Assembly: GCF_026210795.1 (NCBI RefSeq)
Contig: NC_089450.1
Coordinates: 2,232,001 to 2,296,000 of the forward strand
DNA length: 64,000 nucleotides
Reading direction: 5' to 3'
Source: Rhizophagus irregularis
Lineage: Eukaryota > Glomeromycota > Glomeromycetes > Glomerales > Glomeraceae
The notes under the pieces were generated by a model that was given only the letters and a program-made list of their open reading frames with translations, was not told the DNA's origin and searched no databases. A program made the translations under genes and the position numbers. This document shows positions 1-64,000 of this stretch, in pieces. How positions within the stretch are numbered: position 1 is the first letter of the stretch; the number at the start of each line of letters is the position of its first letter.

Positions 1-2608
1 GGAAGCGGAAGCTCGACTACACTTATAAAAATTTTCTTTGCATGTAAATTCATTTTTATATACGATTTTGATAAATTTTTTTATTTATTTTGATACTTTT
101 TTTAGTTAACCCTACGAACTTTTTTTATTCTACTTCTTTTATTTATTTTCATTGAGTTTTCTTAAAAAATGACAATCACTTTTACACTTTAAAATAGTTA
201 ATAAATTACTTTAAATATATTTTATACGTCTTTATTTTGAACGAACGAGTTCATTATCAGGCATTCGTACTATTTTTTGCCACGATATTAGATCGCTAAA
301 ATGTTTATTTTATAATAGCATCTATATTTTTTTATTAAAACCAATATTTCATAGAGATATCCGTCTGGAATTAGTAATATTGTAGGAATTAATGCTAATT
401 TCAAAATCTGCAGTAACTCTTGCCAAATTTATAATTCCGGGCGGAATTAACAATATTTCCTAATATTGAAACTTGTGTACACCACGTGATACCGGATAAA
501 AGTTTAGCTAGTTTAGCTACCGGGCAATGTTTGCTAGCTTTTTAATCTTGATTTATGATTCTAATAATGTCAAATAATAAAATAATACTCTTATGTAATA
601 TTTCTACACATAAATGACCTTGGCCTAAAGCAAGTATCAAGTGCGTTTTTTATTTACGGGACATTAGAAAGTAGATAATAACTCTGTGATTTTCGCAGTC
701 ATATGCAATGTGGTCGTAATTTGTAACCGATCAGCAGTAACTCTCTCGCCTTTTCCAGGTATAATACATACATTACATAAAATTCCATATTAGGAAGTAT
801 TTTTATTTCCGGTCGGAATTATAAATTTGGCCAGAATTACGTTACGATCACGTGTATATGACTGCGTATGAAAAAGAGTCGCAAACTAGCTGTAAAATCC
901 CACACAATTAAACAATAAAATGTAAAATATATTTATTTGATAATTATTAATATGTAATTGTAATTTAAAACCGCACATTATTTATATATATTTGTGTGGG
1001 TTCATATCTGCGGATTTTTGGAGGTGCGACATATATTTAGCCAGTGATCTACATATATTTAAACCAAAAAAGAAAAGGCCTAGACCGGTCTATGTCAGGT
1101 GCGTCGATTGTTTCGCATTCCAAAAATCGTAATTTATATATAATATAGATTTAATTATACAGTATATATCAATTAAGACCCAAAATATATATTAAAAGCA
1201 GAGGCAACAAAAAAAAGTTTATTATTAGCTGTATGCATTTTTCAGGGCCGGAATTATGATAATTTCGGTCAGTATCCAAAAAAGGTAATAACTTTCCGCA
1301 AGGCATTATCTATAAAAGGAAAATTTTCATGGCTAATCTTATTTCAGATTCTAGTCAATTTGTTTGTTATTATTAAAGTTGTTACATTACATTATTTTAT
1401 TTGTTTTTATCTTATCGGTTATTTAATATGATATATATGAAATGTTTTGTTCACCTAGCGTAGGATTTCAATTCGAAGATCAGACAAAAGAATTATTTAT
1501 TTACGGATAAATGTGTATCCCGCCCCTCTGTATAATGCTTAAGTCTAACAAAATTTTAAAAAAGTACAGTATGCGTATTATTGCCTGCTTTGCAAGTTTA
1601 CTTAAAGCATCAAAGATGGTTTTGAATGTCATTCTTGATTTATTTGACAAAATTTTTTTTTCAGTTTTTTCGTTTAATCACGAGACGTATTTAATTCTGG
1701 CCAGAATTAAATGATCGGCATATAAAAATTTTCTTTTTTGGGATAAAAAGCGAGATTTAAGCATCACACATGGGGGCTGGATATAGATTTACCCTTTATT
1801 TACTATTATTTATTAAAATTCCAATTTCGGATTTGTTTTCACATCACGTTTTGAATCGGCTATTATTCCGATAATTCTAAAATAGCATAACGGAATTACC
1901 ATTTTTATTTATCATTATAGAATTACACAGCATGGAAATTTGAAGGACTTATCCGTTTACTCCGAATTTTATCAGGAAATACTATTCTAACATAATAAGC
2001 AAACCGAACTTTATGATCTCTTGAACTCTTTATTCCACGAAGTTTTTATTAGGAATAACTTGGGACGTTACTTGATTTTATGACTTTAGAGACTGAAACA
2101 CATAATAAAATTTAGGTCTTTGTAAGTTAAAAGATTTGAGATTAGCTTGGAGTCACTAAAACTGATCTCTTTTGAACTTTTGTGAAACCTCGGTGTGTCG
2201 CGCGATGTTAATTTCTTACTACCAACCAAAATCATTGCTAATCGACCTATAAAATCGAACTTCTGTTATGCTTTCTAAAAAGAGTTAATTATATATATAT
2301 TTTTTTACTGCTTTTACTGTTTCTCAAGTTCAAAGAATAAGAAACCAAAAAAATGATAGATGTATGAAAGAGAATATCATTTCCATTAAAATGGACAGTT
2401 TTTTACGTTCACTTCTTTTTACTTATTTCGCACCCGAATAAATTCTTTGTTTTACTAAAAGGGGAATTTTTCTTTTAAGTAAATCACCGGTTTCACTATT
2501 TTTATTTGCTTGGTTAAAGTATAAGCTATTGGGTAATTTATTTAACGCGTTACCGGCCAGTCGCGTATTATTTGTAGGAGTATTGTGTACGCTATGATGT
2601 AGCTGCCT
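1..2608. other. AT-rich stretch without a recognisable gene
   Basis: No convincing gene is seen. Open frames here are short and have the composition of the surrounding noncoding DNA. The stretch is notable for several copies of a palindromic motif built on AATTCCGGCCGGAATT, near 370, 434, 810, 826 and 1243, and a perfect 20-base palindrome at 1691-1710 (TTAATTCTGGCCAGAATTAA). These may mark old transposon ends or a protein-binding motif; the sequence alone does not decide this. Confidence 0.55.
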
Positions 2609-2638
2609 TAATCACTTTAGTGGAAAATATATATATAA
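2609..2638 (+). promoter_or_regulatory. Core promoter of the 93-residue gene
   Basis: A TATA-like run (TATATATATAA, 2628-2638) lies about 80 bases before the start codon at 2717. It is preceded by TTAATCACTTTAGTGG. The same pair, ATCACTTT(A/G)GTGG then a TATA-like run, precedes the minus-strand paralogue at 31618-31899, so the arrangement is conserved between two duplicated genes whose other noncoding flanks have drifted. Confidence 0.5.
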
Positions 2639-2716
2639 TCCCCTACGTTTAACTCATACAAATGAAAAAATCTTTTCCATCCATCTTGTATTCATATAAA
2701 ATTTTTAAATTTTACG

Positions 2717-2998
2717 ATGAATCATTTAAATATTTCTCAAGATTCTTCAAATCAAACATTTTACACAACTAACGATTATGAAGAGTCATCTATTATGGAT
2801 AATGCTTCAACTCAATCTCTTCCTATGACTAACTCATCGTCCTATCGTGTTCTACGAAACCGTCGAATTCAAAGAAGAATAAGACATGGAAGTACAATCA
2901 ATAATATATATATGTTGAATCGCATTAGACAATTATCAAGACAGAACATGAACAACCAATTCGCAAACCAATTCTTTAATGGATCTAACTTCTTTTAA
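2717..2998 (+). CDS. Small orphan protein with FFNG C-terminal module (93 aa)
   Basis: Encodes 93 residues with no recognised domain, signal peptide or membrane segment. Residues 1-42 are rich in Ser, Asn and Thr. A basic arginine-rich patch follows (about 43-57, with RNRRIQRRIR). The end reads NRIRQLSRQ, then an Asn/Gln stretch, then NQFFNGSNFF. A paralogue of identical length lies on the minus strand at 31618-31899; the two share most residues, and their few gaps balance so total length is kept. The same terminal module ends the longer proteins at 39102-39814 and 62364-63116. The start is chosen because both paralogues begin MNH at the same place and a TATA-like run lies about 80 bases upstream. 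The basic patch could bind nucleic acid or act as a nuclear signal, but that is inference. Function unknown. Confidence 0.72.
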   Translation: MNHLNISQDSSNQTFYTTNDYEESSIMDNASTQSLPMTNSSSYRVLRNRRIQRRIRHGSTINNIYMLNRIRQLSRQNMNNQFANQFFNGSNFF

Positions 2999-3850
2999 AG
3001 ATGATTATATTCATAAAATAGCTCATTCTTAATTCAAATAATTCTTACCTTTGAATTAAATGGCAAAATTATTTTTCTGATTCTATTTTTTATTTTTTCT
3101 TTTTTCCGAAAGAAACAATTTATAGAGAGGTTTAAGTTCTGGAATAACTGATAGACAATTAAAAAAATTCACATTTATGAAAACTAATTTTGATTCTTAA
3201 AATTATTAATAAAAGATCTTTATCATTTTATATCCTTTCGGACCATCCAATTATTTACGCTGGGTTTGTTTTTCCTTGTTTTTTTTCCATAGTTTTGCTG
3301 TGATTTTATTTTTTTTGAATCAAAGTTTCTTAAGAGTTTTTATTAGAAAAAACATGATATGTTTTCTTTATGTCTTTTATTTTTTAAATTAAAAGTAATT
3401 AATATTGTTAAGTAGAAAATTATTTTTAGCTATGATAGAGAAAAAATTTTTCTTTTCTTTTCTTCTGCTATAAATAAATCCATAATAAGTAGTCTTATAT
3501 GCAAGAATGCACTTTATTATCGTATAAATAATACACATGTAATAAAATAAAACACTTTTATGAAAAATCGATTTGAGTATACTATGAACATTTGGAATAT
3601 TTCCAATTGTACAAATATTTATTTATTTCGGAGTATTTTTAAATCTGAATATAAATCTTAATATATTTGGAAGACTAATAAAGTCTGTATATCAATACAA
3701 TATTTAAGTGCTAAACAGTGATTTATACTTATCATTTGTTGATAAGAGAGAATCATTTGTATCGTGAATATTATTATATTCCTTAAAATAGTCTAATTAA
3801 AGAAATAACGAAGGCTAGTAGCATACTAGATTTCTTTAAAGAATCTTCTA
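2999..3850. repeat. 3' flank duplicated in inverted orientation at 30540-31617
   Basis: No gene is seen. The sequence matches, in reverse complement, the DNA downstream of the minus-strand 93-residue gene. For example, the stretch near 3510-3580, with a run of ATAAATAATACA and then GAAAAATCGATTTGA, has its counterpart near 30850-30930. The gene and its downstream flank were therefore copied together. Confidence 0.6.
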
Positions 3851-4125
3851 TCCCTTAACCAAGCCTTTCCTTTTTTAGCAGTTAGTCAATATAGTGACAT
3901 GAGATATTAGGTGTGATATCATGTCCGAAGCGTAGAGAAGGACATTCCCAGTAGAGTGACTGGACGATTTGATAGCCAACCCATGCCGTATTCCTTCCTA
4001 CTATCCACCTTATAGGCCTATGCGTCTACTCCTGCTTTTTCTTTTTTGATTATATATCACATTTTTATAATAACAATAACAATGATAAGGGCATAAGGCA
4101 TTTTGAAAATTTTCTTTAGTGACGG
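3851..4125. other. Unassigned stretch with a small hairpin
   Basis: GC content is somewhat higher than in the neighbours, but no coding frame, tRNA or rRNA is recognised. An imperfect hairpin lies at 3896-3925 (GACATGAGATAT pairing with GATATCATGTC, one bulge). Confidence 0.3.
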
Positions 4126-4400
4126 CGGATATTTCTTGTTGGTTCTGCAGCTTCCTTCTTTTTTCTTTTTTTTTGTTTCGTATTTTGCTTCTTGTTAATT
4201 TCTTTTCTTTCTTTTAGATCTTTGAACTCTTTGATCCTGCAATCAAAGATATGTTATCTTCTTATTTCTTTTCTTTGTTTTATTTTTTGCTTCTTGTTTC
4301 TAATTTTTTTCTTTCTTTTGGTCTTTAGGTACTTCAGTTTTGCGACAAAGGTACCTTTTCTTTATGGACGTTGATCTTTTCTTGATCTTGTAAATTTTCC
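4126..4400 (+). repeat. Small array of intron-like pyrimidine-rich units
   Basis: Two similar units about 103 bases apart share TTTTGCTTCTTGTT followed by a long pyrimidine tract ending in an acceptor-like TTTAG (near 4185-4220 and 4287-4330). The short segments between them read like tiny exons (ATCTTTGAACTCTTTGATCC). The style resembles the clearer arrays at 15290-16140 and 35260-35800, though common origin is less certain here. No continuous protein can be read. Confidence 0.4.
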
Positions 4401-4479
4401 TTGATCATCCCCCCTTTATTTTCATCCTCCATTTTACATCATCTTTTATTTTTGTTTATTGGTTAATAAAAAATATAAA

Positions 4480-6080
4480 TTTCGCTCCGGATTCATAATG
4501 ATTTCCGTTTCCTATCATATCAAGAAATGTATATAGACAAATATTTTGATTAGAAAAAATATAAATATATATTATAATAATCTTTAATTTTTTGATAATT
4601 ACCGTATAAATGATCTCAACTTAATTGGTTTTTGTAATAAAACATTTTAAGATATATAATAAACTACTTTAATATTTTGGCAATTTAGCATATGTAGAGT
4701 TTCCTGTTTAGTTTGTAATTATATTCTTCATTTATTACTATAATTATAGCATCGTTGTGTATTTTAGTATTACATTTAATTAAAGTATATAAATGAAACC
4801 AACCTTTAAAAATTTTTTTTTTATAGAAAAGGAGATCACTTACCATTTAATTTATCCTTTTCTCTTTTCGTAGAAATCATTTCTTATTTTCGATTTATCA
4901 TTTTCTCTTTTTAAGAAAAAAAGTTCGTCCCAGGATTTTAACATCACTTTCAATTATGATTTAAAATTTACCTCGAAATATTAATATCTTTTATTCGTTT
5001 TATAAAGAGAATTCTGAATATTTCATTATAATTAATTATAATTTCACTAAATTTATAGTTTATTTGAAAAAAGTTCTAGTCATCAAAAAATTTCAGTTGA
5101 AAAAAATCTTAGTAAAAAGGGAAAGAGTAGTAGCAAATTCATTATTTATCAGAATCCAAACAAAATAAAAAATTTGTTTGATAACGGAGAAATAGTCTAA
5201 GTCTTAAATAAAGGTTAAAGATGCGTAGAATTGATAATTTTTTCATATTGACCTTCCTTTCATAATCAGCATATCAAAATTGAATGATTGACTGTAAATA
5301 TTGTGATGATCATTTCTGTAATCATCCGCCATTAAGGGGAAAAAAATTAAAATTAAGGAGTACATTATCGTAAATGTAAGTAGCTTTCTAATTATATAAT
5401 AATAATAATACCCTGCAGTTAATATGAAAGAGGAAAATTGAAAGTAATTAAAATTCAGTAAAGAAATAAATTTTATCGATATATTATATTATTTGTCATC
5501 TTTTTACACATACTGTAATTACAATTATAAATTGATTATATAACTGTATATATTAATTTCACATGGGTAACAATAATTATGTAATTGACTATGAAAACTA
5601 CTATGACAATAAGCATTGTGATCGGGGTAATAAATACATCTTACCGTATGATATTAGAGGAAAATGAAAAAATTTTCTGATTTAATCGGTGATGACCGAG
5701 TTCGAATTGATTGTAATTTTTTTCACAATATTGGTTTTATCATTTATCTCACGATTTAAAACGCTTCTATTCGTGGAAAAAAGTTTTTTAATTGACCATA
5801 TAAGGAAATTCAGCATTTTATTTTCATGCAAGAACTCTATATTGAATATTCATCTAATTACTTTATATGGAAAATTATGAATGTAAACATATATATAAAT
5901 TAGATGCAATGAAAGGATTTATAACCTAGTACCATATGACTAACTTTGTGAATTCACCAATCGTGTTAAACATGTTGATTATAAAAATTATATTACTTCT
6001 AAGACTTTTTTTTTATGAAAAGCATTTATTATAATTTTGTTTTTATAGTAACAAACCGAATGTAGATACAAATATATAAA
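4480..6080. repeat. Inverted copy of the block at about 17.87-19.4 kb
   Basis: The stretch matches 17.87-19.4 kb in reverse complement at several points. The end near 5930-6080 corresponds to 17.93-18.06 kb, the stretch 5690-5780 to 18.21-18.35 kb, the area around 5400-5500 to 18.65-18.78 kb, and the start near 4690 to 19.15 kb. The short open frame at 5689-5880 lies inside this repeat and its mirror copy is not preserved as protein, so it is not called a gene. Confidence 0.6.
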
Positions 6081-6324
6081 CAACACAATTGAGGTTTACG
6101 TAATCTTGTTTGTATAATACAAAAATAATTTGATCGATCGTTTGGAAGTGGAGGCTGCGGTTTATCGGTAACAAAATTAACCGGCAACGGAAAATAAGTC
6201 AGGTTCTTTCCTTTTCAAATTTTTTATTTATTAATTAAGGAGTCATATTGAAACCTACAAATCCAATAAAATCCATTCTCTCAAAAAGGTTACTCTGTAT
6301 TATCTCTTTCTAATAATAAAAAAT

Positions 6325-6366
6325 AGTTATTGGATAGGGGATATCGGTCTTCCCCATCCAATAACT
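6325..6366. repeat. Long imperfect hairpin
   Basis: AGTTATTGGATAGGGGA pairs with TCCCCATCCAATAACT across a short loop, giving a stem of about 15 paired bases with one bulged base. It lies in a small stretch that is open on the minus strand (6290-6499, 69 codons) but resembles no known protein. It may be a tiny foldback element or a structured transcript. Confidence 0.45.
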
Positions 6367-6871
6367 GAGTTATAGTTCGGCCATTAGGAATACTGTGGTG
6401 GCAAATAGGAATTAATGCTACTAAAAACGATTTCAATATTGGATGACTCATAAAAATATCGCTCATTAAAATCCCGCATATTCCTAATCGACTGAACAAT
6501 AACTAACAATAATTCATTATCATAAATTTTGCGAAGCACGTAACATAGTTACGTCAAATTATTAATTATTGCATAATGCCGGGTAGTAAATTATAAGAAA
6601 TTAAGCTAAAATTATAAGTAGCAGTGTTTATAACTCTATAGTATAGTCAAAATATCACGATTTTTAATGTAAAAATCACGCGATGTTTTATAGACAAAAA
6701 ATTATCATATATATATATATACATACTTCCTTTTTCTCTTTTCTTAAAATATGATTGTCAGCTAGCCGTAAGTTTTGTGCAATTTATCAGAATTTTTTAT
6801 TTCGCGTCGTGTTTCGCTAAAAATATTTTATTAAAAAAAATATATATTCTTCTTCGTAAATAAAGATTGGC

Positions 6872-7016
6872 ATTGCTAAATCTCACCGCAGGTGATTTTC
6901 ACCGTACCAGCATTAGCAAATATTAATGGGCGGAGTTTCATGACATTTTTAATTCTGCCCAAAATTCTACCCTAATTCTGGTAAGGTGACAATCACCAGC
7001 GGTGATATTTAGCAAT
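6872..7016. mobile_element. MITE family A, copy 1
   Basis: About 145 bases bounded by inverted repeats beginning ATTGCTAAAT(C/A)TCACCGC and continuing GGTGATT(T/G)TCACC. No coding capacity. A second copy with the same ends lies at 11703-11855. Each terminal repeat itself contains a small palindrome (TCACCGCNGGTGA), so single ends could fold. The autonomous partner is not in the window. Confidence 0.7.
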
Positions 7017-7626
7017 ACTCAATAAAGTAGTAATATTAACACGGTACATCAAAACACATTAACACAACATTTAAATAAAATTTAAATTTTGCAAATAAAA
7101 AATAAATTCAAAAAGTTTATTTATATAAATGGCCTTTTTTATTTTTTTTTATGGATTACCAATTTATTAAATATTTCAATATAAACCCATTTAAACAAAT
7201 CTAAAGTTCTAACATTACAAAACAACCAACACTACACAAAAGTTAAAGTGCCAACTCCAAAAAAAAGAGAAACATTTAAAAAGAAGGAAAGTTAAAAAAA
7301 ATTAATACTCAATAAATAAAAAATATTCAACTCCATGAAACTTACAATGTTTAACAAAGAAATCCTAAATAATGCACCCAGGCATCCCTAAAAAGAGGAA
7401 AGGCATTTTAAAGTTTTTTTAAAGAAAAAGGACGAAATATTTTAAAGTAATAGTCTAGAAGAAAAAAGAAGTGAAACTTACCACATTCTTAAAAAGAAAA
7501 TACTAAATTAAAGTAGTGTAAGAGAGGTGCTTAAAGTATATTTCAAAGATAAGGGGCGTAAGTTTTTTTAAAATAAAAGGTCAAAAGAGAAAAGAGTGAA
7601 AGTCTTGTGTAAAAATAAAGTGAGGT
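7017..7626. other. A-rich spacer, nothing recognised
   Basis: The plus strand is purine- and adenine-rich with repeated AAAAAGA-type runs. No gene, RNA or element end was identified. Confidence 0.5.
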
Positions 7627-8004
7627 TAATGACATCGCGCCAGACGACCATAGCGTCGCCTCCAAAAAATGGTAGCCGGATTATTTTGCCGGTTCTTTAA
7701 TGTTAGGGTTAGGATTAGGGTTAGGATTAGGGTTAGGATTAGGGTTAGGATTAGGGTTAGAATTAGGGTAAGGGGATTAGGATTAGGATTAGGGTAAGGG
7801 ATTAGGGTTAGGAATTCGTCACATAATGTCACACCCTAACGTTTCTTTAATTTTATAATTATTCTGAGGACAGAAAATTTTTTATACGTAAAGTACTAAA
7901 TGTCACGTATTATTTATCACCTCTCAATAATATATGTAACCCGGCAAATTAGAACTGGCTACCATTTTTTGGAGGCGACGCTAGGGTGGTTTATCGCGCC
8001 ACTG
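7627..8004. mobile_element. TIR element enclosing a telomere-like array
   Basis: The two ends form an inverted repeat. The best part, about 27 bases, reads TAGCGTCGCCTCCAAAAAAT then GGTAGCC (7651-7677 on the left; its complement at 7956-7982 on the right). Further out the match is looser but still visible (GCGCC and CCA motifs), ending at CAGTGGCGCG on the right, read inward. A TA dinucleotide can be placed at both outer edges, as for Tc1/mariner or pogo-type elements, but the left end is degraded and this is tentative. The interior has no coding sequence and carries the TTAGGG-like array at 7703-7813. Confidence 0.6.
7703..7813 (+). repeat. Interstitial telomere-like repeat array
   Basis: About 110 bases of TTAGGG alternating with the variant TTAGGATTAGGG, with occasional GTAAGG units. 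TTAGGG is the common fungal telomere repeat. The array is irregular and lies inside an inverted-repeat element, so it is an interstitial tract, not a chromosome end. The minus-strand open frame over it is a by-product of the repeat. Confidence 0.85.
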
Positions 8005-8606
8005 TAACTCACGTGTTATATATGACTAATTTTTACTTTTAGATAATTCCCGGTCGGCATTATGCTGTTGTTTTCCTTATAGCCAGTATCGGTACAATCA
8101 TTGTTTCATAAATTATTTTGGATTAATTGATGGAGATTCCTTAACGTAGTAACGCACCGTGCGTACGTACATCCTACCAGAGTTTAGGAGTTATGCACTT
8201 GCACGTGATAGCGTTAAACTTAATTCCGGGCGTACGTATTAATATGATATATAATTCCAGAGTTTTCGAAAAATTTAAATAAATATTTATTGTTTTGTTT
8301 TGTTGTAGTATGTCAGCTGTTATGTAAAATGCCAGCTAGCTGAGCCGCGGATTATAACAGAAAAGTTCAAAAAAATAATACTTTTTTAAAAATTTATTGT
8401 ATATTACAATTAGTAAGTTACATTGATAAATACCATGAACAATATCTGGATCTCTAAATTTTCCGCTCCGCAGGAATATTTAAAACTTCAAACACTTTAA
8501 TTCTGGTCAAATTTACATTACCGGCCGGAATTAATTAAGTTACGTGCAGCCGTTTCAACAAGTGAAATTATATGCAAGTAATAACTTGAAGTTCACTCAA
8601 TCCTAA
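8005..8606. other. Spacer with AATTCCGG-type motifs
   Basis: No gene is seen. Copies of the palindromic CCGG motif occur near 8047, 8229 and 8502-8535 (TTACCGGCCGGAATTAATT), like those in the first 2 kb. Confidence 0.45.
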
Positions 8607-8710
8607 CCCTATAAAAAAATTCTGGAAAAAACTGATAAATGATCATTTTTCTAGTTTTTATTCCAAAGAAACTCAGACATATGATCATTTTTCTGAAAGA
8701 TTTTTATAGG
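8607..8710. mobile_element. MITE family B, copy 1
   Basis: A hairpin-like element of 104 bases. It starts CCCTATAAAAAA, contains TGATCATTTTTCTAG and an ACTCAGACA core, and ends in the inverse TTTTTATAGG. Related copies are at 18835-18942, 19540-19646 (inverted), 33750-33853 and 45145-45211. No coding capacity. Confidence 0.75.
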
Positions 8711-9390
8711 ATAATATGGAATTTTGGTCATTTGAGAATAATTTAATCCTTATCGGACCATTTTCTGAATACCATTTTACTGAATATACCTTTTCCTAAA
8801 GTTAATTACCTCTGAATGCCAATTTTTCGAACTGGGCATTTCTCCGAATATCAAATCTCCCGAATCCCTATTTCTCGAATTCCAATTCCTGAAATCCGAT
8901 TTCCTGAATCCTGAATCCCAATATCCTGAATTCCAATATCCCGAATTGAAAATGTATTTTTTAAAAATTTATTGTAGTTTATAAATCATATGGAATAAAA
9001 ATGAAATTACTATTATAAAACCACTAATCAGGATTTGACTAATTTCCGCTAAATAATACAAATATTTTATTCATTATAAAGGATAAAAGTAGTGCTCCGC
9101 AAAATTCGAGTCTAACCCGGATAATTCAACCCGAGTGAATTTTAAATCGGGTCGGTACTAACAATTTTAATAACCCGTGACCCGCATGATCCGACCCGTC
9201 GGGTCGGGTTATTCATTTTCTTGACTCGGGGTTTAACCCGAATTAGACCCGGATGATCATTAAAATCAATGATTACGCGTTAATATTGATTAATTTTATA
9301 TAATTTTGTTAGATGAATGAGGTAGTATAGCGAAAATTGCTAGAGACACCTTGCAATTACAGATATATGTATGAATTATTATTATTAATA

Positions 9391-10313
9391 CTAGCAGTAG
9401 CCCGTTGCTTCGCACTGGGATTAGTAAGTTGTTTTATATTAATGTAGTAATGAATAATGAAAAGAAAATTATGATATATGTTTAAAACTTCAAGTTTTAT
9501 TATTGTTCATAATTAGAAATCTAAAGGAGTGTAAATAAATTTAATAAATTTAAAAAAGGTGATAAAAAAAAGGCTAATATGGAGTTCTTAGAGCTTAGAA
9601 AACGTCTCTTTTCATTTGCTAGAATTTTTTTTTTTGTATATGATGGCAAAAAAATTTTTTTATGTGTGAGATAAAAAAATGTAGTATTATTATAGCATGT
9701 TTAAATATTTTGAAAGATTTCATTATATACAATGTTTTTGGTCTGAAGAAATATATTAATAATGTATTATATTGATAAGAAATTAATATCAATTTTATTT
9801 ATTGTATAAAGTAGATGTTACAGTACTGTAGAATATTTTCAAATTTATTATAAATAGTTTTATTGATATTAGGAGAAAAAACGCTAAAAAATCTTTATCC
9901 TTATTACACTGAATTATTATTATCGGGAGAAAAAAATCAATATAAAAAAATTTTATTAGGGAAAAGGCCAAATAATTTTCTTTTATATACTAAAGTCTAT
10001 TAAATTGATCTATTATTATGGGGAGAAAAAAATTAATATGAAAAAATTTCATTATCCATTATAGAAATTTATCATCATTATTAAAAAAAGCTAATAATCT
10101 ATCTATTCTAATAGTTATTTGTATTAGTAAAATGCCAGTTACTCGGGAAACTAAAAATTGGTATTAGCAATCACAAATTTGCCGATCAAAAACATTAAAC
10201 ACTTAAGTATAGATCAGGCGCAAATCTGGCGCAGGGGAATGAACTCAGAAATTTAGATTAACCTGAATAAATATCGAATAACGGTTTCACAGGAATTTTT
10301 TTAATAAGATAGA
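9391..10313 (-). mobile_element. Helitron-like element nested in the hAT
   Basis: On the minus strand the element starts TCTATCTTATTAAAAAAATT (from 10313 leftward) and ends with a short imperfect hairpin (CCCAGTGC, loop, GCAACGGG), then CTACTG and the terminal CTAG at 9391-9394. The flanking bases are A before and T after, so the insertion is into an AT dinucleotide, as for Helitrons. The 923-base interior shows no helicase or Rep protein, so it is non-autonomous. The 5' TCTATCT and CTAG ends resemble those of the candidate at 14710-16709. Confidence 0.65.
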
Positions 10314-10350
10314 TTAAATTAACTAATAAGTTGATTTTGATAATTAATAA

Positions 10351-10473
10351 GCAACCAGCGTTCCAGTAGAAAGAGTATTTTCCGGTGGAACCGATTTGAT
10401 AGCTGCAAAAAGATGTAGTCTTAAAGCAGATACAATTAGAGCATGCATGTGTTTAGAGTCCTGGCAGACATAA
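10351..10473 (+). pseudogene. hAT transposase C-terminal dimerisation domain remnant
   Basis: Forty codons up to TAA encode the typical hAT C-terminal dimerisation signature: A-T-S-V-P-V-E-R-V-F-S-G-G, then K-R-C-S-L, then R-A-C-M-C-L-E-S-W. This block is characteristic of hAT transposases, where it joins monomers. Nothing of the RNase H-like catalytic core is seen before it, and a Helitron interrupts the element just upstream. It sits near the 3' end of the hAT element, where this domain is expected. A relic, not a functional gene. Confidence 0.85.
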
Positions 10474-11375
10474 AATATAGTCAAATTTCTGTTAAAGCAA
10501 GTGATACAATTTCGATTTTATAGTTCAAATATAAAGCAATAAATAAACAGGAATTGAAGATATCTTTAAATTCGTGCTTAGCTTTAGTTTTAATAATAAA
10601 AAGTTGTGTGACCTAAATGATCATCTTTTAAATCAATTACATTGCGTTATTGAAAAAATTATGTTTGAAAAAATATTTGATATACTACTAAGCATACAGC
10701 AATGAAAATTACTAAAATTTCGGGTTTAACCCGGGTTATTCGAATTAAATATACTCGGGTCGGGTTAAAATCGGATCATTTCTATTTTTGCCGGGTCGAG
10801 TCGGATATATTCTCCAAACCTGACCGAATCCGACCCGGTAGGAGCACTAGATAAAAGTTCTCAGTATAATAATTTTTCAGTTACGTATGGTTGATCAGTT
10901 AGTTTTCTTGACATATCGAAGTGCCATTTTTAAACTATGATTACATCCCAATTTTTTAAAGTGAGGCATTCTAGATGAATGACCTTTTGAATGCATTTTG
11001 TATAATAAACAAATTATATCGATCATTTATTTTAAGACATATACGTATAATTTATTGATTAGTAATTTCAGGCGATATGATAGTTACAATTTTTGCACGG
11101 GACTTTACTATTACTATGGATATGAGCAAGTCATTAAATTTAAAAATTATCATAATGATGTAAAATTTAATGATCTCTTATTTAGCAATTCTACAAATAT
11201 TATTGTTTACAAATTTAAAACCAGCAATTTATGGGATTCATGGATATTAGAATTCAAGATAGAGATTCGGGAAATTTGGTGTTTCAGGAAATGTTTAATT
11301 TCAAAAAATTGACATTCAGGTAATTGACTACGGGAAAAGCATATTCAGGAAGTTACCATTCGGGAAATCAGACTG

Positions 11376-11702
11376 TGACCATGATATTTAATATAAACTG
11401 AAAGATTTTATAAATAACTCATAAATATTGACAATTTTTAAATTTTGACAAAAAAAAAAAATTTCGTAAAATTTATATATATATACTTTTTTTCATTTTT
11501 TTTTTAAAAAAAAAGGAAACTTAAGACCATTAGACCAATCCGTTGAGAAATCAGAATTATTTTAATAATAAATTTCCGGGAAATATCACTTCTATAACTC
11601 ATTATCTATTGGAAGTAAGAAATATAGCTCATTAGATTCGCCTCACTGAGACGAATTGAATGGTAGTAATTCTATCTAGAAATCTTTTAATATTTTTTGG
11701 GT
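11376..11702. other. AT-rich spacer, nothing recognised
   Basis: Homopolymer A and T runs and a short TA repeat near 11475-11490. No gene or element end recognised. Confidence 0.45.
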
Positions 11703-11855
11703 ATTGCTAAATATCACTAGTGGTGACGGTCACCAGTGGTGGATTTATGATGTAATGCCGGTCAGTGTTTTATTAAATTTTAATTCAGGCCAAAAGTGCA
11801 TCTTAATGCTGGTATGATATGATGGTGACAATCACCGCTGGTGAGCTTTAGCAAT
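11703..11855. mobile_element. MITE family A, copy 2
   Basis: 153 bases with ends ATTGCTAAATATCAC and, inverted, ATTGCTAAAGCTCACC. Internal palindromic GGTGAC/GTCACC blocks lie next to both ends, as in the copy at 6872-7016. The middle differs, which is usual for old MITE copies. It contains a TAATGCCGGTCAG motif related to the CCGG motif seen elsewhere. Confidence 0.65.
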
Positions 11856-14709
11856 TTTCATATTTTTTTGAGGTCCAAATCTAATGGGGACAAAATATTA
11901 TAAAAAAACGTAAATTTTAAAGAATTGATTTTTTGAGCTTATAGGAAAGTGTGTTTATTTTCTAAAAAATCCTTGAAACTTTGTCAAAAGATACCTAATT
12001 GATATATGTATTCATAGTTATGGATTTATTTTATAATATATTTTAATATTTATTACTTATCTAGTATATAGCCCCTACAGATGAAATACATAGCCGATTT
12101 CTCGTGGATCAGAACCTAATTTAATTTTTTCCACTTTTCTATGTTAAATAACCGTAAAATAATTTGAATATAATACTATGCACTACTCCAATATTATATA
12201 TGATTAAGAGACTCAAATTACTCTTAAATAAATAATCAAGAAAGAAATGGTATGCAATTCTCGCACAGATGGAAGAAATGCATATGAAGAAACTGCAAAA
12301 TGGATGTTGGAATATTTATTCAAAGAAAATCTCGTAGCTCCAACTTTCATAGGAATAATAATTAGTTCCTACAACAATTTAATTGAAATGTAAAGTATAA
12401 ATAAATAAATAGTATTATACGCTAATAATGTGGCTTCATTTTAAAAACGATGTTCCCCAAATCAGTTACTGTAAAATTGACAATATAGTACAGTATCATC
12501 TAAGGCATTATAAGAGTGTCGGTAATTTAGGCCGGTAGTCTAGCACTGAAAATTTTTAGAGAATATGTGCGCAATATACTTTGCCATATTACTAAGCAGA
12601 GTGAATTTCTGCGGAGCGCACATTCCGCACATCCAATTTTGAGCCCGCCCGTACAACAATTGATTATTATTTATACATTATAAATTGCTTAAAATTTATT
12701 TTAAATCATATAAAATAAAAGATTTAAAATTCCTTTACTTACTAACAAATATTCCATTTTGGTCAATGATTTAAATGACTTATTGTCATTGACTTTTCAA
12801 GACACTGATTTTGTGCATATAAATAAAATTATTAAATCATTAAATGAATTATACTTTTAAGATTTTTCGTGTAAAATATGATTCGTTCATCACTACACGT
12901 TACGAACTCCTGTTTGTTATTCGTTGAATGAAAATATCGGAGTTTATTTATCATCAGTCATCTTTGTGGACATATTTGCTTGCAATACAAACGAAGGAAT
13001 AAATGAAGATAAATAAAGTCAATGATAGAGTTCTAATTATAAAAAAATTTTTTAATGCAGAAAAAATTTTTTTTTATATATATGATGAAAATATTTGTCG
13101 AGTAAATAAACACAAGTGCCTTTATCTTAACTTCGCCAAATTAAAAAAATTTTAAATTTACCCCCTTGTACTTTAGAAAAATAATCATTATTTCATACAG
13201 TAACACAACAAAAATGTACTTGTTTAGGCAACACAGCAGGCTTTTATTTTATCACAATGTTGATCACTTTGCCGATCATTTTTGTACATTTAATAAAATA
13301 AAAAAAAAAGAAATGACATATAATAATCAAAACTAAATTAAAAATTTCAATGTAATTTTGCATAATTTTTAATTAGGTAATAATTTATTATAGTGATGTG
13401 CATTTTTACCGTTAAATTTTGAAATGTTACACAAACTTAAAAACGTGATATCGTCCCCTTTAAATTAAATAGGGCCACAAAGAATTTAATAGCGCAGACG
13501 GCATGCATATTTCAACATTTCAGACACTTCTTAAACAATTTGCAGAATAATTTGAATATTGGGGAGGTAATTCAGAAGTTACAAGTATATTAAAATTCCT
13601 TACGAAATGATAATATATTTATTTTATGGTTATTTTTATTTATTTGGTATTATTTCACTTAATACGACTGATTTTTTTTTATTTTTTTTTAAAAGTTTTT
13701 TTTTTATAACAATTAAAATAAATAAAAAGAAAAAGCCAAATGTATTGACCAATATTTTCTATAGGATAAAAGGGTTAGTTTCTCAGTATATAAAATCCAT
13801 ATATGATATATCATATTTCCATTTTATCTTAGGATATTTTAAGTTTCATTAGTTTTATTACATTGAAAACTTTAATAGAGTCTTTCAATATAAAATAGAA
13901 AAATTTTAGTAGAAGTGCTTATTAGTAAGAAGTAGTATAATTTAATTTTTATTAGAATTTATAATTTTTATGATATTCTGTTAATTTCTCAGCATGTATG
14001 CATGCTAATCAAATAATTTTACATTCAATTAAAAGTTAATAACACATTTTAATTATTAGGATCAAAAATCATGCAAATTGAATTATTAGATGTAGAAAAT
14101 TAGCGATCAAGATTAAGAATTGATCTTAAATTAAAATGAATGTATTTGAGACGTATTTATTCATCATCCAGTGAACCAATTAATGCAATTTTTAATTCAT
14201 CGGATAGGCCTCATTCTCCTCTTCCAAACAAATGTAGAATCATCCGTCTGGCTTATATGTATGTTGAGTTATTTACAATTTTATTTCAAGAATTGTATTT
14301 GATTTTAATTTTAGTACATTGATAGCACATTAAAGTTCATCAATTTGCCTCCGATTTTGATGAAATTTTAAATACAGGTATATCAATTTAACATTTATTA
14401 ATTCGGATAATTTGAGATATAGTCATTATGTACAAATTTAAATCCTTCAATACTTATGTTTAATAAAATGTATAGTTACATTAATTAAAATGTCATTACA
14501 TATGAAAGTTATTCAGTTAGTAATAATTCAATTTAATAAAAATTTATCTGATATATAATTATAGGATAAATTTATTGGCAAAATTTGAGAATGTATTTAT
14601 AGGTAATTTTTCAAAAATCAAAACAACGGTATTTTATATCGTGTGATAAATCGAAATATGATCAGCAAAATTCATGTGATAAAATAGAAAGCCTGCTATG
14701 CTTGTGTAA
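11856..14709. other. Long gene-poor stretch
   Basis: No convincing gene. A frame at 12247-12393 is listed separately as a weak possibility. Another at 14140-14322 (60 codons, with SSSSEPINAIFNSSDRP) has protein-like composition but no recognisable relative. The frame at 13607-13852 is an AT-rich run of Phe, Ile and Lys codons and is not believed. Confidence 0.4.
12247..12393 (+). other. Possible coding fragment, unknown
   Basis: Forty-eight codons from ATG to TAA have a balanced protein-like composition (for example RNAYEETAKWMLEYLFKEN) that stands out from its surroundings. No promoter, splice partner or relative in the window is seen. It may be an exon or a gene relic. Function unknown. 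Confidence 0.2.
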
Positions 14710-16709
14710 TCTCTATCTATAAAAAAAAGCATTGTGCGACCGTGACGTTAAGACTACCCTGCATAAAAAGGTGGATTTAAATTGGATCGTCCATCATCAT
14801 GTGTCTGCGCCCTGTGCTACAGATTTTTATATGTGGCGCATCATTTGACATTGATTACTGGATTAGCAGCTCTAATCCCAATACAATATTGAATTAGGCT
14901 GCATAAATGATTGGCGTAAAAACAAATTATAGCAACTAATCCAATTAGTACTAATTGTAATATAAAATATAAAAAATTTATTGAGCAATCGTCATTGTTT
15001 TTTTTAAAAAAGTTTTTTGGATTTTCCCATACGACACATCTTTTTTTTTTTAAAAAAAAAATATTTTTCAGTTTCTGAATTTTCCCATATGACGAAAAAA
15101 AATCCCTTTCTTTTAAAAAAAAATACACCTTTTCTTTTACATTTAATTTTTAATTTCTAATGCCTGCACAGCTCTCAAAGTAGGATTTTACCAGGGGGAT
15201 TGAACATTTCTAATAACAGCAATTACAGGTATTTAATAACTATGCAAAAAACCAAAAAAAACCCCAAAAAATAAAGCTTTCTTTTTTTAGGTATCAGTGG
15301 TTTTCTTGGTTTGTCTTCAGACGCGTGGAAATTTGGTAAGGAAGGATTTAATACATTTCTTTTAATCAAACATTTCTAACAGTTTGATTTTTCATTTTTT
15401 TAGATAACTAAATAAGGAATAATTTATACACGAACAGAATTGTGGTGAGTATTTTTTCTTTGAAAAATTTTTTAACAAAACATTTACTAACATCATGTTT
15501 CTTCCTTTTTTATATGGTTTGTTCATGATTCTGGACGTGTGAAATTTTAGTAGGTTCTTTTAAAATGCTTCTTTTAACATAATGTTAGTTAACAAAATGT
15601 TTACTAATGTTTATTTTTGCATTCTGTAGGGTGGTTCTTTGGCTCTTTCCAGACATGGAATTTGTAAGTGTTTTTCATTAATTTTTTTTATTTCTTAATG
15701 AAATGAAACATTAAAACTAACATTTTGTGTTCTATATTTTGTAGTTTAGACAGTACTGCAACACCTTGGACATATGTAAATTTTGGTAAATAATATTTTC
15801 CTAACATTATTTCTTTAACGAAACATTATTGATGATTCATTCTTTTCTTTTTTTAGTAGATGATCAATTTTTGAGAACTTTGGGTAAGTTCTGAAAATGA
15901 ATTTTAAACTTTAAAAAATGTCACTAATTTAACTTTTTTTTTTGTAGGGAACACCCCTTTTCTCTTTTTTAGGTTTTGGTGGTACCTTTCAGAGTGAAGG
16001 TTAGTTTGAATTATATTTTTAATTTTTTTTAAAAAATTCTTTTTCATATTTACTAATCATTTTTTCTTTTCTTTTTTTAAATTTTGGTACCTTTTTTTTA
16101 GGTCTAATGATTCTTTGGATGTTTTTTAGGTTTGCCCAGCTTCCTAATGAACCACTATGACTATTATAATAACTATTATAATAAAAAATGTATTGCATAT
16201 TATTTATACTGACACTCATTATCTGTTATACTTTGTAATGATTAATATTCCTATTAATATGTAATAATTTTTAAAATATTTCGCAAGGATTGTGAGTGCT
16301 GTAAAATCACTACGGCATATGAAGTTTATACCGTAATATATTAAATCGTTGTAATGCCGTAATTATTTAATGCTAAATATACAAAAATTACACAGAGAAA
16401 GTAAATATTTTTTTTTTATTATGCCGAAGATAATTTGTAATCCGTAAATCTATAATGCTGATCTTGATGATTTGTTAGATATTTAAATGGTAAAATCCAT
16501 ATTTCGTAACGCCATAAATTCAATTCGGCAATTCCGACGGCGCCTATAAAAATCCCTTGCCATACACAGCCTATGATTCCCTATTTACCACAAAATTCTA
16601 AAATAATGCTAATAACCATTCTAGACTTTATATAACAGCTTAGCAGAAAGGTATCTGATTTTCATAATTTTAATAGCCAGGCCCGCGTAAAACGCGGGCA
16701 TCCAGCTAG
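14710..16709 (+). mobile_element. Helitron-like element carrying an intron-like array
   Basis: The left end is TCTCTATCTATAAAA after a host A (14710). The right end has a perfect 7-base-pair hairpin (GCCCGCG, loop TAAAA, CGCGGGC; 16681-16699), six further bases and CTAG (16706-16709), followed by T. TC start, subterminal hairpin, CTRR end and insertion between A and T are the diagnostic features of Helitrons. No Rep/helicase gene is visible in 2.0 kb, so it would be non-autonomous. The interior is dominated by the repeated exon/intron-like units at 15290-16140, consistent with the gene-fragment capture known for Helitrons. Pairing of these two ends is inferred. Confidence 0.55.
15290..16140 (+). 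repeat. Tandem array of exon/intron-like units, ~113-bp period
   Basis: Acceptor-like polypyrimidine-AG sites end at or near 15290, 15403, 15516, 15629, 15744, 15856 and 15947: spacings of 113, 113, 113, 115, 112 and 91. After each comes a 27-45-base segment, usually closing with a donor-like GTAAG or GTGAG (15336, 15445, 15664, 15786, 15884). The inter-segments carry a recurring AAACATTTCTAAC-like motif that resembles a branch point. Exon-like segments share TTTGG and GACATGTGGAAATTTTG pieces. No single frame runs through, and several units contain stops, so this is either a decayed multi-exon gene or a satellite that looks like splice sites. The 66-codon minus-strand frame at its end is not believed. 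Confidence 0.6.
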
Positions 16710-17048
16710 TTTGTAATAAAATTTGTTTTATGTAACATTTTTGAAACAAATGAAAATTTGCCATATAAACAAAGTAAGTTACCTTAATTTAACTGGATGT
16801 ATAACTTGTATTAACTTGGTATTTTAAATAGTTGTTGACTATCATTTTAACTATTTACGGGTCAGGTGTGTTGAGCTATTTGTTTTAACGAAATAATTAC
16901 GTATTTATGTATTTTTTTTAAAAAAATTGGTAAATACTAGGATTACGAATTATATGTATATTTACATAGTAATTATGTTAATTACCAGGCCATGTATACT
17001 CCTATATACTGTACGTTCTACTGTTAAGATTCCTAGTTTAGGAGTAAC
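16710..17048. other. Spacer, nothing recognised
   Basis: AT-rich and without a gene or clear repeat end. Confidence 0.45.
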
Positions 17049-17215
17049 TTATCTATTTTGATTTTTAAGTAATAATTGAAAAGATTTACATTTAGTAAAT
17101 ACCACTCCACAGTCAACAGCACCGCCAAACAGTACATTTACCGAACCATCTTCATTATATATAATTTGATTTTCATAAGTTTCCATATCAGATATTATAG
17201 CAATTAACATAGTAC
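17049..17215 (-). pseudogene. Terminal exon-like fragment, unknown protein
   Basis: On the minus strand an acceptor-like TTATATATTTCAG is followed by a frame of about 55 codons ending in TAA. It contains MLIAIISDMETYENQ and then VNVLFGGAVDCGVV. A CTAAC branch-like motif lies about 20 bases before the acceptor, as expected for a short fungal intron. The composition is protein-like, with Gly, Ala, Val and Cys codons rare in random AT-rich DNA. No upstream exon can be followed, because a duplicated block (17265 onward) begins directly beyond. It is therefore taken as the 3' end of a gene cut off by rearrangement. Function unknown. Confidence 0.4.
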
Positions 17216-18834
17216 CTGAAATATATAAGAAGGTTAGAGGCAGCCAAAAAGATTTTACGAGCGAGCTCCTGATTAGTGCATCTTATGGATAAAATTTTTA
17301 TATAAAAATAATTATGATACTCTATCCCATCTATCCAAACACACATTTACTTTTTTTAATTAAAGTTTTTCCGGAAAAGCGTTGTGTCACGCAAATCAGT
17401 AATCCATCCATTTATTTATTTGGGATATACAGTCTAATCCCATTATTAGACTGCAAAATTATTATAGTTTTATCATTTGCAATATAAAATGACTCCTTAT
17501 AATTTGTAAAAGGAAAAAACCTGCCTTATTGTTCTAATGCATTGCCGCCTTTCATGATTCAAGCTCTAAGTAAGCTTTATCAACTGAAACAAACGCCTCC
17601 TTTATAATTTCTTTTATATTTAAAGAAATTATACAAAGTAATATGATAATGTTTCGATAGTAAATTCCAAATTACGTATTAGTTAAAATATGGTTAAATT
17701 TCCTATTTGATCAATCGAAAAACTTTTCCACGAAAAGCTTTTTAATAGTGAAATGAATGATAAAAACTAATATCGTAGATACGTAGATAACTCAGTAAAA
17801 TTTATTTCTTTAATGCATGGTTCGGTATAAATATAAAATTTTTTTTTTTATAAAGCATTTTTTTATATCTATATCTACATTCTGTTTGCTACTAGTATAA
17901 AAAACAAAATCATAATAGATGCTTTGGCGTAAAAAAAAAATATTAGAGGTAATGCAATCTTTATAATCAACATCTTAGCACAAATTGGTGAATTTACAAA
18001 GTTAGCCATATGGTACTAATTAAAATTTACGGATTTATTTGGTTATAAATCCTTTTATTGTGCCTAGTAATCATCATTTTGGCTACTATAAACTTATATT
18101 TTTGCATTATATGGCCTTCTATTTAAAGGTTTACACAAAGATGAATATTATAATGTTTCAATAGAAAGTTTCAAATTACGTAGTAGTTTAAATAGAGTTC
18201 ATGAGACGCTTAATTTCCTATTTGATCAATTGAAAAACTTTTTTTCACGAATAGAAGCGTTTGATCATGAGATAAATGATAAAAGCTAATATCAAAAAAA
18301 AAATTAAAATTTTGCAATGATACGTACGTACGACCATTAGATAACTCGGTCATTAGCGTTAAATCAAAGAAAGTTCTATGCAAATTCGGAGTAAACCGAT
18401 TTTCGCCGATCACGAATATGAATGCTTATCACATGTAATCATAATTCGTTGAAAATTTTTTTCATATATAGTATTGGTAACAATGTCGTGAACAAATTAC
18501 ATGATGATAATAAATTATTAACTTCTTTAAAGGTTACGAATATAGCAAATGATACAGCATTACATTAATATTAAGAATTATTAATATTCATTGTGTACGA
18601 GTAAAATAAATGCAAAAATTTTGGTTATATAATCAATTTATAATCGTAATTATGTATAAAGATAACAAATTAAATAATAACACATCGATAAATTTTATTT
18701 CTTTACTGTAATTTTGACTATTTTAATCTGCCTCTTTCATATTTGCATGCCTTAACTGCAGCTCCAATTATGTAATATTTATAAAGCTAAAGGTAACATG
18801 ATTATTCATATGATTAGCAAGCTATTTTCATACA

Positions 18835-18942
18835 CCCTATAAAAAATATTTTGGAAAAATCTCCGATTAATGATCATTTTTCTGGTTTTTACTCCAGAAA
18901 ACTCAGACATGTGTTCAATTTTCTAAAAAATTTTTTATAGGG
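18835..18942. mobile_element. MITE family B, copy 2
   Basis: 108 bases from CCCTATAAAAAA to TTTTTTATAGGG, with the same TGATCATTTTTCTGG and ACTCAGACA core as the other copies. Confidence 0.75.
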
Positions 18943-19539
18943 ACAGTAATTCTTGGTAATAATAATGTACCCCTCAATTTTAATTTTTCCTTAACAATTT
19001 GCCAAGGATTAAGTCTTCTGGACTAAGAACACTACCATAACGGATATTTCCTCAAATTTTTCGAATACAAGATCTGATCAGTTGATGAATTAACAATGTT
19101 CATTATAATTTTTAAGATATTGAAATTTGTAAATAAGAAATTAGAAATTACAAACTAAACAAGAAACTGCACATATTTAAAACTACTGAAATAATTAAGA
19201 TTTCAATAACATTTAAACATGAATTACAATTTTGATTATCTTAAATTTAGTTTATATTAGTATATCAGATATTAATATATTGAATCATTTTTTTCTCTTT
19301 TAAAATAATATTAGAAATCTATTTTTACAAATCAATTAAGTTGATAACTATCACTTTCTTTGAAATAGATACATTACTTGAAACATCATTCGCTCATCAT
19401 ACCTAATCAATAACCTTTTTTCAAATTATTTTTTTCATGTTATTTTTCTATACTCATTCTTAAAAAATACACTAATCAAAATAATAAAACTTATGAATTA
19501 TGTTACTTCACAAATGATTTTAATATTTAAATATCTAAG

Positions 19540-19646
19540 CCCTATAAAAAATTCTTCGGAAAAATGATCACGTGTCTGAGTTTCTTTGGAATAAAAACTA
19601 GAAAAATGATCACTTATTGGAGTTTTTCCAGAATGTTTTTATAGGG
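19540..19646. mobile_element. MITE family B, copy 3 (inverted)
   Basis: 107 bases from CCCTATAAAAAA to TTTTTATAGGG. The core is reverse-complemented relative to copies 1 and 2 (GATCACGTGTCTGAGTTTC), showing that insertion orientation varies. Confidence 0.75.
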
Positions 19647-19800
19647 AAGATTTGTAGCGTAAACAAACAAATCAAGATCGACCAAGGTAACACATTATAT
19701 CTATGTGTATCGAGTGGGTCAGTTTATATGGGATGGATAATTCTTTAAAGTATGCAGCACTCCGCTATTAGGCTTTGTTATTTTTTAATAAGATGAACAT

Positions 19801-21290
19801 AATAATATTTCATGAACAAACTTTCGACTCGAATGATTATCACATTATCACTATTATACAAAAGATTTTGTACGGTTTCCACACAAAAGTCTAATGTAAA
19901 AAAAGTACACACAATACTGACAATAGTCATTTATAAAAATTTTTATTTATTGTTTTTTATTTTTTTTTTCAACAACATCCACTGTAATGTCAACTTAAAG
20001 GCAATTGTTAAATTTTTAGGCGTATGGGGTTACCATGCATGAATGAATATGCCATACACAGGGTCAGACGGAGGTACAAACCACATTATGTTTCATATAG
20101 AGATTACCTAATTCAATAACGATCAACGATTTTTATATTAAAAGTAAAGTGTCCATAATAATAAAGAAAATAATCATATTATTTCTATAAAATATATTTA
20201 ACATTCGAATTTTGAAGTCGCTTAAAAATACTTTTTCTATTGATTTAGACATTAATTGAACAATAATAAATAAATAAAATTTTTAAAGTAAACAAGTAGA
20301 TATAAAGAAAAACAACGCCAATTTTCTTATTTCTTAATTGGCCCTATAATAAACAATAGACCCTGGATCGGTCAGATCGCCCTAAATATTTGGATTTTCT
20401 TACTCATACATGTACTTATACGAAACTTTCCGGGAACTTTCCGGAACTTTACGAAAAAGTAATATAAAAAAAAATTTCATTAATTTAAAATTTTTGAAAA
20501 TTTCCTTTTATCATTCTAAAAAAATTTTTTGTAGTTTTTCTTGATCAATGCTTTTAAAGCGAAGTTAGCTTTTATAAGCTATGACTTTTTTTATAATGGA
20601 CTTTAATCATGAAGAGAACAATCAGAATTAAAACTAGCCATTGTGTTCTTGGAACGTGTAGCTTATTTTGTTTTAATTAATATACGCAAGGTTAATATAA
20701 AATTATAATTTAACGTTTGTACAACGTACTTATTCATAATCTTTGCTATTTCAATTGTATTTTTGCAAGTGCATAATAACTTAGAGTAGGTATAAGTAAA
20801 CATAAAAGCTCATGATTTTACATATTATTAACATTTAAAACTAAAATCTCAAAAATGATTTTGAATAATCTATATTATTATAAATTTATTTATGTTATCT
20901 TAAATAATACTGTAATATATTATTTAATAGAACATAATAATATATTCGTAAATATGATGTTGAGACTTGTACGGTAAACTAATTCTATTTTTATATTGAA
21001 AGAAAGACTCTTTTCATATATACTAATTAATGGTCTTTCATTTTTCTTTCTTTTGTGCATGTATCACACTTTATGTAACAATATCCTTTTAGAAAAAAGA
21101 AAAAATAATTTTTTTTATTATAACTTAATATATAGCTTTAATAACTTTAAAAATAATTTAACGTCTTTATGAATAGTTATCATAATTGTTTATTTTTTCT
21201 CTCACTTGTTCTGAGGCCAAAATAGGTATTTCCAGGACAAAATTTCAACAATCAAATTTAGATGGGCATTTACTTTATTTGATGGTACAC
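19801..21290. repeat. Gene-poor stretch; parts repeated near 45.6-45.8 and 48.2-48.6 kb
   Basis: No gene is accepted; the frame at 19812-20042 has no support. The stretch 20210-20340 resembles 45640-45760, and 20870-21290 resembles 48270-48660, which is the upstream flank of the Asn-rich gene pair. Repeated TTCCGG-containing motifs occur near 20425-20460. Confidence 0.5.
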
Positions 21291-21298
21291 ATAAATCT

Positions 21299-21350
21299 GA
21301 GTTAGCACTGAGTTAAAGATGATCATTTTTTTTTTTATTTAAACCCACAA
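21299..21350 (+). promoter_or_regulatory. Conserved promoter region of the first Asn-rich gene
   Basis: GAGTTAGCACTGAGT, then GATGATCATT, then TTTATTTAAACCCACAA are kept in the same order before the paralogue at 48766 (48659-48710). The TATTTAAA core lies about 75 bases before the start codon and is the best TATA candidate. The next 60 bases are also conserved and probably form the 5' untranslated leader. Confidence 0.5.
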
Positions 21351-21412
21351 AAATCGTCCATCAATTATCATTTTTTAACATTTCGTTAAACTTTCTTATA
21401 AAATTAATTAAT

Positions 21413-21976
21413 ATGAATCCTTCACAAGACAATATTGGTAACAGCACTCACATAACCAATTTAACTGGGTTCATTAATGATAACTGCAACAGGTTACCAC
21501 AAGCAACTGCTGAAACTATTCAAGCGGAAAATATTAACTGTGACGATCCTTTTTGTAATTGCAATAATGATGACACTTCCGTGGTGAATAATAATTTTCC
21601 TGCAAATACGACCATTCCTCTTTATCATAATCAATCTATATCTCACAGCACTTCAAAAAATAACGATATTATTTCTCCTGGCAATGCTAATTATCATCAG
21701 CAACAAATTTTCAATGATGTTTCAAACAATAATATAAATATCTCTCCTAATAACAAATATCAGCAATCCATCTCTAACAATACTTCCCCTCCGCAAATTC
21801 ACTCGCAATACATTGATCAAAATCCACTTCAAACTAATGCCTTTCCTTCACTTAATTCACTTGGTATTGTTATAAATTCTCCTCAAACGTACATTGTTAT
21901 TATGCCAGCACCGGTGACTAGTAATCCAAACAGTCAACAAGATAGTAGTTATCCGAATCATTCTATCCGTCAATAA
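21413..21976 (+). CDS. Asn/Ser/Gln-rich orphan protein (187 aa)
   Basis: Encodes 187 residues with no recognised domain. The N-terminal part (about 14-50) has NLTGF, then CNRLPQ.TAET.QAENINC, then a DPFCNCN cluster of closely spaced cysteines. Residues 50-140 are low-complexity Asn, Ser and Gln. The C-terminal part (about 143-170) has FPSLNSLGIVINSPQTYIVIMP, the most hydrophobic stretch. The paralogue at 48766-49338 keeps both ends nearly unchanged while the middle varies with in-frame gaps, which argues for a real protein under selection. No signal peptide or clear membrane helix. The Asn/Gln-rich centre is of the kind found in intrinsically disordered or aggregation-prone proteins. Block R begins 500 bases downstream. 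Function unknown. Confidence 0.72.
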   Translation: MNPSQDNIGNSTHITNLTGFINDNCNRLPQATAETIQAENINCDDPFCNCNNDDTSVVNNNFPANTTIPLYHNQSISHSTSKNNDIISPGNANYHQQQIFNDVSNNNINISPNNKYQQSISNNTSPPQIHSQYIDQNPLQTNAFPSLNSLGIVINSPQTYIVIMPAPVTSNPNSQQDSSYPNHSIRQ

Positions 21977-22479
21977 TAATTTGCAACTAAATTAAACAAT
22001 AGAAATTAAGAATATTGAGGATTCATTCATTATTTTTTATTTTACTTTTATTTTTGTATTGTTTTATTTCTTTATTCGTTTAATAATAGAAGAATAATCA
22101 TGGAAAGAGAGTATATTGTATCTACTAGTAACCAGAACATTTAAATAAAATATTTATCAAAATCATGTTAATATACTGTACGTTTTTTATTTCTTGATTA
22201 TTTATTGTTTACAGGTTTACAATGAAACTATCATGTTTATACTTTCATTATAATTGTCAATAGTTTCGTTATGAATGCTGGATTTAAATAAAATGTCTAT
22301 TGTGCCAGCAAAGTATTCGGAAGATTGTAAATACCAATAATTGCATTGGTCGACTACTGTTCAGTTAAAGTGAATTTTATAATAAAGATACATAAAATAA
22401 AGTAGTAGTGAGAGGTGAATATTTTACCTTTTATTAATGATTTAAATTGTCTGGAAAATAAAATCATATGAGTTTGGAA
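21977..22479. repeat. 3' flank shared with the 48766 paralogue
   Basis: The first bases after the stop (with ATTGAGGATTC and a TTTTATTTCTTTATTC tract) match those after 49338, so the duplication includes the downstream flank. No gene seen. Confidence 0.5.
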
Positions 22480-23605
22480 AATTTTCGAAAAAAAAAGAAA
22501 AAAAATATTGTTTAGCTTTTTTTATATAAAGGCAAATGAGGTTCAATAACGATAAATCTTTTGAAACTAATACCCAAAGAGCGCGATAATTTCGGCTACC
22601 GTAAATTATTTAATATGGTAACTATTTATCATACTTATTTTGTGTAACGGACATTTCTGATATCCCTTAATTTTTCATAGAAAGGGTCATATTGCTTTTG
22701 CTAATGGTTAGTTTCAATTTCGATTATTCATTCTGTGATGAGGGTACTCTAATTAAAGGAATTTCGGCTATAACAAAAAAGGAATTTTATCAAGAAAATA
22801 AGTTTCACATTGAGGAATAATTAGAAACGGAAAGGATGCAATTTTGAAAAATTGGCGTTTTTCCTTCTTTTATCGGAAGTTTTCTTTTTTAGATAGTCGA
22901 TTTATACATGAAAAAATTGAGCTTCAAAAATTGATGATTATTTCCTAGTTTGGTAAATTTTTTAAATTTTAAAAATATTCTATATATATCTGATATTATT
23001 ATTGGCGACCTAATATCTCTTATCTGCGATCACGATCATACAGATAAACAGCTTACAAATAATCTCCGAAGCAGTTTAGATAACTATGCAATTGATGTTC
23101 CACGTACTTCAATTAGATTTACTTATTCATAAATTGTATGTATGACAAGAATATATCGACCGGATATCTGTCAATTTTATAAGAAAATTCTTGGTTTTAA
23201 TATTTATATAAAAAAAAATTAGGGAATAAAATGTTTCTAAGTCCGTCGGAGCTTTTTATTATTCTGAAAGTCAATATTCAAACAACAATATTAAATGGTT
23301 AGCACATAAATAATTTCATTTATGGGAGAGATTCAATGAAAAATGAACAATAAAATAGAACAACAATTGTCTTTAATTGATCAAGATTAAAAAGACGAAT
23401 TCGTCATCACATTAATTGGGAAATTTTTACGTGTTCCGTTACTTCCGTATGTAAATTTCCTTCTTAGTAAGCAATATATACGCAATTTAGGGCGCAACTT
23501 TGCAGTTTCAATGTTTAATGAAAAACAAAGAAATATTTAAGCTTTACGTACATCACACGAACTATTCTAGCAAGTGTTATTGGTGTGACTATTGATATAT
23601 ACTGA
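22480..23605 (+). repeat. Block R, copy 1 (noncoding duplicated block)
   Basis: A long noncoding block found again at 36610-38405, 49955-50905 and, in pieces, 58255-60810; also inverted at 33065-33540 and 43740-44760. Landmarks in order: AAATGAGGTTCAATAACGAT, GGAATTTCGGCTATAACAAA, TAAGTCCGTCGGAGCTTTTT, CGCAATTTAGGGCGCAACTT and CACACGAACTATTCTAGC. No frame is conserved between copies, so it is not protein-coding. It lies between the Asn-rich gene and the pogo element. Confidence 0.65.
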
Positions 23606-23619
23606 TTATACTGATAATC

Positions 23620-24080
23620 CTGCTTTGATCTTCCTTTCTTTCCTTTTTTTTCTTATTTTGTCGCTCTCTTTTTAAAACTTTTTTTTCTTTATTTGTTACC
23701 CTCTTTTTTTTTTATTCCCACCCACTACCACTCCTTTCTTTTTTAAAAATTTATTTTTTTCTTTTTATTTTCTAACTTCATCATCCCTCCCTCTTAAAAA
23801 ATTGTTTTTTGATTTTATTTTTTCTTTTTTTTAAAAAAATTTCTTTTCATTTTCTCCCCATTTTTATAAAAAATTTTTTTTTTGTTTTTCTAACTTTATT
23901 CATCGTTCTCCTTTTCCTAACTTTGTCACCCCTCTTTTTTAAATAAATTTTTTTTTTGAGTTTATTCTTTCATTCCTCACTCAATACCTTCTTTTTCCAA
24001 TTTTGGTTAAAATTTTTTTATTCCCTTTTTTTAGGTTTTTAAAATTCTTTTATTTTATATTTTGTTCTTTTTTTTGTCTT
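23620..24080 (+). repeat. Pyrimidine-rich tract
   Basis: Nearly 460 bases of T and C on the plus strand, with recurring CTTTTTT, TTTCTAACTTC and CCCTC pieces separated by AAAAATTT. This strand asymmetry is unusual even for the AT-rich surroundings. It runs directly into the minisatellite and lies about 580 bases left of the pogo element. Confidence 0.7.
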
Positions 24081-24099
24081 ATAGGTTGAATATATTTTT

Positions 24100-24335
24100 T
24101 TGTCGGTTGGTGCGAGTTCTTCTTCATGGGTCAGTTCTTTTAACATGAGTCAATTCTTTTTATGTAGATCAATTCTTTTTTCATGGGTTGTTTCATTTTC
24201 GTGGGTCGTTTCTTTTTTGTGGTTGTTCTCAATTCTTTCTACGTGGTTTGTTTCTTTTCGTGGGTCAATTCTTTTTCGTGGGTTAATTTTTTTTCATGGG
24301 TTGTTTCTTTTTGTAGATTGTTTCTTTATTGGAAT
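24100..24335 (+). repeat. Minisatellite with TTCTTTTTCGTGGGTCAA-like unit
   Basis: About ten imperfect copies of a 17-24-base unit centred on TTCTTTT(T)CGTGGGT. Frames are open in two phases across it only because the unit lacks stops; the resulting Ser/Phe/Val-rich peptides are not considered real. Confidence 0.7.
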
Positions 24336-24657
24336 GCTTCAGGATTTTTTCTTTATTGTAGGTCTTTCTGTTACATGACTAATTAAATGCCAACTCTTCA
24401 GGGGAAGTTTGACTTCTAATTGAGTTAAAGAAACATTCTTATGTTTCTTTTTTTTTGTTTTCCAGGTCGTTAGATTGTAGAAGACTTAGATGAATCTAGA
24501 ATTATAGATAGATAGGAGAAGTGGGTTTATCTACTAGGAAATTCAAAGTTTTCTTTTGTTTTAGTTTGCAAGAACTTTTCATAATATAATTGTATTTTAT
24601 TTTATTCCCATATTTATTTATTTAATAAATATTATTTTTAAATTAATTTTTATAATA
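24336..24657. other. Spacer before the pogo element
   Basis: AT-rich with a TTTTCCAG|GTCG acceptor-like site near 24465 but no matching exon. Nothing else recognised. Confidence 0.4.
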
Positions 24658-24680
24658 CAGTACACCCTTACTATAGCGAA
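24658..24680 (+). repeat. Left terminal inverted repeat of the pogo element
   Basis: 23 bases beginning CAGTACACCC and ending TAGCGAA, preceded by TA at 24656-24657. It matches the right end with one mismatch at the fifth base. Confidence 0.9.
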
Positions 24681-25075
24681 TTTTTTTATAGCGAATAACT
24701 TACTATAACGAAGAAAAGTACGGGTACATATTTTTTAATAATTAAAAATTCTTATTATACCGAATTTTAAAGTAAAAATTCTCTAACTCGTAATACGAAT
24801 TTAAATGTTAAGACAATTATAATAAAATGACCCTTCATATAGCGAAGAATTTTGCTATACCGAATTTTTAAAATGTTACACAATAATTTAGCGAATTTTT
24901 GATCACATGAAATTTTATTTGAACAATTTGAACAATTCGATTTTGCCTTTAAAGGTTAGAATTTTTGTGATTAAAGTTAAAAAGGAAAATTATCATAAAC
25001 AAGATCATGATTTATTTTTATTATAATACGGCAAATATAACCTTGATCAGTTAGTTCTTTTTTTTACACGTCACT

Positions 25076-26937
25076 ATGCCCAAAACTAAAAGTGCACTAA
25101 ATAAATATTCCCAAGCCAAAGGTAAAGATAAAATGAGAACTTTACCGAAAAGAGCATCTTTAACTATTGCCCAAAAGCATGAAATATGTTTTAAAAAAAT
25201 CAACGAACCTTATATAAAAAATAAAGAACTTGCGGAACTATATAATGTTAGTGAAGGATGCATTAGTGATACGTTAAAAAAATCACAAAAATGGCTTGAA
25301 ATTGACCCTCAAGCACCCGAAGCCCAAGGGAAAAGACAAAATAAGTTGAATTTTCCAGAAATTGAAGAAGCTCTTACATTATGGGTATTGAAGGCTCTAG
25401 AAAATGGTGTTGATATTAGTGATCAGGTTTTACATGAAAAAGCTATAGCATTTGCTTCTCTATATAAAGTTGAAAATTTTAAAGGAAGTAATGGTTGGAT
25501 TGGTGGATTTAAAAAAAGACATAATCTTTCTTGCTATTTAAAACAAGGAGAAGCTGCAAGCGCACCTCTTGATAAACTTGATGAATTCAGAAAAAACCTT
25601 CAAGATTTGATTCGTAATTATAGTCTTGAAGATGTTTTCAATTGTGATGAAACTGGTTTGTATTGGAAAATGGAACCCAAAAGGACGATCTCCAATAAAC
25701 CTGTATCTGGAAAAAAACAATCTAAAGATCGGGTAACAATTCTCCTTTGTTCTAATGCAACTGGTACTGAAAAGCTCAAACCAGTATTCATTCACAAATA
25801 TAAAAATCCTCGTCCTTTAAAGAATTTATCCAAAACATCTTTACCAGTAGAATATTATTGGAATTCAACAGCTTGGATGCAAGTTTCTATTTGGAATGAT
25901 TGGATTCGTAAGTTTGATGCACAAATGAGATTAAAAGGAAGAAATATTCTTCTTCTTATAGACAATGCTCCTGTCCATGCTTTATATGAAGGTGTGGAAT
26001 TGACCAATATAAAAATTGAATTTTTGCCTCCTAACACAACTGCACACTTACAACCATGCGACAAGGGTATTATAAATAGCTTTAAGGTACTAAAATTTCA
26101 ATATAATTTTAATAATTAAGAAATTCTAACTTACAATATTTGATTTTGCAGGCACAATATCGAAAATTGCTCCTTCAAAATCGTATCAAGGCTTTTGACT
26201 TTCAACAATTAACAGGAAATAGTAAATCTCCAATCAATATCAAAAAAGCTATTAAATATGTTGTGTCAGCCTGGAATAAAGTTCTTCCTAAAACTATATT
26301 TAACTGCTGGAATAAAACGGGAATTTTGCCAGATGATACGAATTCTTATAACGAAATTGAAGAGAATACGCATAATGAGACAGAAGAAAATGAATATAGA
26401 GAAATTCAAGATTTAATCAATAAGCTTGAGTATACACACCCTCTTACTGCTGAAGAATACATTAGATTAGACCAGGAGAATGAAAATGCCAGTATACCCC
26501 CATCTGAAGAGCAGATCGTTGCTATTCTTAAAGAAAATAATACTATGTCTGATGATGAAGGTGATAAAGATATTATTTCAGTAATTTTTAACTATGTAGA
26601 GCAAAATGATAGTCAAGATATTTTTGATAAAAGTGCATTAAAGGTAATGAAAAAAATTAGAAAAATTGTTTATAGAAATAATTTTTTTTCTAAAAAACAA
26701 TCAAGTTTAGATTTATTCGTTACAGATAAAGGTAGTAAACTCAAGCCAAATAACACTGCTATTGATCCAGTTGATAATAATACTATGAACAGGGAAAGGG
26801 AAGGCGATAATAATATTATTGATATTGAAAATTTTGATTTTGAAGCTTTGTATTTTAATGAGTTTGATTTTTATAATTATGAAGAAGACCAAGGTTTTAT
26901 TGAATATCAAATCGATGAGAATAGTCTTTATAAATGA
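25076..26937 (+). CDS. Pogo/CENP-B-like transposase (598 aa, spliced)
   Basis: Transposase that would bind the element's ends and carry out cut-and-paste transposition. Exon 1 is 25076-26086 and exon 2 is 26152-26937. The 65-base intron has a GTACTA donor, a TTCTAAC branch motif and a TTTTGCAG acceptor; both exons join in phase 0. Residues 26-75 are a CENP-B/psq-type helix-turn-helix (SLTIAQKHEIC, then ELAELYNVSEGCISDTL). Residues 88-155 form the second Tc5-type HTH region (GWIGGFKKRHNLS). The DDE_1 catalytic core shows D191 (FNCDETGLYW), D296 (LLLIDNAPVH) and D329 (LQPCDKGIINSFK), a DD32D spacing typical of pogo. The C-terminal tail is acidic and variable. No stop or frameshift is seen. Without splicing, translation ends ten codons after the donor. 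Confidence 0.92.
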
Positions 26938-27255
26938 TGTACGACAGTATTACAGTACTCGTATCATACTCAATTAAGTAATAGTCATTGAGTAACAAAA
27001 ATATAAAAAGTATTTTGTATGTGAGTTCATAATAAATAACAAAGAACACTCGTTAATTGAATATAATTGGTTTTGTTTTATTGTTTTTTTATCTTTATTG
27101 CCAAATAAATTTGGTTGGTATTTAATAATAGTGCGATAATGCATTTATCACGTGATTATATGATTTTTTTGATATAACGAAAATCTTATGTTTATTCGTT
27201 ATACACTATAACGAATTTTCTTACTATAACGAATTTTGATCTTCAGCTCACAAGA

Positions 27256-27278
27256 TTCGCTATAGTAAGGGTGAACTG
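27256..27278 (-). repeat. Right terminal inverted repeat of the pogo element
   Basis: Complement of CAGTTCACCC...TAGCGAA, followed by TA at 27279-27280. Confidence 0.9.
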
Positions 27279-27660
27279 TATAACTAGCAATAAACTATAG
27301 TTTAAGTGGTAAATTTGTGACCAAATTACATTACAAATCACCGTAAATTCAGTGTCTTAAACATGTGAATTCTGTGTGAGTTCCATGCAAATTCCGTATC
27401 CAAATTGTATTTTTAGTGATACGGAATTGTACATTTTCCCGTATCCTTTCAATGGACTATTATTATACGTTATTTCTAAGGAAAAAAATCGTATAAAACA
27501 TTATTAAAACGTATCCAGTTTTTTTATAGGGACTTACTATATTAAAAGACGCCATTAAATAATTGGTTCGTAAACGGATCATTCGTAATTCGCAATGGTA
27601 ATTGCGTAATTAGATTTGAAAATGTATTTGCGTTATTGGTAGGTATGTGTCTTCTATATA

Positions 27661-28156
27661 CAGTCAGAACTCGACATAACGAACCCTCCGGTTCATTAAA
27701 AATAATCGCTGTATCGAAATTTATAAGTTTGATATAACAGATAACGAATTTAATATGTTTATACAGTATAGCATTAAATATAATAATATTATGAAATTAT
27801 ATGTTAAATATAGAAAACAGCTAAAAATTGTTTTATAATGATCTATTTTTTTTTGTATTTTTTTATTAATACAGTATTTTTAGTTGTCGGTGAAATGATC
27901 TTGTCGTCGGTAGGTTGATTGTCGGAGAGACGATTTTCGGTAAAATAAATGCGTCCCATTTTAATTATAATAAAACCCGTAATTTTTTTTAGTTTATAAT
28001 AAGCCATTGTTAATGATTTGGCATTATTTATTAAATCTCATATCATTAATTTCGCGGTAACTTTGTAGCACAATTTAGAAATTATTGGAATCATATTTAA
28101 TTTAATTCATTAAATTCTCCAATAATGAAAATCCTGTATTATGGAACGGATTACTG
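27661..28156. mobile_element. Possible degraded pogo-like MITE
   Basis: The left end CAGTCAGAACTCGACATAACG and the right end, read inward, CAGTAATCCGTTCCATAATAC, both follow TA. The ends share only the CAGT start and a loose pattern, so pairing is tentative. The interior has no gene. A run of GTCGG motifs at 27884-27945 (GTCGGTGAAATGATC, GTCGGTAGG, GTCGGAGAG) resembles the CGGCGAAATG motifs of the MITE at 57687-57787. Confidence 0.35.
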
Positions 28157-29454
28157 TATTATTTTTACTATAGATTGTATATAAATATAAATAATATAGG
28201 GAATATTTATACAAAGTTTTTAGTTTCAATTTTATCCGATGACCCCATATCATCACATATTTACTTTTATTGAATATATTTTATTATAATAATAACAATA
28301 TGTTTAAAATAGGATTTTTATACCAAGTTATTTAAAAACATTCATCATTTTTTAATAAATTGTTTATGTGATCGACAAATGATCGACAAGGTGATATTTC
28401 CCCGCGAATTCATAATGGCGGGAATACCGCTTCCTAATTTGACATTACTATCCCAATTAGAGCATTACTTTTTATGCCAAATTAAACAGTGGAATGCTCA
28501 TTTAAAAAGCAATGAAAAAAAAAGTAATTTCGAATACTAACATTAATTTTTAAATTTATTTATGACTCTTTCTTGAAACAAATTTTTAATTGAATTAGAA
28601 ATTTTTTTGCATTTTTGTAAGCAATATATACCTCTCTTGTAAAAAATACCAAAATTTTATTTTTATTTTAAATGTCAATACTAAAGCTATATGTTATTTT
28701 AATTCTCAACAAGAAAACTTTTAAAATATGTGTGTTGACTTACCAAATAATTTTTTAGGCTATTGATGAGCTTATTATTATAATAGAAATGTAAAATAAA
28801 AACTTTCATAATATTTAAGGTGGTATGAAAATTTGTCTTTCAATAATGAGTTTTCATGTTCATTTTAAAGCCCAAATCTCAAGCCATAATGAGAACTTTG
28901 GATTGTTTTTGAAGCAGTATATTAAGAAGATGGTAGTAAAAAAAAAAAGAAGAAAAAATACAAGTCATTTCTCAATTTATTTAGAAAAGAGTAAAATAAT
29001 TTTGAAAATAGTATAATTATTAATAGCGAGGTTATTGGTGATAATAGCATTCAAAATCAAATTGAAGCATGGGTTGATGCAAATAGAGGTCAAACCAAAT
29101 ATTTATCAAATAACAAAATATATGTATTTTTGACTCTTCTTTTCGAAAATAAAAAAAGATTTCATAGTCTCATTATAAAATTTATGTGCCATATTAAAAA
29201 GACTGACCGCCATCACTTTTGCCGGAGTCTGTAAAGTATGTCCGCCCTGTTAGTTTTTTAGTAATTAAATCCATTCTTACTATTTTTTGACCCTCAAACT
29301 TTATTTACTATTATTATTCGGAGTATAAAAATCTAAATTACAGAATAACCTTTTAAAATAATAAAAGAGCACAATCGTTCCGATGGATTTGATTGGATTT
29401 GTTGATTTGTTATAGACAAGCATAAATTATATCGTTCGACAGATTGGTATAATA
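28157..29454. other. Gene-poor stretch
   Basis: No gene is accepted. A frame around 29022-29200, without a start codon, reads protein-like (IQNQIEAWVDANRGQTKYL) and might be a relic. The frame at 28825-29016 has AT-driven composition. Confidence 0.4.
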
Positions 29455-30540
29455 AGACTTCCTGGTTAGTGCATCCTTATAGATAAAATTTTTATATAAA
29501 AATAATTATCAAATTTCTTATTTGATCAATCGAAAAACTTTTTTCCACGAAAAACTTTAATAGTGAAATGAATGATAAAACTAATATCAAAAAAAATTAA
29601 ATATTGTTGCAATCAATTAAGGTAGATACGTACAGACATTAGATAACTTAGATAGTTCGGTCATCAGCGGTAAATATTTCTTTTCGGTAGAAACCGATGT
29701 TACACCAATTACGTTTCCGCAGAAATATGAATGCATATCACATGTAATTACAATTCTCCGAAATATAATATTATTCTTCTGTTTGTTAGTCTAGACCCAA
29801 CTTGCAACAATGTCGTGAACAAGATATTAATAAATTATTAATTTTTTTGAAGGATTTATGTGCGAGTTACTATAAATATAAAATTTTTGATTATGATACA
29901 TCAATAAATTTATGAAATTCAATTACTTCAATCATATATCATGCCCTTAATATAAATTATTTATATATGACTAGAAAGCTATTTACATATATTTTTGGCA
30001 ATAATAATAATGTACCACTTAATTTTAAACTTTCCTTAACAATTTGGACTATATTAATTTCGACTATAAAAAATACTACCATGATAACGAATTTGATCAT
30101 CATAAAATTGTATAAAAAAAGTTCTGATATTTATTGCACAAGAATTTGTAATAAGAAAATTAGAAAGTTACAAACAAGAAATTGTACATGATTGTGTTAA
30201 AAAATTACCGAAATAATTTAAGGTCCATACAATATACAATAATACTTAAACATATATTATTATATCATAATTTATAAAGAAACATTTCTTGATATATCAT
30301 ACCTTACGTCACAATATATCTTTTTCCAAATTATTACTCCATGCCCAATTCCAAAATGTATTATTGATCAAAAATAATAAAGCTATGAATAATGTTTCTT
30401 CGCAAAATAATTTTAATGTCTAGGAATTTAAGAGATCGAAGGTACTAACACATTTCTACCGTATGTCAAAACAGACAGGTCTTAGAGCGATCGAGTGGTC
30501 AGTTAATATGCTATTTTCAAATAAAATAAGGGATGAACGA
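29455..30540. repeat. Duplicated block, direct copy of 17265-19800
   Basis: Begins with CCTGGTTAGTGCATCC and follows the order of motifs given for 17265-19800, somewhat shortened. The frame at 29967-30191 has no counterpart in the other copy and is not called. Confidence 0.6.
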
Positions 30541-30667
30541 TTTTTTAAAGGAAATCTAGTATGCAGAAAAAAAAATAACGAAGGTTAATAAGCGAATTTC
30601 TTATATTGTTATATAATATTAAGATTTATATTCAGATTTAAAAATATTCCGGAAATAAGAGAATATA

Positions 30668-30830
30668 GATAATGAGTAAGATATGATCTCCATTGTATAT
30701 AAGGTATGGTGCTATAAATTGGCATGTATGATTAGTATGGTACCTACTTTCATATTAAAATTCTATACAGTATAGCTGATATTTGACCATAGTTCATACA
30801 TACAACGAGGGTCATATCATACTCATTATC
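30668..30830. mobile_element. MITE family C, copy 1
   Basis: 163 bases with inverted ends GATAATGAGTA(A/T)GATATGA. These continue TTGTAT(A/G)TA(A/T)GGTATGG on the left and, more loosely, on the right. A second, longer copy at 54278-54796 has the same ends. No coding capacity. Confidence 0.7.
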
Positions 30831-31617
30831 GTTGTACCGCTGAAATAAATATTTGTATAATCAAAGCGATTTTTCATTTAAGTATTTTATTTTTTATTAC
30901 ACGTATTTCTTCAATGTATTATTTATACAATAATTAAGTGTGATCTTGCGATTAGGTATAAAAAAATTGTCATATTTATTATAGATTATAACAGAAAAAC
31001 AAAATCTTAAAATAGCTATAATAATTTTCTTACTTTAGCAATCAAAGCTATCTATTAATTACTTTCAATTTAAAAATAAACGATATAAAAAACAACATGT
31101 CATTTTTTTTTAACGAAAACTCTTAAGAACTTTAGGAAAATAAAATCACGTGAAAAAATACTACTTGTACAGTTCTTTTTTTGGTAAAAAAAAAAAGAAT
31201 GTATAAATTACGCGAAGAATTCTGTGGAAAAAACATACCGACATTATTAATCGAACGATCTGAACGGATAGTAAATAAATATAATTAAACAAAAAATAAT
31301 ATTCAATTCATTTATATAAAATTTAATTAAACAAATTGATCAATTTGATACTAGTTTCGTATAAACTATAAACGTGAACTTTCTCCGAGATATTCAAGAA
31401 CGTTTCTTTTTGGAAAAAGAAAAAATAAATATTGTTTTTGAATGGGAAGACGTAAATAATTGAAAGGAACAAACAAATGTAAAAATAAGTTATGTACGAA
31501 TTTAAATTTCGGTAATGATAATTTGAAATACGAATCGGAAAAATAATTAAATTTAAAGGTAAGTTTTCAAAGAATTATTTGAATTAAAAATAAGATATTT
31601 TACGAATATAATCATCT

Positions 31618-31899
31618 TTAAAAGAAGGTAGATCCATTAAAGAAAAGGCCTGCAATTTGGTTGTTCGTGTTCTGTGTGTTCTGTCTTGATAATTGTCTAA
31701 TGCGATACAACGTATCTATATTTCCATTTCTTAATCTTCTTTGAATTCGACGGTTTCGAAGAATACGATAAGAAGATGAGTTGGCCACAGGAAAGGATTG
31801 AGTTGAAGCATTTTCCATAAAAAAGGATTCTTCACGATTGTTAGTTGAGTAAAATGTTTGATTTGAAGAATCTTGAGAAATATTATTTGAATGATTCAT
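31618..31899 (-). CDS. Small orphan protein with FFNG C-terminal module (93 aa)
   Basis: Minus-strand paralogue of 2717-2998, also exactly 93 residues. Features in order: Ser/Asn/Thr-rich start (MNHSNNISQDSSNQTFY), arginine-rich patch (LRNRRIQRRLRNG), then YRIRQLSRQ, an Asn/Gln stretch and the end LFFNGSTFF. An in-frame ATG 20 codons upstream (31957-31959) exists. The start at 31897-31899 is preferred because it matches the paralogue and because the upstream codons overlap the promoter region. Upstream on this strand, block R is present inverted at 33065-33540, the same relative position as for the 39102 and 62364 genes. Function unknown. Confidence 0.72.
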   Translation of the reverse strand: MNHSNNISQDSSNQTFYSTNNREESFFMENASTQSFPVANSSSYRILRNRRIQRRLRNGNIDTLYRIRQLSRQNTQNTNNQIAGLFFNGSTFF

Positions 31900-31936
31900 T
31901 GTAAATTTTATGTGGAAGAAAAGAATTTTTTTTGTT

Positions 31937-31968
31937 ATATTTATACATTTTTCCACCAAAGTGATTAA
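31937..31968 (-). promoter_or_regulatory. Core promoter of the minus-strand 93-residue gene
   Basis: On the minus strand, TTAATCACTTTGGTGG (31953-31968) is followed by a TATAAATATA run (31937-31946), as upstream of the paralogue at 2717. Confidence 0.45.
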
Positions 31969-33064
31969 ATTAGTAGTACTATAAATCTATTATATTACAT
32001 TATTTTATTTTATAAAATTCTGAAAATATTAATATAGTTATCATTAAAGGTTTTATTCAAGAACAATTTTCTTTAAATTTAATAGATCTTAATGGATCTT
32101 TCCTAGATTATCAAATCATTTACTTATTCCTATAAGGAAAAGTTTAATGTCTCGTGATACTATTTTCAGTTAAGATTACATTAGTTACGAATTAATGATA
32201 AATTAAAAAAATTATTAGTTACCAAATGTAAATTATACACTTTTTAGAGATGATCAGCATTGGAAGCGAAAATCAAAACAAAATATTAATCGAGACTCAG
32301 AATTTTGCGGGTTGTGCCGCAAAACGATAAACAAATGTAACATGTGACAAGCACATAAATATTGTTTATTATTTGTTTATTTTTTTCAAATTGCCGCAAA
32401 CCGAGATTTTCGGCAAGAATGTTTCACATATTTTTTGAATAATGCTATTTTTGGTTTAAAATTTACAGCTTATTTTAATAATGGACAGGACTCCTAAAGA
32501 GACGCCATTCGTAATGACAAAAAAGGAAAATAAAAAATGAAAATATTTAAAAATGACATTTATTATTTGGTTGTTTCTTAACTAAGATTATATTTTTCTT
32601 TGTTGATAAACTTTGAAAGGCGTATGAAAAAAATTTATAAAATATAAACAATTAAACGGTTGTTATTTACTATAGTAATATTAGATATGGAAAGATTCAA
32701 TTATTTTCGACGGACATAATTTATAATTATACTTTTTCCGAATAAATATTTTTATGGTAAAAGTTAAATTATTACAAGTCTCGATCTTATCATGGACTTA
32801 TTTAATATATGATATCAATGTATCACATAAATAAAATTTCCTATTTTCTTTCAAAAAAAATTAAAAAATTGATTTTATTTTCGATTTAGCCTAATTCTTT
32901 ATAACTGATAAATCATAATTTTTTCTGCATGACAATAATAAAAAAAAAAAAGTATTTATTTACAGTACGTAATTATTGTTAAAAAATGAATTAATATATT
33001 ATTGTCATACATGATACAATTTACCAAATAAGTAGATTAAATTGAAATACGTGAAACATCAAAT
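31969..33064. other. AT-rich spacer, nothing recognised
   Basis: No gene or element end. Part of it (32540-32660, with TGGTTGTTTCTTAACTAAGATTA) resembles 41890-41950, another sign of shared ancestry between these flanks. Confidence 0.4.
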
Positions 33065-33540
33065 GCATACGTTATGTGACGTTCGTGACTCTGTTCAACT
33101 GTACAGTTTCAGGGTATTCGGTCACAAAGAAATATATATGGGATAATAATCATCAATTTTTGGAAGCTCAATATAAATTTAATTTTTTCATGCTTAAATC
33201 GATAATCTAAGAAAACTTTTTGAAAATATCGGAAAACTCCGATGATAAAAGAAGGAAAAACGCCAATTTTTTTAAATTGCATCCTTCCTGCTTCTAATTA
33301 TTCTTTGACGTTAAACTCGTTTGGAACTTCTTTGCATGATAATATGCTTACAATTACAAATCTAATGCGAAAAAAAAATTACTTTAAACCGTTCCGAATT
33401 TGAAAATGTACTAATAGACATTAAAAAATGATAAGACTTAATTTTAAATTCATTTGAAAAATAAAAAAATGTCCAATCATAAAATGTTTTTATTTAACTA
33501 AGATTGTAAAAAAAAATTTGATTATCTCTTATCTGTTACC
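33065..33540 (-). repeat. Block R, inverted partial copy
   Basis: Reverse complement of part of block R, recognisable by TGCATCCTTCCTGCTTCTAA and TTTGCATGATAATATG, which match the complement of 37615-37690. It sits upstream of the minus-strand 93-residue gene. Confidence 0.6.
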
Positions 33541-33749
33541 CTATAAAAAATTTTATCCTTTATTTCTGTAAAACTCCGTAAAAACGAGCCTTTCACAGAT
33601 CCATTCACGGAAATGTAAATAATTCGATAAATTCCGTGATATAAATTTATTAATTATATGTTATTGCACGGGCGTGCTTGAAGTGCCACACCCGTGCAAT
33701 AACAACAGAATGATTATTTTTAAATTATACTTATCATATTAGATCTAAG

Positions 33750-33853
33750 ATAAAAAAAATTCTGGAAAAAACTCCGATAAATGATTATTTTTCTAGTTTT
33801 ATTCCGAAGAAACTCAGACACGTGATCATTTCTCTGAAAAATTATTTATAGGG
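33750..33853. mobile_element. MITE family B, copy 4
   Basis: Core TTCTGGAAAAAACTCCGATA, then ACTCAGACACGTGATCATT, then TTTATAGGG at the right end. The left CCCTAT end is lost. A separate half-end (CCCTATAAAAAATTTTATCC) lies at 33538. Confidence 0.65.
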
Positions 33854-34028
33854 AATGAATTTAATGTATAATTCTTATACGCAATTATAATAAATTCAAA
33901 TATTACTATACTAAATATCGGTACGACATGTACATAATATTATAATGTACATTCAGTAACTTTAATCCTTGCAATGGTATATACATTTAATACATAAATC
34001 AACCTTATAAAAAAAGTCGATTCGTGTT

Positions 34029-34226
34029 TTATATTTCATCTTTTTTCCGTAAAAGGCTCATATTTTCGGAATTAATAACCTTATATCTCTTAAACTCTTT
34101 TTTTTTATTTATTTGTAATATAATAACGTAATCTTTTATTTCCGGATCTTGAATTATCCCAAAAATTTTTCCAAAATTTGCATATTTATTTATAGCTGAA
34201 TATAAGATTCTAAATAATTGTTCCAC

Positions 34227-34269
<43 letters not shown>

Positions 34270-34866
34270 TGTATAAAATTAGAATGTTTGTACGAAGTTT
34301 ATATTAGGTTATCAAAGCAGAGCTAATTGCATGATTTGGACAGATTTTTGGCCGGTATTATGAAAAGTGACACTATTTTTACTACTATCACGTGATTTAA
34401 CTCCCGCCTAGACTCGTACTCGAACTCAAGTTGATTGAAGTCAAACTCGTACTCGATCGAAATTTTTGATTCGAAGAACAGTACTAACTGGACATTTTGT
34501 TATTCCAGCCGGTACTATGTTCGTTTTGACTCTTGCCTATTCTTTATTTTTTTTATAAAACTAATTACCTACCTCATTTAAAAATCTTTACGTAGAATTA
34601 TTTAAGCTCTTAAGAACAACAGGAGATGTGAATTTTTAATCAAGCTGATGACGATATTTAACCCATTCTTTTTTGCTATCATTCCAACAAAGTATATATC
34701 CATCTAACCATATAGCCTTGTAAATAATACTAAAACCACCCTGAGTGAGATATTTTATATTTATTAATTTCTCATAGGCTATAACTTCCCAATTATTTCT
34801 CGCTTTTGATTGAGCAGTTTCTAAAAAATTAATCTATTCATTTGATTTTTCGATACTTTTGACCAT
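34029..34866 (-). pseudogene. Protein kinase pseudogene, N-lobe only
   Basis: On the minus strand, 34866-34588 reads as the start of a tyrosine-kinase-like domain of the type greatly expanded in Rhizophagus. It has FLETAQSKARNNWEVIAYEK, then the glycine-loop equivalent LTQGGFSIIYKAIW, then LDGYILCWNDSKKEW and VVLKSLNNS with the expected ATP-binding lysine. In-frame stops fall after SNE, after HQLD and after NNST. After about 360 bases of unrelated DNA with an ATT microsatellite, 34226-34029 continues with YANFGKIFGIIQDPEIKDYV, the hinge-side motif of these kinases. The catalytic loop, DFG motif and C-lobe are absent. An inactive relic. Confidence 0.8.
34227..34266. repeat. AAT/ATT microsatellite
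   Basis: Four AAT units followed by about nine ATT units, giving a foldback-capable tract. It lies in the interruption of the kinase pseudogene. Confidence 0.85.
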
Positions 34867-35259
34867 ATTTCAAGAAGGTAACTGGAAAATAACTATTAAC
34901 TTTCTTCGGTCATTATAATACTATTTTTTTATATATAAATTTAACAAGGCATATACGATGAATTACTAACTATTTTAGTTAAGTTCATAAACATTTATAT
35001 CTAACTTTATATATTTGAAAATTCAAAGTGTGTCGGTCTGGACTGTAAACAATAGAAATCATAATAAGAAAAATAAACAGCTGGTTAGTTATATTTTGAT
35101 GGTTCTTTATTTAACAAAACAATACTAGTTAAAAGAGGATTACCATGTATAACATACTAAGTCTCATTCAATTTTCCTTTTTTACCATTTTTATGAAAAA
35201 AAGCGAAGCGGAATTCCTGCTTATTCAAAGCGTATTTTTGTATTTTTCTTGTTGTCTTT
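34867..35259. other. Spacer, nothing recognised
   Basis: AT-rich. No gene, RNA or element end recognised. Confidence 0.4.
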
Positions 35260-35800
35260 GATACTAATCTTCCTCTTTTTTAGGATTTGTCTTCGTACGT
35301 ATAGAATTCTGGTAAGACATTTTTTAGTATACTTCTTTAAACGAAATATTTTCTAATATTTCAATACTTCTCTTTTTTTTTAGCAAATCAGATCTTTGGA
35401 CACTCGGCATGTGATTTGGTGGGTACCTTTGATCTATTTCTTTTAATGATCATCTTATTTTTTGACACTTTACTTTTTTTAGGCGTCACGATAGATAATA
35501 TTATATTATTATTATATTTATTAAGGAACAAACTCAAGTTAAAGAACATATTCAACTCTGCAAGTTGATTCACCGAAGATCTACAATTTCATGAGTTTAT
35601 GACCAGATATTTGTACATGTAGTTTTTGGTAGGTAATGGAATTTTCTTATTTAGTTTATTTAATGAAATGTCATATTAATGTCGCTTTTTTCCTAGGTAC
35701 TGGATCTTTGGGCATGTGGAAACTTTTTTTATTATATTTATTTATATTTTGTAGGAATCCAGCTTTGACTCAGGAATAGTACCAGAACGGATCTTTGAGC
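35260..35800 (+). repeat. Second array of exon/intron-like units, ~100-bp period
   Basis: Acceptor-like polypyrimidine-AG sites end at 35283, 35383 and 35482 (spacings 100 and 99), then at 35696 and 35754. The first is closed by a GTAAG donor at 35312. Exon-like segments share GATCTTTGG(A/G)CA and GGCATGTGGAAA with the array at 15290-16140, so the two arrays appear related. The segments do not form one frame. No Helitron ends were recognised around this copy. Confidence 0.55.
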
Positions 35801-36609
35801 CTTGACTCTTTGATCCTACTTTTTTTTGTTGAGAGGAATAAATTGACCAGCAAATTCACCTGACTTCGTACTAATCTATTCACTTGATAAAACGTTAAGC
35901 AAATCTCCATGCAAATTGGTAAATATAGGACCGAAGTTGATCCATCATCTTTCTTACATAATATTGACCTTGAACATTGAATGAAGTTTTATCTATTCGA
36001 AGTTAGTTACAGTATATTTAGTTTTAGAAATATGTATTTTTTCAAAGCTGTCTAATATAATTTACTAAAACTTTACAATTTCAAAAAAGAACAATAACTT
36101 AAATATTTAAGAATACTTTACTATTTATTTACAAATTAGAAAATACATTATAAATTTGATACGATTTCGATAGTACATTTTTACGATTTTGTTGAAATTT
36201 TGGTAACTAATTTTGCACGATTCAATCAAGTCAAGTAGTGATCGCCTTAATATTCAGTATTATCAGCCGATTTCATAATATACGGGATCCGGTACATTCG
36301 GTAAAACTCGGTAAAGTTCAGAATAAGGTTTATCAAAAAAATATAATATTTTAGCAAATGTACGAGTTTACGAAGTACAGTACATTTGTATTTATACTTA
36401 ATGATGACGTAATTATTTGTATATATTGTTTTTATTCTTTGTATTACTTTACTTGCGCAACAATAACAAAAGGCCGATTGCACATGATTATATTTGTCCT
36501 TAAAGTTATGAGATTGATTTACCAAATCAATCATATAATTTACCAGATCAGGTGTTCCCTTATTGGCCAAATTGAGAATAGAAATTATGCAGGAGATACA
36601 TAATGAATT
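35801..36609. other. Spacer with a weak open frame
   Basis: A minus-strand frame at 36247-36675 (142 codons) contains a protein-like part (LANKGTPDLVNYMIDLVNQS and following), but its ends run into AT-driven codons and block R, and both strands are open here. It might be a relic exon. No function can be suggested. Confidence 0.25.
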
Positions 36610-38405
36610 TTCGAGAAAAAAAAAGAAAAAAAAATATTGTTTCACTTTTTTTATATAAAGGCAAATGAGGTTCAATAACGATAAGTCTTAAGTCTTTCGA
36701 AACTAATACTCAAAGAGTGCAAGAATTTCGCCTTCCGTAATAAATTATTTAATATGATGGTTTAAAGGCTTAACAAATATTAAATAAAATTTTTCTACAT
36801 CGTAATTTAGCGAATTTTTAAAGTTCTGCAGTCTGCACAAATGATTGACTTAGTGTCGTGTAACGTGATTTTCGGGGAATTTCCATCCCGTACATTTGTG
36901 CTATCCCATAGAAAGGATCATCTTTTGATTATTCATTCTGTGATGAAGGTACTCTCCAAAAAAGTTTTAATTAAAGGAATTTCAGCTATAACAAAAAAGG
37001 AATTTAATAAAGAAAATAAATAATATTCATGATATCAACAGAAATAAAAATATACATACAGAAAGTAAAAAGGAAATTATTTTGTGTCCGAAATTAACGT
37101 AGTTTTTTTTTATATTTTTAGTGATTTTTTACAGTACTTCAACAATAAAAGCTATACAAGATTATATTTAATATGTATGTAAAAAAAAAAATTTGAGGAA
37201 GTAAATGTTTCTTAATCCGTCGGAGCTTTTTATTATACTTTAAAGTCAATTTAACAAGATTGATAAATTTATATCCATCAATCTTTATGAGTCTGATCGA
37301 GCTTTTTCTGATTTAAACTAGTTTTTTAATAATGAAGACTACTGTGTTCGATAGAAAGGTCCTTGCAAAGATAGTAAATCTTGATTATTGTTTATAAAAA
37401 AGAATTTGACTGTAATCGATACGTCTGATAATATAAATCAACAAATGATCAATTTTTTTACAAGTTAAAAAAAAATCATTTTATGGTTGGTAAAGTCTTA
37501 TCTTGTACTTTAATATCTATTATAGTTTCAAATTCGGTACGGGTTATTTTTTTCACATGAGATTTAAAATATGACGAATATAATGTACTACTTAATGTAC
37601 TTAATGTGTTTGCAAACATATTATCATGCAAATGAGTTCCAAATAAGTTCACATTAAGGAATAATTAAAAATGGAAAGAATGCAACTTTGAAAAATTGGC
37701 GTTTGTTCCTTCTTTTATCGGAAGTTTTCTTTCTTACTAGATACATGAAAAATTGATTTACTCAATTTTTATAATCAACAGAGCACAGCCACTACTGTAT
37801 GACTTTATGCAATTAATGTTCCACGTACATCAATTGGATTTTCAATTGTATGTATGACAAGAATATATCTAACGCTATATCACCATACGAAATTAATGTG
37901 GATTTTTTATTTGTGTAGACAGAATAGAGATTTTTTACAGTACTTCATAAAAGCGATTTTTTTTTTATACAAGATAAAAATGATTGTAACAATCAATAGA
38001 TATTGTATTTAATATTTATATATATAAAAAAATTAGGAAATAAATGTTTCTAAGTCCGTCGGAGCTTTTTATTATTCTGACAGTTAATATTTAAACAACA
38101 ATACTAAATGGTTAACACATAAATAATTTCACTTATGGAAGAGATTCAATGAAAAATGCAGAACAATAAAATAAAACAACAATTGTCTTTAATTGATCAA
38201 GATTAAAAGGACGAATTCGTAATCACATTAATTGGGAAATTTTTACGTGTTCCGCTACTTCCATATGTAAGTTTCCTTCTTAAGCAATATATACGCAATT
38301 TAAGGCGCAACTTTGGCGTTTCAACGTTTAATGAGAAATTAGCTTTACGTTACATCACACGAACTATTCTAGCAAGTGTTATTGGTGTGACTATTGATAT
38401 TCCTA
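36610..38405 (+). repeat. Block R, copy 2
   Basis: The longest copy of the noncoding block. It has all landmarks listed for 22480-23605, with TAAGTCCGTCGGAGC-type motifs twice (near 37213 and 38053), so it is itself internally duplicated. It ends with CACACGAACTATTCTAGC about 700 bases before the start of the FFNG gene at 39102. Confidence 0.65.
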
Positions 38406-39037
38406 TTTTATATACTTTTTTGAGCTCCTTCTCATGTTCATATATTAATTTAACAAGGTATTCAACAGTATCATAAGTTTGCCAAACATAAATCGAAAAG
38501 ACAAAGCATAATAGTAAATATTAAGTCATTAAGTCAATATATAATGTTCTTAACATAGTTACTATAACTAAAAAAAAGAACATGATAATAAGTCCTATTC
38601 AATGATCAATTTTCGGCCAGGTTTTCTTTGTTACGTTACACAAAGAAATTTTATCCGTTCCAAAACAACGATTGTGCTTTATTCATTCATTCATTTATGA
38701 ATTTATTATTTATTATTTAGTCGCTTTTTTATTTATTTAGTTATTTAGTCGTTATTTACTTTAAAAAAAAAAAATTATTAATCATAATTCATCTAAAACT
38801 GATCAGATCTGCAATATGCACGTGATCATTTTCATGCAAAATTAATCAGTGATTTGTTCCCAATATATTTAGTATATCAAAACACGTCATTGTATCACTT
38901 TTTCGGGTCAACAAAACTGTAAAAAGAAAAAATCTTCAACTATGAATTAAAAAAAAAATATGAACTATATCAACAAAATATTTTAATGATTTTCAAAATT
39001 CTAACCATAAATTGATAATTAATAAAATTATAAACCT

Positions 39038-39045
39038 TATATAAA
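39038..39045 (+). promoter_or_regulatory. TATA box of the first long FFNG gene
   Basis: TATATAAA, 57 bases before the start codon at 39102 and conserved at 62298-62305 before the paralogue. The DNA between (AGTTTCTCCTTGAATTTGGA and following) is nearly identical in both copies. Confidence 0.65.
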
Positions 39046-39101
39046 GTACCCAGTTTCTCCTTGAATTTGGAACTTGTCCCTCAATTATAATTTTTAAAAA
39101 A

Positions 39102-39814
39102 ATGTTCAATTTAGAATTAACTCATCGAAACCGGTCTATTATCGAAAAAAATTCTTATGTGAATGCATCGATAGACCCAGGGACCATTTTTATCGATATA
39201 AAACTATTTCAAAAAGTTCAAAATCTCTTGAAGAAATTTGATCAAAATTTGACTTATCAATTCGAAATTTACAGTTCTCAGAAAATTAAATTACTTTTTA
39301 AAGGTAATTTGCCTTCAAAAAAGAATGACCTAAAATTGCAATTTTATTTTCACTATATTAGTCTTCTCCATATTCCTAAAATGTTGAAGAGTGTTGGAGA
39401 TTCGGTCAATAAAATTGGCATATCTATACCTACTAGACAAAAGTCAATTCAATTAAATTTTAGTAGAGAACATCGACTCAAGATTCGTCACAAAAAAAAA
39501 TTGTATCAAGGAATTTCCTTAAGGTAAGATCAGTTACTTTGATATTAAACTTAACATCATATTATATTAATTCATTCGGTAATTTTTCTAAACAATAAAA
39601 ATTTCAAATCTTTTTCTAAAATAATACATGCCTGGTAAATAGACCTTTAATCAATGTTGAAACATTTGGATTACGACAGGCTAAACAAAGAAGGCAAAGA
39701 AGGCGAAATCGACTTATAAGAAAACAATGTGGTCATGCAAGATTTATAAATCGGATAATAAATCTTCCTCGACAAACCGTAAGAAATCAGTTTTTCAACG
39801 GATTTACGTTTTAA
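39102..39814 (+). CDS. Long FFNG-module protein (197 aa, spliced)
   Basis: Exon 1 is 39102-39523 and exon 2 is 39643-39814. The 119-base intron has a GTAAGA donor and an AAATAG acceptor; exon 1 ends in phase 2 and the join makes an Arg codon. The acceptor is chosen because it keeps the frame and aligns exactly with the paralogue at 62364; the later ACAG at 39676-39679 breaks the frame. The product has a unique N-terminal domain of about 140 residues (MFNLELTHRNRSIIEKNS, then FIDIKLFQKVQNLLKKF, then GNLPSKKND and FSREHRLKIRHKKKLYQG). A basic stretch follows (KQRRQRRRNRLIRKQ), then NRIINLPRQ and the end NQFFNGFTF. No signal peptide or membrane segment. The N-terminal domain is not recognised. 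The basic stretch could be a nuclear or nucleic-acid-binding segment (inference). Confidence 0.75.
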
Positions 39815-41119
39815 AATTTCTTTGGCAGTTAATATTAAATAAATTGGCAAATATGACAGGCAAAAAGTGAACATTATTTTTTAAACGAATCGTCATACTA
39901 AATTGTAATCGTTGGCAATTCTTTTCTTAACGTATTTTTATGGTGGCACACATTATTATATTATTTTTAAATTACAAATTTTTTATGATTATGACTCCCT
40001 AAAAATTAAGCTTTCTTTCGCTCGTATATGTATTTAATTTAAAATTTTAATATGAAAGTATCAAGTCAGTGTGATTACAATATTAGGTATTAGTTAGACT
40101 CTGTTTATTTTTTAACTGACTTTACGATAAATGTTTATAATATCATTTATATTTTAAGATTCAAAATACAATAATATTTATCCCTAATCGGCACCATTCA
40201 CACGATTATGCAAATGTAGTTATACCTACCGGGTAGAAATTTTATATGTATTTATTTACCGTTCCAAGTAAAAATTAACTATTTACAGTATTATACTATA
40301 CTAATAGACGGATTAGAAAATTTGAGTAATTCAGAAAGATTTGCATTTTCCAAATGATAATTTATTCGTAATCTCAATATTATTTTCAAGTGTAAGCTTT
40401 TTAAAATCTTTTAAAATGAAAAAAAAACCAAGCAAAAGAAAATAATATTCACAATAAAATATACTATATTTATACTCACGATATACTATAAAATACTTAC
40501 TATTGTGTAAATGGCAGGGGATAAGTAATACTTATATTTTATTTACATAATCCTTACTACAGTAATTATAAGATTGTTGATTGATTTTGTTAACCAAATA
40601 TTTAAAATATCATTATGATTGGCGTTTCCTTTCTTATCAATTTATCTTAAAAATTTTGTTTCTAAATAAGATATTAATATTATACGGTATTTACTATTTT
40701 TTTTTTGATTTTCTTCAATTTAGCAGTAAATATTAATTGCGATGTTATGTTCCGCTCGTTATATCTAGCTTTATTTAGTTGTTATGACAGTCCAATTAAA
40801 TACGCGAATTATTTTCATTATACATATGTAGTAAAAACTTTAAAATAAAATTTTCACTTGAATCTTGGGCAGGCTAAACGGTTCCTTATCTTTGAGATCA
40901 ATATTCATAACGGACTGAATAAGTTTCTTCGAGTTCAATTTACTAGCCTCTATGGTGATATATATATCGGTTCCTAATTTAAAGAAATATACCGTACATG
41001 AAATACAATCTCTTTCAAAATTATAATATACAATATTGTGATTTCAAAATATTATATAAACACACCAGTTGAACAATTTATATATTAAATATATATATAT
41101 AAGTAATATAACCGTCAAA
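39815..41119. repeat. Downstream flank of the first long FFNG gene
   Basis: No gene. The first kilobase matches 63117-64000 in order. Near 40705 the partner has a 130-base inserted element that is absent here. Confidence 0.6.
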
Positions 41120-41288
41120 ATGCCTTCTCAAAAAACAAAGAATTATAAATAAGATGTATAGAAGGCATATTCGAAATACACCTAGCAGTAATGGAAATGT
41201 ATTATTGAGGAACATTACCAGCCTTCCTCAACAAATTACACATGATTTATTGATTGCTGAATTTTTTTGGCGGTTTGGATTTTACTAA
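41120..41288 (+). pseudogene. Decayed short FFNG-family copy
   Basis: A TATA-like run (41085-41101) is followed by ATG at 41120 and only ten codons before a stop. In another frame, 41154-41288 encodes 44 residues: a small basic start (MYRRHIRN), then LLRNITSLPQQ, then the end EFFWRFGFY. These correspond in order to the NRI-x-x-L-x-RQ and FFNG-x-x-F elements of the 93-residue proteins. The frame break between 41120 and 41154, the missing Ser/Asn-rich start and the altered terminal motif (FFWRFGF) suggest a decaying gene copy. A shorter functional version from 41154 cannot be excluded. Confidence 0.45.
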
Positions 41289-42833
41289 ATAAAGTAGGCA
41301 ACTTAAATACAGTAGTAAACTTTTCGTTAAACTTAACTAAATATTAAAATGTTATTTTCATTGTATTTTTTTAATATACTTTTATTCATTTTATCTTAGT
41401 GAACAAATTTTAATTTTATTTTTATATTCGCATTTTATTCGGAATACTTAAAAGTACTAGTAGTAATTTTCATTTTAAGAATTATGATTTTACAAGAAAA
41501 TAAGCAAGTTTAGTATACTGTATACATTTCTAATTTGTTAGTTACATGTTTATTGAATTATAGTTAGTTAATCAGCGAATTTAGTTCATCCTAAATCCTA
41601 ATTTGCTGCGCCTCATGTAATTAATTTGTGTGGCGTAACAAACTTCCTATATATATATATATTGAATTATATTAATTATATTATTAAATTTTTATAAATA
41701 TTATAAGAAACTTTACTATTTAAATATAATATTACTCTCATTAAATATTAAAAGATTAGGCCCATTTTGTTTTAATTAAATTTTAAAAGAACGTAAATAT
41801 TATAATGCAAGATTTTTTTAACAGTAAAAGAGCAAATTTTCTTCATTAAATATTCCAATATATATCTTCAGTTTTAAATTATAAGAAGAAACTTATTATC
41901 TGATTGTTTCTTTACTAAAATTAGATTTTTTCTTTATTGATAAATTTTAAAGGGCGTCTTTTAAAAAATTTAAATAAAATAAACAGGTAACCGGAATAAT
42001 TTTAATAATTTTGTAGTTATTTCCGTTCATCATTTTTTTTACGCTAAGATTGTAAGTCTTATTTTTCGTTCATCATTAATAATATCCTTCATTGATTTAC
42101 TGCAAATAATTTAATTAAATGCGTGAAGACATCACTGACTATGATGTAAAAGGACATAAATCCAATTGTAATTATTTATTTTATATAATATAATTAACCA
42201 TTTTCCTCTCTTTACTATCTGTACCATCGAAAAGAATAGATTATCTAACTATATGGTAATCGTATATATATAAATATACAGTATACTATAAACTGTATCA
42301 CTGTATGCTGTGCATTACACACTTTATCATTTTTCATGGATAAAGTTTTTAAATTTTCTTCGTAAGAAATTAAAAAATAAGTTTCATCTTTGCAAACCTT
42401 AAAATTTTTTTTGAACAACGTTAACAATGGTTATTTAATATATGGTATCACGTATCACATATTATAATGTTGAAATAAAAAATTTTCCTCTTTTCTTTCA
42501 AGGGTTTTATTTATAAAAAATTTAAAATTTTATTTTCGATTCACTAAATATCATTCAATAATGTACCGTAATAGCCGAACTATTTTAAACAAATCGTATC
42601 AATGACAATTTTTTTTTCTGTATGACAATAACGAAAGATAGAATAAAAGGTATTTATTTACAGTAAGCCATTATCGTTCAATTTTTATCACAAATTTATT
42701 ATTATTATTGCGGGCCAAAGTCCTCCATGCATAATATTCGCTCCTCTTTCATTCGAAAAAAGGTTCCATTTTCTATTATTTAAAGAAAATATTTTTACCC
42801 AGACATTATATATAAATATTTTTCTGATTACTA
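41289..42833. other. AT-rich spacer, nothing recognised
   Basis: No accepted gene. The minus frame at 42245-42427 lacks support. Parts resemble the flank at 32540-32660 and, inverted, 47740-47830, so this is again duplicated flank material. Confidence 0.4.
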
Positions 42834-43460
42834 TGGTGCAAGTAAACTATACTCAACAATAAAATTGTAGTACTAAAAAATCTTATAAAATTTTAAAAAA
42901 TAAATTTTAAAGAAAATAAACTGGTAGTTTTATTCTTCAAGACAAGTACTATCAAATTACCGGTCAGATATTTGAAAAAAGATCTGTATAAAAAGTTATA
43001 GGCGTTTAAAACTAACCAATTTTTATATGATCGGCCTAAATTTGAAACAAATTGAATCACACGTGCCCTATCTTATTGGTCAAAAATTTTATAATTCAGG
43101 CCGAAATTATGATATTTCAATGCTGGACCGAATTATCACATTCATTTGATGAGAAAATTGAGAAAACCTTCTGATTTATGAGAAAATCATCACACATTTA
43201 CTGATGCAAAACAAAATGACAACAACAAGTTAGTAAGATACCTAGGAAAAAAGGTTGTTATATATTACAATACCATGTAATTTAAATATGAAGAGTTTCA
43301 ATGAATAAATTTTTCGTTTTGACATAACAGATAAAATATTATGTACGAAACAGTTTAACATATAAAAATTCTCATTTTTTATTGGACAAGGTCTGATCAC
43401 GTGATATGAAACTTGCTGAAACATCATCACGTGATTGTCGAGTATAGTTTACTTGCACCA
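42834..43460. mobile_element. Non-autonomous TIR element with TA target duplication
   Basis: 627 bases with 27-base terminal inverted repeats differing at one base (TGGTGCAAGTAAACTATACT then C(A/G)ACAAT). Both sides are flanked by TA (42832-42833 and 43461-43462). No transposase is encoded; the minus frame at 43242-43430 lies partly in the right end and is not a gene. Internally it carries GGCCGAAATTATG-type motifs and two ATCACGTGAT palindromes (43396-43405 and 43426-43435). TA duplication suggests mobilisation by a Tc1/mariner or pogo-type transposase, although its ends differ from those of the pogo element at 24658. Confidence 0.8.
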
Positions 43461-43549
43461 TATACAAGCATTTTATTCATAATAGCAATTAATAGTGGTA
43501 CAAAGTTAGCCCTGAAATTTGTAACTCGCAGTATACGGTGCACAGAAAA

Positions 43550-43726
43550 ATGGCTAGCGATAAACTAAAAGTAATACGTAAATTTTATATACACATGTAT
43601 AAATTAACCAACAGAGCTGCCCTTCAGGCCTTCACAAAGTTGAATGACTCAACTTTACAACCCGAGCAAGTGAAGAACGATTTATGTTTTGGAAGTTCTA
43701 AGGTGAATAATTGGTTCTGTCGGTGA
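43550..43726 (+). CDS. Possible small gene or first exon, unknown
   Basis: Fifty-eight codons from ATG to TGA read MASDKLKVIRKFYIHMYKL, then NRAALQAFTKLNDSTLQPEQ, then FGSSKVNNWFCR. The balanced composition and low share of AT-driven codons stand out from the flanks. A donor-like AAG|GTGAAT lies within the last codons, so this could be a first exon. It starts about 90 bases after the 627-base TIR element and stops just before an inverted block R. No relative is recognised in or outside the window. Confidence 0.35.
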   Translation: MASDKLKVIRKFYIHMYKLTNRAALQAFTKLNDSTLQPEQVKNDLCFGSSKVNNWFCR

Positions 43727-43739
43727 ATTTTTCAAAGGC

Positions 43740-44760
43740 TACCGTGAAGAATATTGAAAGATTTTTATTCCAAATTTGATAAGAAAAAAAATAAATGTTA
43801 TTTATCGTTATAACTTTTTTTTTCGAGTAATGAATCGCACCTAAAATTCAATATCTTGGATTTTTATTAGTAAAATTGCAGATATTCGGTCGATATATTC
43901 TTTGTCATACATACAATTTATGAATATGTAAAGTAGGTGGAACATAAATTGTATAGTTTGTGGCTGTGCTCTGCGCAACGATATAACAGAAAATCACGAT
44001 AAAATTTAAAAAAATTACCAAACCAGGAAATAATCATCAATTTTGAATTGATTAGTAAATATTTTGAAGCTTAATATAAATTGAGTAAATTAATTTTTAA
44101 TTGACAATATAAGAAAAATTTTTAAAACTACCGGAAATTTTCCGAAAAAATGCCAGTTTCAAAGTTGCATTCTTCCTGTTTCTAATTATTCATTCTTTAA
44201 CATGAAACTCATTTGGAACCCCTTTGCATGATAATATGTTTGCAAACACATTAAGTACGTTATATTTATTATATTCCAAATTTAATGCGAAAAAAATAAT
44301 AATTTAGCCCGTACCAAATTTGAAACTATAATAGACAAATGATAAGACTTTCTTGTAAATTCATTTAAAAAATGAATAAACAAAAAGAAAAGATACCAAA
44401 CATAAAAGTGATTTTATTTAAATGTAAAAAAATTTGATTATCTTCATCTGTTGATTCATATATCAGTATTGATCTACTATGATTACAGTTGAATTCTTTA
44501 TTATAAAAAAATAGTCAATAAAATCAAGCTTTATTTATCCTTGCAAGGATTAGAGTTACATGTACAGTATATCCTTTCTATTGATCAAAACCCGAATAAA
44601 TTAAATATATATTATATAGTCTTTATTATGAAAAAATATCTATAGTTTAGATTAAAAAAAGCTCGATCAGGCTCATAAAAGATTGATGGATAAATTTTAT
44701 CAATCTCTTTAAGTGAAAACTTCAAGCAAAAATTAAAAATTTCTCATAATATATCTTAAA
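43740..44760 (-). repeat. Block R, inverted copy
   Basis: Reverse complement of block R. The CATACATACAATTTATGAATA stretch near 43910 matches the complement of 23120-23145, and TTTGCATGATAATATG near 44225 matches 37615-37630. CTCGATCAGGCTCATAAAAG near 44660 matches the complement of 37290-37310. Confidence 0.65.
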
Positions 44761-45144
44761 TATACACAGATAACATACAGTAAATAAAAATGGTAAGATT
44801 TATCGATTACACTCAAAAAAATACAATTCTTAAAATTCTTAATCAAATATAATATAAATAAAAAAATCATTTTATTTATGATTTAAAGTTCCGTGCATAA
44901 CCTGATTCTAGAATTGTTGGGGGCCGAATAAAAAAAAAATTTTTTTAATTATAAGATACTTAATAGAAAGACTTATTTACTATCTATCAAGAATTCTAAC
45001 AAGTTTTGAGAATGTTTTGTAATACTTTAAAATTTATTCACAATCGATGACCCACCCCATTACAGTTATTATTCTTCATCTAGTAACATGTATATTTTCC
45101 ATACAATGATCTACTGTCCAATCGTCTCATGACAACGTGTGCAA
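44761..45144. other. Spacer, nothing recognised
   Basis: AT-rich without gene or element ends. Confidence 0.4.
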
Positions 45145-45211
45145 CCCATAAAAAATTTCCTGGGAAAAACTCCGATAAATGATCATTTTTCTGAAAAAAA
45201 TTTTTTATAGG
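45145..45211. mobile_element. MITE family B, copy 5 (internally deleted)
   Basis: 67 bases with CCCATAAAAAATTTCC at the left, ACTCCGATAAATGATCATTT in the middle and TTTTTTATAGG at the right. The ACTCAGACA half of the core is missing. Confidence 0.65.
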
Positions 45212-46050
45212 TTGGCGTAAAAAAAAAGTATTAGAGGTAATACAATATTTATAACCAACATCTTAGTTTAGCACGTTTGGTGAATTTACAAAGTTTGTTA
45301 TATGGTACTAATTAAAATTTTGTCATAGTTTTAGTTTTATTTTATTATAAATCTTTTTACTGAGAACTCATATGTTTGCATCTTGTAACCCTATATTTAA
45401 AGAAATTGAATATTAGTTATTATAGTGTTCAATAATAAGCTTCAAATTACGTGGTGGTTTAAATATGGTTCATGTATTATATTACTGTACTATTATATTC
45501 GAGGTTGTGCATTAATGATTGCCTTGATTGTACCAACCACGCCATTAATATTTTTGTTAAATAGTAAATTATTCAATAAGGATAATAGATTATGAATCTT
45601 GAAGTATTATTTTTATAACATATTTACGGTAATTTTAAGTCGTTAAAAAAACTAGTTCTATTGATTTAGATGTCAATTGAACAACAATAATTAATTAAAC
45701 GAATTGATATAGAAATTTCAAAAAGAAAAATACGTCAATTTTCTTATTTGTTTAATCAGGCTAATTCTTGAAAAAAGGACGATTATACAAAAAAAATTAG
45801 TAGTTGGGATTACAATATAAGCGGACTTTGCAAGATTAAATTACAATGCAAATAAGCTCCATAATAAAGTGGAGTTACGTAACTCATAATAAAAAGAAGT
45901 TACATCGTAACGAAACGTATGGATTAGAAAATTTCATTTTTAGCAATAGTGAAAAAAATAATTATATTGTACATAAATAAGTGTCTTTACCAATACGTGC
46001 GTTATTTATTAGACAATTTTATCTATCGGACGGGAAGATCGCTAAATTAT
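45212..46050. repeat. Duplicated flank material
   Basis: The first part (TTGGCGTAAAAAAAAAGTAT and following) matches 17922-18050. The part near 45640-45760 matches 20210-20340. The part at 45788-45830 matches 57615-57657 in reverse complement (GGATTACAATATAAGCGGAC). No gene. Confidence 0.5.
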
Positions 46051-46071
46051 ACGACAACTAATGGTATATAA

Positions 46072-46296
46072 CCCAACAGCACCCAGAAAATTCTTCGATC
46101 ACGTGATCTATTTTTATTTACCACATCGTCACACCCTGTCCGAGTTTCACTGTTTATATTTATCTGAGGGACTTAGATTTTTCAAGTAGATGAAATTCTA
46201 TTTGTCACGTTTTATTCATCACATCCTCATTCTTCGATCACGTGACAGTGCATAACGCCGGCCGAGTTCGAAGAATTTTCTGGGTGCCGTTGGGGT
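46072..46296. mobile_element. MITE with CCCAACAGCACCCAG ends
   Basis: About 225 bases with inverted ends CCCAAC(A/G)GCACCCAGAAAA then TTCTTCGA, one mismatch in 26 bases. A near-perfect 18-base direct repeat (AACTAATGGTA(T/C)ATAACC) lies at 46056-46073 and 46301-46318. It overlaps the left end, so it may be part of a larger duplication and not a simple target duplication. No coding capacity. Confidence 0.6.
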
Positions 46297-46369
46297 AGTT
46301 AACTAATGGTACATAACCACATGATCTACCCTATATTTTTATTCCTACAAAAAAATTTTTATATTATTA

Positions 46370-46627
46370 CAGCTATTTGCGAAAATAACGGACCACCTAA
46401 TTCATTTTTCGACTGCATATGAAATTTTCATACGCAGTCATACGCATGGTAATATCTGCCCGGACCGTCAAACTCATTTTTTTAATTTTTCATATGCAGT
46501 CATCCGCAGTTATATCACATAATTCTAGCAGTTTACTATGCGTGTATGACTGCGTATGGCTGCGTATGAAAATTTCATACGCAGTCGAAAATCGAATTAG
46601 GTGGTCCGTTATTTTTGCAAATAGCTG
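46370..46627. mobile_element. MITE with long inverted ends and TA duplication
   Basis: 258 bases bounded by CAGCTATTTGC(G/A)AAAATAAC. The inverted repeat extends about 75 bases with few mismatches and includes CGGACCACCTAATTC and GACTGC(A/G)TATGAAATTTTC. TA lies on both sides. CATACGCAGTCATACGCA-type motifs recur inside. The frame at 46419-46637 is a by-product of the repeats. CAG ends and TA duplication point to a Tc1/mariner/pogo-type transposase as mobiliser. Confidence 0.8.
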
Positions 46628-47360
46628 TAATCATTGACGTGAATAATAAAAGGATGACGTGATTTTTTTATATCACTTTTCGGAAATTTCCGATAGTTTC
46701 GAAAAATTTCTGAGTAAAATTTCAAAGTCCAAATATTGAACTTTAGGGCGATCCGTTATCTTTGAGATTATTCATAACGAATTTTCAGGGTCGATTGCTT
46801 ATTATAACAATAATTCTAGAATTAGGCTACAGAATGGTTATCTTAAATAGGATTTACGTATTATTTTTAGTCACAAACTTCAAAAGGTTGACTTTGTACC
46901 ACCATGAATTGTATTATGAAAAAATGCAATATCTGGGTAAATTAGATTCTTTAAATAATGGTCAATAGAAAATGGCACCTTTTTCGAGTGAAAGAAGGGG
47001 TGGGCCGCAATATAAGGTATGTCTTTTCTTGTAATAATAATAAAAATAATAAATTCGGAATAGAAATCTAACGATAAAACGCAAAGTGACCTTTGTTATT
47101 GTCATACAGAAAAAAAAAATTTCGATTTGTTTATTTGAAAATAATATTATGATAAATACTGTAAAACCCAAATAAAGAAAAAAGGAAGTTTTTACTTCAA
47201 ACCTCCCGTGACTTTCTTATGTGATACTGTATTGTTTACGTTGCTCAAAAAAATGAAATTTCGTGTTAATGACTTTTAAGTATAATAAAAAAATTTTTGT
47301 GTGACCGATCCCACATCATAGGGCCGAAACTTGCAGAACACTTTCAATTGATATAAAATA
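46628..47360. other. Spacer, nothing recognised
   Basis: Contains a TTTCGGAAATTTCCGATAG cluster near 46678 like those at 57556 and 58045. Frames at 46762-46968 and 46962-47171 lack support. Confidence 0.4.
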
Positions 47361-47478
47361 CCGTAAAGTCCCGACAATAAGCACTTTTTCGCACGTAATG
47401 CCGGCCGAGCACATCATAATGTAGGCCAAAATTGGCATAATTCTAGTAAGGGGTGCTTGATTATTCGGGACTTTACGG
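47361..47478. mobile_element. MITE with CCGTAAAGTCCCGA ends
   Basis: 118 bases with inverted ends CCGTAAAGTCCCGA, flanked by TA on both sides. The middle holds TAATGCCGGCCGAGC and GGCCAAAATTGGC, again CCGG-type motifs. No coding capacity. Confidence 0.75.
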
Positions 47479-48658
47479 TATAAACTTTATTATCACATAT
47501 ATACTTATTATATACTAGTTATTGATAATATAATTAAATTTTTGAGCTGTGATTTATATAAACAAGTTTGAACTTGTTTTTAACAATTTATACCAGATAC
47601 TAATTTACCATAAAATTAAAAATAAATATTTTTTTCTATGGTAACGAGAGATGATGATCACGCATTTTTAATTAGATTATATTTAGTAAATCAATGATGA
47701 AACGGAAATAACCCCAAATTTATTCCGTTTACTTCATTATTTTAAAAAGACGCCCTTTAAAATTTATCAACAAAGGAAAAATCTAATTCTAGTAAAGAAA
47801 CAAACAGATAATAAATTCCTTCAAAAAAAAAAAAGAACTACAAGGTCTAAATATCCTTATCATGGCAGTTATTTATTTACATTTAGTAGTAAATTATATA
47901 TATATGTTTTTTTTAAAAAAAGAAATAATAATAAAATATAACTGCTGATTATGAATAAATTTAAAATTTTACACATTTTATAATTAAATAATAATAATAA
48001 AAAATACAGTATATAGAGTGTGTTATTCTAGGTATACGTAACAAGTTCATGATGTTACATATTATTAACTAAAATAAAATTTTCTTAATTCCTTAAAAAA
48101 ATGTATATTTGCCTAAAAAAAAAAATTTTTATTCTTTTCTTTGTAGATCAAGTGTGAAATTTATTAAATGGATAAATTGATAATATTAAAATACAAAATT
48201 CCATAAACTTGGTTAAAAGCAAATTTTATTGATTTTATTTTACATAAAATTAGATTAGATTTAAGGTTATACAGTATATACTGTAATATATTATTTAATA
48301 GAAATAAAATATATGTATATAATACGTAAATATGATGTTTGAGACTTATACAGTAAATTAATTCTATTTTTATATTGAAAGAAAAATAAACTCCTTTCAT
48401 ATACTAATTAATGGTCTTTCATTTTTTTTTGTATCACATCTTATCCTTTTGGTTTTTTGATTTTTTTTTTATTATCGCTTATTCTATAGCCTTGAAAACT
48501 TTAAAATCATTTAACGTTGTCTAATAGTTATCCTAATTGTTTATTTTTTCTCAAACCTGTTCTGAGGCCAAAATAGGTATTTCCATTTTAAAAAAGAAAT
48601 ATTCATATTTGAGATGCCATTTAACTTTATTTGATATCATTGATTTTGATTTGGATCC
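47479..48658. repeat. Upstream flank of the second Asn-rich gene
   Basis: From about 48270 the sequence matches 20870-21290 in direct order (TAATATATTATTTAATAGAA; GAGGCCAAAATAGGTATTTC). Before that, nothing recognised. The minus frame at 48164-48400 lies in duplicated noncoding DNA and is not called. Confidence 0.5.
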
Positions 48659-48710
48659 GAGTTAGCACCGAGTCAATGATGATCATTATTTTTTTATTTA
48701 AACCCACAAC
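48659..48710 (+). promoter_or_regulatory. Conserved promoter region of the second Asn-rich gene
   Basis: GAGTTAGCACCGAGT, GATGATCATT and TTTATTTAAACCCACAA occur in the same order and spacing as at 21299-21350. Confidence 0.5.
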
Positions 48711-48765
48711 AATTGCCCAGCAATTATCATTTTTCAACATTTCATTAAACTTAAAATATATTAAT

Positions 48766-49338
48766 ATGTATCATTCACAAGAAAATATTGACAATAGTGC
48801 TCATGAATCCAATTTAACTGGATTCACTAATCATAAATGCAATAGGTTATCGCAACCAACTGCAGAAACTTTTATTCAAGCGGAAAATATTAACTGCAAC
48901 GATCCTTCTTGTAACTGTAATTATGATGCTTCCGCGATGAATAATAATAATTTTTCTGTTGCGCATGCGACCATTTCTCTTGATCATAGTACTATGTCTC
49001 ACAGTATTTCAAACAATAACGACATTATTTCTCCTGGCAATACTAATTATCAGCAATCAATTTTTAATGACGGTTCAGACAATAATATTAATATCTCTCC
49101 CAACGACAAATATCAGCAATCTATGTTTAATAATACTACTTCACCTCCGCCACCACAATTCCACCCGCAATACATTGATCAAAATTCGCCTCAAACTAAT
49201 GTCTTTCCTTCACTTAATTCACTTGGTATTGTTATAAATTCTCCTCAAACATACGTTATCATTATGCCAAATCGTCAACAAGATAATTACCCGAATCATT
49301 CTATCACTGATAATTTACAAACTCAATTTAAACAATAA
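48766..49338 (+). CDS. Asn/Ser/Gln-rich orphan protein (190 aa)
   Basis: Paralogue of 21413-21976. The frame is open from 48631, but the start at 48766 is preferred because it aligns with the paralogue's start and because the earlier codons cover the conserved promoter. N-terminal NLTGF, CNRL, TAET, QAENINC and DPSCNCN motifs are kept, as is the C-terminal FPSLNSLGIVINSPQTYVII. The Asn/Ser/Gln-rich centre differs by in-frame insertions and losses. A proline run (TSPPPPQ) lies near residue 127. The last 20 residues differ between copies. No signal peptide; function unknown. Block R follows from 49955, as after the first copy. Confidence 0.72.
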   Translation: MYHSQENIDNSAHESNLTGFTNHKCNRLSQPTAETFIQAENINCNDPSCNCNYDASAMNNNNFSVAHATISLDHSTMSHSISNNNDIISPGNTNYQQSIFNDGSDNNINISPNDKYQQSMFNNTTSPPPPQFHPQYIDQNSPQTNVFPSLNSLGIVINSPQTYVIIMPNRQQDNYPNHSITDNLQTQFKQ

Positions 49339-49954
49339 ATTAAAAAATATGTAGAAATTTAGGATATTGAGGATTCGTTTAGCTTTTTTATTTACTTATA
49401 TTTTTGTACTTGTTTTATTTCTTTATTCAATTTATCGTATATTGTAATCTACTAACCAGTACATTTAAAATAAAATATTATTTTAAAAAGAATGTTGTCA
49501 AAGATAATGTGTTATGGAATACTATACTTTTTACTAATTGCAATTTTCTGCTCTCTTTCAATATTAAAAAAGGTCAACCCTTTTTTTCATTAATACTTTA
49601 ATGACTATTTTGCTAGTTTACAAGTTTACACCATATCTATATGCAAGTAAACTTTCATTATAGTCGTTAATAATTTCCGGATTTAATAAAATACCCGTTG
49701 TCGTGTTGGCAAAGAATTTTTATAAATAACCGGCGGTAGAATGTAGATACTTATAATTAGTCGACTACCATTAAAGTGAAGTTAGTAAAGCTACATAAAA
49801 AAGTAGTATAATTTAGAAGGAAATATTTTACCTTTTATTAATGATTTTATTATTGTAGAAATCTTGAATTTGGAAAATTTTCTGATATACTTAGATTTTT
49901 CATCGCATGATTATTAACTAAATTTAGCAGAAGTGCACACATATATGATAATTC
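49339..49954. repeat. 3' flank of the second Asn-rich gene
   Basis: Matches the flank after 21976 (ATTGAGGATTC; TTTTATTTCTTTATTC). No gene; the 65-codon frame at 49404 is AT-driven. Confidence 0.5.
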
Positions 49955-50905
49955 CAGTTTTTAGTATACAAAGACAAATGAGGTTCGATAATGATAAGTC
50001 CGTCCTTTGAAACTAATATCCGAGTAGTCACGATAATTTCGCATTTTATAAATTATAATATGGCTTATTGATAATATTAATTTTTTTCAGTAAAATTTTT
50101 CATACTGTAAATTATAAATGACTTACCGTGTAACGACGTAGCGTGACTTTATGCATTTGTGCAGATACGAGTCATGCAAATAACGGAACTTTTACTATTC
50201 GTACTACCCTTAATTTTCGTAAAATGTCATATTTGCCGTTGTTAATACTAGCCATTATGAGGGTACTCTCTAAAAAGTTTTTTATTAAAAGATTTCGATT
50301 TTATAACAAAAAAGGAATTTAACAAAGAAAATAAAATTATGAAGTCATTTCTGCCGGTTTAAAAACATCGACATAAATAAAATAAAAAATGTGAAAGAAA
50401 AAAGGAAGTTTATTTGTGTCTGAACATAAAGCCGTAATTTTTTTTTTTATATATGTGTAGCCATATGTTTTACATTACTTCAAAAGAAGTGATTTTTTTT
50501 ATACAAGATAAAATAATAACATTAACACGTTGAGTTGGGATCACAGTTATTGTAATTAAGTATATAAAAAAATCAGAGGAAATAAATTTTTTTAAGTACG
50601 ACAGAACCTTTATTATCTTTAAAACCATTATTCAAACAACAATATTGAAAGATTTTCACTTGGATGACTTCATTTGTGAAAGCATGATCAATGAAAAAAT
50701 GTAAGATAATAAGCTTTATTAAGGTTAATAAAAAAAAAAAGTTTTAGGCTAACTTTAATTGATCGGGCAAATAAAGACCATATGATCGATAATTCTTAAT
50801 TTACATGTCCGTACATATAATCTAAAATTTTTTAATATCTTTAAACAACGAAGAAATATGTACGTAGGTCTTGTGTTACATCACACGAGCTGTAATATTT
50901 ATTTA
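49955..50905 (+). repeat. Block R, copy 3
   Basis: More diverged copy: AAATGAGGTTCGATAATGAT, then AACAAAAAAGGAATTTAACA, then ACATCACACGAGCT at its right end. No FFNG gene follows within the next kilobases. Confidence 0.55.
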
Positions 50906-53354
50906 AAATAACTAATGTTTAGTTCGTGTAACAAACTTATCAATATATTTTGTACGATTTACTAATTGTTTGCGTACACAATATTGCAAACTTGATTATG
51001 CATGAATACCATCAAAGATTGATTAACGGTAAAATTCGTAACTTATGCTTGAACAAATAAAATTTCCCATAATAGTTAAATTCAGAACCCCGAAGCTATA
51101 CATTAAAAAGGTCGCATTATTTAGATTTGTGTACAACCAGCCAAAAAAAATCACAACTTTGAACAATTAAAAAAAAATTAGTATGAATAATTCGTTTATG
51201 GAAACTTAATAATTGATCAAAAGTTGTAAAATTCCCCAACAATTGTGCCAGTATACGCCTAATGTGTATAGAACGAATTCATAATCACAAAAATCACAAT
51301 ATACAAAAAGCATGAATTTAGAATTCAAATTTGTCTATAAATAAAAGTTCTTCGGATTTAACGGAAAAAGTATTCCATGGGTTCCGATTGTAAAATGTTT
51401 TTTACTTTATACTATGTTTTTCAATTATCTTAAAAACTTTCAAGAAATAACTGTGCAACATTTATTGAATGAAATACAAAGACTTTTTTTACGATTTTAA
51501 ATACAAAAAATTCTGGAAAGATCTACATGATAAAAAATTTTCACATCATGTACATCATGTGAAAGCATTACAAAAGCACGAAGATTCAGGTTACAAAGAC
51601 ATCATATGATACTGATACATGAATCGTATTACTATATTAAAATGATCAATTTCTGGGCATTAATTTGAAAAACATAAGTTTGAATGTTTGATAAATAATT
51701 ATTATTAATATTACCATTGTTTACGGCTTTTATTGTAACTATATAAAAACAAATGCTTACTGTTATTAAAGGGATAAATCGGTAGATAGGAAAATCAATT
51801 ATCCGTTATTACTCAATAATACATAATACAACAAAAGAAAAAAAACCGTCGAGTTGTACAACTCAAAAGGAAACGAATTTCCGTAGAACTAAAGAGCTGT
51901 TTCATCCTCGGTGTATTCCGTTTGAGTCTATAAGTTACTTACCTATAATTCTATTTATATATCGAACTATCTAGATATAACTACGGTACAGTTGCCGAAG
52001 TACTAATTAATAATTGGATATTGTTACAATTGAATTTGAGCAACATTATGTAATCACGTAAGGTGTTATGTTTAACTGGCACATATCACGTGATATTCAG
52101 TTCAGCACTGTTTATATTTACCTTAGCGTATTGGATTGTTATTCGTCACATCTTACGCCCAGGTTGGTGGCGCAGCAGACAATCACTCGTTATCCCTCTT
52201 TTCTATTTCGTGCTAAAATATTGCTTAAAAATAAATATCTTAAAAATTTTTAAATATGGAATATTGTTATATAAGTCATAATATACGCGTTTTTTAATAG
52301 ATTTTTTAATATTCACTTTAGTCAAATGTAAGGAAACTAAGTAGAGTTATTTAACAAGTATGAACCCACTCATATTAGTTTTTATTAATATTTCTTAAAT
52401 TTTTGTGAAAACAGATATTTATTAATGAAATTATTGTTCTAGATTTATTTTTCAATTTTATAGCATAATTTCAGTACTTTACTTAGTCTTCTTAGACCTT
52501 GTTTCAATTTAACTAAAGTTGTTCGGTATGTATGGAACTACTCAAATATTAGACACTGCGGCGGATTTATGAAATTTAAAAACCCTGCTGTGCCCTCGGG
52601 AATTAAAATTGACTTTCAGAAACATTAAGCTTTTTTCCTAAAAAAATGTCAAATAATGACGCGCCTTTAACACTGGAAAAATTGGTTAGATATTGGGAAA
52701 ATTGGTTAGACGCAAGATTTGGGATACAAAAAAATTTTTTTGGCTCATTTTTGACTGTTCACTAATAAATTTGGGACTTAAATAGAAATTTGGTGACTAA
52801 AATACTGTCGAATATTTATTTAATTTGACATGACGTACTAATTTTGGGTATTTCATAAATCCGCCATGATTATAGCTTGAATATTCTCTAAACTATGAAA
52901 AATTTTGTATAGAATTATAATGCAGTGCATGAACGATTTTTTTTCACTTTACAGTGTAGTTTTAGCATAGAACAAGTCTTGATTCTAGAGGTTAAATTCA
53001 TTCTGCAGTGTAAAATTACTTAGATATTAATTTTATCAAGCTGGCTCAAATATTCATGACGAAATAACTAGCATTTTTTACTAAAAAATTATTTTCTTTA
53101 AAAATGGTTTTTTATATTTGTTTATTAAATTTAATATAAATTATATAAATTTAAAGAATTACTTTTTAAATAATCTTATTATAAAAGTAATATAATAAAT
53201 AATTTTTTAATTAGAATATTTTTAAGAAAAAAATATTAGTTTTTTCGTCTCTTTTTTTTGTCTTTGAGAGATGTTCTTATTGGATGTATCAGAGTATCAC
53301 GCGATCAGAGGCTGTCGCTTTATTAAAAAAAAAATTTATATAACGTGACGTTTC
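50906..53354. other. Long gene-poor stretch
   Basis: No gene is accepted. Overlapping short frames at 52063-52281 cover a slightly GC-richer patch (GGTTGGTGGCGCAGCAGAC near 52163) that resembles a tRNA A-box. No B-box or fold follows, so no RNA is called. Confidence 0.4.
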
Positions 53355-53540
53355 TATTTGGCGCGGCGCATGCGCAGTCAGCCTGACACCCATCAGCCTG
53401 ACACATGTCTGGCGGACATGTGTTTAATGTGTTTCAAGTTAATAGCGGTTTCGGTAAATATCGAGCCGAACCGCAGTTACACAGTTTGGCCAGTAGTATC
53501 GGTTCCACGATTTACCGAACCGAAATTTTCTTTCACCTCA
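53355..53540. other. GC-richer island with short inverted and direct repeats
   Basis: Much richer in G and C than its surroundings. CAGCCTGACAC occurs twice 17 bases apart. TTTCGGTAAAT near 53447 and ATTTACCGAACCGAAA near 53510 form an inverted pair. The 64-codon frame through it has no recognisable relative. It may be the end of an unrecognised element. Confidence 0.35.
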
Positions 53541-54277
53541 CTTTCAGAATAATTTATGTAATAGACGCGAATAAACATTAAATATAATACGAGATATTAA
53601 ACAATAACGTTGAATTTCCAAATTGTATAATTATAATTACGAAAAGGGAGTAAAAATTTATTTTCATTTGGATCTAAAAGAAACATATATATATATTTTT
53701 TAATTTTTGCATTTGAAGAAATCTCGAATGTGGCGTTGGGCGGTAATAATGATACATTACAATACTGTTTTTTACAATATAGTAAAAAATTTTTTTTTTT
53801 TATGAAAAGAAAATACATGTATACCATATAATGCGAATTTTGAAATCGGAACGAAAAAAATTTTTCTTTTATTACAAATTAAATTAGAATAAATAAAGAC
53901 TTTGCAATAATAAAATAAGAATTTAAAAAGGATAAAATGTTGAAACCAATGAATCATCATGATTGCTCTTGGTAAAATAAAATGATATACTGAATTTATA
54001 ATTTTAGATGTTCTTTGAATGATTTCTTTTTGATTAATTTATTGAATGAAATTGTGTTTGTCATATGTTGAAACGTTTCCAAATAAATTTTCATTTTATT
54101 ATTTTATTTTCATCATTTATATTTATTTCGTACAACAGCATAAAAAGGAAATGATTATCAATTATTCATCTACTTTTTTCCGTCCAATTATTAAAGGAAA
54201 TTAAAGTTTAGGGGAATTATTAGCAATCCTGATTTCTATAATTTATTAATAAATTGTCACTTTTTTTTCGGTAATAC
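53541..54277. other. AT-rich spacer, nothing recognised
   Basis: Minus-strand frames at 53597-53827 and 53772-53960 are Phe/Lys/Ile runs without support. Confidence 0.4.
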
Positions 54278-54370
54278 GATAATGAGTATGATATAACCCC
54301 ATTGTATGTATGGTATGGTTTTTATTGCCTATACTGTGTAGTTATTAATTTTATACAGTATACTGTTACT

Positions 54371-54476
54371 TTAAGGTTAGGATTAGGGTAAGGATTAGGG
54401 TAAGACTTAGGGTTAGGATTAGGAGAATTAGGGTTATGGTTATGGTTAGGGTTAGGGTTAGGGTTAGGGTTAGGGA
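54371..54476 (+). repeat. Interstitial telomere-like repeat array
   Basis: About 105 bases of TTAGGG-type units. They begin as variants (TTAGGATTAGGGTAAGG), include TTATGG units and end in about five perfect TTAGGG repeats. As at 7703-7813, the array lies inside an inverted-repeat element and not at a chromosome end. Confidence 0.88.
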
Positions 54477-54557
54477 TTTAGCTATTTAAAATATAAAGAT
54501 TAGAGTGGTTATACAGTACGGATAAAAAAACTATACTGTATAAAATAAAAAACTATA

Positions 54558-54756
54558 CCCTGTAAAAAATCTGATCCGTGGTTTATCTTTCCATGTTTTT
54601 TCCGTGAATGTATCATTTTCATGGAATTTATAGCCTTGAATCATGGAAATTTTCATCTCGCTAACACGGATATCCGTGAATGTATCATTTTCACGGAATT
54701 TTTATGGAAGACACGGAGAAATAATAAAAATATTCGGATAAAAATTTTTTATAGGG
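54558..54756. mobile_element. Family-B-like element nested in family C
   Basis: Begins CCCTGTAAAAAATCTG and ends GATAAAAATTTTTTATAGGG, resembling MITE family B ends. Inside, a unit TCCGTGAATGTATCATTTTC followed by A(T/C)GGAATTT occurs twice, 72 bases apart (54600 and 54672). Each unit is itself partly palindromic (CCGTGAA/TTCACGG). The 83-codon frame at 54621 is a by-product. Confidence 0.5.
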
Positions 54757-54796
54757 ATACCATACATACAATGAAAGTTATATCATACTCATTATC

Positions 54797-55458
54797 TATA
54801 TACTCCTTTTTTTTGAATCAAATAAAGAAAAATTCTAACCATATAAAAGAGAAAATGTTATCTGTCATATAATTGACATTCTTTTTTTCAGATTTTCTGG
54901 AAGTATCATCACAAAAAAAAAAAATAAACGGGAATAAATTTACAACCATTTCCATTTTTTTTAATTTTATTACATTCTTGAAAGTAAAAAAAGATTTGCT
55001 AATATATTAAATTTTGCTTTAAAATACTAACAAATCACAAATCTAATTATTTTACCAGTAGTCAAAGAACAAGCTTTGTTAAAATAAATAAATTCTTTAA
55101 ATTTAAATAAAATGAATAAACAAATGATGTTTTCTATTTATGATGAGTAAATTAAGCATGGAGAAATGGCAGATTTTGGGTCATTATAAGTTAAAATGGT
55201 CCTTTGGTAAGTCTATTTACTTAACAGGATCAGAGAAGATAGGCTCAAAAGCTACAACTAATAACAGTTTAACAATTGAATATTGGATTAAATGATAAAA
55301 ATTATTTATAAATAAGTTATTTTTCTTCAGACTTTCTAGAAATATGCCAAGTTCCCCATGGAAAAGACCTCTTTCTTAATGGTAAAATTTACAATTAACC
55401 TAAATGATGCAATGTTGTATTTAGCACGAGATCCAAAAAACGATGATCTTGTATGACC
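54797..55458. other. Spacer, nothing recognised
   Basis: AT-rich. No gene or element end recognised. Confidence 0.4.
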
Positions 55459-56249
55459 TAGTGCTCCTACCGGGTCAAGTCAGGTCGGGTTTTGAGGAAA
55501 TATTCAACCCGATCTGAATAAAAAAATATAAGACTCGTATTTATTTGGGTCTCATATTTTTGTAACCCGACCCTTGACTCGACTGAGTATAATTTAACTC
55601 ATGTAACCCGGGTTAGACCCGAACATTTAAGTAAAATGGGTACTAACTTATATTATGTGAGATTTTCTTATAATAATAACAAAATTAATTTTTTTTATTT
55701 GAAAAAAAGGCAACTTAGTGATTAACCACTAGTAGCCACCTGAAATTTGTATCATGAATGGTTATACAAAACATGTAATACTAGCTCTTATTTTCTCCTA
55801 GACTAATTAAATAAAATAAAATTAAAAATACGAATTTTGAACCTGGTTTAATATAATAAAAGTCAAAGAATTAGGCAAAATAATTAGCAGATATTCAAAT
55901 CAAAGATAAATTGGAATTCTAAAGCTATCAGAAAAATATTATTCTCAAAAGCCAAAGGTTAATTTTTTTATTTTTCTGATTAAGCGATGTTAATATTTGT
56001 TAAAACTAATTCTTGGCTTAATTTTGGCCAAAATTATAATTTTCCCAGAATTAAAAACATCCGGGTCGATCCGGGTCAAACCCGGGTCAAACCCGGGTCA
56101 AGGAAATTTATAACCCGACCCAGCGGGTCGGCCGGTCTGGTCATGCGGGTCATGCGTCACAGGTCATTAAAAATCGTTAGTACTGACCCGATTTAAAAGT
56201 CGAGTCGGGTCAAATTAACCCGGGTCGACTCGTATCATTCAGAGCACTA
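55459..56249. mobile_element. Non-autonomous hAT element, relative of 9090-10849
   Basis: The ends are TAGTGCTCC and AGAGCACTA. They are flanked by GTATGACC (55451-55458) and GTACGACC (56250-56257), an 8-base target duplication with one later change. Subterminal regions are dense in CGGGT/ACCCG motifs, including three direct CCCGGGTCAAA-type units near 56070-56100. No transposase domain is present. The frame at 55987-56196 runs through the repeats and is not a gene. Confidence 0.85.
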
Positions 56250-57553
56250 GTACGACCTGCGTCGATAAGTAATATCGAACAAAATAAACATGAACCCATA
56301 GCCCAAAATACCTTACAAAATATTCTTAGTATATACTGTATATTTTATTTGCACATGAAATTAAAGTGAAATTACAACTAGCCTAACGCTTAGCCGTTTG
56401 ATCACGTGTTCGCATAACTCAGGACAAACTTGTCAGGCAAAAATGTCTTGCTGTCTTGCCATCGGGAAATCATGCCGTAACACGCAGTGGATCAGTATGA
56501 TGATTGTATAATGGATGGAATAGGAAAATCAGGGGAAGATACATAATACAAAATTTTTGAAAAAGAAACTATTTTTATAGATAATGAACAAGTATTATAT
56601 TATAAATAAAAAATTTTGATTAATAAATTAGTTACCAAATTTTATTCATTTTTTTAATTGACTATAATTTGTTAACGTTGATAGAAGAAAATCCCTTGTA
56701 TTTTACTGTGGAAGATTCGCGATAAGCCTTAATGTGTTTCCATTATTAATGGGTGTGTTAGGTGACTTAGGTCTTAAATATCTTTTTATAATTCTTTGTC
56801 TTCTTATTTGTTCTGACTTTTTTGAGAAGGCATTTTCGTTTTTATAACGTATTTTAAGAAGTAGATAAAAAAAAGTACAAAAAAAGAACGTATTTATAAC
56901 ATTTACATGGCACAAAACTACGACAGATAATCGTTACAATAAACATTCATTCAAACATATTAGTGTAAATAAAGTTATTTTTATATATTACTTATAGTAT
57001 CTGTTCACGTATATTTTAAAACAGAAAACATGATGGGCGCGTTAAAATCGGGGCATTGCTTGATTATTTTTGCATCTATAATTACTATTTATTATTATAT
57101 AAAATTTTGTAAAAGGAAATAATCTAACTCTGTTTACGTCTTTCATAAAAGTAAACCTTGGTCACACTTACACAAAACTACGCAAGTTTTACCAACCAAT
57201 ATGAATACTATCTTTGTTCATATTGCACAAAATAAATCGCACCTTTATCTTTTCTTTTTCCGAAATATATGAAAATTTATCTTTATTCCTGTACTGATAT
57301 ACATGTACCAATCTTATTCTTTTAAAGAATAAAGACTAATGCAACTTGCCAGATTGTAAAAAAAAATTTTTTTTTATTTAAATATGGAGATGAGTAATAT
57401 ATTTTCCATGGTTACTTGGATTATTTTTTTCCGTTAAAAATGCGTTAGAAAGTAAATCAAGAAAAATTGCAAAAAAATTTTATATTATTAATCATTTAAC
57501 TCATTTAACATGAATGATGAAAGGAAATTTCTGGTTTGTAATTTTTTACTTTT
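56250..57553. other. Gene-poor stretch
   Basis: No gene accepted; the minus frame at 56703-56915 has weak protein-like composition only. No repeat ends recognised. Confidence 0.4.
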
Positions 57554-57555
57554 TT

Positions 57556-57593
57556 AGAAATTTCCAGAAATTTCCGGAAAGTTTCGGAAAATT
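57556..57593. repeat. GAAATTTCCGGAAA cluster
   Basis: Three or four tandem variants of GAAATTTCCGGAAA, a motif that is its own complement at the core. Similar clusters lie near 20425, 46678, 58045 and 60205. They may be element subterminal repeats or stem-forming motifs. Confidence 0.5.
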
Positions 57594-57686
57594 CAGGTAT
57601 ATATTTTCCCATTACAAAGTCCGCTTATATTGTAATCCTAATTACTAATTTTTTTGCATAATCATAAATCTAACCTAAATCGGTAT

Positions 57687-57787
57687 CGGGACATTTCGCC
57701 GAAAGCCATTTCGCCGAAAAATAATCTCTGGCCTGAGTTATTTATAATTCTGCATAATGTTGGCCCTTTCGTCGGCGAAATGTACCG
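57687..57787. mobile_element. MITE with GGCGAAATGT ends
   Basis: 101 bases. The left end CGGGACATTTCGCCGAAAG and right end, inverted, CGGTACATTTCGCCGACGA match except for small differences. The left arm has a second CATTTCGCCGAA unit. The 63-codon frame across it is a by-product. A related GTCGG-rich tract is at 27884-27945. Confidence 0.65.
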
Positions 57788-58254
57788 TAACCTCATAAAT
57801 CTATCTAGAATTAGCCCAATTAAGCAAATAAGAAAATTGGCGTAATTTTGGTGATGAATAATATATTCAGACCCAGAATACCTAAAATTTTTTTATTATG
57901 GTGAATATCGTTGAAAATAAAAAAATAATAAATAAAAAATGCGAATTTTATTTTATTAAATTTTTACAAATGTCAAAAAATTTTTCTCGCATTTTTAGAG
58001 TGAAGTGAGTGATAATTCTGTTTGTGCAAAGATTTTAAATCAATGACTTTTTTCGGAAATGTCCGAAAATTTTCGAAAATTTCCGGAAAATTTCAGATAA
58101 GTATATATATTTTTAGTTATATAATTACTACATAATCACGTAGTGATATAAACAATTCCCGAAATAATCAAAAAAAAAAAATAAAGTAAAATAAAAAATA
58201 TAAAATATTTATTTTTCTTCAAACATTTTATGGATTTTCCATTATTTTTTTTTG

Positions 58255-60810
58255 TAACGTGACTTTTTGGATTTATCGGAAATTTCTGCTACTCCTTTAA
58301 TTTTTCAAAGAAAGGTCATATTGCTGTTGCTAATGGTTAGGTTTAATTGCGATTATTCATTGATGGAAGGTAATTCTCCAAAAAAGATTTAATTAAAAGA
58401 ATTTCGGTTATAACAAAAAAGGAATTTAAAAAGAAAATAAATTATGAAATAATTTATATTATTGTCGATTTAATGATATTCAATACAATTATTCTTTAAA
58501 ATCAATATTCAAACAATATTAAATGATTTACATGAATAATTTCGTTTATGGAAGAAATTCAATGAAAAATCAGCAATTAAACAAGATTGATAAATTTATA
58601 TCCATCAATCTTTTATGAGTCTGATCGAGCTTTTTCTGATTTAAACTAGTTTTTTAATAATGAAGACTACTGCGTTCAATAGAAAGATTATACACGGTAA
58701 CTCCGTTTGATATATAAATCAACAAATGAGAGAGAATCAATTTTTTTACACGTTATAAAAAATCATTTTATGGTTGGTGTCTTTTCTTTTTTGTTTATTC
58801 ATTGTTTAAATGAATTTACAAGAAAGTCTTATCATTTGTACAGTACTTTAATATCTATTATAGTTTCAAATTCGGTACGGGTTATTTTTTTTCACACGAG
58901 ATTTGAAATATACTGAATATAACGTACTTTAAATGAGTTAATGAATAACTTTGTTTACTAAATTTAGAATACTGAATTTTACGAATCGGATAAATGATCG
59001 GCCGGTAGGCTTAAATTATGAACCAAGAGCAGGCGGAGCGCTGTATGTTCGAAAAATTTAACTATGCAACAACACTAACAAAAGGAAGCCTTCAAAATTA
59101 TGCTCCGATTGTAAAGGAGCAAAAGATTGGGTTAGTTTTTTTTCAAGTAAAGTAAATCAGATTGAAGAGATCATTAAAATTTAAAAAAGAGGATCGAACA
59201 AATTTCTAAATCCAAATACTAAATTTACTTTAAAATAATGTGCCTTGTGAATTAGAATATAATTTACCAAATTTTTCTTTAGAAAATTTGCAAAAATTGG
59301 CGATTTTCACAACTCAAAATTGCAGTAATAACTGATAATAATAGTTATGATAACGGTAAACATTCCTATTAAATAAATTCCTCCATCAAATTTCATTTAT
59401 GAATTGTTACAATATAATGCTGACAAACATTCCTTATAAAGTTGATTGTTTGAATATTCCTAAACAAAATAAGTTTTTTTCGTTAAATTTAATTCCGGCC
59501 AACATTAATTGATCGGTGTATAAATTTACCCTTTTTGGAAACCTAAATTTATAAAATTATAACATAAAAATGAAATAAAGATGGATGATATTAATATTAT
59601 ATATCGAGTGATTAAAAAATCAAGAAAAAAAGACTTGTTAAATACAGTGAGCATCCTAATCTTAGAAATCCTTTTATTTATAACTTCTTTACATAAAAGT
59701 GCCTATTCTATTTTGGTATTGTCTAGTATCGATATAATATATTTATTTGCTCGAGCACATTTTCGCACTTCCACCGAAATGTTGATGCAACGGTTTAGTA
59801 ACTGACTCAAACTACATATATATAAAAGGCCAAAAGCCTTAATAACATACGTTCATATTAGTGATGCAAACAACCCTTAATCTAAAAAAGATTATAGAAA
59901 ACAACTATTGCTTTTTTTTTAAAAAAAAAATGTCTATTACAATTTTATTATTGTGTATTAAAAATAGTATCAATATGAAATAAAAAAAAAAATTCTGCCA
60001 AATTTATTTCGCCCAATTCGCCTGGGCAAATTTTATTATGTTGATTAATGTCCATTTTACATGTTCATTTTACCATAGTGATAATTTGTCCATTTAATAT
60101 AGTAGTAGTTATTTGGACATTGACGCCAATAAAAAAAAATCAACCGTATGTATGTACTAGCTCTATAATATATATAATATATTGAGGACAAGTACGGTAC
60201 TGTATGGAATTTTTGGAAATTTTCGGAAATTTGATCAACTGTACATTTGCCGTACTGATCTTGTGCTGTGTAACGATGTAACGTGATTTTCGGAGATTTT
60301 TATTCAAAAAATTCCGTAGCGAATAACGGAGTTTTTTATTAATAAAGGAAACAAAATTATATTCTTATCAGTTTATACGATAGTAATGTGATTTTTTCTA
60401 TATATATAGTGATTTTTTATAGTACTTCGATAAAAGCGATTTTTTTTTTTATACAAGATATACTGTACAGTAAAAATTATTAACGCAATCAATAGAAATT
60501 GCATTGAATATTTTTTAAAAAAAAAATTGGGAAATAAATGTTTCTAAGTCCGTCGGAGCTTTTTATTATTCTTTAAAGTCAATATTCAACAACAATATGA
60601 AAGAGATTCAGACAATTAGATTGATCAACAATTGTCTTTAATAGATTTAAACTAAAAAGATAATTTATTTTGTTCCGTTACTTCCGTATGTAAATTTCCT
60701 TCTTAAGCGATTTATACGTAATTTAGGGCGCAACTTTGCAGTTTCGACATTTGATGAGAAACAAAGAAATATTTAAGCTTTACGTTACATCATATGAACT
60801 ATTCTGGCTA
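58255..60810 (+). repeat. Block R, copy 4, interrupted
   Basis: Two parts match block R: 58255-58925 (GGTCATATTGCTGTTGCTAA; GAGTCTGATCGAGCTTTTTC) and 60380-60810 (CTAAGTCCGTCGGAGC; GGGCGCAACTTTGCAG). The 1.4 kb between them has no match in the other copies and is probably an insertion. Within it, 59581-59805 is a 74-codon frame listed separately. Confidence 0.55.
59581..59805 (+). other. Possible small protein gene, unknown (74 aa)
   Basis: An ATG-to-TGA frame reads MDDINIIYRVIKKSRKKDLL, then a hydrophobic stretch of about 35 residues that could form one or two membrane segments, then a polar tail (FARAHFRTSTEMLMQRFSN). It lies in DNA absent from the other block R copies. A positive N-terminus before a hydrophobic centre is protein-like, but no relative is recognised. 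Confidence 0.25.
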
Positions 60811-60859
60811 TCATATTTAAAAAATTTTCTAAAAAACATGATGATCATAATAATTAGAG

Positions 60860-61370
60860 GTTGGAACCGACCGAAAAAACCTGATTAATCGAATAATTAA
60901 TCGGCTAATTAATCGGTTAATTTATAATAAGATTAATCGGTTAATTAACCGATTAATATATAAAATTTAAGTTTATAGTAAGTTTATTTTATTTTATTTA
61001 TATTTTAACAATTTTAACCTGCCATTAACATTTTATAATTTTTCGCGCACTATCACATGACATAATTAATGTTCCGAAATATTTATTTATACAAATACTT
61101 AATTACAAGAAATATTTTATAAATAGCGTTAAAAAATAAAAATAAAAAATAAAGTAAAAATTTATTAGTTTAATATATACAAAGTTCTTCTCGGGCTTAG
61201 AAAATAATTTTAATTTTTTTATTTGTTGCTGCTGAATACTAGTTGTTGATTCCAAAAATGACGACATTTTAGAAATTGTAGTGGAAGATGCAAGCTTTGA
61301 CGATCCAGATAAAGATTCTTTCAACATATTCAGAAAAGTAATCATTCAGTTCGTTATCATCCATGTTAAA
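60860..61370 (-). pseudogene. hAT-like remnant with TTAATCGG repeats
   Basis: On the left, TAGAGGTTGGAACCGACCG is followed by six or seven TTAATCGG/CCGATTAA units (60880-60960), including a perfect AATCGGTTAATTAACCGATT palindrome. On the minus strand, an ATG at about 61360 starts MDDNELNDYFSE. After a frame break the reading continues ESLSGSSKLASSTTISKMSS and LESTTSIQQQQIKKLKLF (61310-61195). A short acidic start followed by a Ser-rich linker is seen at the N-terminus of some hAT transposases, and the repeats resemble hAT subterminal repeats. No catalytic or dimerisation domain remains. The assignment is tentative. It is absent from the paralogous place near 38405-38590. Confidence 0.35.
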
Positions 61371-62297
61371 TAGCCACTTTTAATAAATAAAGTTTTATTA
61401 AATTTTTTATTTTTTTTACGTAAATATATATAACTAATAAAAAAATGTTTGTGACCTTGTTATGTTTGTAATTTAACTAAATTTGTTAAAACTTGTCCAA
61501 AAAAAAAAATATTATCTATTTTGAGATGATCTGCATTGACAGATTAAGGGATTCATAATAAGCCCTGCAATTCTTATTGAGTGTCAGGATTTTTAAATTT
61601 TCAGGATACGTTACACGAAGAAAATTTTATCCGTTCCACAACAAGCGATTGTTTATTCCGTTAATGAAATGATCACTAATGCAGGTTATTTATCGTTTAA
61701 TTGATCATAAAAGGAACAATCCTGTTGGAGTGAGGAAGTTTTTTTTTATAGAATCTTATTTTTGCGTCGCAATAAAAAAAAAATTTTTTTTTTTACGTAT
61801 TATTTTACGTCTCAATTGTTTCATTCATTCATTCATTCATTCATTCATGTATTTTTTTATTTATTTAGTCGCTCATTCGTTTATTTACTTTTGAAAAAAA
61901 AATTATTAACTGAATTCGTCAATTTTAGAATATTACACCATACTTATACAGTTTTGTTGACCCGAAATGTGATATAATGATGTGTTTTGACGAAATTATT
62001 TACATCTTTCTTTGTTGCATATTGCAGATCTAATCAATTAATTAAAAATTTATATTAGCCAAAGTACCAATCACACAGAGTTATTATGCCTTAAGCATTT
62101 TAATTTGCTGAAAATTTAATCGAGAAAAAAACGAGGTTATTTTCAAGTTCAAAAGTAAAATTTAAATTCATGCCAATAAGATGAACTAAAAAAATATATA
62201 TATATAAACTATATCAATAAAATATTTTAGTGATTTTCAAATTCTAACCATAAATTGATAATTAATAAAATTATAATCAAAATGCATGTATAAAACT

Positions 62298-62305
62298 TAT
62301 ATAAA
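62298..62305 (+). promoter_or_regulatory. TATA box of the second long FFNG gene
   Basis: TATATAAA, 59 bases before the start codon at 62364 and matching 39038-39045. Confidence 0.65.
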
Positions 62306-62363
62306 GCACCAGTTTCTCCTTGAATTTGGAACTTGTCCCTCAATTACTAGAATTAAAAAGAAA

Positions 62364-63116
62364 ATGTTCAATTTAGCATTAACTCATCGAACCCGTTCCA
62401 TTATCGAAAAAAATTCTTATGCCAAGATTGAATTGTTGCTACTAGTGTATGCGTTGATCAACGCGATAGATCTAGGGACCATTTTTATCGATATTAAACT
62501 CTTTCAAAAAATTCAAAATCTCTTGAAGAAATTTGAAAGACATGATCAAAATTTGACTTATCAATTCGAAATTTATAGTTCTCGGAAAATTAAATTACTT
62601 TTTAAAGGTAATTTGCCTTCAAAAGAAAATGATCTAGAGTTACAATTTTATTTTCACTCCATTAGTCTTCGTCATGTCCCTAAAATGTTGAGGAATATTG
62701 GAGTTTCAATAAATAAAATTGGCATATCTCTGCCTAGACAAAAGTCAATTCAATTAAATTTTAGTAGAGAACATCGACTCAAGATTCGTCATAAAAAAAA
62801 ATTGTATCAAGGAATTTCTTTAAGGTATAATCAGTTAACTTTGATGTTAAACTTAATATCGTATTATATTATTTCATTCATTCTAATTTTTCTAAACTAT
62901 GAAAATTTAAATCTTTTCCTAAACAATGCATGTCTGGTAAACAGACCTTTAACCGTCTTAAATAAACGGGTTAAACAGAGAAGGCGAAATCGATTTAATC
63001 GATTTACAAGAAAACAATGTGAACACGCAAGATTTATAAATCGGATAATAAATCTTACTCGACAAACCGCGAGTAATCCATTAAGAAATCAGTTTTTCAA
63101 CGGATTTACGTTTTAA
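62364..63116 (+). CDS. Long FFNG-module protein (210 aa, spliced)
   Basis: Exon 1 is 62364-62824 and exon 2 is 62945-63116. The 120-base intron has GTATAA and AAACAG ends, with the same phase 2 join as the paralogue at 39102. The frame is open from 62286, but the start at 62364 matches the paralogue, and the earlier codons overlap the TATA box. The N-terminal domain is shared (MFNLALTHRTRSIIEKNS; FIDIKLFQKIQNLLKKF; LRIRH-like basic end). A 13-residue addition follows KNSYA (KIELLLLVYALIN), and ERH is added before DQN. All exon gaps are multiples of three. The end is KQRRRNRFNRFTRKQ, NRIINLTRQ, NQFFNGFTF. The intron has no stop and is divisible by three, so retention would give a 250-residue form with a hydrophobic insert. 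Function unknown. Confidence 0.76.
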   Translation: MFNLALTHRTRSIIEKNSYAKIELLLLVYALINAIDLGTIFIDIKLFQKIQNLLKKFERHDQNLTYQFEIYSSRKIKLLFKGNLPSKENDLELQFYFHSISLRHVPKMLRNIGVSINKIGISLPRQKSIQLNFSREHRLKIRHKKKLYQGISLRYNQLTLMLNLISYYIISFILIFLNYENLNLFLNNACLVNRPLTVLNKRVKQRRRNRFNRFTRKQCEHARFINRIINLTRQTASNPLRNQFFNGFTF

Positions 63117-63705
63117 AAATTTCTTTGGCAAACAAATTGGCAAATCTGACAGGCAAAAAGTGAACATTATTTTTTAGACGAATCGTCATACTAAATTGTA
63201 ATCGTTGGCAATTCTTTTCTTAACGTATTTTATAGTGGCACTCATTATATTATTACTACTTTAAATCACCCTAAACATTAAGCTTTCTTTCGCTCGCAAA
63301 TGTGTTTTAAAAAAAAAAAATTTCAGATTTTTCTTACGAAATAAATGTTTAATTTATCATTTCGTTCTTATTCGTTTTCTGTAATGTATAATCGACATAA
63401 ACAAGTCAGTGATTACAATATTATATCACAACATTTTCTTTCTCCAATGACCCAAATAAAATGTTAGACTCTGTTTGTTTTTTGACTTTACGATAAATGT
63501 TTATAATATAATTTATATTTTAAGATTTCAAAATATAATTATGATACCACATATAATAATATATATATTATATATTTCGTACTACAGTAATTATAAGATT
63601 GTTGATTGATTTGTTTACAGATAAAAAATATCATTATGATTGGCGTTTCCTTCCTTAATTTTCTTATCAATTTATCTTTATAAATTGATATTAATATTTT
63701 TTTTT

Positions 63706-63835
63706 GTCCGGAGCGAAGCGAAGGACAATATATGTCTACGCACTATGAAAAAAAAAATCGGTCACGTGAGTTTCTCTGTCCGCCACGTGATCGTCACCCA
63801 ATGAAATCGGCAAATTTTAGTTTTTCGTTCCGGAC
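63706..63835. mobile_element. MITE with GTCCGGA(G/A)CGAA ends, absent from the paralogous site
   Basis: 130 bases. The left end GTCCGGAGCGAAGCGAAGGAC is itself a small hairpin; the right end inverted is GTCCGGAACGAAAAAC. The interior has CACGTGA twice. The matching position in the duplicate at about 40705 lacks it, so it inserted after the segmental duplication or was lost cleanly from the other copy. Confidence 0.65.
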
Positions 63836-64000
63836 TTACAACGGTTCCCGTTTCCTAGTTTATCTTCAAATTCAGCAGTAAATATTGATTGCAATGTTAT
63901 GTTTCGTTCAGTTCATTATATCTGGTTTTATTTAGTTGTTGACAGTTTAATTAAATACGCGTATATATTCATTATACCTACATGTATGCATGTAGTAAAA

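Follow-up and report, generated by a model that had tools for sequence, protein, structure and literature searches.

One C-terminal module of about 30 residues, here called the tail, defines a coding-like family in one fungal genome, very probably that of the root symbiont Rhizophagus, where it usually follows an Arg-rich stretch and is joined to several unrelated bodies. Its consensus is INNxDTLxRIxxLPxQxTNDPxxNQFFNGSxF, with one Pro and one Asp/Asn conserved. We give a probability of about 0.5 to the reading that the tail is a docking peptide for one constant intracellular partner, with the body setting the output.

The tail in the window and in the genome

A 32-position profile detected the tail at six loci of the window, i.e., the whole 64,000-nucleotide stretch analysed here. 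These loci (62364, 2717, 39102, 27.5 kb on the minus strand, 31618 on the minus strand, and 41120) scored 26.4-51.5 bits, and Markov-random DNA (30 x 64 kb) gave at most 13.6 bits. A profile from which the two window types (five rows) had been left out gave the same six loci 18.4-45.1 bits, with a random maximum of 14.1. Genome-wide, the pattern QFFNGxxF gave 51 matches and its reversed version 5. The preliminary description had reported five loci ending in this module, and all five were confirmed; the copy at 27.5 kb and a decayed seventh at 56.7 kb were absent from its list. The features of the window are the following:

2717..2998, plus strand: 93-aa gene with a Ser/Thr/Asn-rich N-terminus, an Arg-rich stretch and the tail NQFFNGSNFF-stop (ORF; profile 49.7 bits)
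27542..27646, minus strand: sixth tail copy, FTNQLFNGVF-stop (35.4 bits)
31618..31899, minus strand: 93-aa paralogue of 2717, tail LFFNGSTFF-stop (ORF; 30.3 bits)
39102..39523, plus strand: exon 1 of 39102, decayed F-box-like body, 141 aa open (donor ttaag^gtaaga)
39524..39642, plus strand: predicted phase-2 intron of 39102, at the boundary of body and tail exon (from sequence; similar donor in most relatives)
39643..39814, plus strand: exon 2 of 39102, Arg-rich stretch and tail NQFFNGFTF-stop (39.0 bits)
41120..41289, plus strand: decayed copy, EFFWRFGF replacing QFFNGxxF (26.4 bits)
56667..56825, minus strand: decayed relative of a minimal MPSQK-type gene, 68% identity, one internal stop (protein search)
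62364..62824, plus strand: exon 1 of 62364, decayed F-box-like body, 86% identical to 39102 (ORF and relatives' alignment)
62825..62944, plus strand: predicted intron of 62364 (by eye, by analogy with 39102)
62945..63116, plus strand: exon 2 of 62364, Arg-rich stretch and tail NQFFNGFTF-stop (51.5 bits)

The open segment at 27542..27646 has no Met and is thus probably a 5'-truncated copy, and 56667..56825 gave no profile match of at least 15 bits. The sequences of 62364 and 39102 suggest genes of two exons, with the tail in exon 2. The predicted intron of 62364 is open in frame, so that ORF 62286-63116 reads through it; the donor comparison used this read-through ORF, and no donor was therefore listed for 62364. 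The 102 nt past the stop are 97% identical between the two genes, equal to the coding part, which weighs against the docking reading.

No known family matched the tail. Neither the tail profile nor ORF 62286-63116 had a match among PDB sequences, an NCBIfam search with four proteins gave none, and a viral collection, searched with one protein, contained no relative. DUF3071 (PF11268) matched residues 31-65 of the 2717 protein, ahead of most of the tail, at 19.1 bits (E 0.0015), below the curated cut-off of 26.9. AF2 produced no confident fold for the tail. The 2717 protein was modelled as a single helix (41-88) with a mean pLDDT of 60, and exon 1 of 62364 had a mean pLDDT of 39, so these models were too poor for a fold search. 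Possible resemblances to the PIP box, PAM2 and nucleoporin-FG were considered and set aside.

The search of the genome (146.7 Mb, 32 contigs) listed about 200 tail places, mostly in clusters. The profile check covered 152 of these 200, and 144 were confirmed at the threshold of at least 15 bits. The eight below it were C22 2288667, C4 4112562, C10 3276814, C4 3307105, C8 3392746, C27 196034, C7 2722497 and C28 2286550 (contig and position); a place on C27 (L019), with 6.1 bits, was discarded as chance. The profile distinguished 146 confirmed copies, spread over 24 contigs. The typical product has about 70 residues, an Arg-rich stretch being followed by L-P-x-Q-x-T-N-D-P-x-x-N-Q-F-F-N-G-S-x-F; in the 97 of 118 proteins with a choosable start, the median was 72 aa, the pI 11.7, and K+R made up 36% before the tail. 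Visual inspection of the minimal proteins revealed no signal peptide. Some 200 genes that carry a conserved and exchangeable tail would represent a large, so far unnamed gene family in an arbuscular mycorrhizal fungus, and its genes are so small that annotation may overlook them.

Bodies that end in the tail

The preliminary description had distinguished two unrelated N-terminal types joined only by the tail. The bodies are indeed unrelated and the tail is common to both types, but an Arg-rich stretch also precedes it in both, and at least five kinds of body were counted. Besides the F-box-like, astacin and NYN types described below, the tail ends short Ser/Asn-rich bodies and minimal basic bodies.

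The body of about 140 residues in 39102 and 62364, previously taken for an orphan, turned out to be the remnant of a decayed F-box-like domain in a search from a contig C22 member. With the first 233 aa of this 626-aa member as a query, we recovered 62364 (2.1e-4), the C22 fusions (best 2.4e-93) and open frames of 607-632 aa; exon 1 of 39102 and 62364 is related through the C22 intermediates to such frames on C19, C17 and C22. On this sequence evidence, the second type of the window descends from an F-box-like (PF12937) gene family. The window exons themselves had no F-box match at E<=1, and three relatives scored 23.3 (L010; E 5.5e-5), 19.5 and 15.4 bits against PF12937, each below the curated cut-off of 24.3. 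The window copies can be aligned with the intact family only from residue 23 onwards or later; the long C-terminal part is missing from them, and the tail forms their end. In all, 12 F-box-like genes end in the tail, all on one chromosome and mostly across a conserved intron. The intact members of 607-632 residues lie mainly on other chromosomes; the one on C19 was followed to its end and has no tail, and C19 has no listed tail place.

Two astacin-type metalloprotease genes also end in the tail (astacin E 2.7e-19 and 8.7e-12). The gene on C3 (L160/L180) is like astacin M12A (PF01400) in having both domain parts, with HELMHALGFHHEHCRPDR, and the one at C6:4994 is 65% identical to it. Unlike usual astacins, these genes add an Arg-rich stretch and the tail past the astacin end; no signal peptide was seen in them by eye. 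Two other astacin members (L184, L185), whose ends were read by eye, have no tail. Of 10 unfused astacin matches, 4 had a listed tail place no more than 3.5 kb away, and all 4 were on C17 (P 1.2e-6 across the genome, 0.0026 within the cluster). The copies of a single duplicated pair do not count as independent, however, which makes this proximity just a hint.

A further body, on C28, is of the NYN-nuclease type (PF01936, E 1.5e-15). This copy (467001) differs from NYN domain proteins in ending in a full tail, and its neighbour at 464968 keeps the LPQQNTDDP part alone (15.4 bits). We tentatively regard two more bodies, L033 and L061, as HMG-like from their sequences. Against the HMG boxes of the same genome they gave hhalign E-values of 0.015 and 0.009 at a probability of 3-5%, compared with 0.29 for two control bodies; the Pfam HMG box (PF00505) had no match in L033 (E<=1) or L061 (E<=10). 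No general link between HMG genes and the tail was seen, since just 6 of 150 scored HMG matches (275 candidates) had a listed tail place at a distance of 20 kb or less. In leave-one-out profiles, the tail scored 24.0 bits on the NYN-type gene and 36.1 bits on an HMG-like body.

The distribution of bodies bears on a reading that we consider possible but rather unlikely, in which the tail would serve the self-assembly or stability of small basic nuclear proteins (e.g., as a dimerisation strand) with no separate partner, and the fusions arose by tandem duplication and read-through. In agreement with it, small open frames make up most of the confirmed copies. The F-box-like fusions have their closest tails mainly among the local ones of C22, and the astacins have theirs mainly on C17, where astacin and tail genes adjoin. 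Against it, the tail is still recognisable after the enzyme-type bodies on C3, C6 and C28 and after the 12 F-box-like genes.

Selection on the tail

Over 50 paralogue pairs, picked at a protein identity of at least 50%, which lowers pN, pN/pS was 0.356 for the tail and 0.552 for the body; this supersedes an earlier estimate of 0.60 (23 pairs, 59 rows, dS-based pairing). DNA identity was then compared in every pair whose flank was long enough (45) and in a subset chosen by body divergence, because choosing by flank identity would be circular. In the 45 pairs it was 0.850 in the tail, 0.780 just past the stop and 0.695 after shuffling, and the tail exceeded the post-stop flank in 36 of them. Where the bodies had diverged (16 pairs), the tail (0.771) was higher than the flank (0.691; shuffled 0.688) in 14, with a modest excess over shuffled tail DNA (0.718). 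By pN/pS, the protein is under selection, the tail more strongly than the body.

Such selection argues against copies carried by a mobile element with the reading frame as a by-product, which we regard as very unlikely. This reading would fit the dispersal of the MPSQK subfamily over several contigs, with some copies decayed, and the repeated DNA common to several copies upstream (in L151, a 144-nt tandem array). However, three 5-kb neighbourhoods (L154, L156, L157) showed no obvious element ends in an inverted-repeat search that was not exhaustive, and two (L157, L158) showed no transposase-like ORF by eye. A BLAST comparison of ten 5-kb neighbourhoods found common upstream repeats and no recognisable ends.

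What the tail may do

The module had been proposed as a sorting, docking or processing tag. Docking or sorting fits its unrelated bodies and near-stop position; reading at the extreme C-terminus is unlikely. The stop lies 0-1 residue beyond the profile match in 124 of 146 confirmed copies and at most 3 residues beyond the tail in 129 of the 145 with a stop seen, which, like the association with F-box-like bodies, would suit a C-terminal degron or sorting signal recognised through the free end. PTS1, KDEL and PDZ ligands are free-carboxylate signals with constant terminal residues. The tail copies have no such constancy, the last residue being F in 47, Y in 28, R in 19, P in 19, H in 9 and other residues elsewhere. 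On C11, C14, C16, C2, C3 and C28, moreover, 12 copies extend 11-25 residues past the match. A free C-terminus is therefore unlikely to be read, and we hold this explanation to be highly improbable.

We judge equally improbable an amyloid signalling motif, in which the QFFNGSxF core would template aggregation between receptors and effectors, as in fungal NLR systems. The tail is like the motifs of those systems (PMC9815663, PMC5485727) in being short and common to diverse, unrelated effector-like bodies and to small stand-alone proteins, and parts of the module are repeated in L059 and L080. Nevertheless, the GxQxG segment of the fungal PP/RHIM motif (PMC5485727) occurs in 0 of 146 modules, and the tail differs from the motifs outlined in these sources (PMC9815663, PMC5485727) in being C-terminal and in its conserved Pro; its conserved Asp/Asn also speaks against this reading.

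The docking reading starts from the same tail on unrelated enzymes and adaptors, which resembles a plug for a common partner. The module would bind a single constant intracellular partner, and the short members (Arg-rich stretch and tail), probably nucleic-acid-binding or nuclear, would be its ancestral, minimal form. Neighbouring genes in or near the clusters would have captured the tail exon, giving the F-box-like, metalloprotease and NYN-nuclease versions, and these fused versions would deliver different outputs to the same partner. The repeated module parts in L059 and L080 also fit this reading. Full-tail fusions are few (12 F-box-like, 2 astacin, 1 NYN) and could be accidental in gene-dense clusters. 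More speculatively, and with a low probability in our estimate, the tail might be the plug of an intracellular network in arbuscular mycorrhizal fungi, e.g., for self/non-self recognition or nucleic-acid defence, with one receptor-like partner, interchangeable outputs (protease, nuclease, ubiquitin-ligase adaptor) and scores of Arg-rich stand-alone copies in fast-changing clusters as sensors, decoys or silencers. The tail would offer a short handle for fishing out its putative partner, and hence a whole cellular system. The family would also offer a case of module capture by unrelated genes within gene clusters.

Presence and distribution of the tail

The C-terminal segment of about 30 residues ending in NQFFNGSxF (the tail) had been reported at window loci 2717, 31618, 39102, 41120 and 62364, and inspection of sequence and open reading frames found it in all five. 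A 32-position profile built from 38 family members matched six loci in the window with 26.4-51.5 bits versus a maximum of 13.6 bits in random DNA (30 x 64 kb, first-order Markov). When the five rows representing the two types seen in the window were left out of the profile, the same six loci scored 18.4-45.1 bits, and the random maximum was 14.1. Two further loci were recorded:

27542-27646, minus strand: sixth tail locus, overlooked in the preliminary description; profile match
56667-56825, minus strand: seventh, decayed relative, found by sequence search; below 15 bits in the profile

Pooled searches of the genome (146,748,485 bases, 32 contigs) listed 200 distinct tail places on 27 contigs, some of them decayed or chance matches, plus 39102, which is not in that list; more may exist, because one search scored only 150 of its 164 candidates. 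The biggest groups were on C22, the contig of which the window spans 2232001-2296000 (48), C6 (24), C15 (22), C17 (21), C11 (18) and C20 (11), and 123 of the 200 places lay within six stretches representing 2.7% of the genome. The pattern QFFNGxxF alone gave 51 matches genome-wide versus 5 for the backward control pattern. Fetched DNA covered 152 of the 200 listed places: a score of 15 bits or more confirmed 144 of them, whereas 8 fell short; in total, 146 distinct confirmed copies were found on 24 contigs.

The earlier statement that no known family is recognised held for the small tail-bearing proteins, which had no Pfam family above cut-off; the best match was that of DUF3071 to 2717 (19.1 bits, E 0.0015, residues 31-65; cut-off 26.9). 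No matches were obtained in an NCBIfam search of four proteins or among PDB sequences searched with the tail profile and a window ORF, and one protein used as query had no relatives in viral contigs. Among the open-access papers listed, no title or abstract opening named such a family; it may appear, without a name, in subscription papers or supplements. Passages of Manley et al. 2023 (PMC10234402) describe a burst of genes confined to Glomeromycotina, which includes many F-box genes, and small-RNA-rich young regions.

Anatomy of the tail and signs of selection on it

Column counts in 118 copies gave the approximate consensus I-N-N-x-D-T-L-(N/R)-R-I-x-x-L-P-x-Q-(I/N)-T-N-(D/N)-(P/L)-(F/L)-x-N-Q-F-F-N-G-S-x-F, with the highest conservation at G (115/116), Q of LPxQ (116/118), the second F (113/117), the last F (110/113) and P (97/118). 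The tail was preceded by an arginine-rich stretch (median K+R of 36% in the preceding 25 residues), and the 97 of 118 proteins with a choosable start had a median length of 72 and a median pI of 11.7, exceeding 10 in 85 of them. The placement of the tail at the extreme C-terminus applied to most but not all copies: the stop codon lay 0 residues past the match in 88 and 1 residue past it in 36 of the 146 confirmed copies (124/146; the stop of one, L080, was outside the fetched DNA), but 12 copies extended 11-25 residues further, seven of them on C11, where the extensions were alike. The final residue varied, and internal repeats were observed, L059 duplicating LPPQQTTNNPLID and L080 the module core. 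Together with the extensions, this indicates that the tail is probably not recognised through a free C-terminus.

Over 50 paralogue pairs, pN/pS was 0.356 for the tail and 0.552 for the body, i.e., the part before it; these pairs were picked by protein similarity, which depresses pN, and some untranslated leader may be counted in the body estimate. Across all 45 pairs that had sufficient flank, DNA identity was 0.850 in the tail, 0.780 just past the stop and 0.695 in shuffled flank, the tail exceeding the post-stop flank in 36. Among the 16 pairs less than 80% identical in the 90 nt before the tail, the values were 0.771, 0.691 and 0.688, with the tail above the flank in 14, a modest margin because shuffled tail DNA gave 0.718. 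Moreover, the 102 nt past the stop of 39102 (39837-39938) and 62364 (63130-63231) were 97% identical, and their listed coding blocks 82-96%; recent pairs therefore share flanks, which counts against the coding argument. This block is possibly a 3' UTR element or a recent duplication. Signs of protein-level selection were observed, along with conservation, position and modularity of the tail.

Bodies joined to the tail

A count of N-terminal types upheld the modularity of the tail, but the two types first proposed were too few; bodies (a) to (f) were found, with (f) tentative.

Bodies found with the tail
(a) Ser/Thr/Asn-rich, about 40 residues: 2717, 31618, copies on C6, C17, C16 and C20
(b) Minimal, basic only: e.g. 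MPSQK type, 57-58 aa
(c) F-box-like: 12 genes, all on C22, including 39102 and 62364
(d) Astacin metalloprotease: C3 and C6:4994
(e) NYN-type nuclease: C28
(f) HMG-like, tentative: L033 and L061

The domain of about 140 residues was no orphan, as exon 1 of both 39102 and 62364 fell in a family with open frames of 607-632 aa on C19, C17 and C22. Three relatives scored 23.3, 19.5 and 15.4 bits with PF12937, all below the cut-off of 24.3. At 11 listed tail places an F-box-like match was present on the same strand, under 1 kb upstream; 39102 brings the number to 12, all on C22, and control orientations gave none in the same distance test. A predicted aag^GT donor shortly ahead of the tail exon was detected by script in 10 of 14 C22 loci examined; 62364 had the same form by eye and L081 had gag^GT, while for L010 and L057 the script listed none. 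The C19 gene, read to its end, lacked the tail, and C19 has no listed tail place; the family thus probably acquired the tail on C22.

The C3 astacin was recognised in two exons (Pfam E 8.7e-12 and 2.7e-19), and the C6:4994 astacin carried a tail of 28.1 bits; these were the two tail-fused cases among 12 astacin matches in the genome, and the only ones matched by the tail profile among seven fetched astacin loci. On C28, the NYN-type exon (E 1.5e-15) and the tail exon are predicted to form one gene; one copy carries the full tail, and one neighbour retains a remnant of it.

The nearest tails were all on C11 for L061 (five), and for three F-box-like genes 14 of the 15 were on C22. Those of the C6 astacin were all on C17, as were three of five for the C3 astacin, whose best one was on C22. 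Four of the ten unfused astacin matches, all on C17 (3.40-3.82 Mb), had a listed tail place no more than 3.5 kb away. These locations and neighbours suggest that the fusions may have arisen several times, each by capture from a nearby or related copy. In our best reading, the tail would be a peptide that docks onto one constant partner inside the cell, the arginine-rich stretch would mediate contact with nucleic acids or the nucleus, and the body would set the output of each protein.

Neighbouring frames and repeats

Longer C6 frames (L050-L053) matched the N-terminal segment of 2717 and carried an IPGFKIIVIPN part, without the tail. Related repeat DNA was found upstream of dispersed MPSQK-type copies (L150-L154, L158 and L159), being a 144-nt tandem array in L151, with an inverted match in L152; arrays of this type were absent from the TRF listing for L154 and L157. 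Beside a decayed tail copy, L156 and L157 (C4, C10) had 3-kb segments, 93% identical, with frames judged by eye only as protein kinase-Sel1-like. The window also contained:

7702-7813 and 54371-54475: internal telomere-type TTAGGG arrays, 17-18 units each
21413-21976 and 48676-49338, plus strand: paralogous Asn-rich ORFs with common GIVINSPQTY(I/V)(V/I)IMP
25076-26119, plus strand: Tc5/pogo-like transposase ORF (DDE_1 3.3e-35, HTH_Tnp_Tc5 6e-16)
22.5-23.5, 36.6-38.5, 50.1-50.7 and 58.2-60.8 kb: repeated block lacking long open frames, in which conserved stretches (70-154 nt) are 66-97% identical
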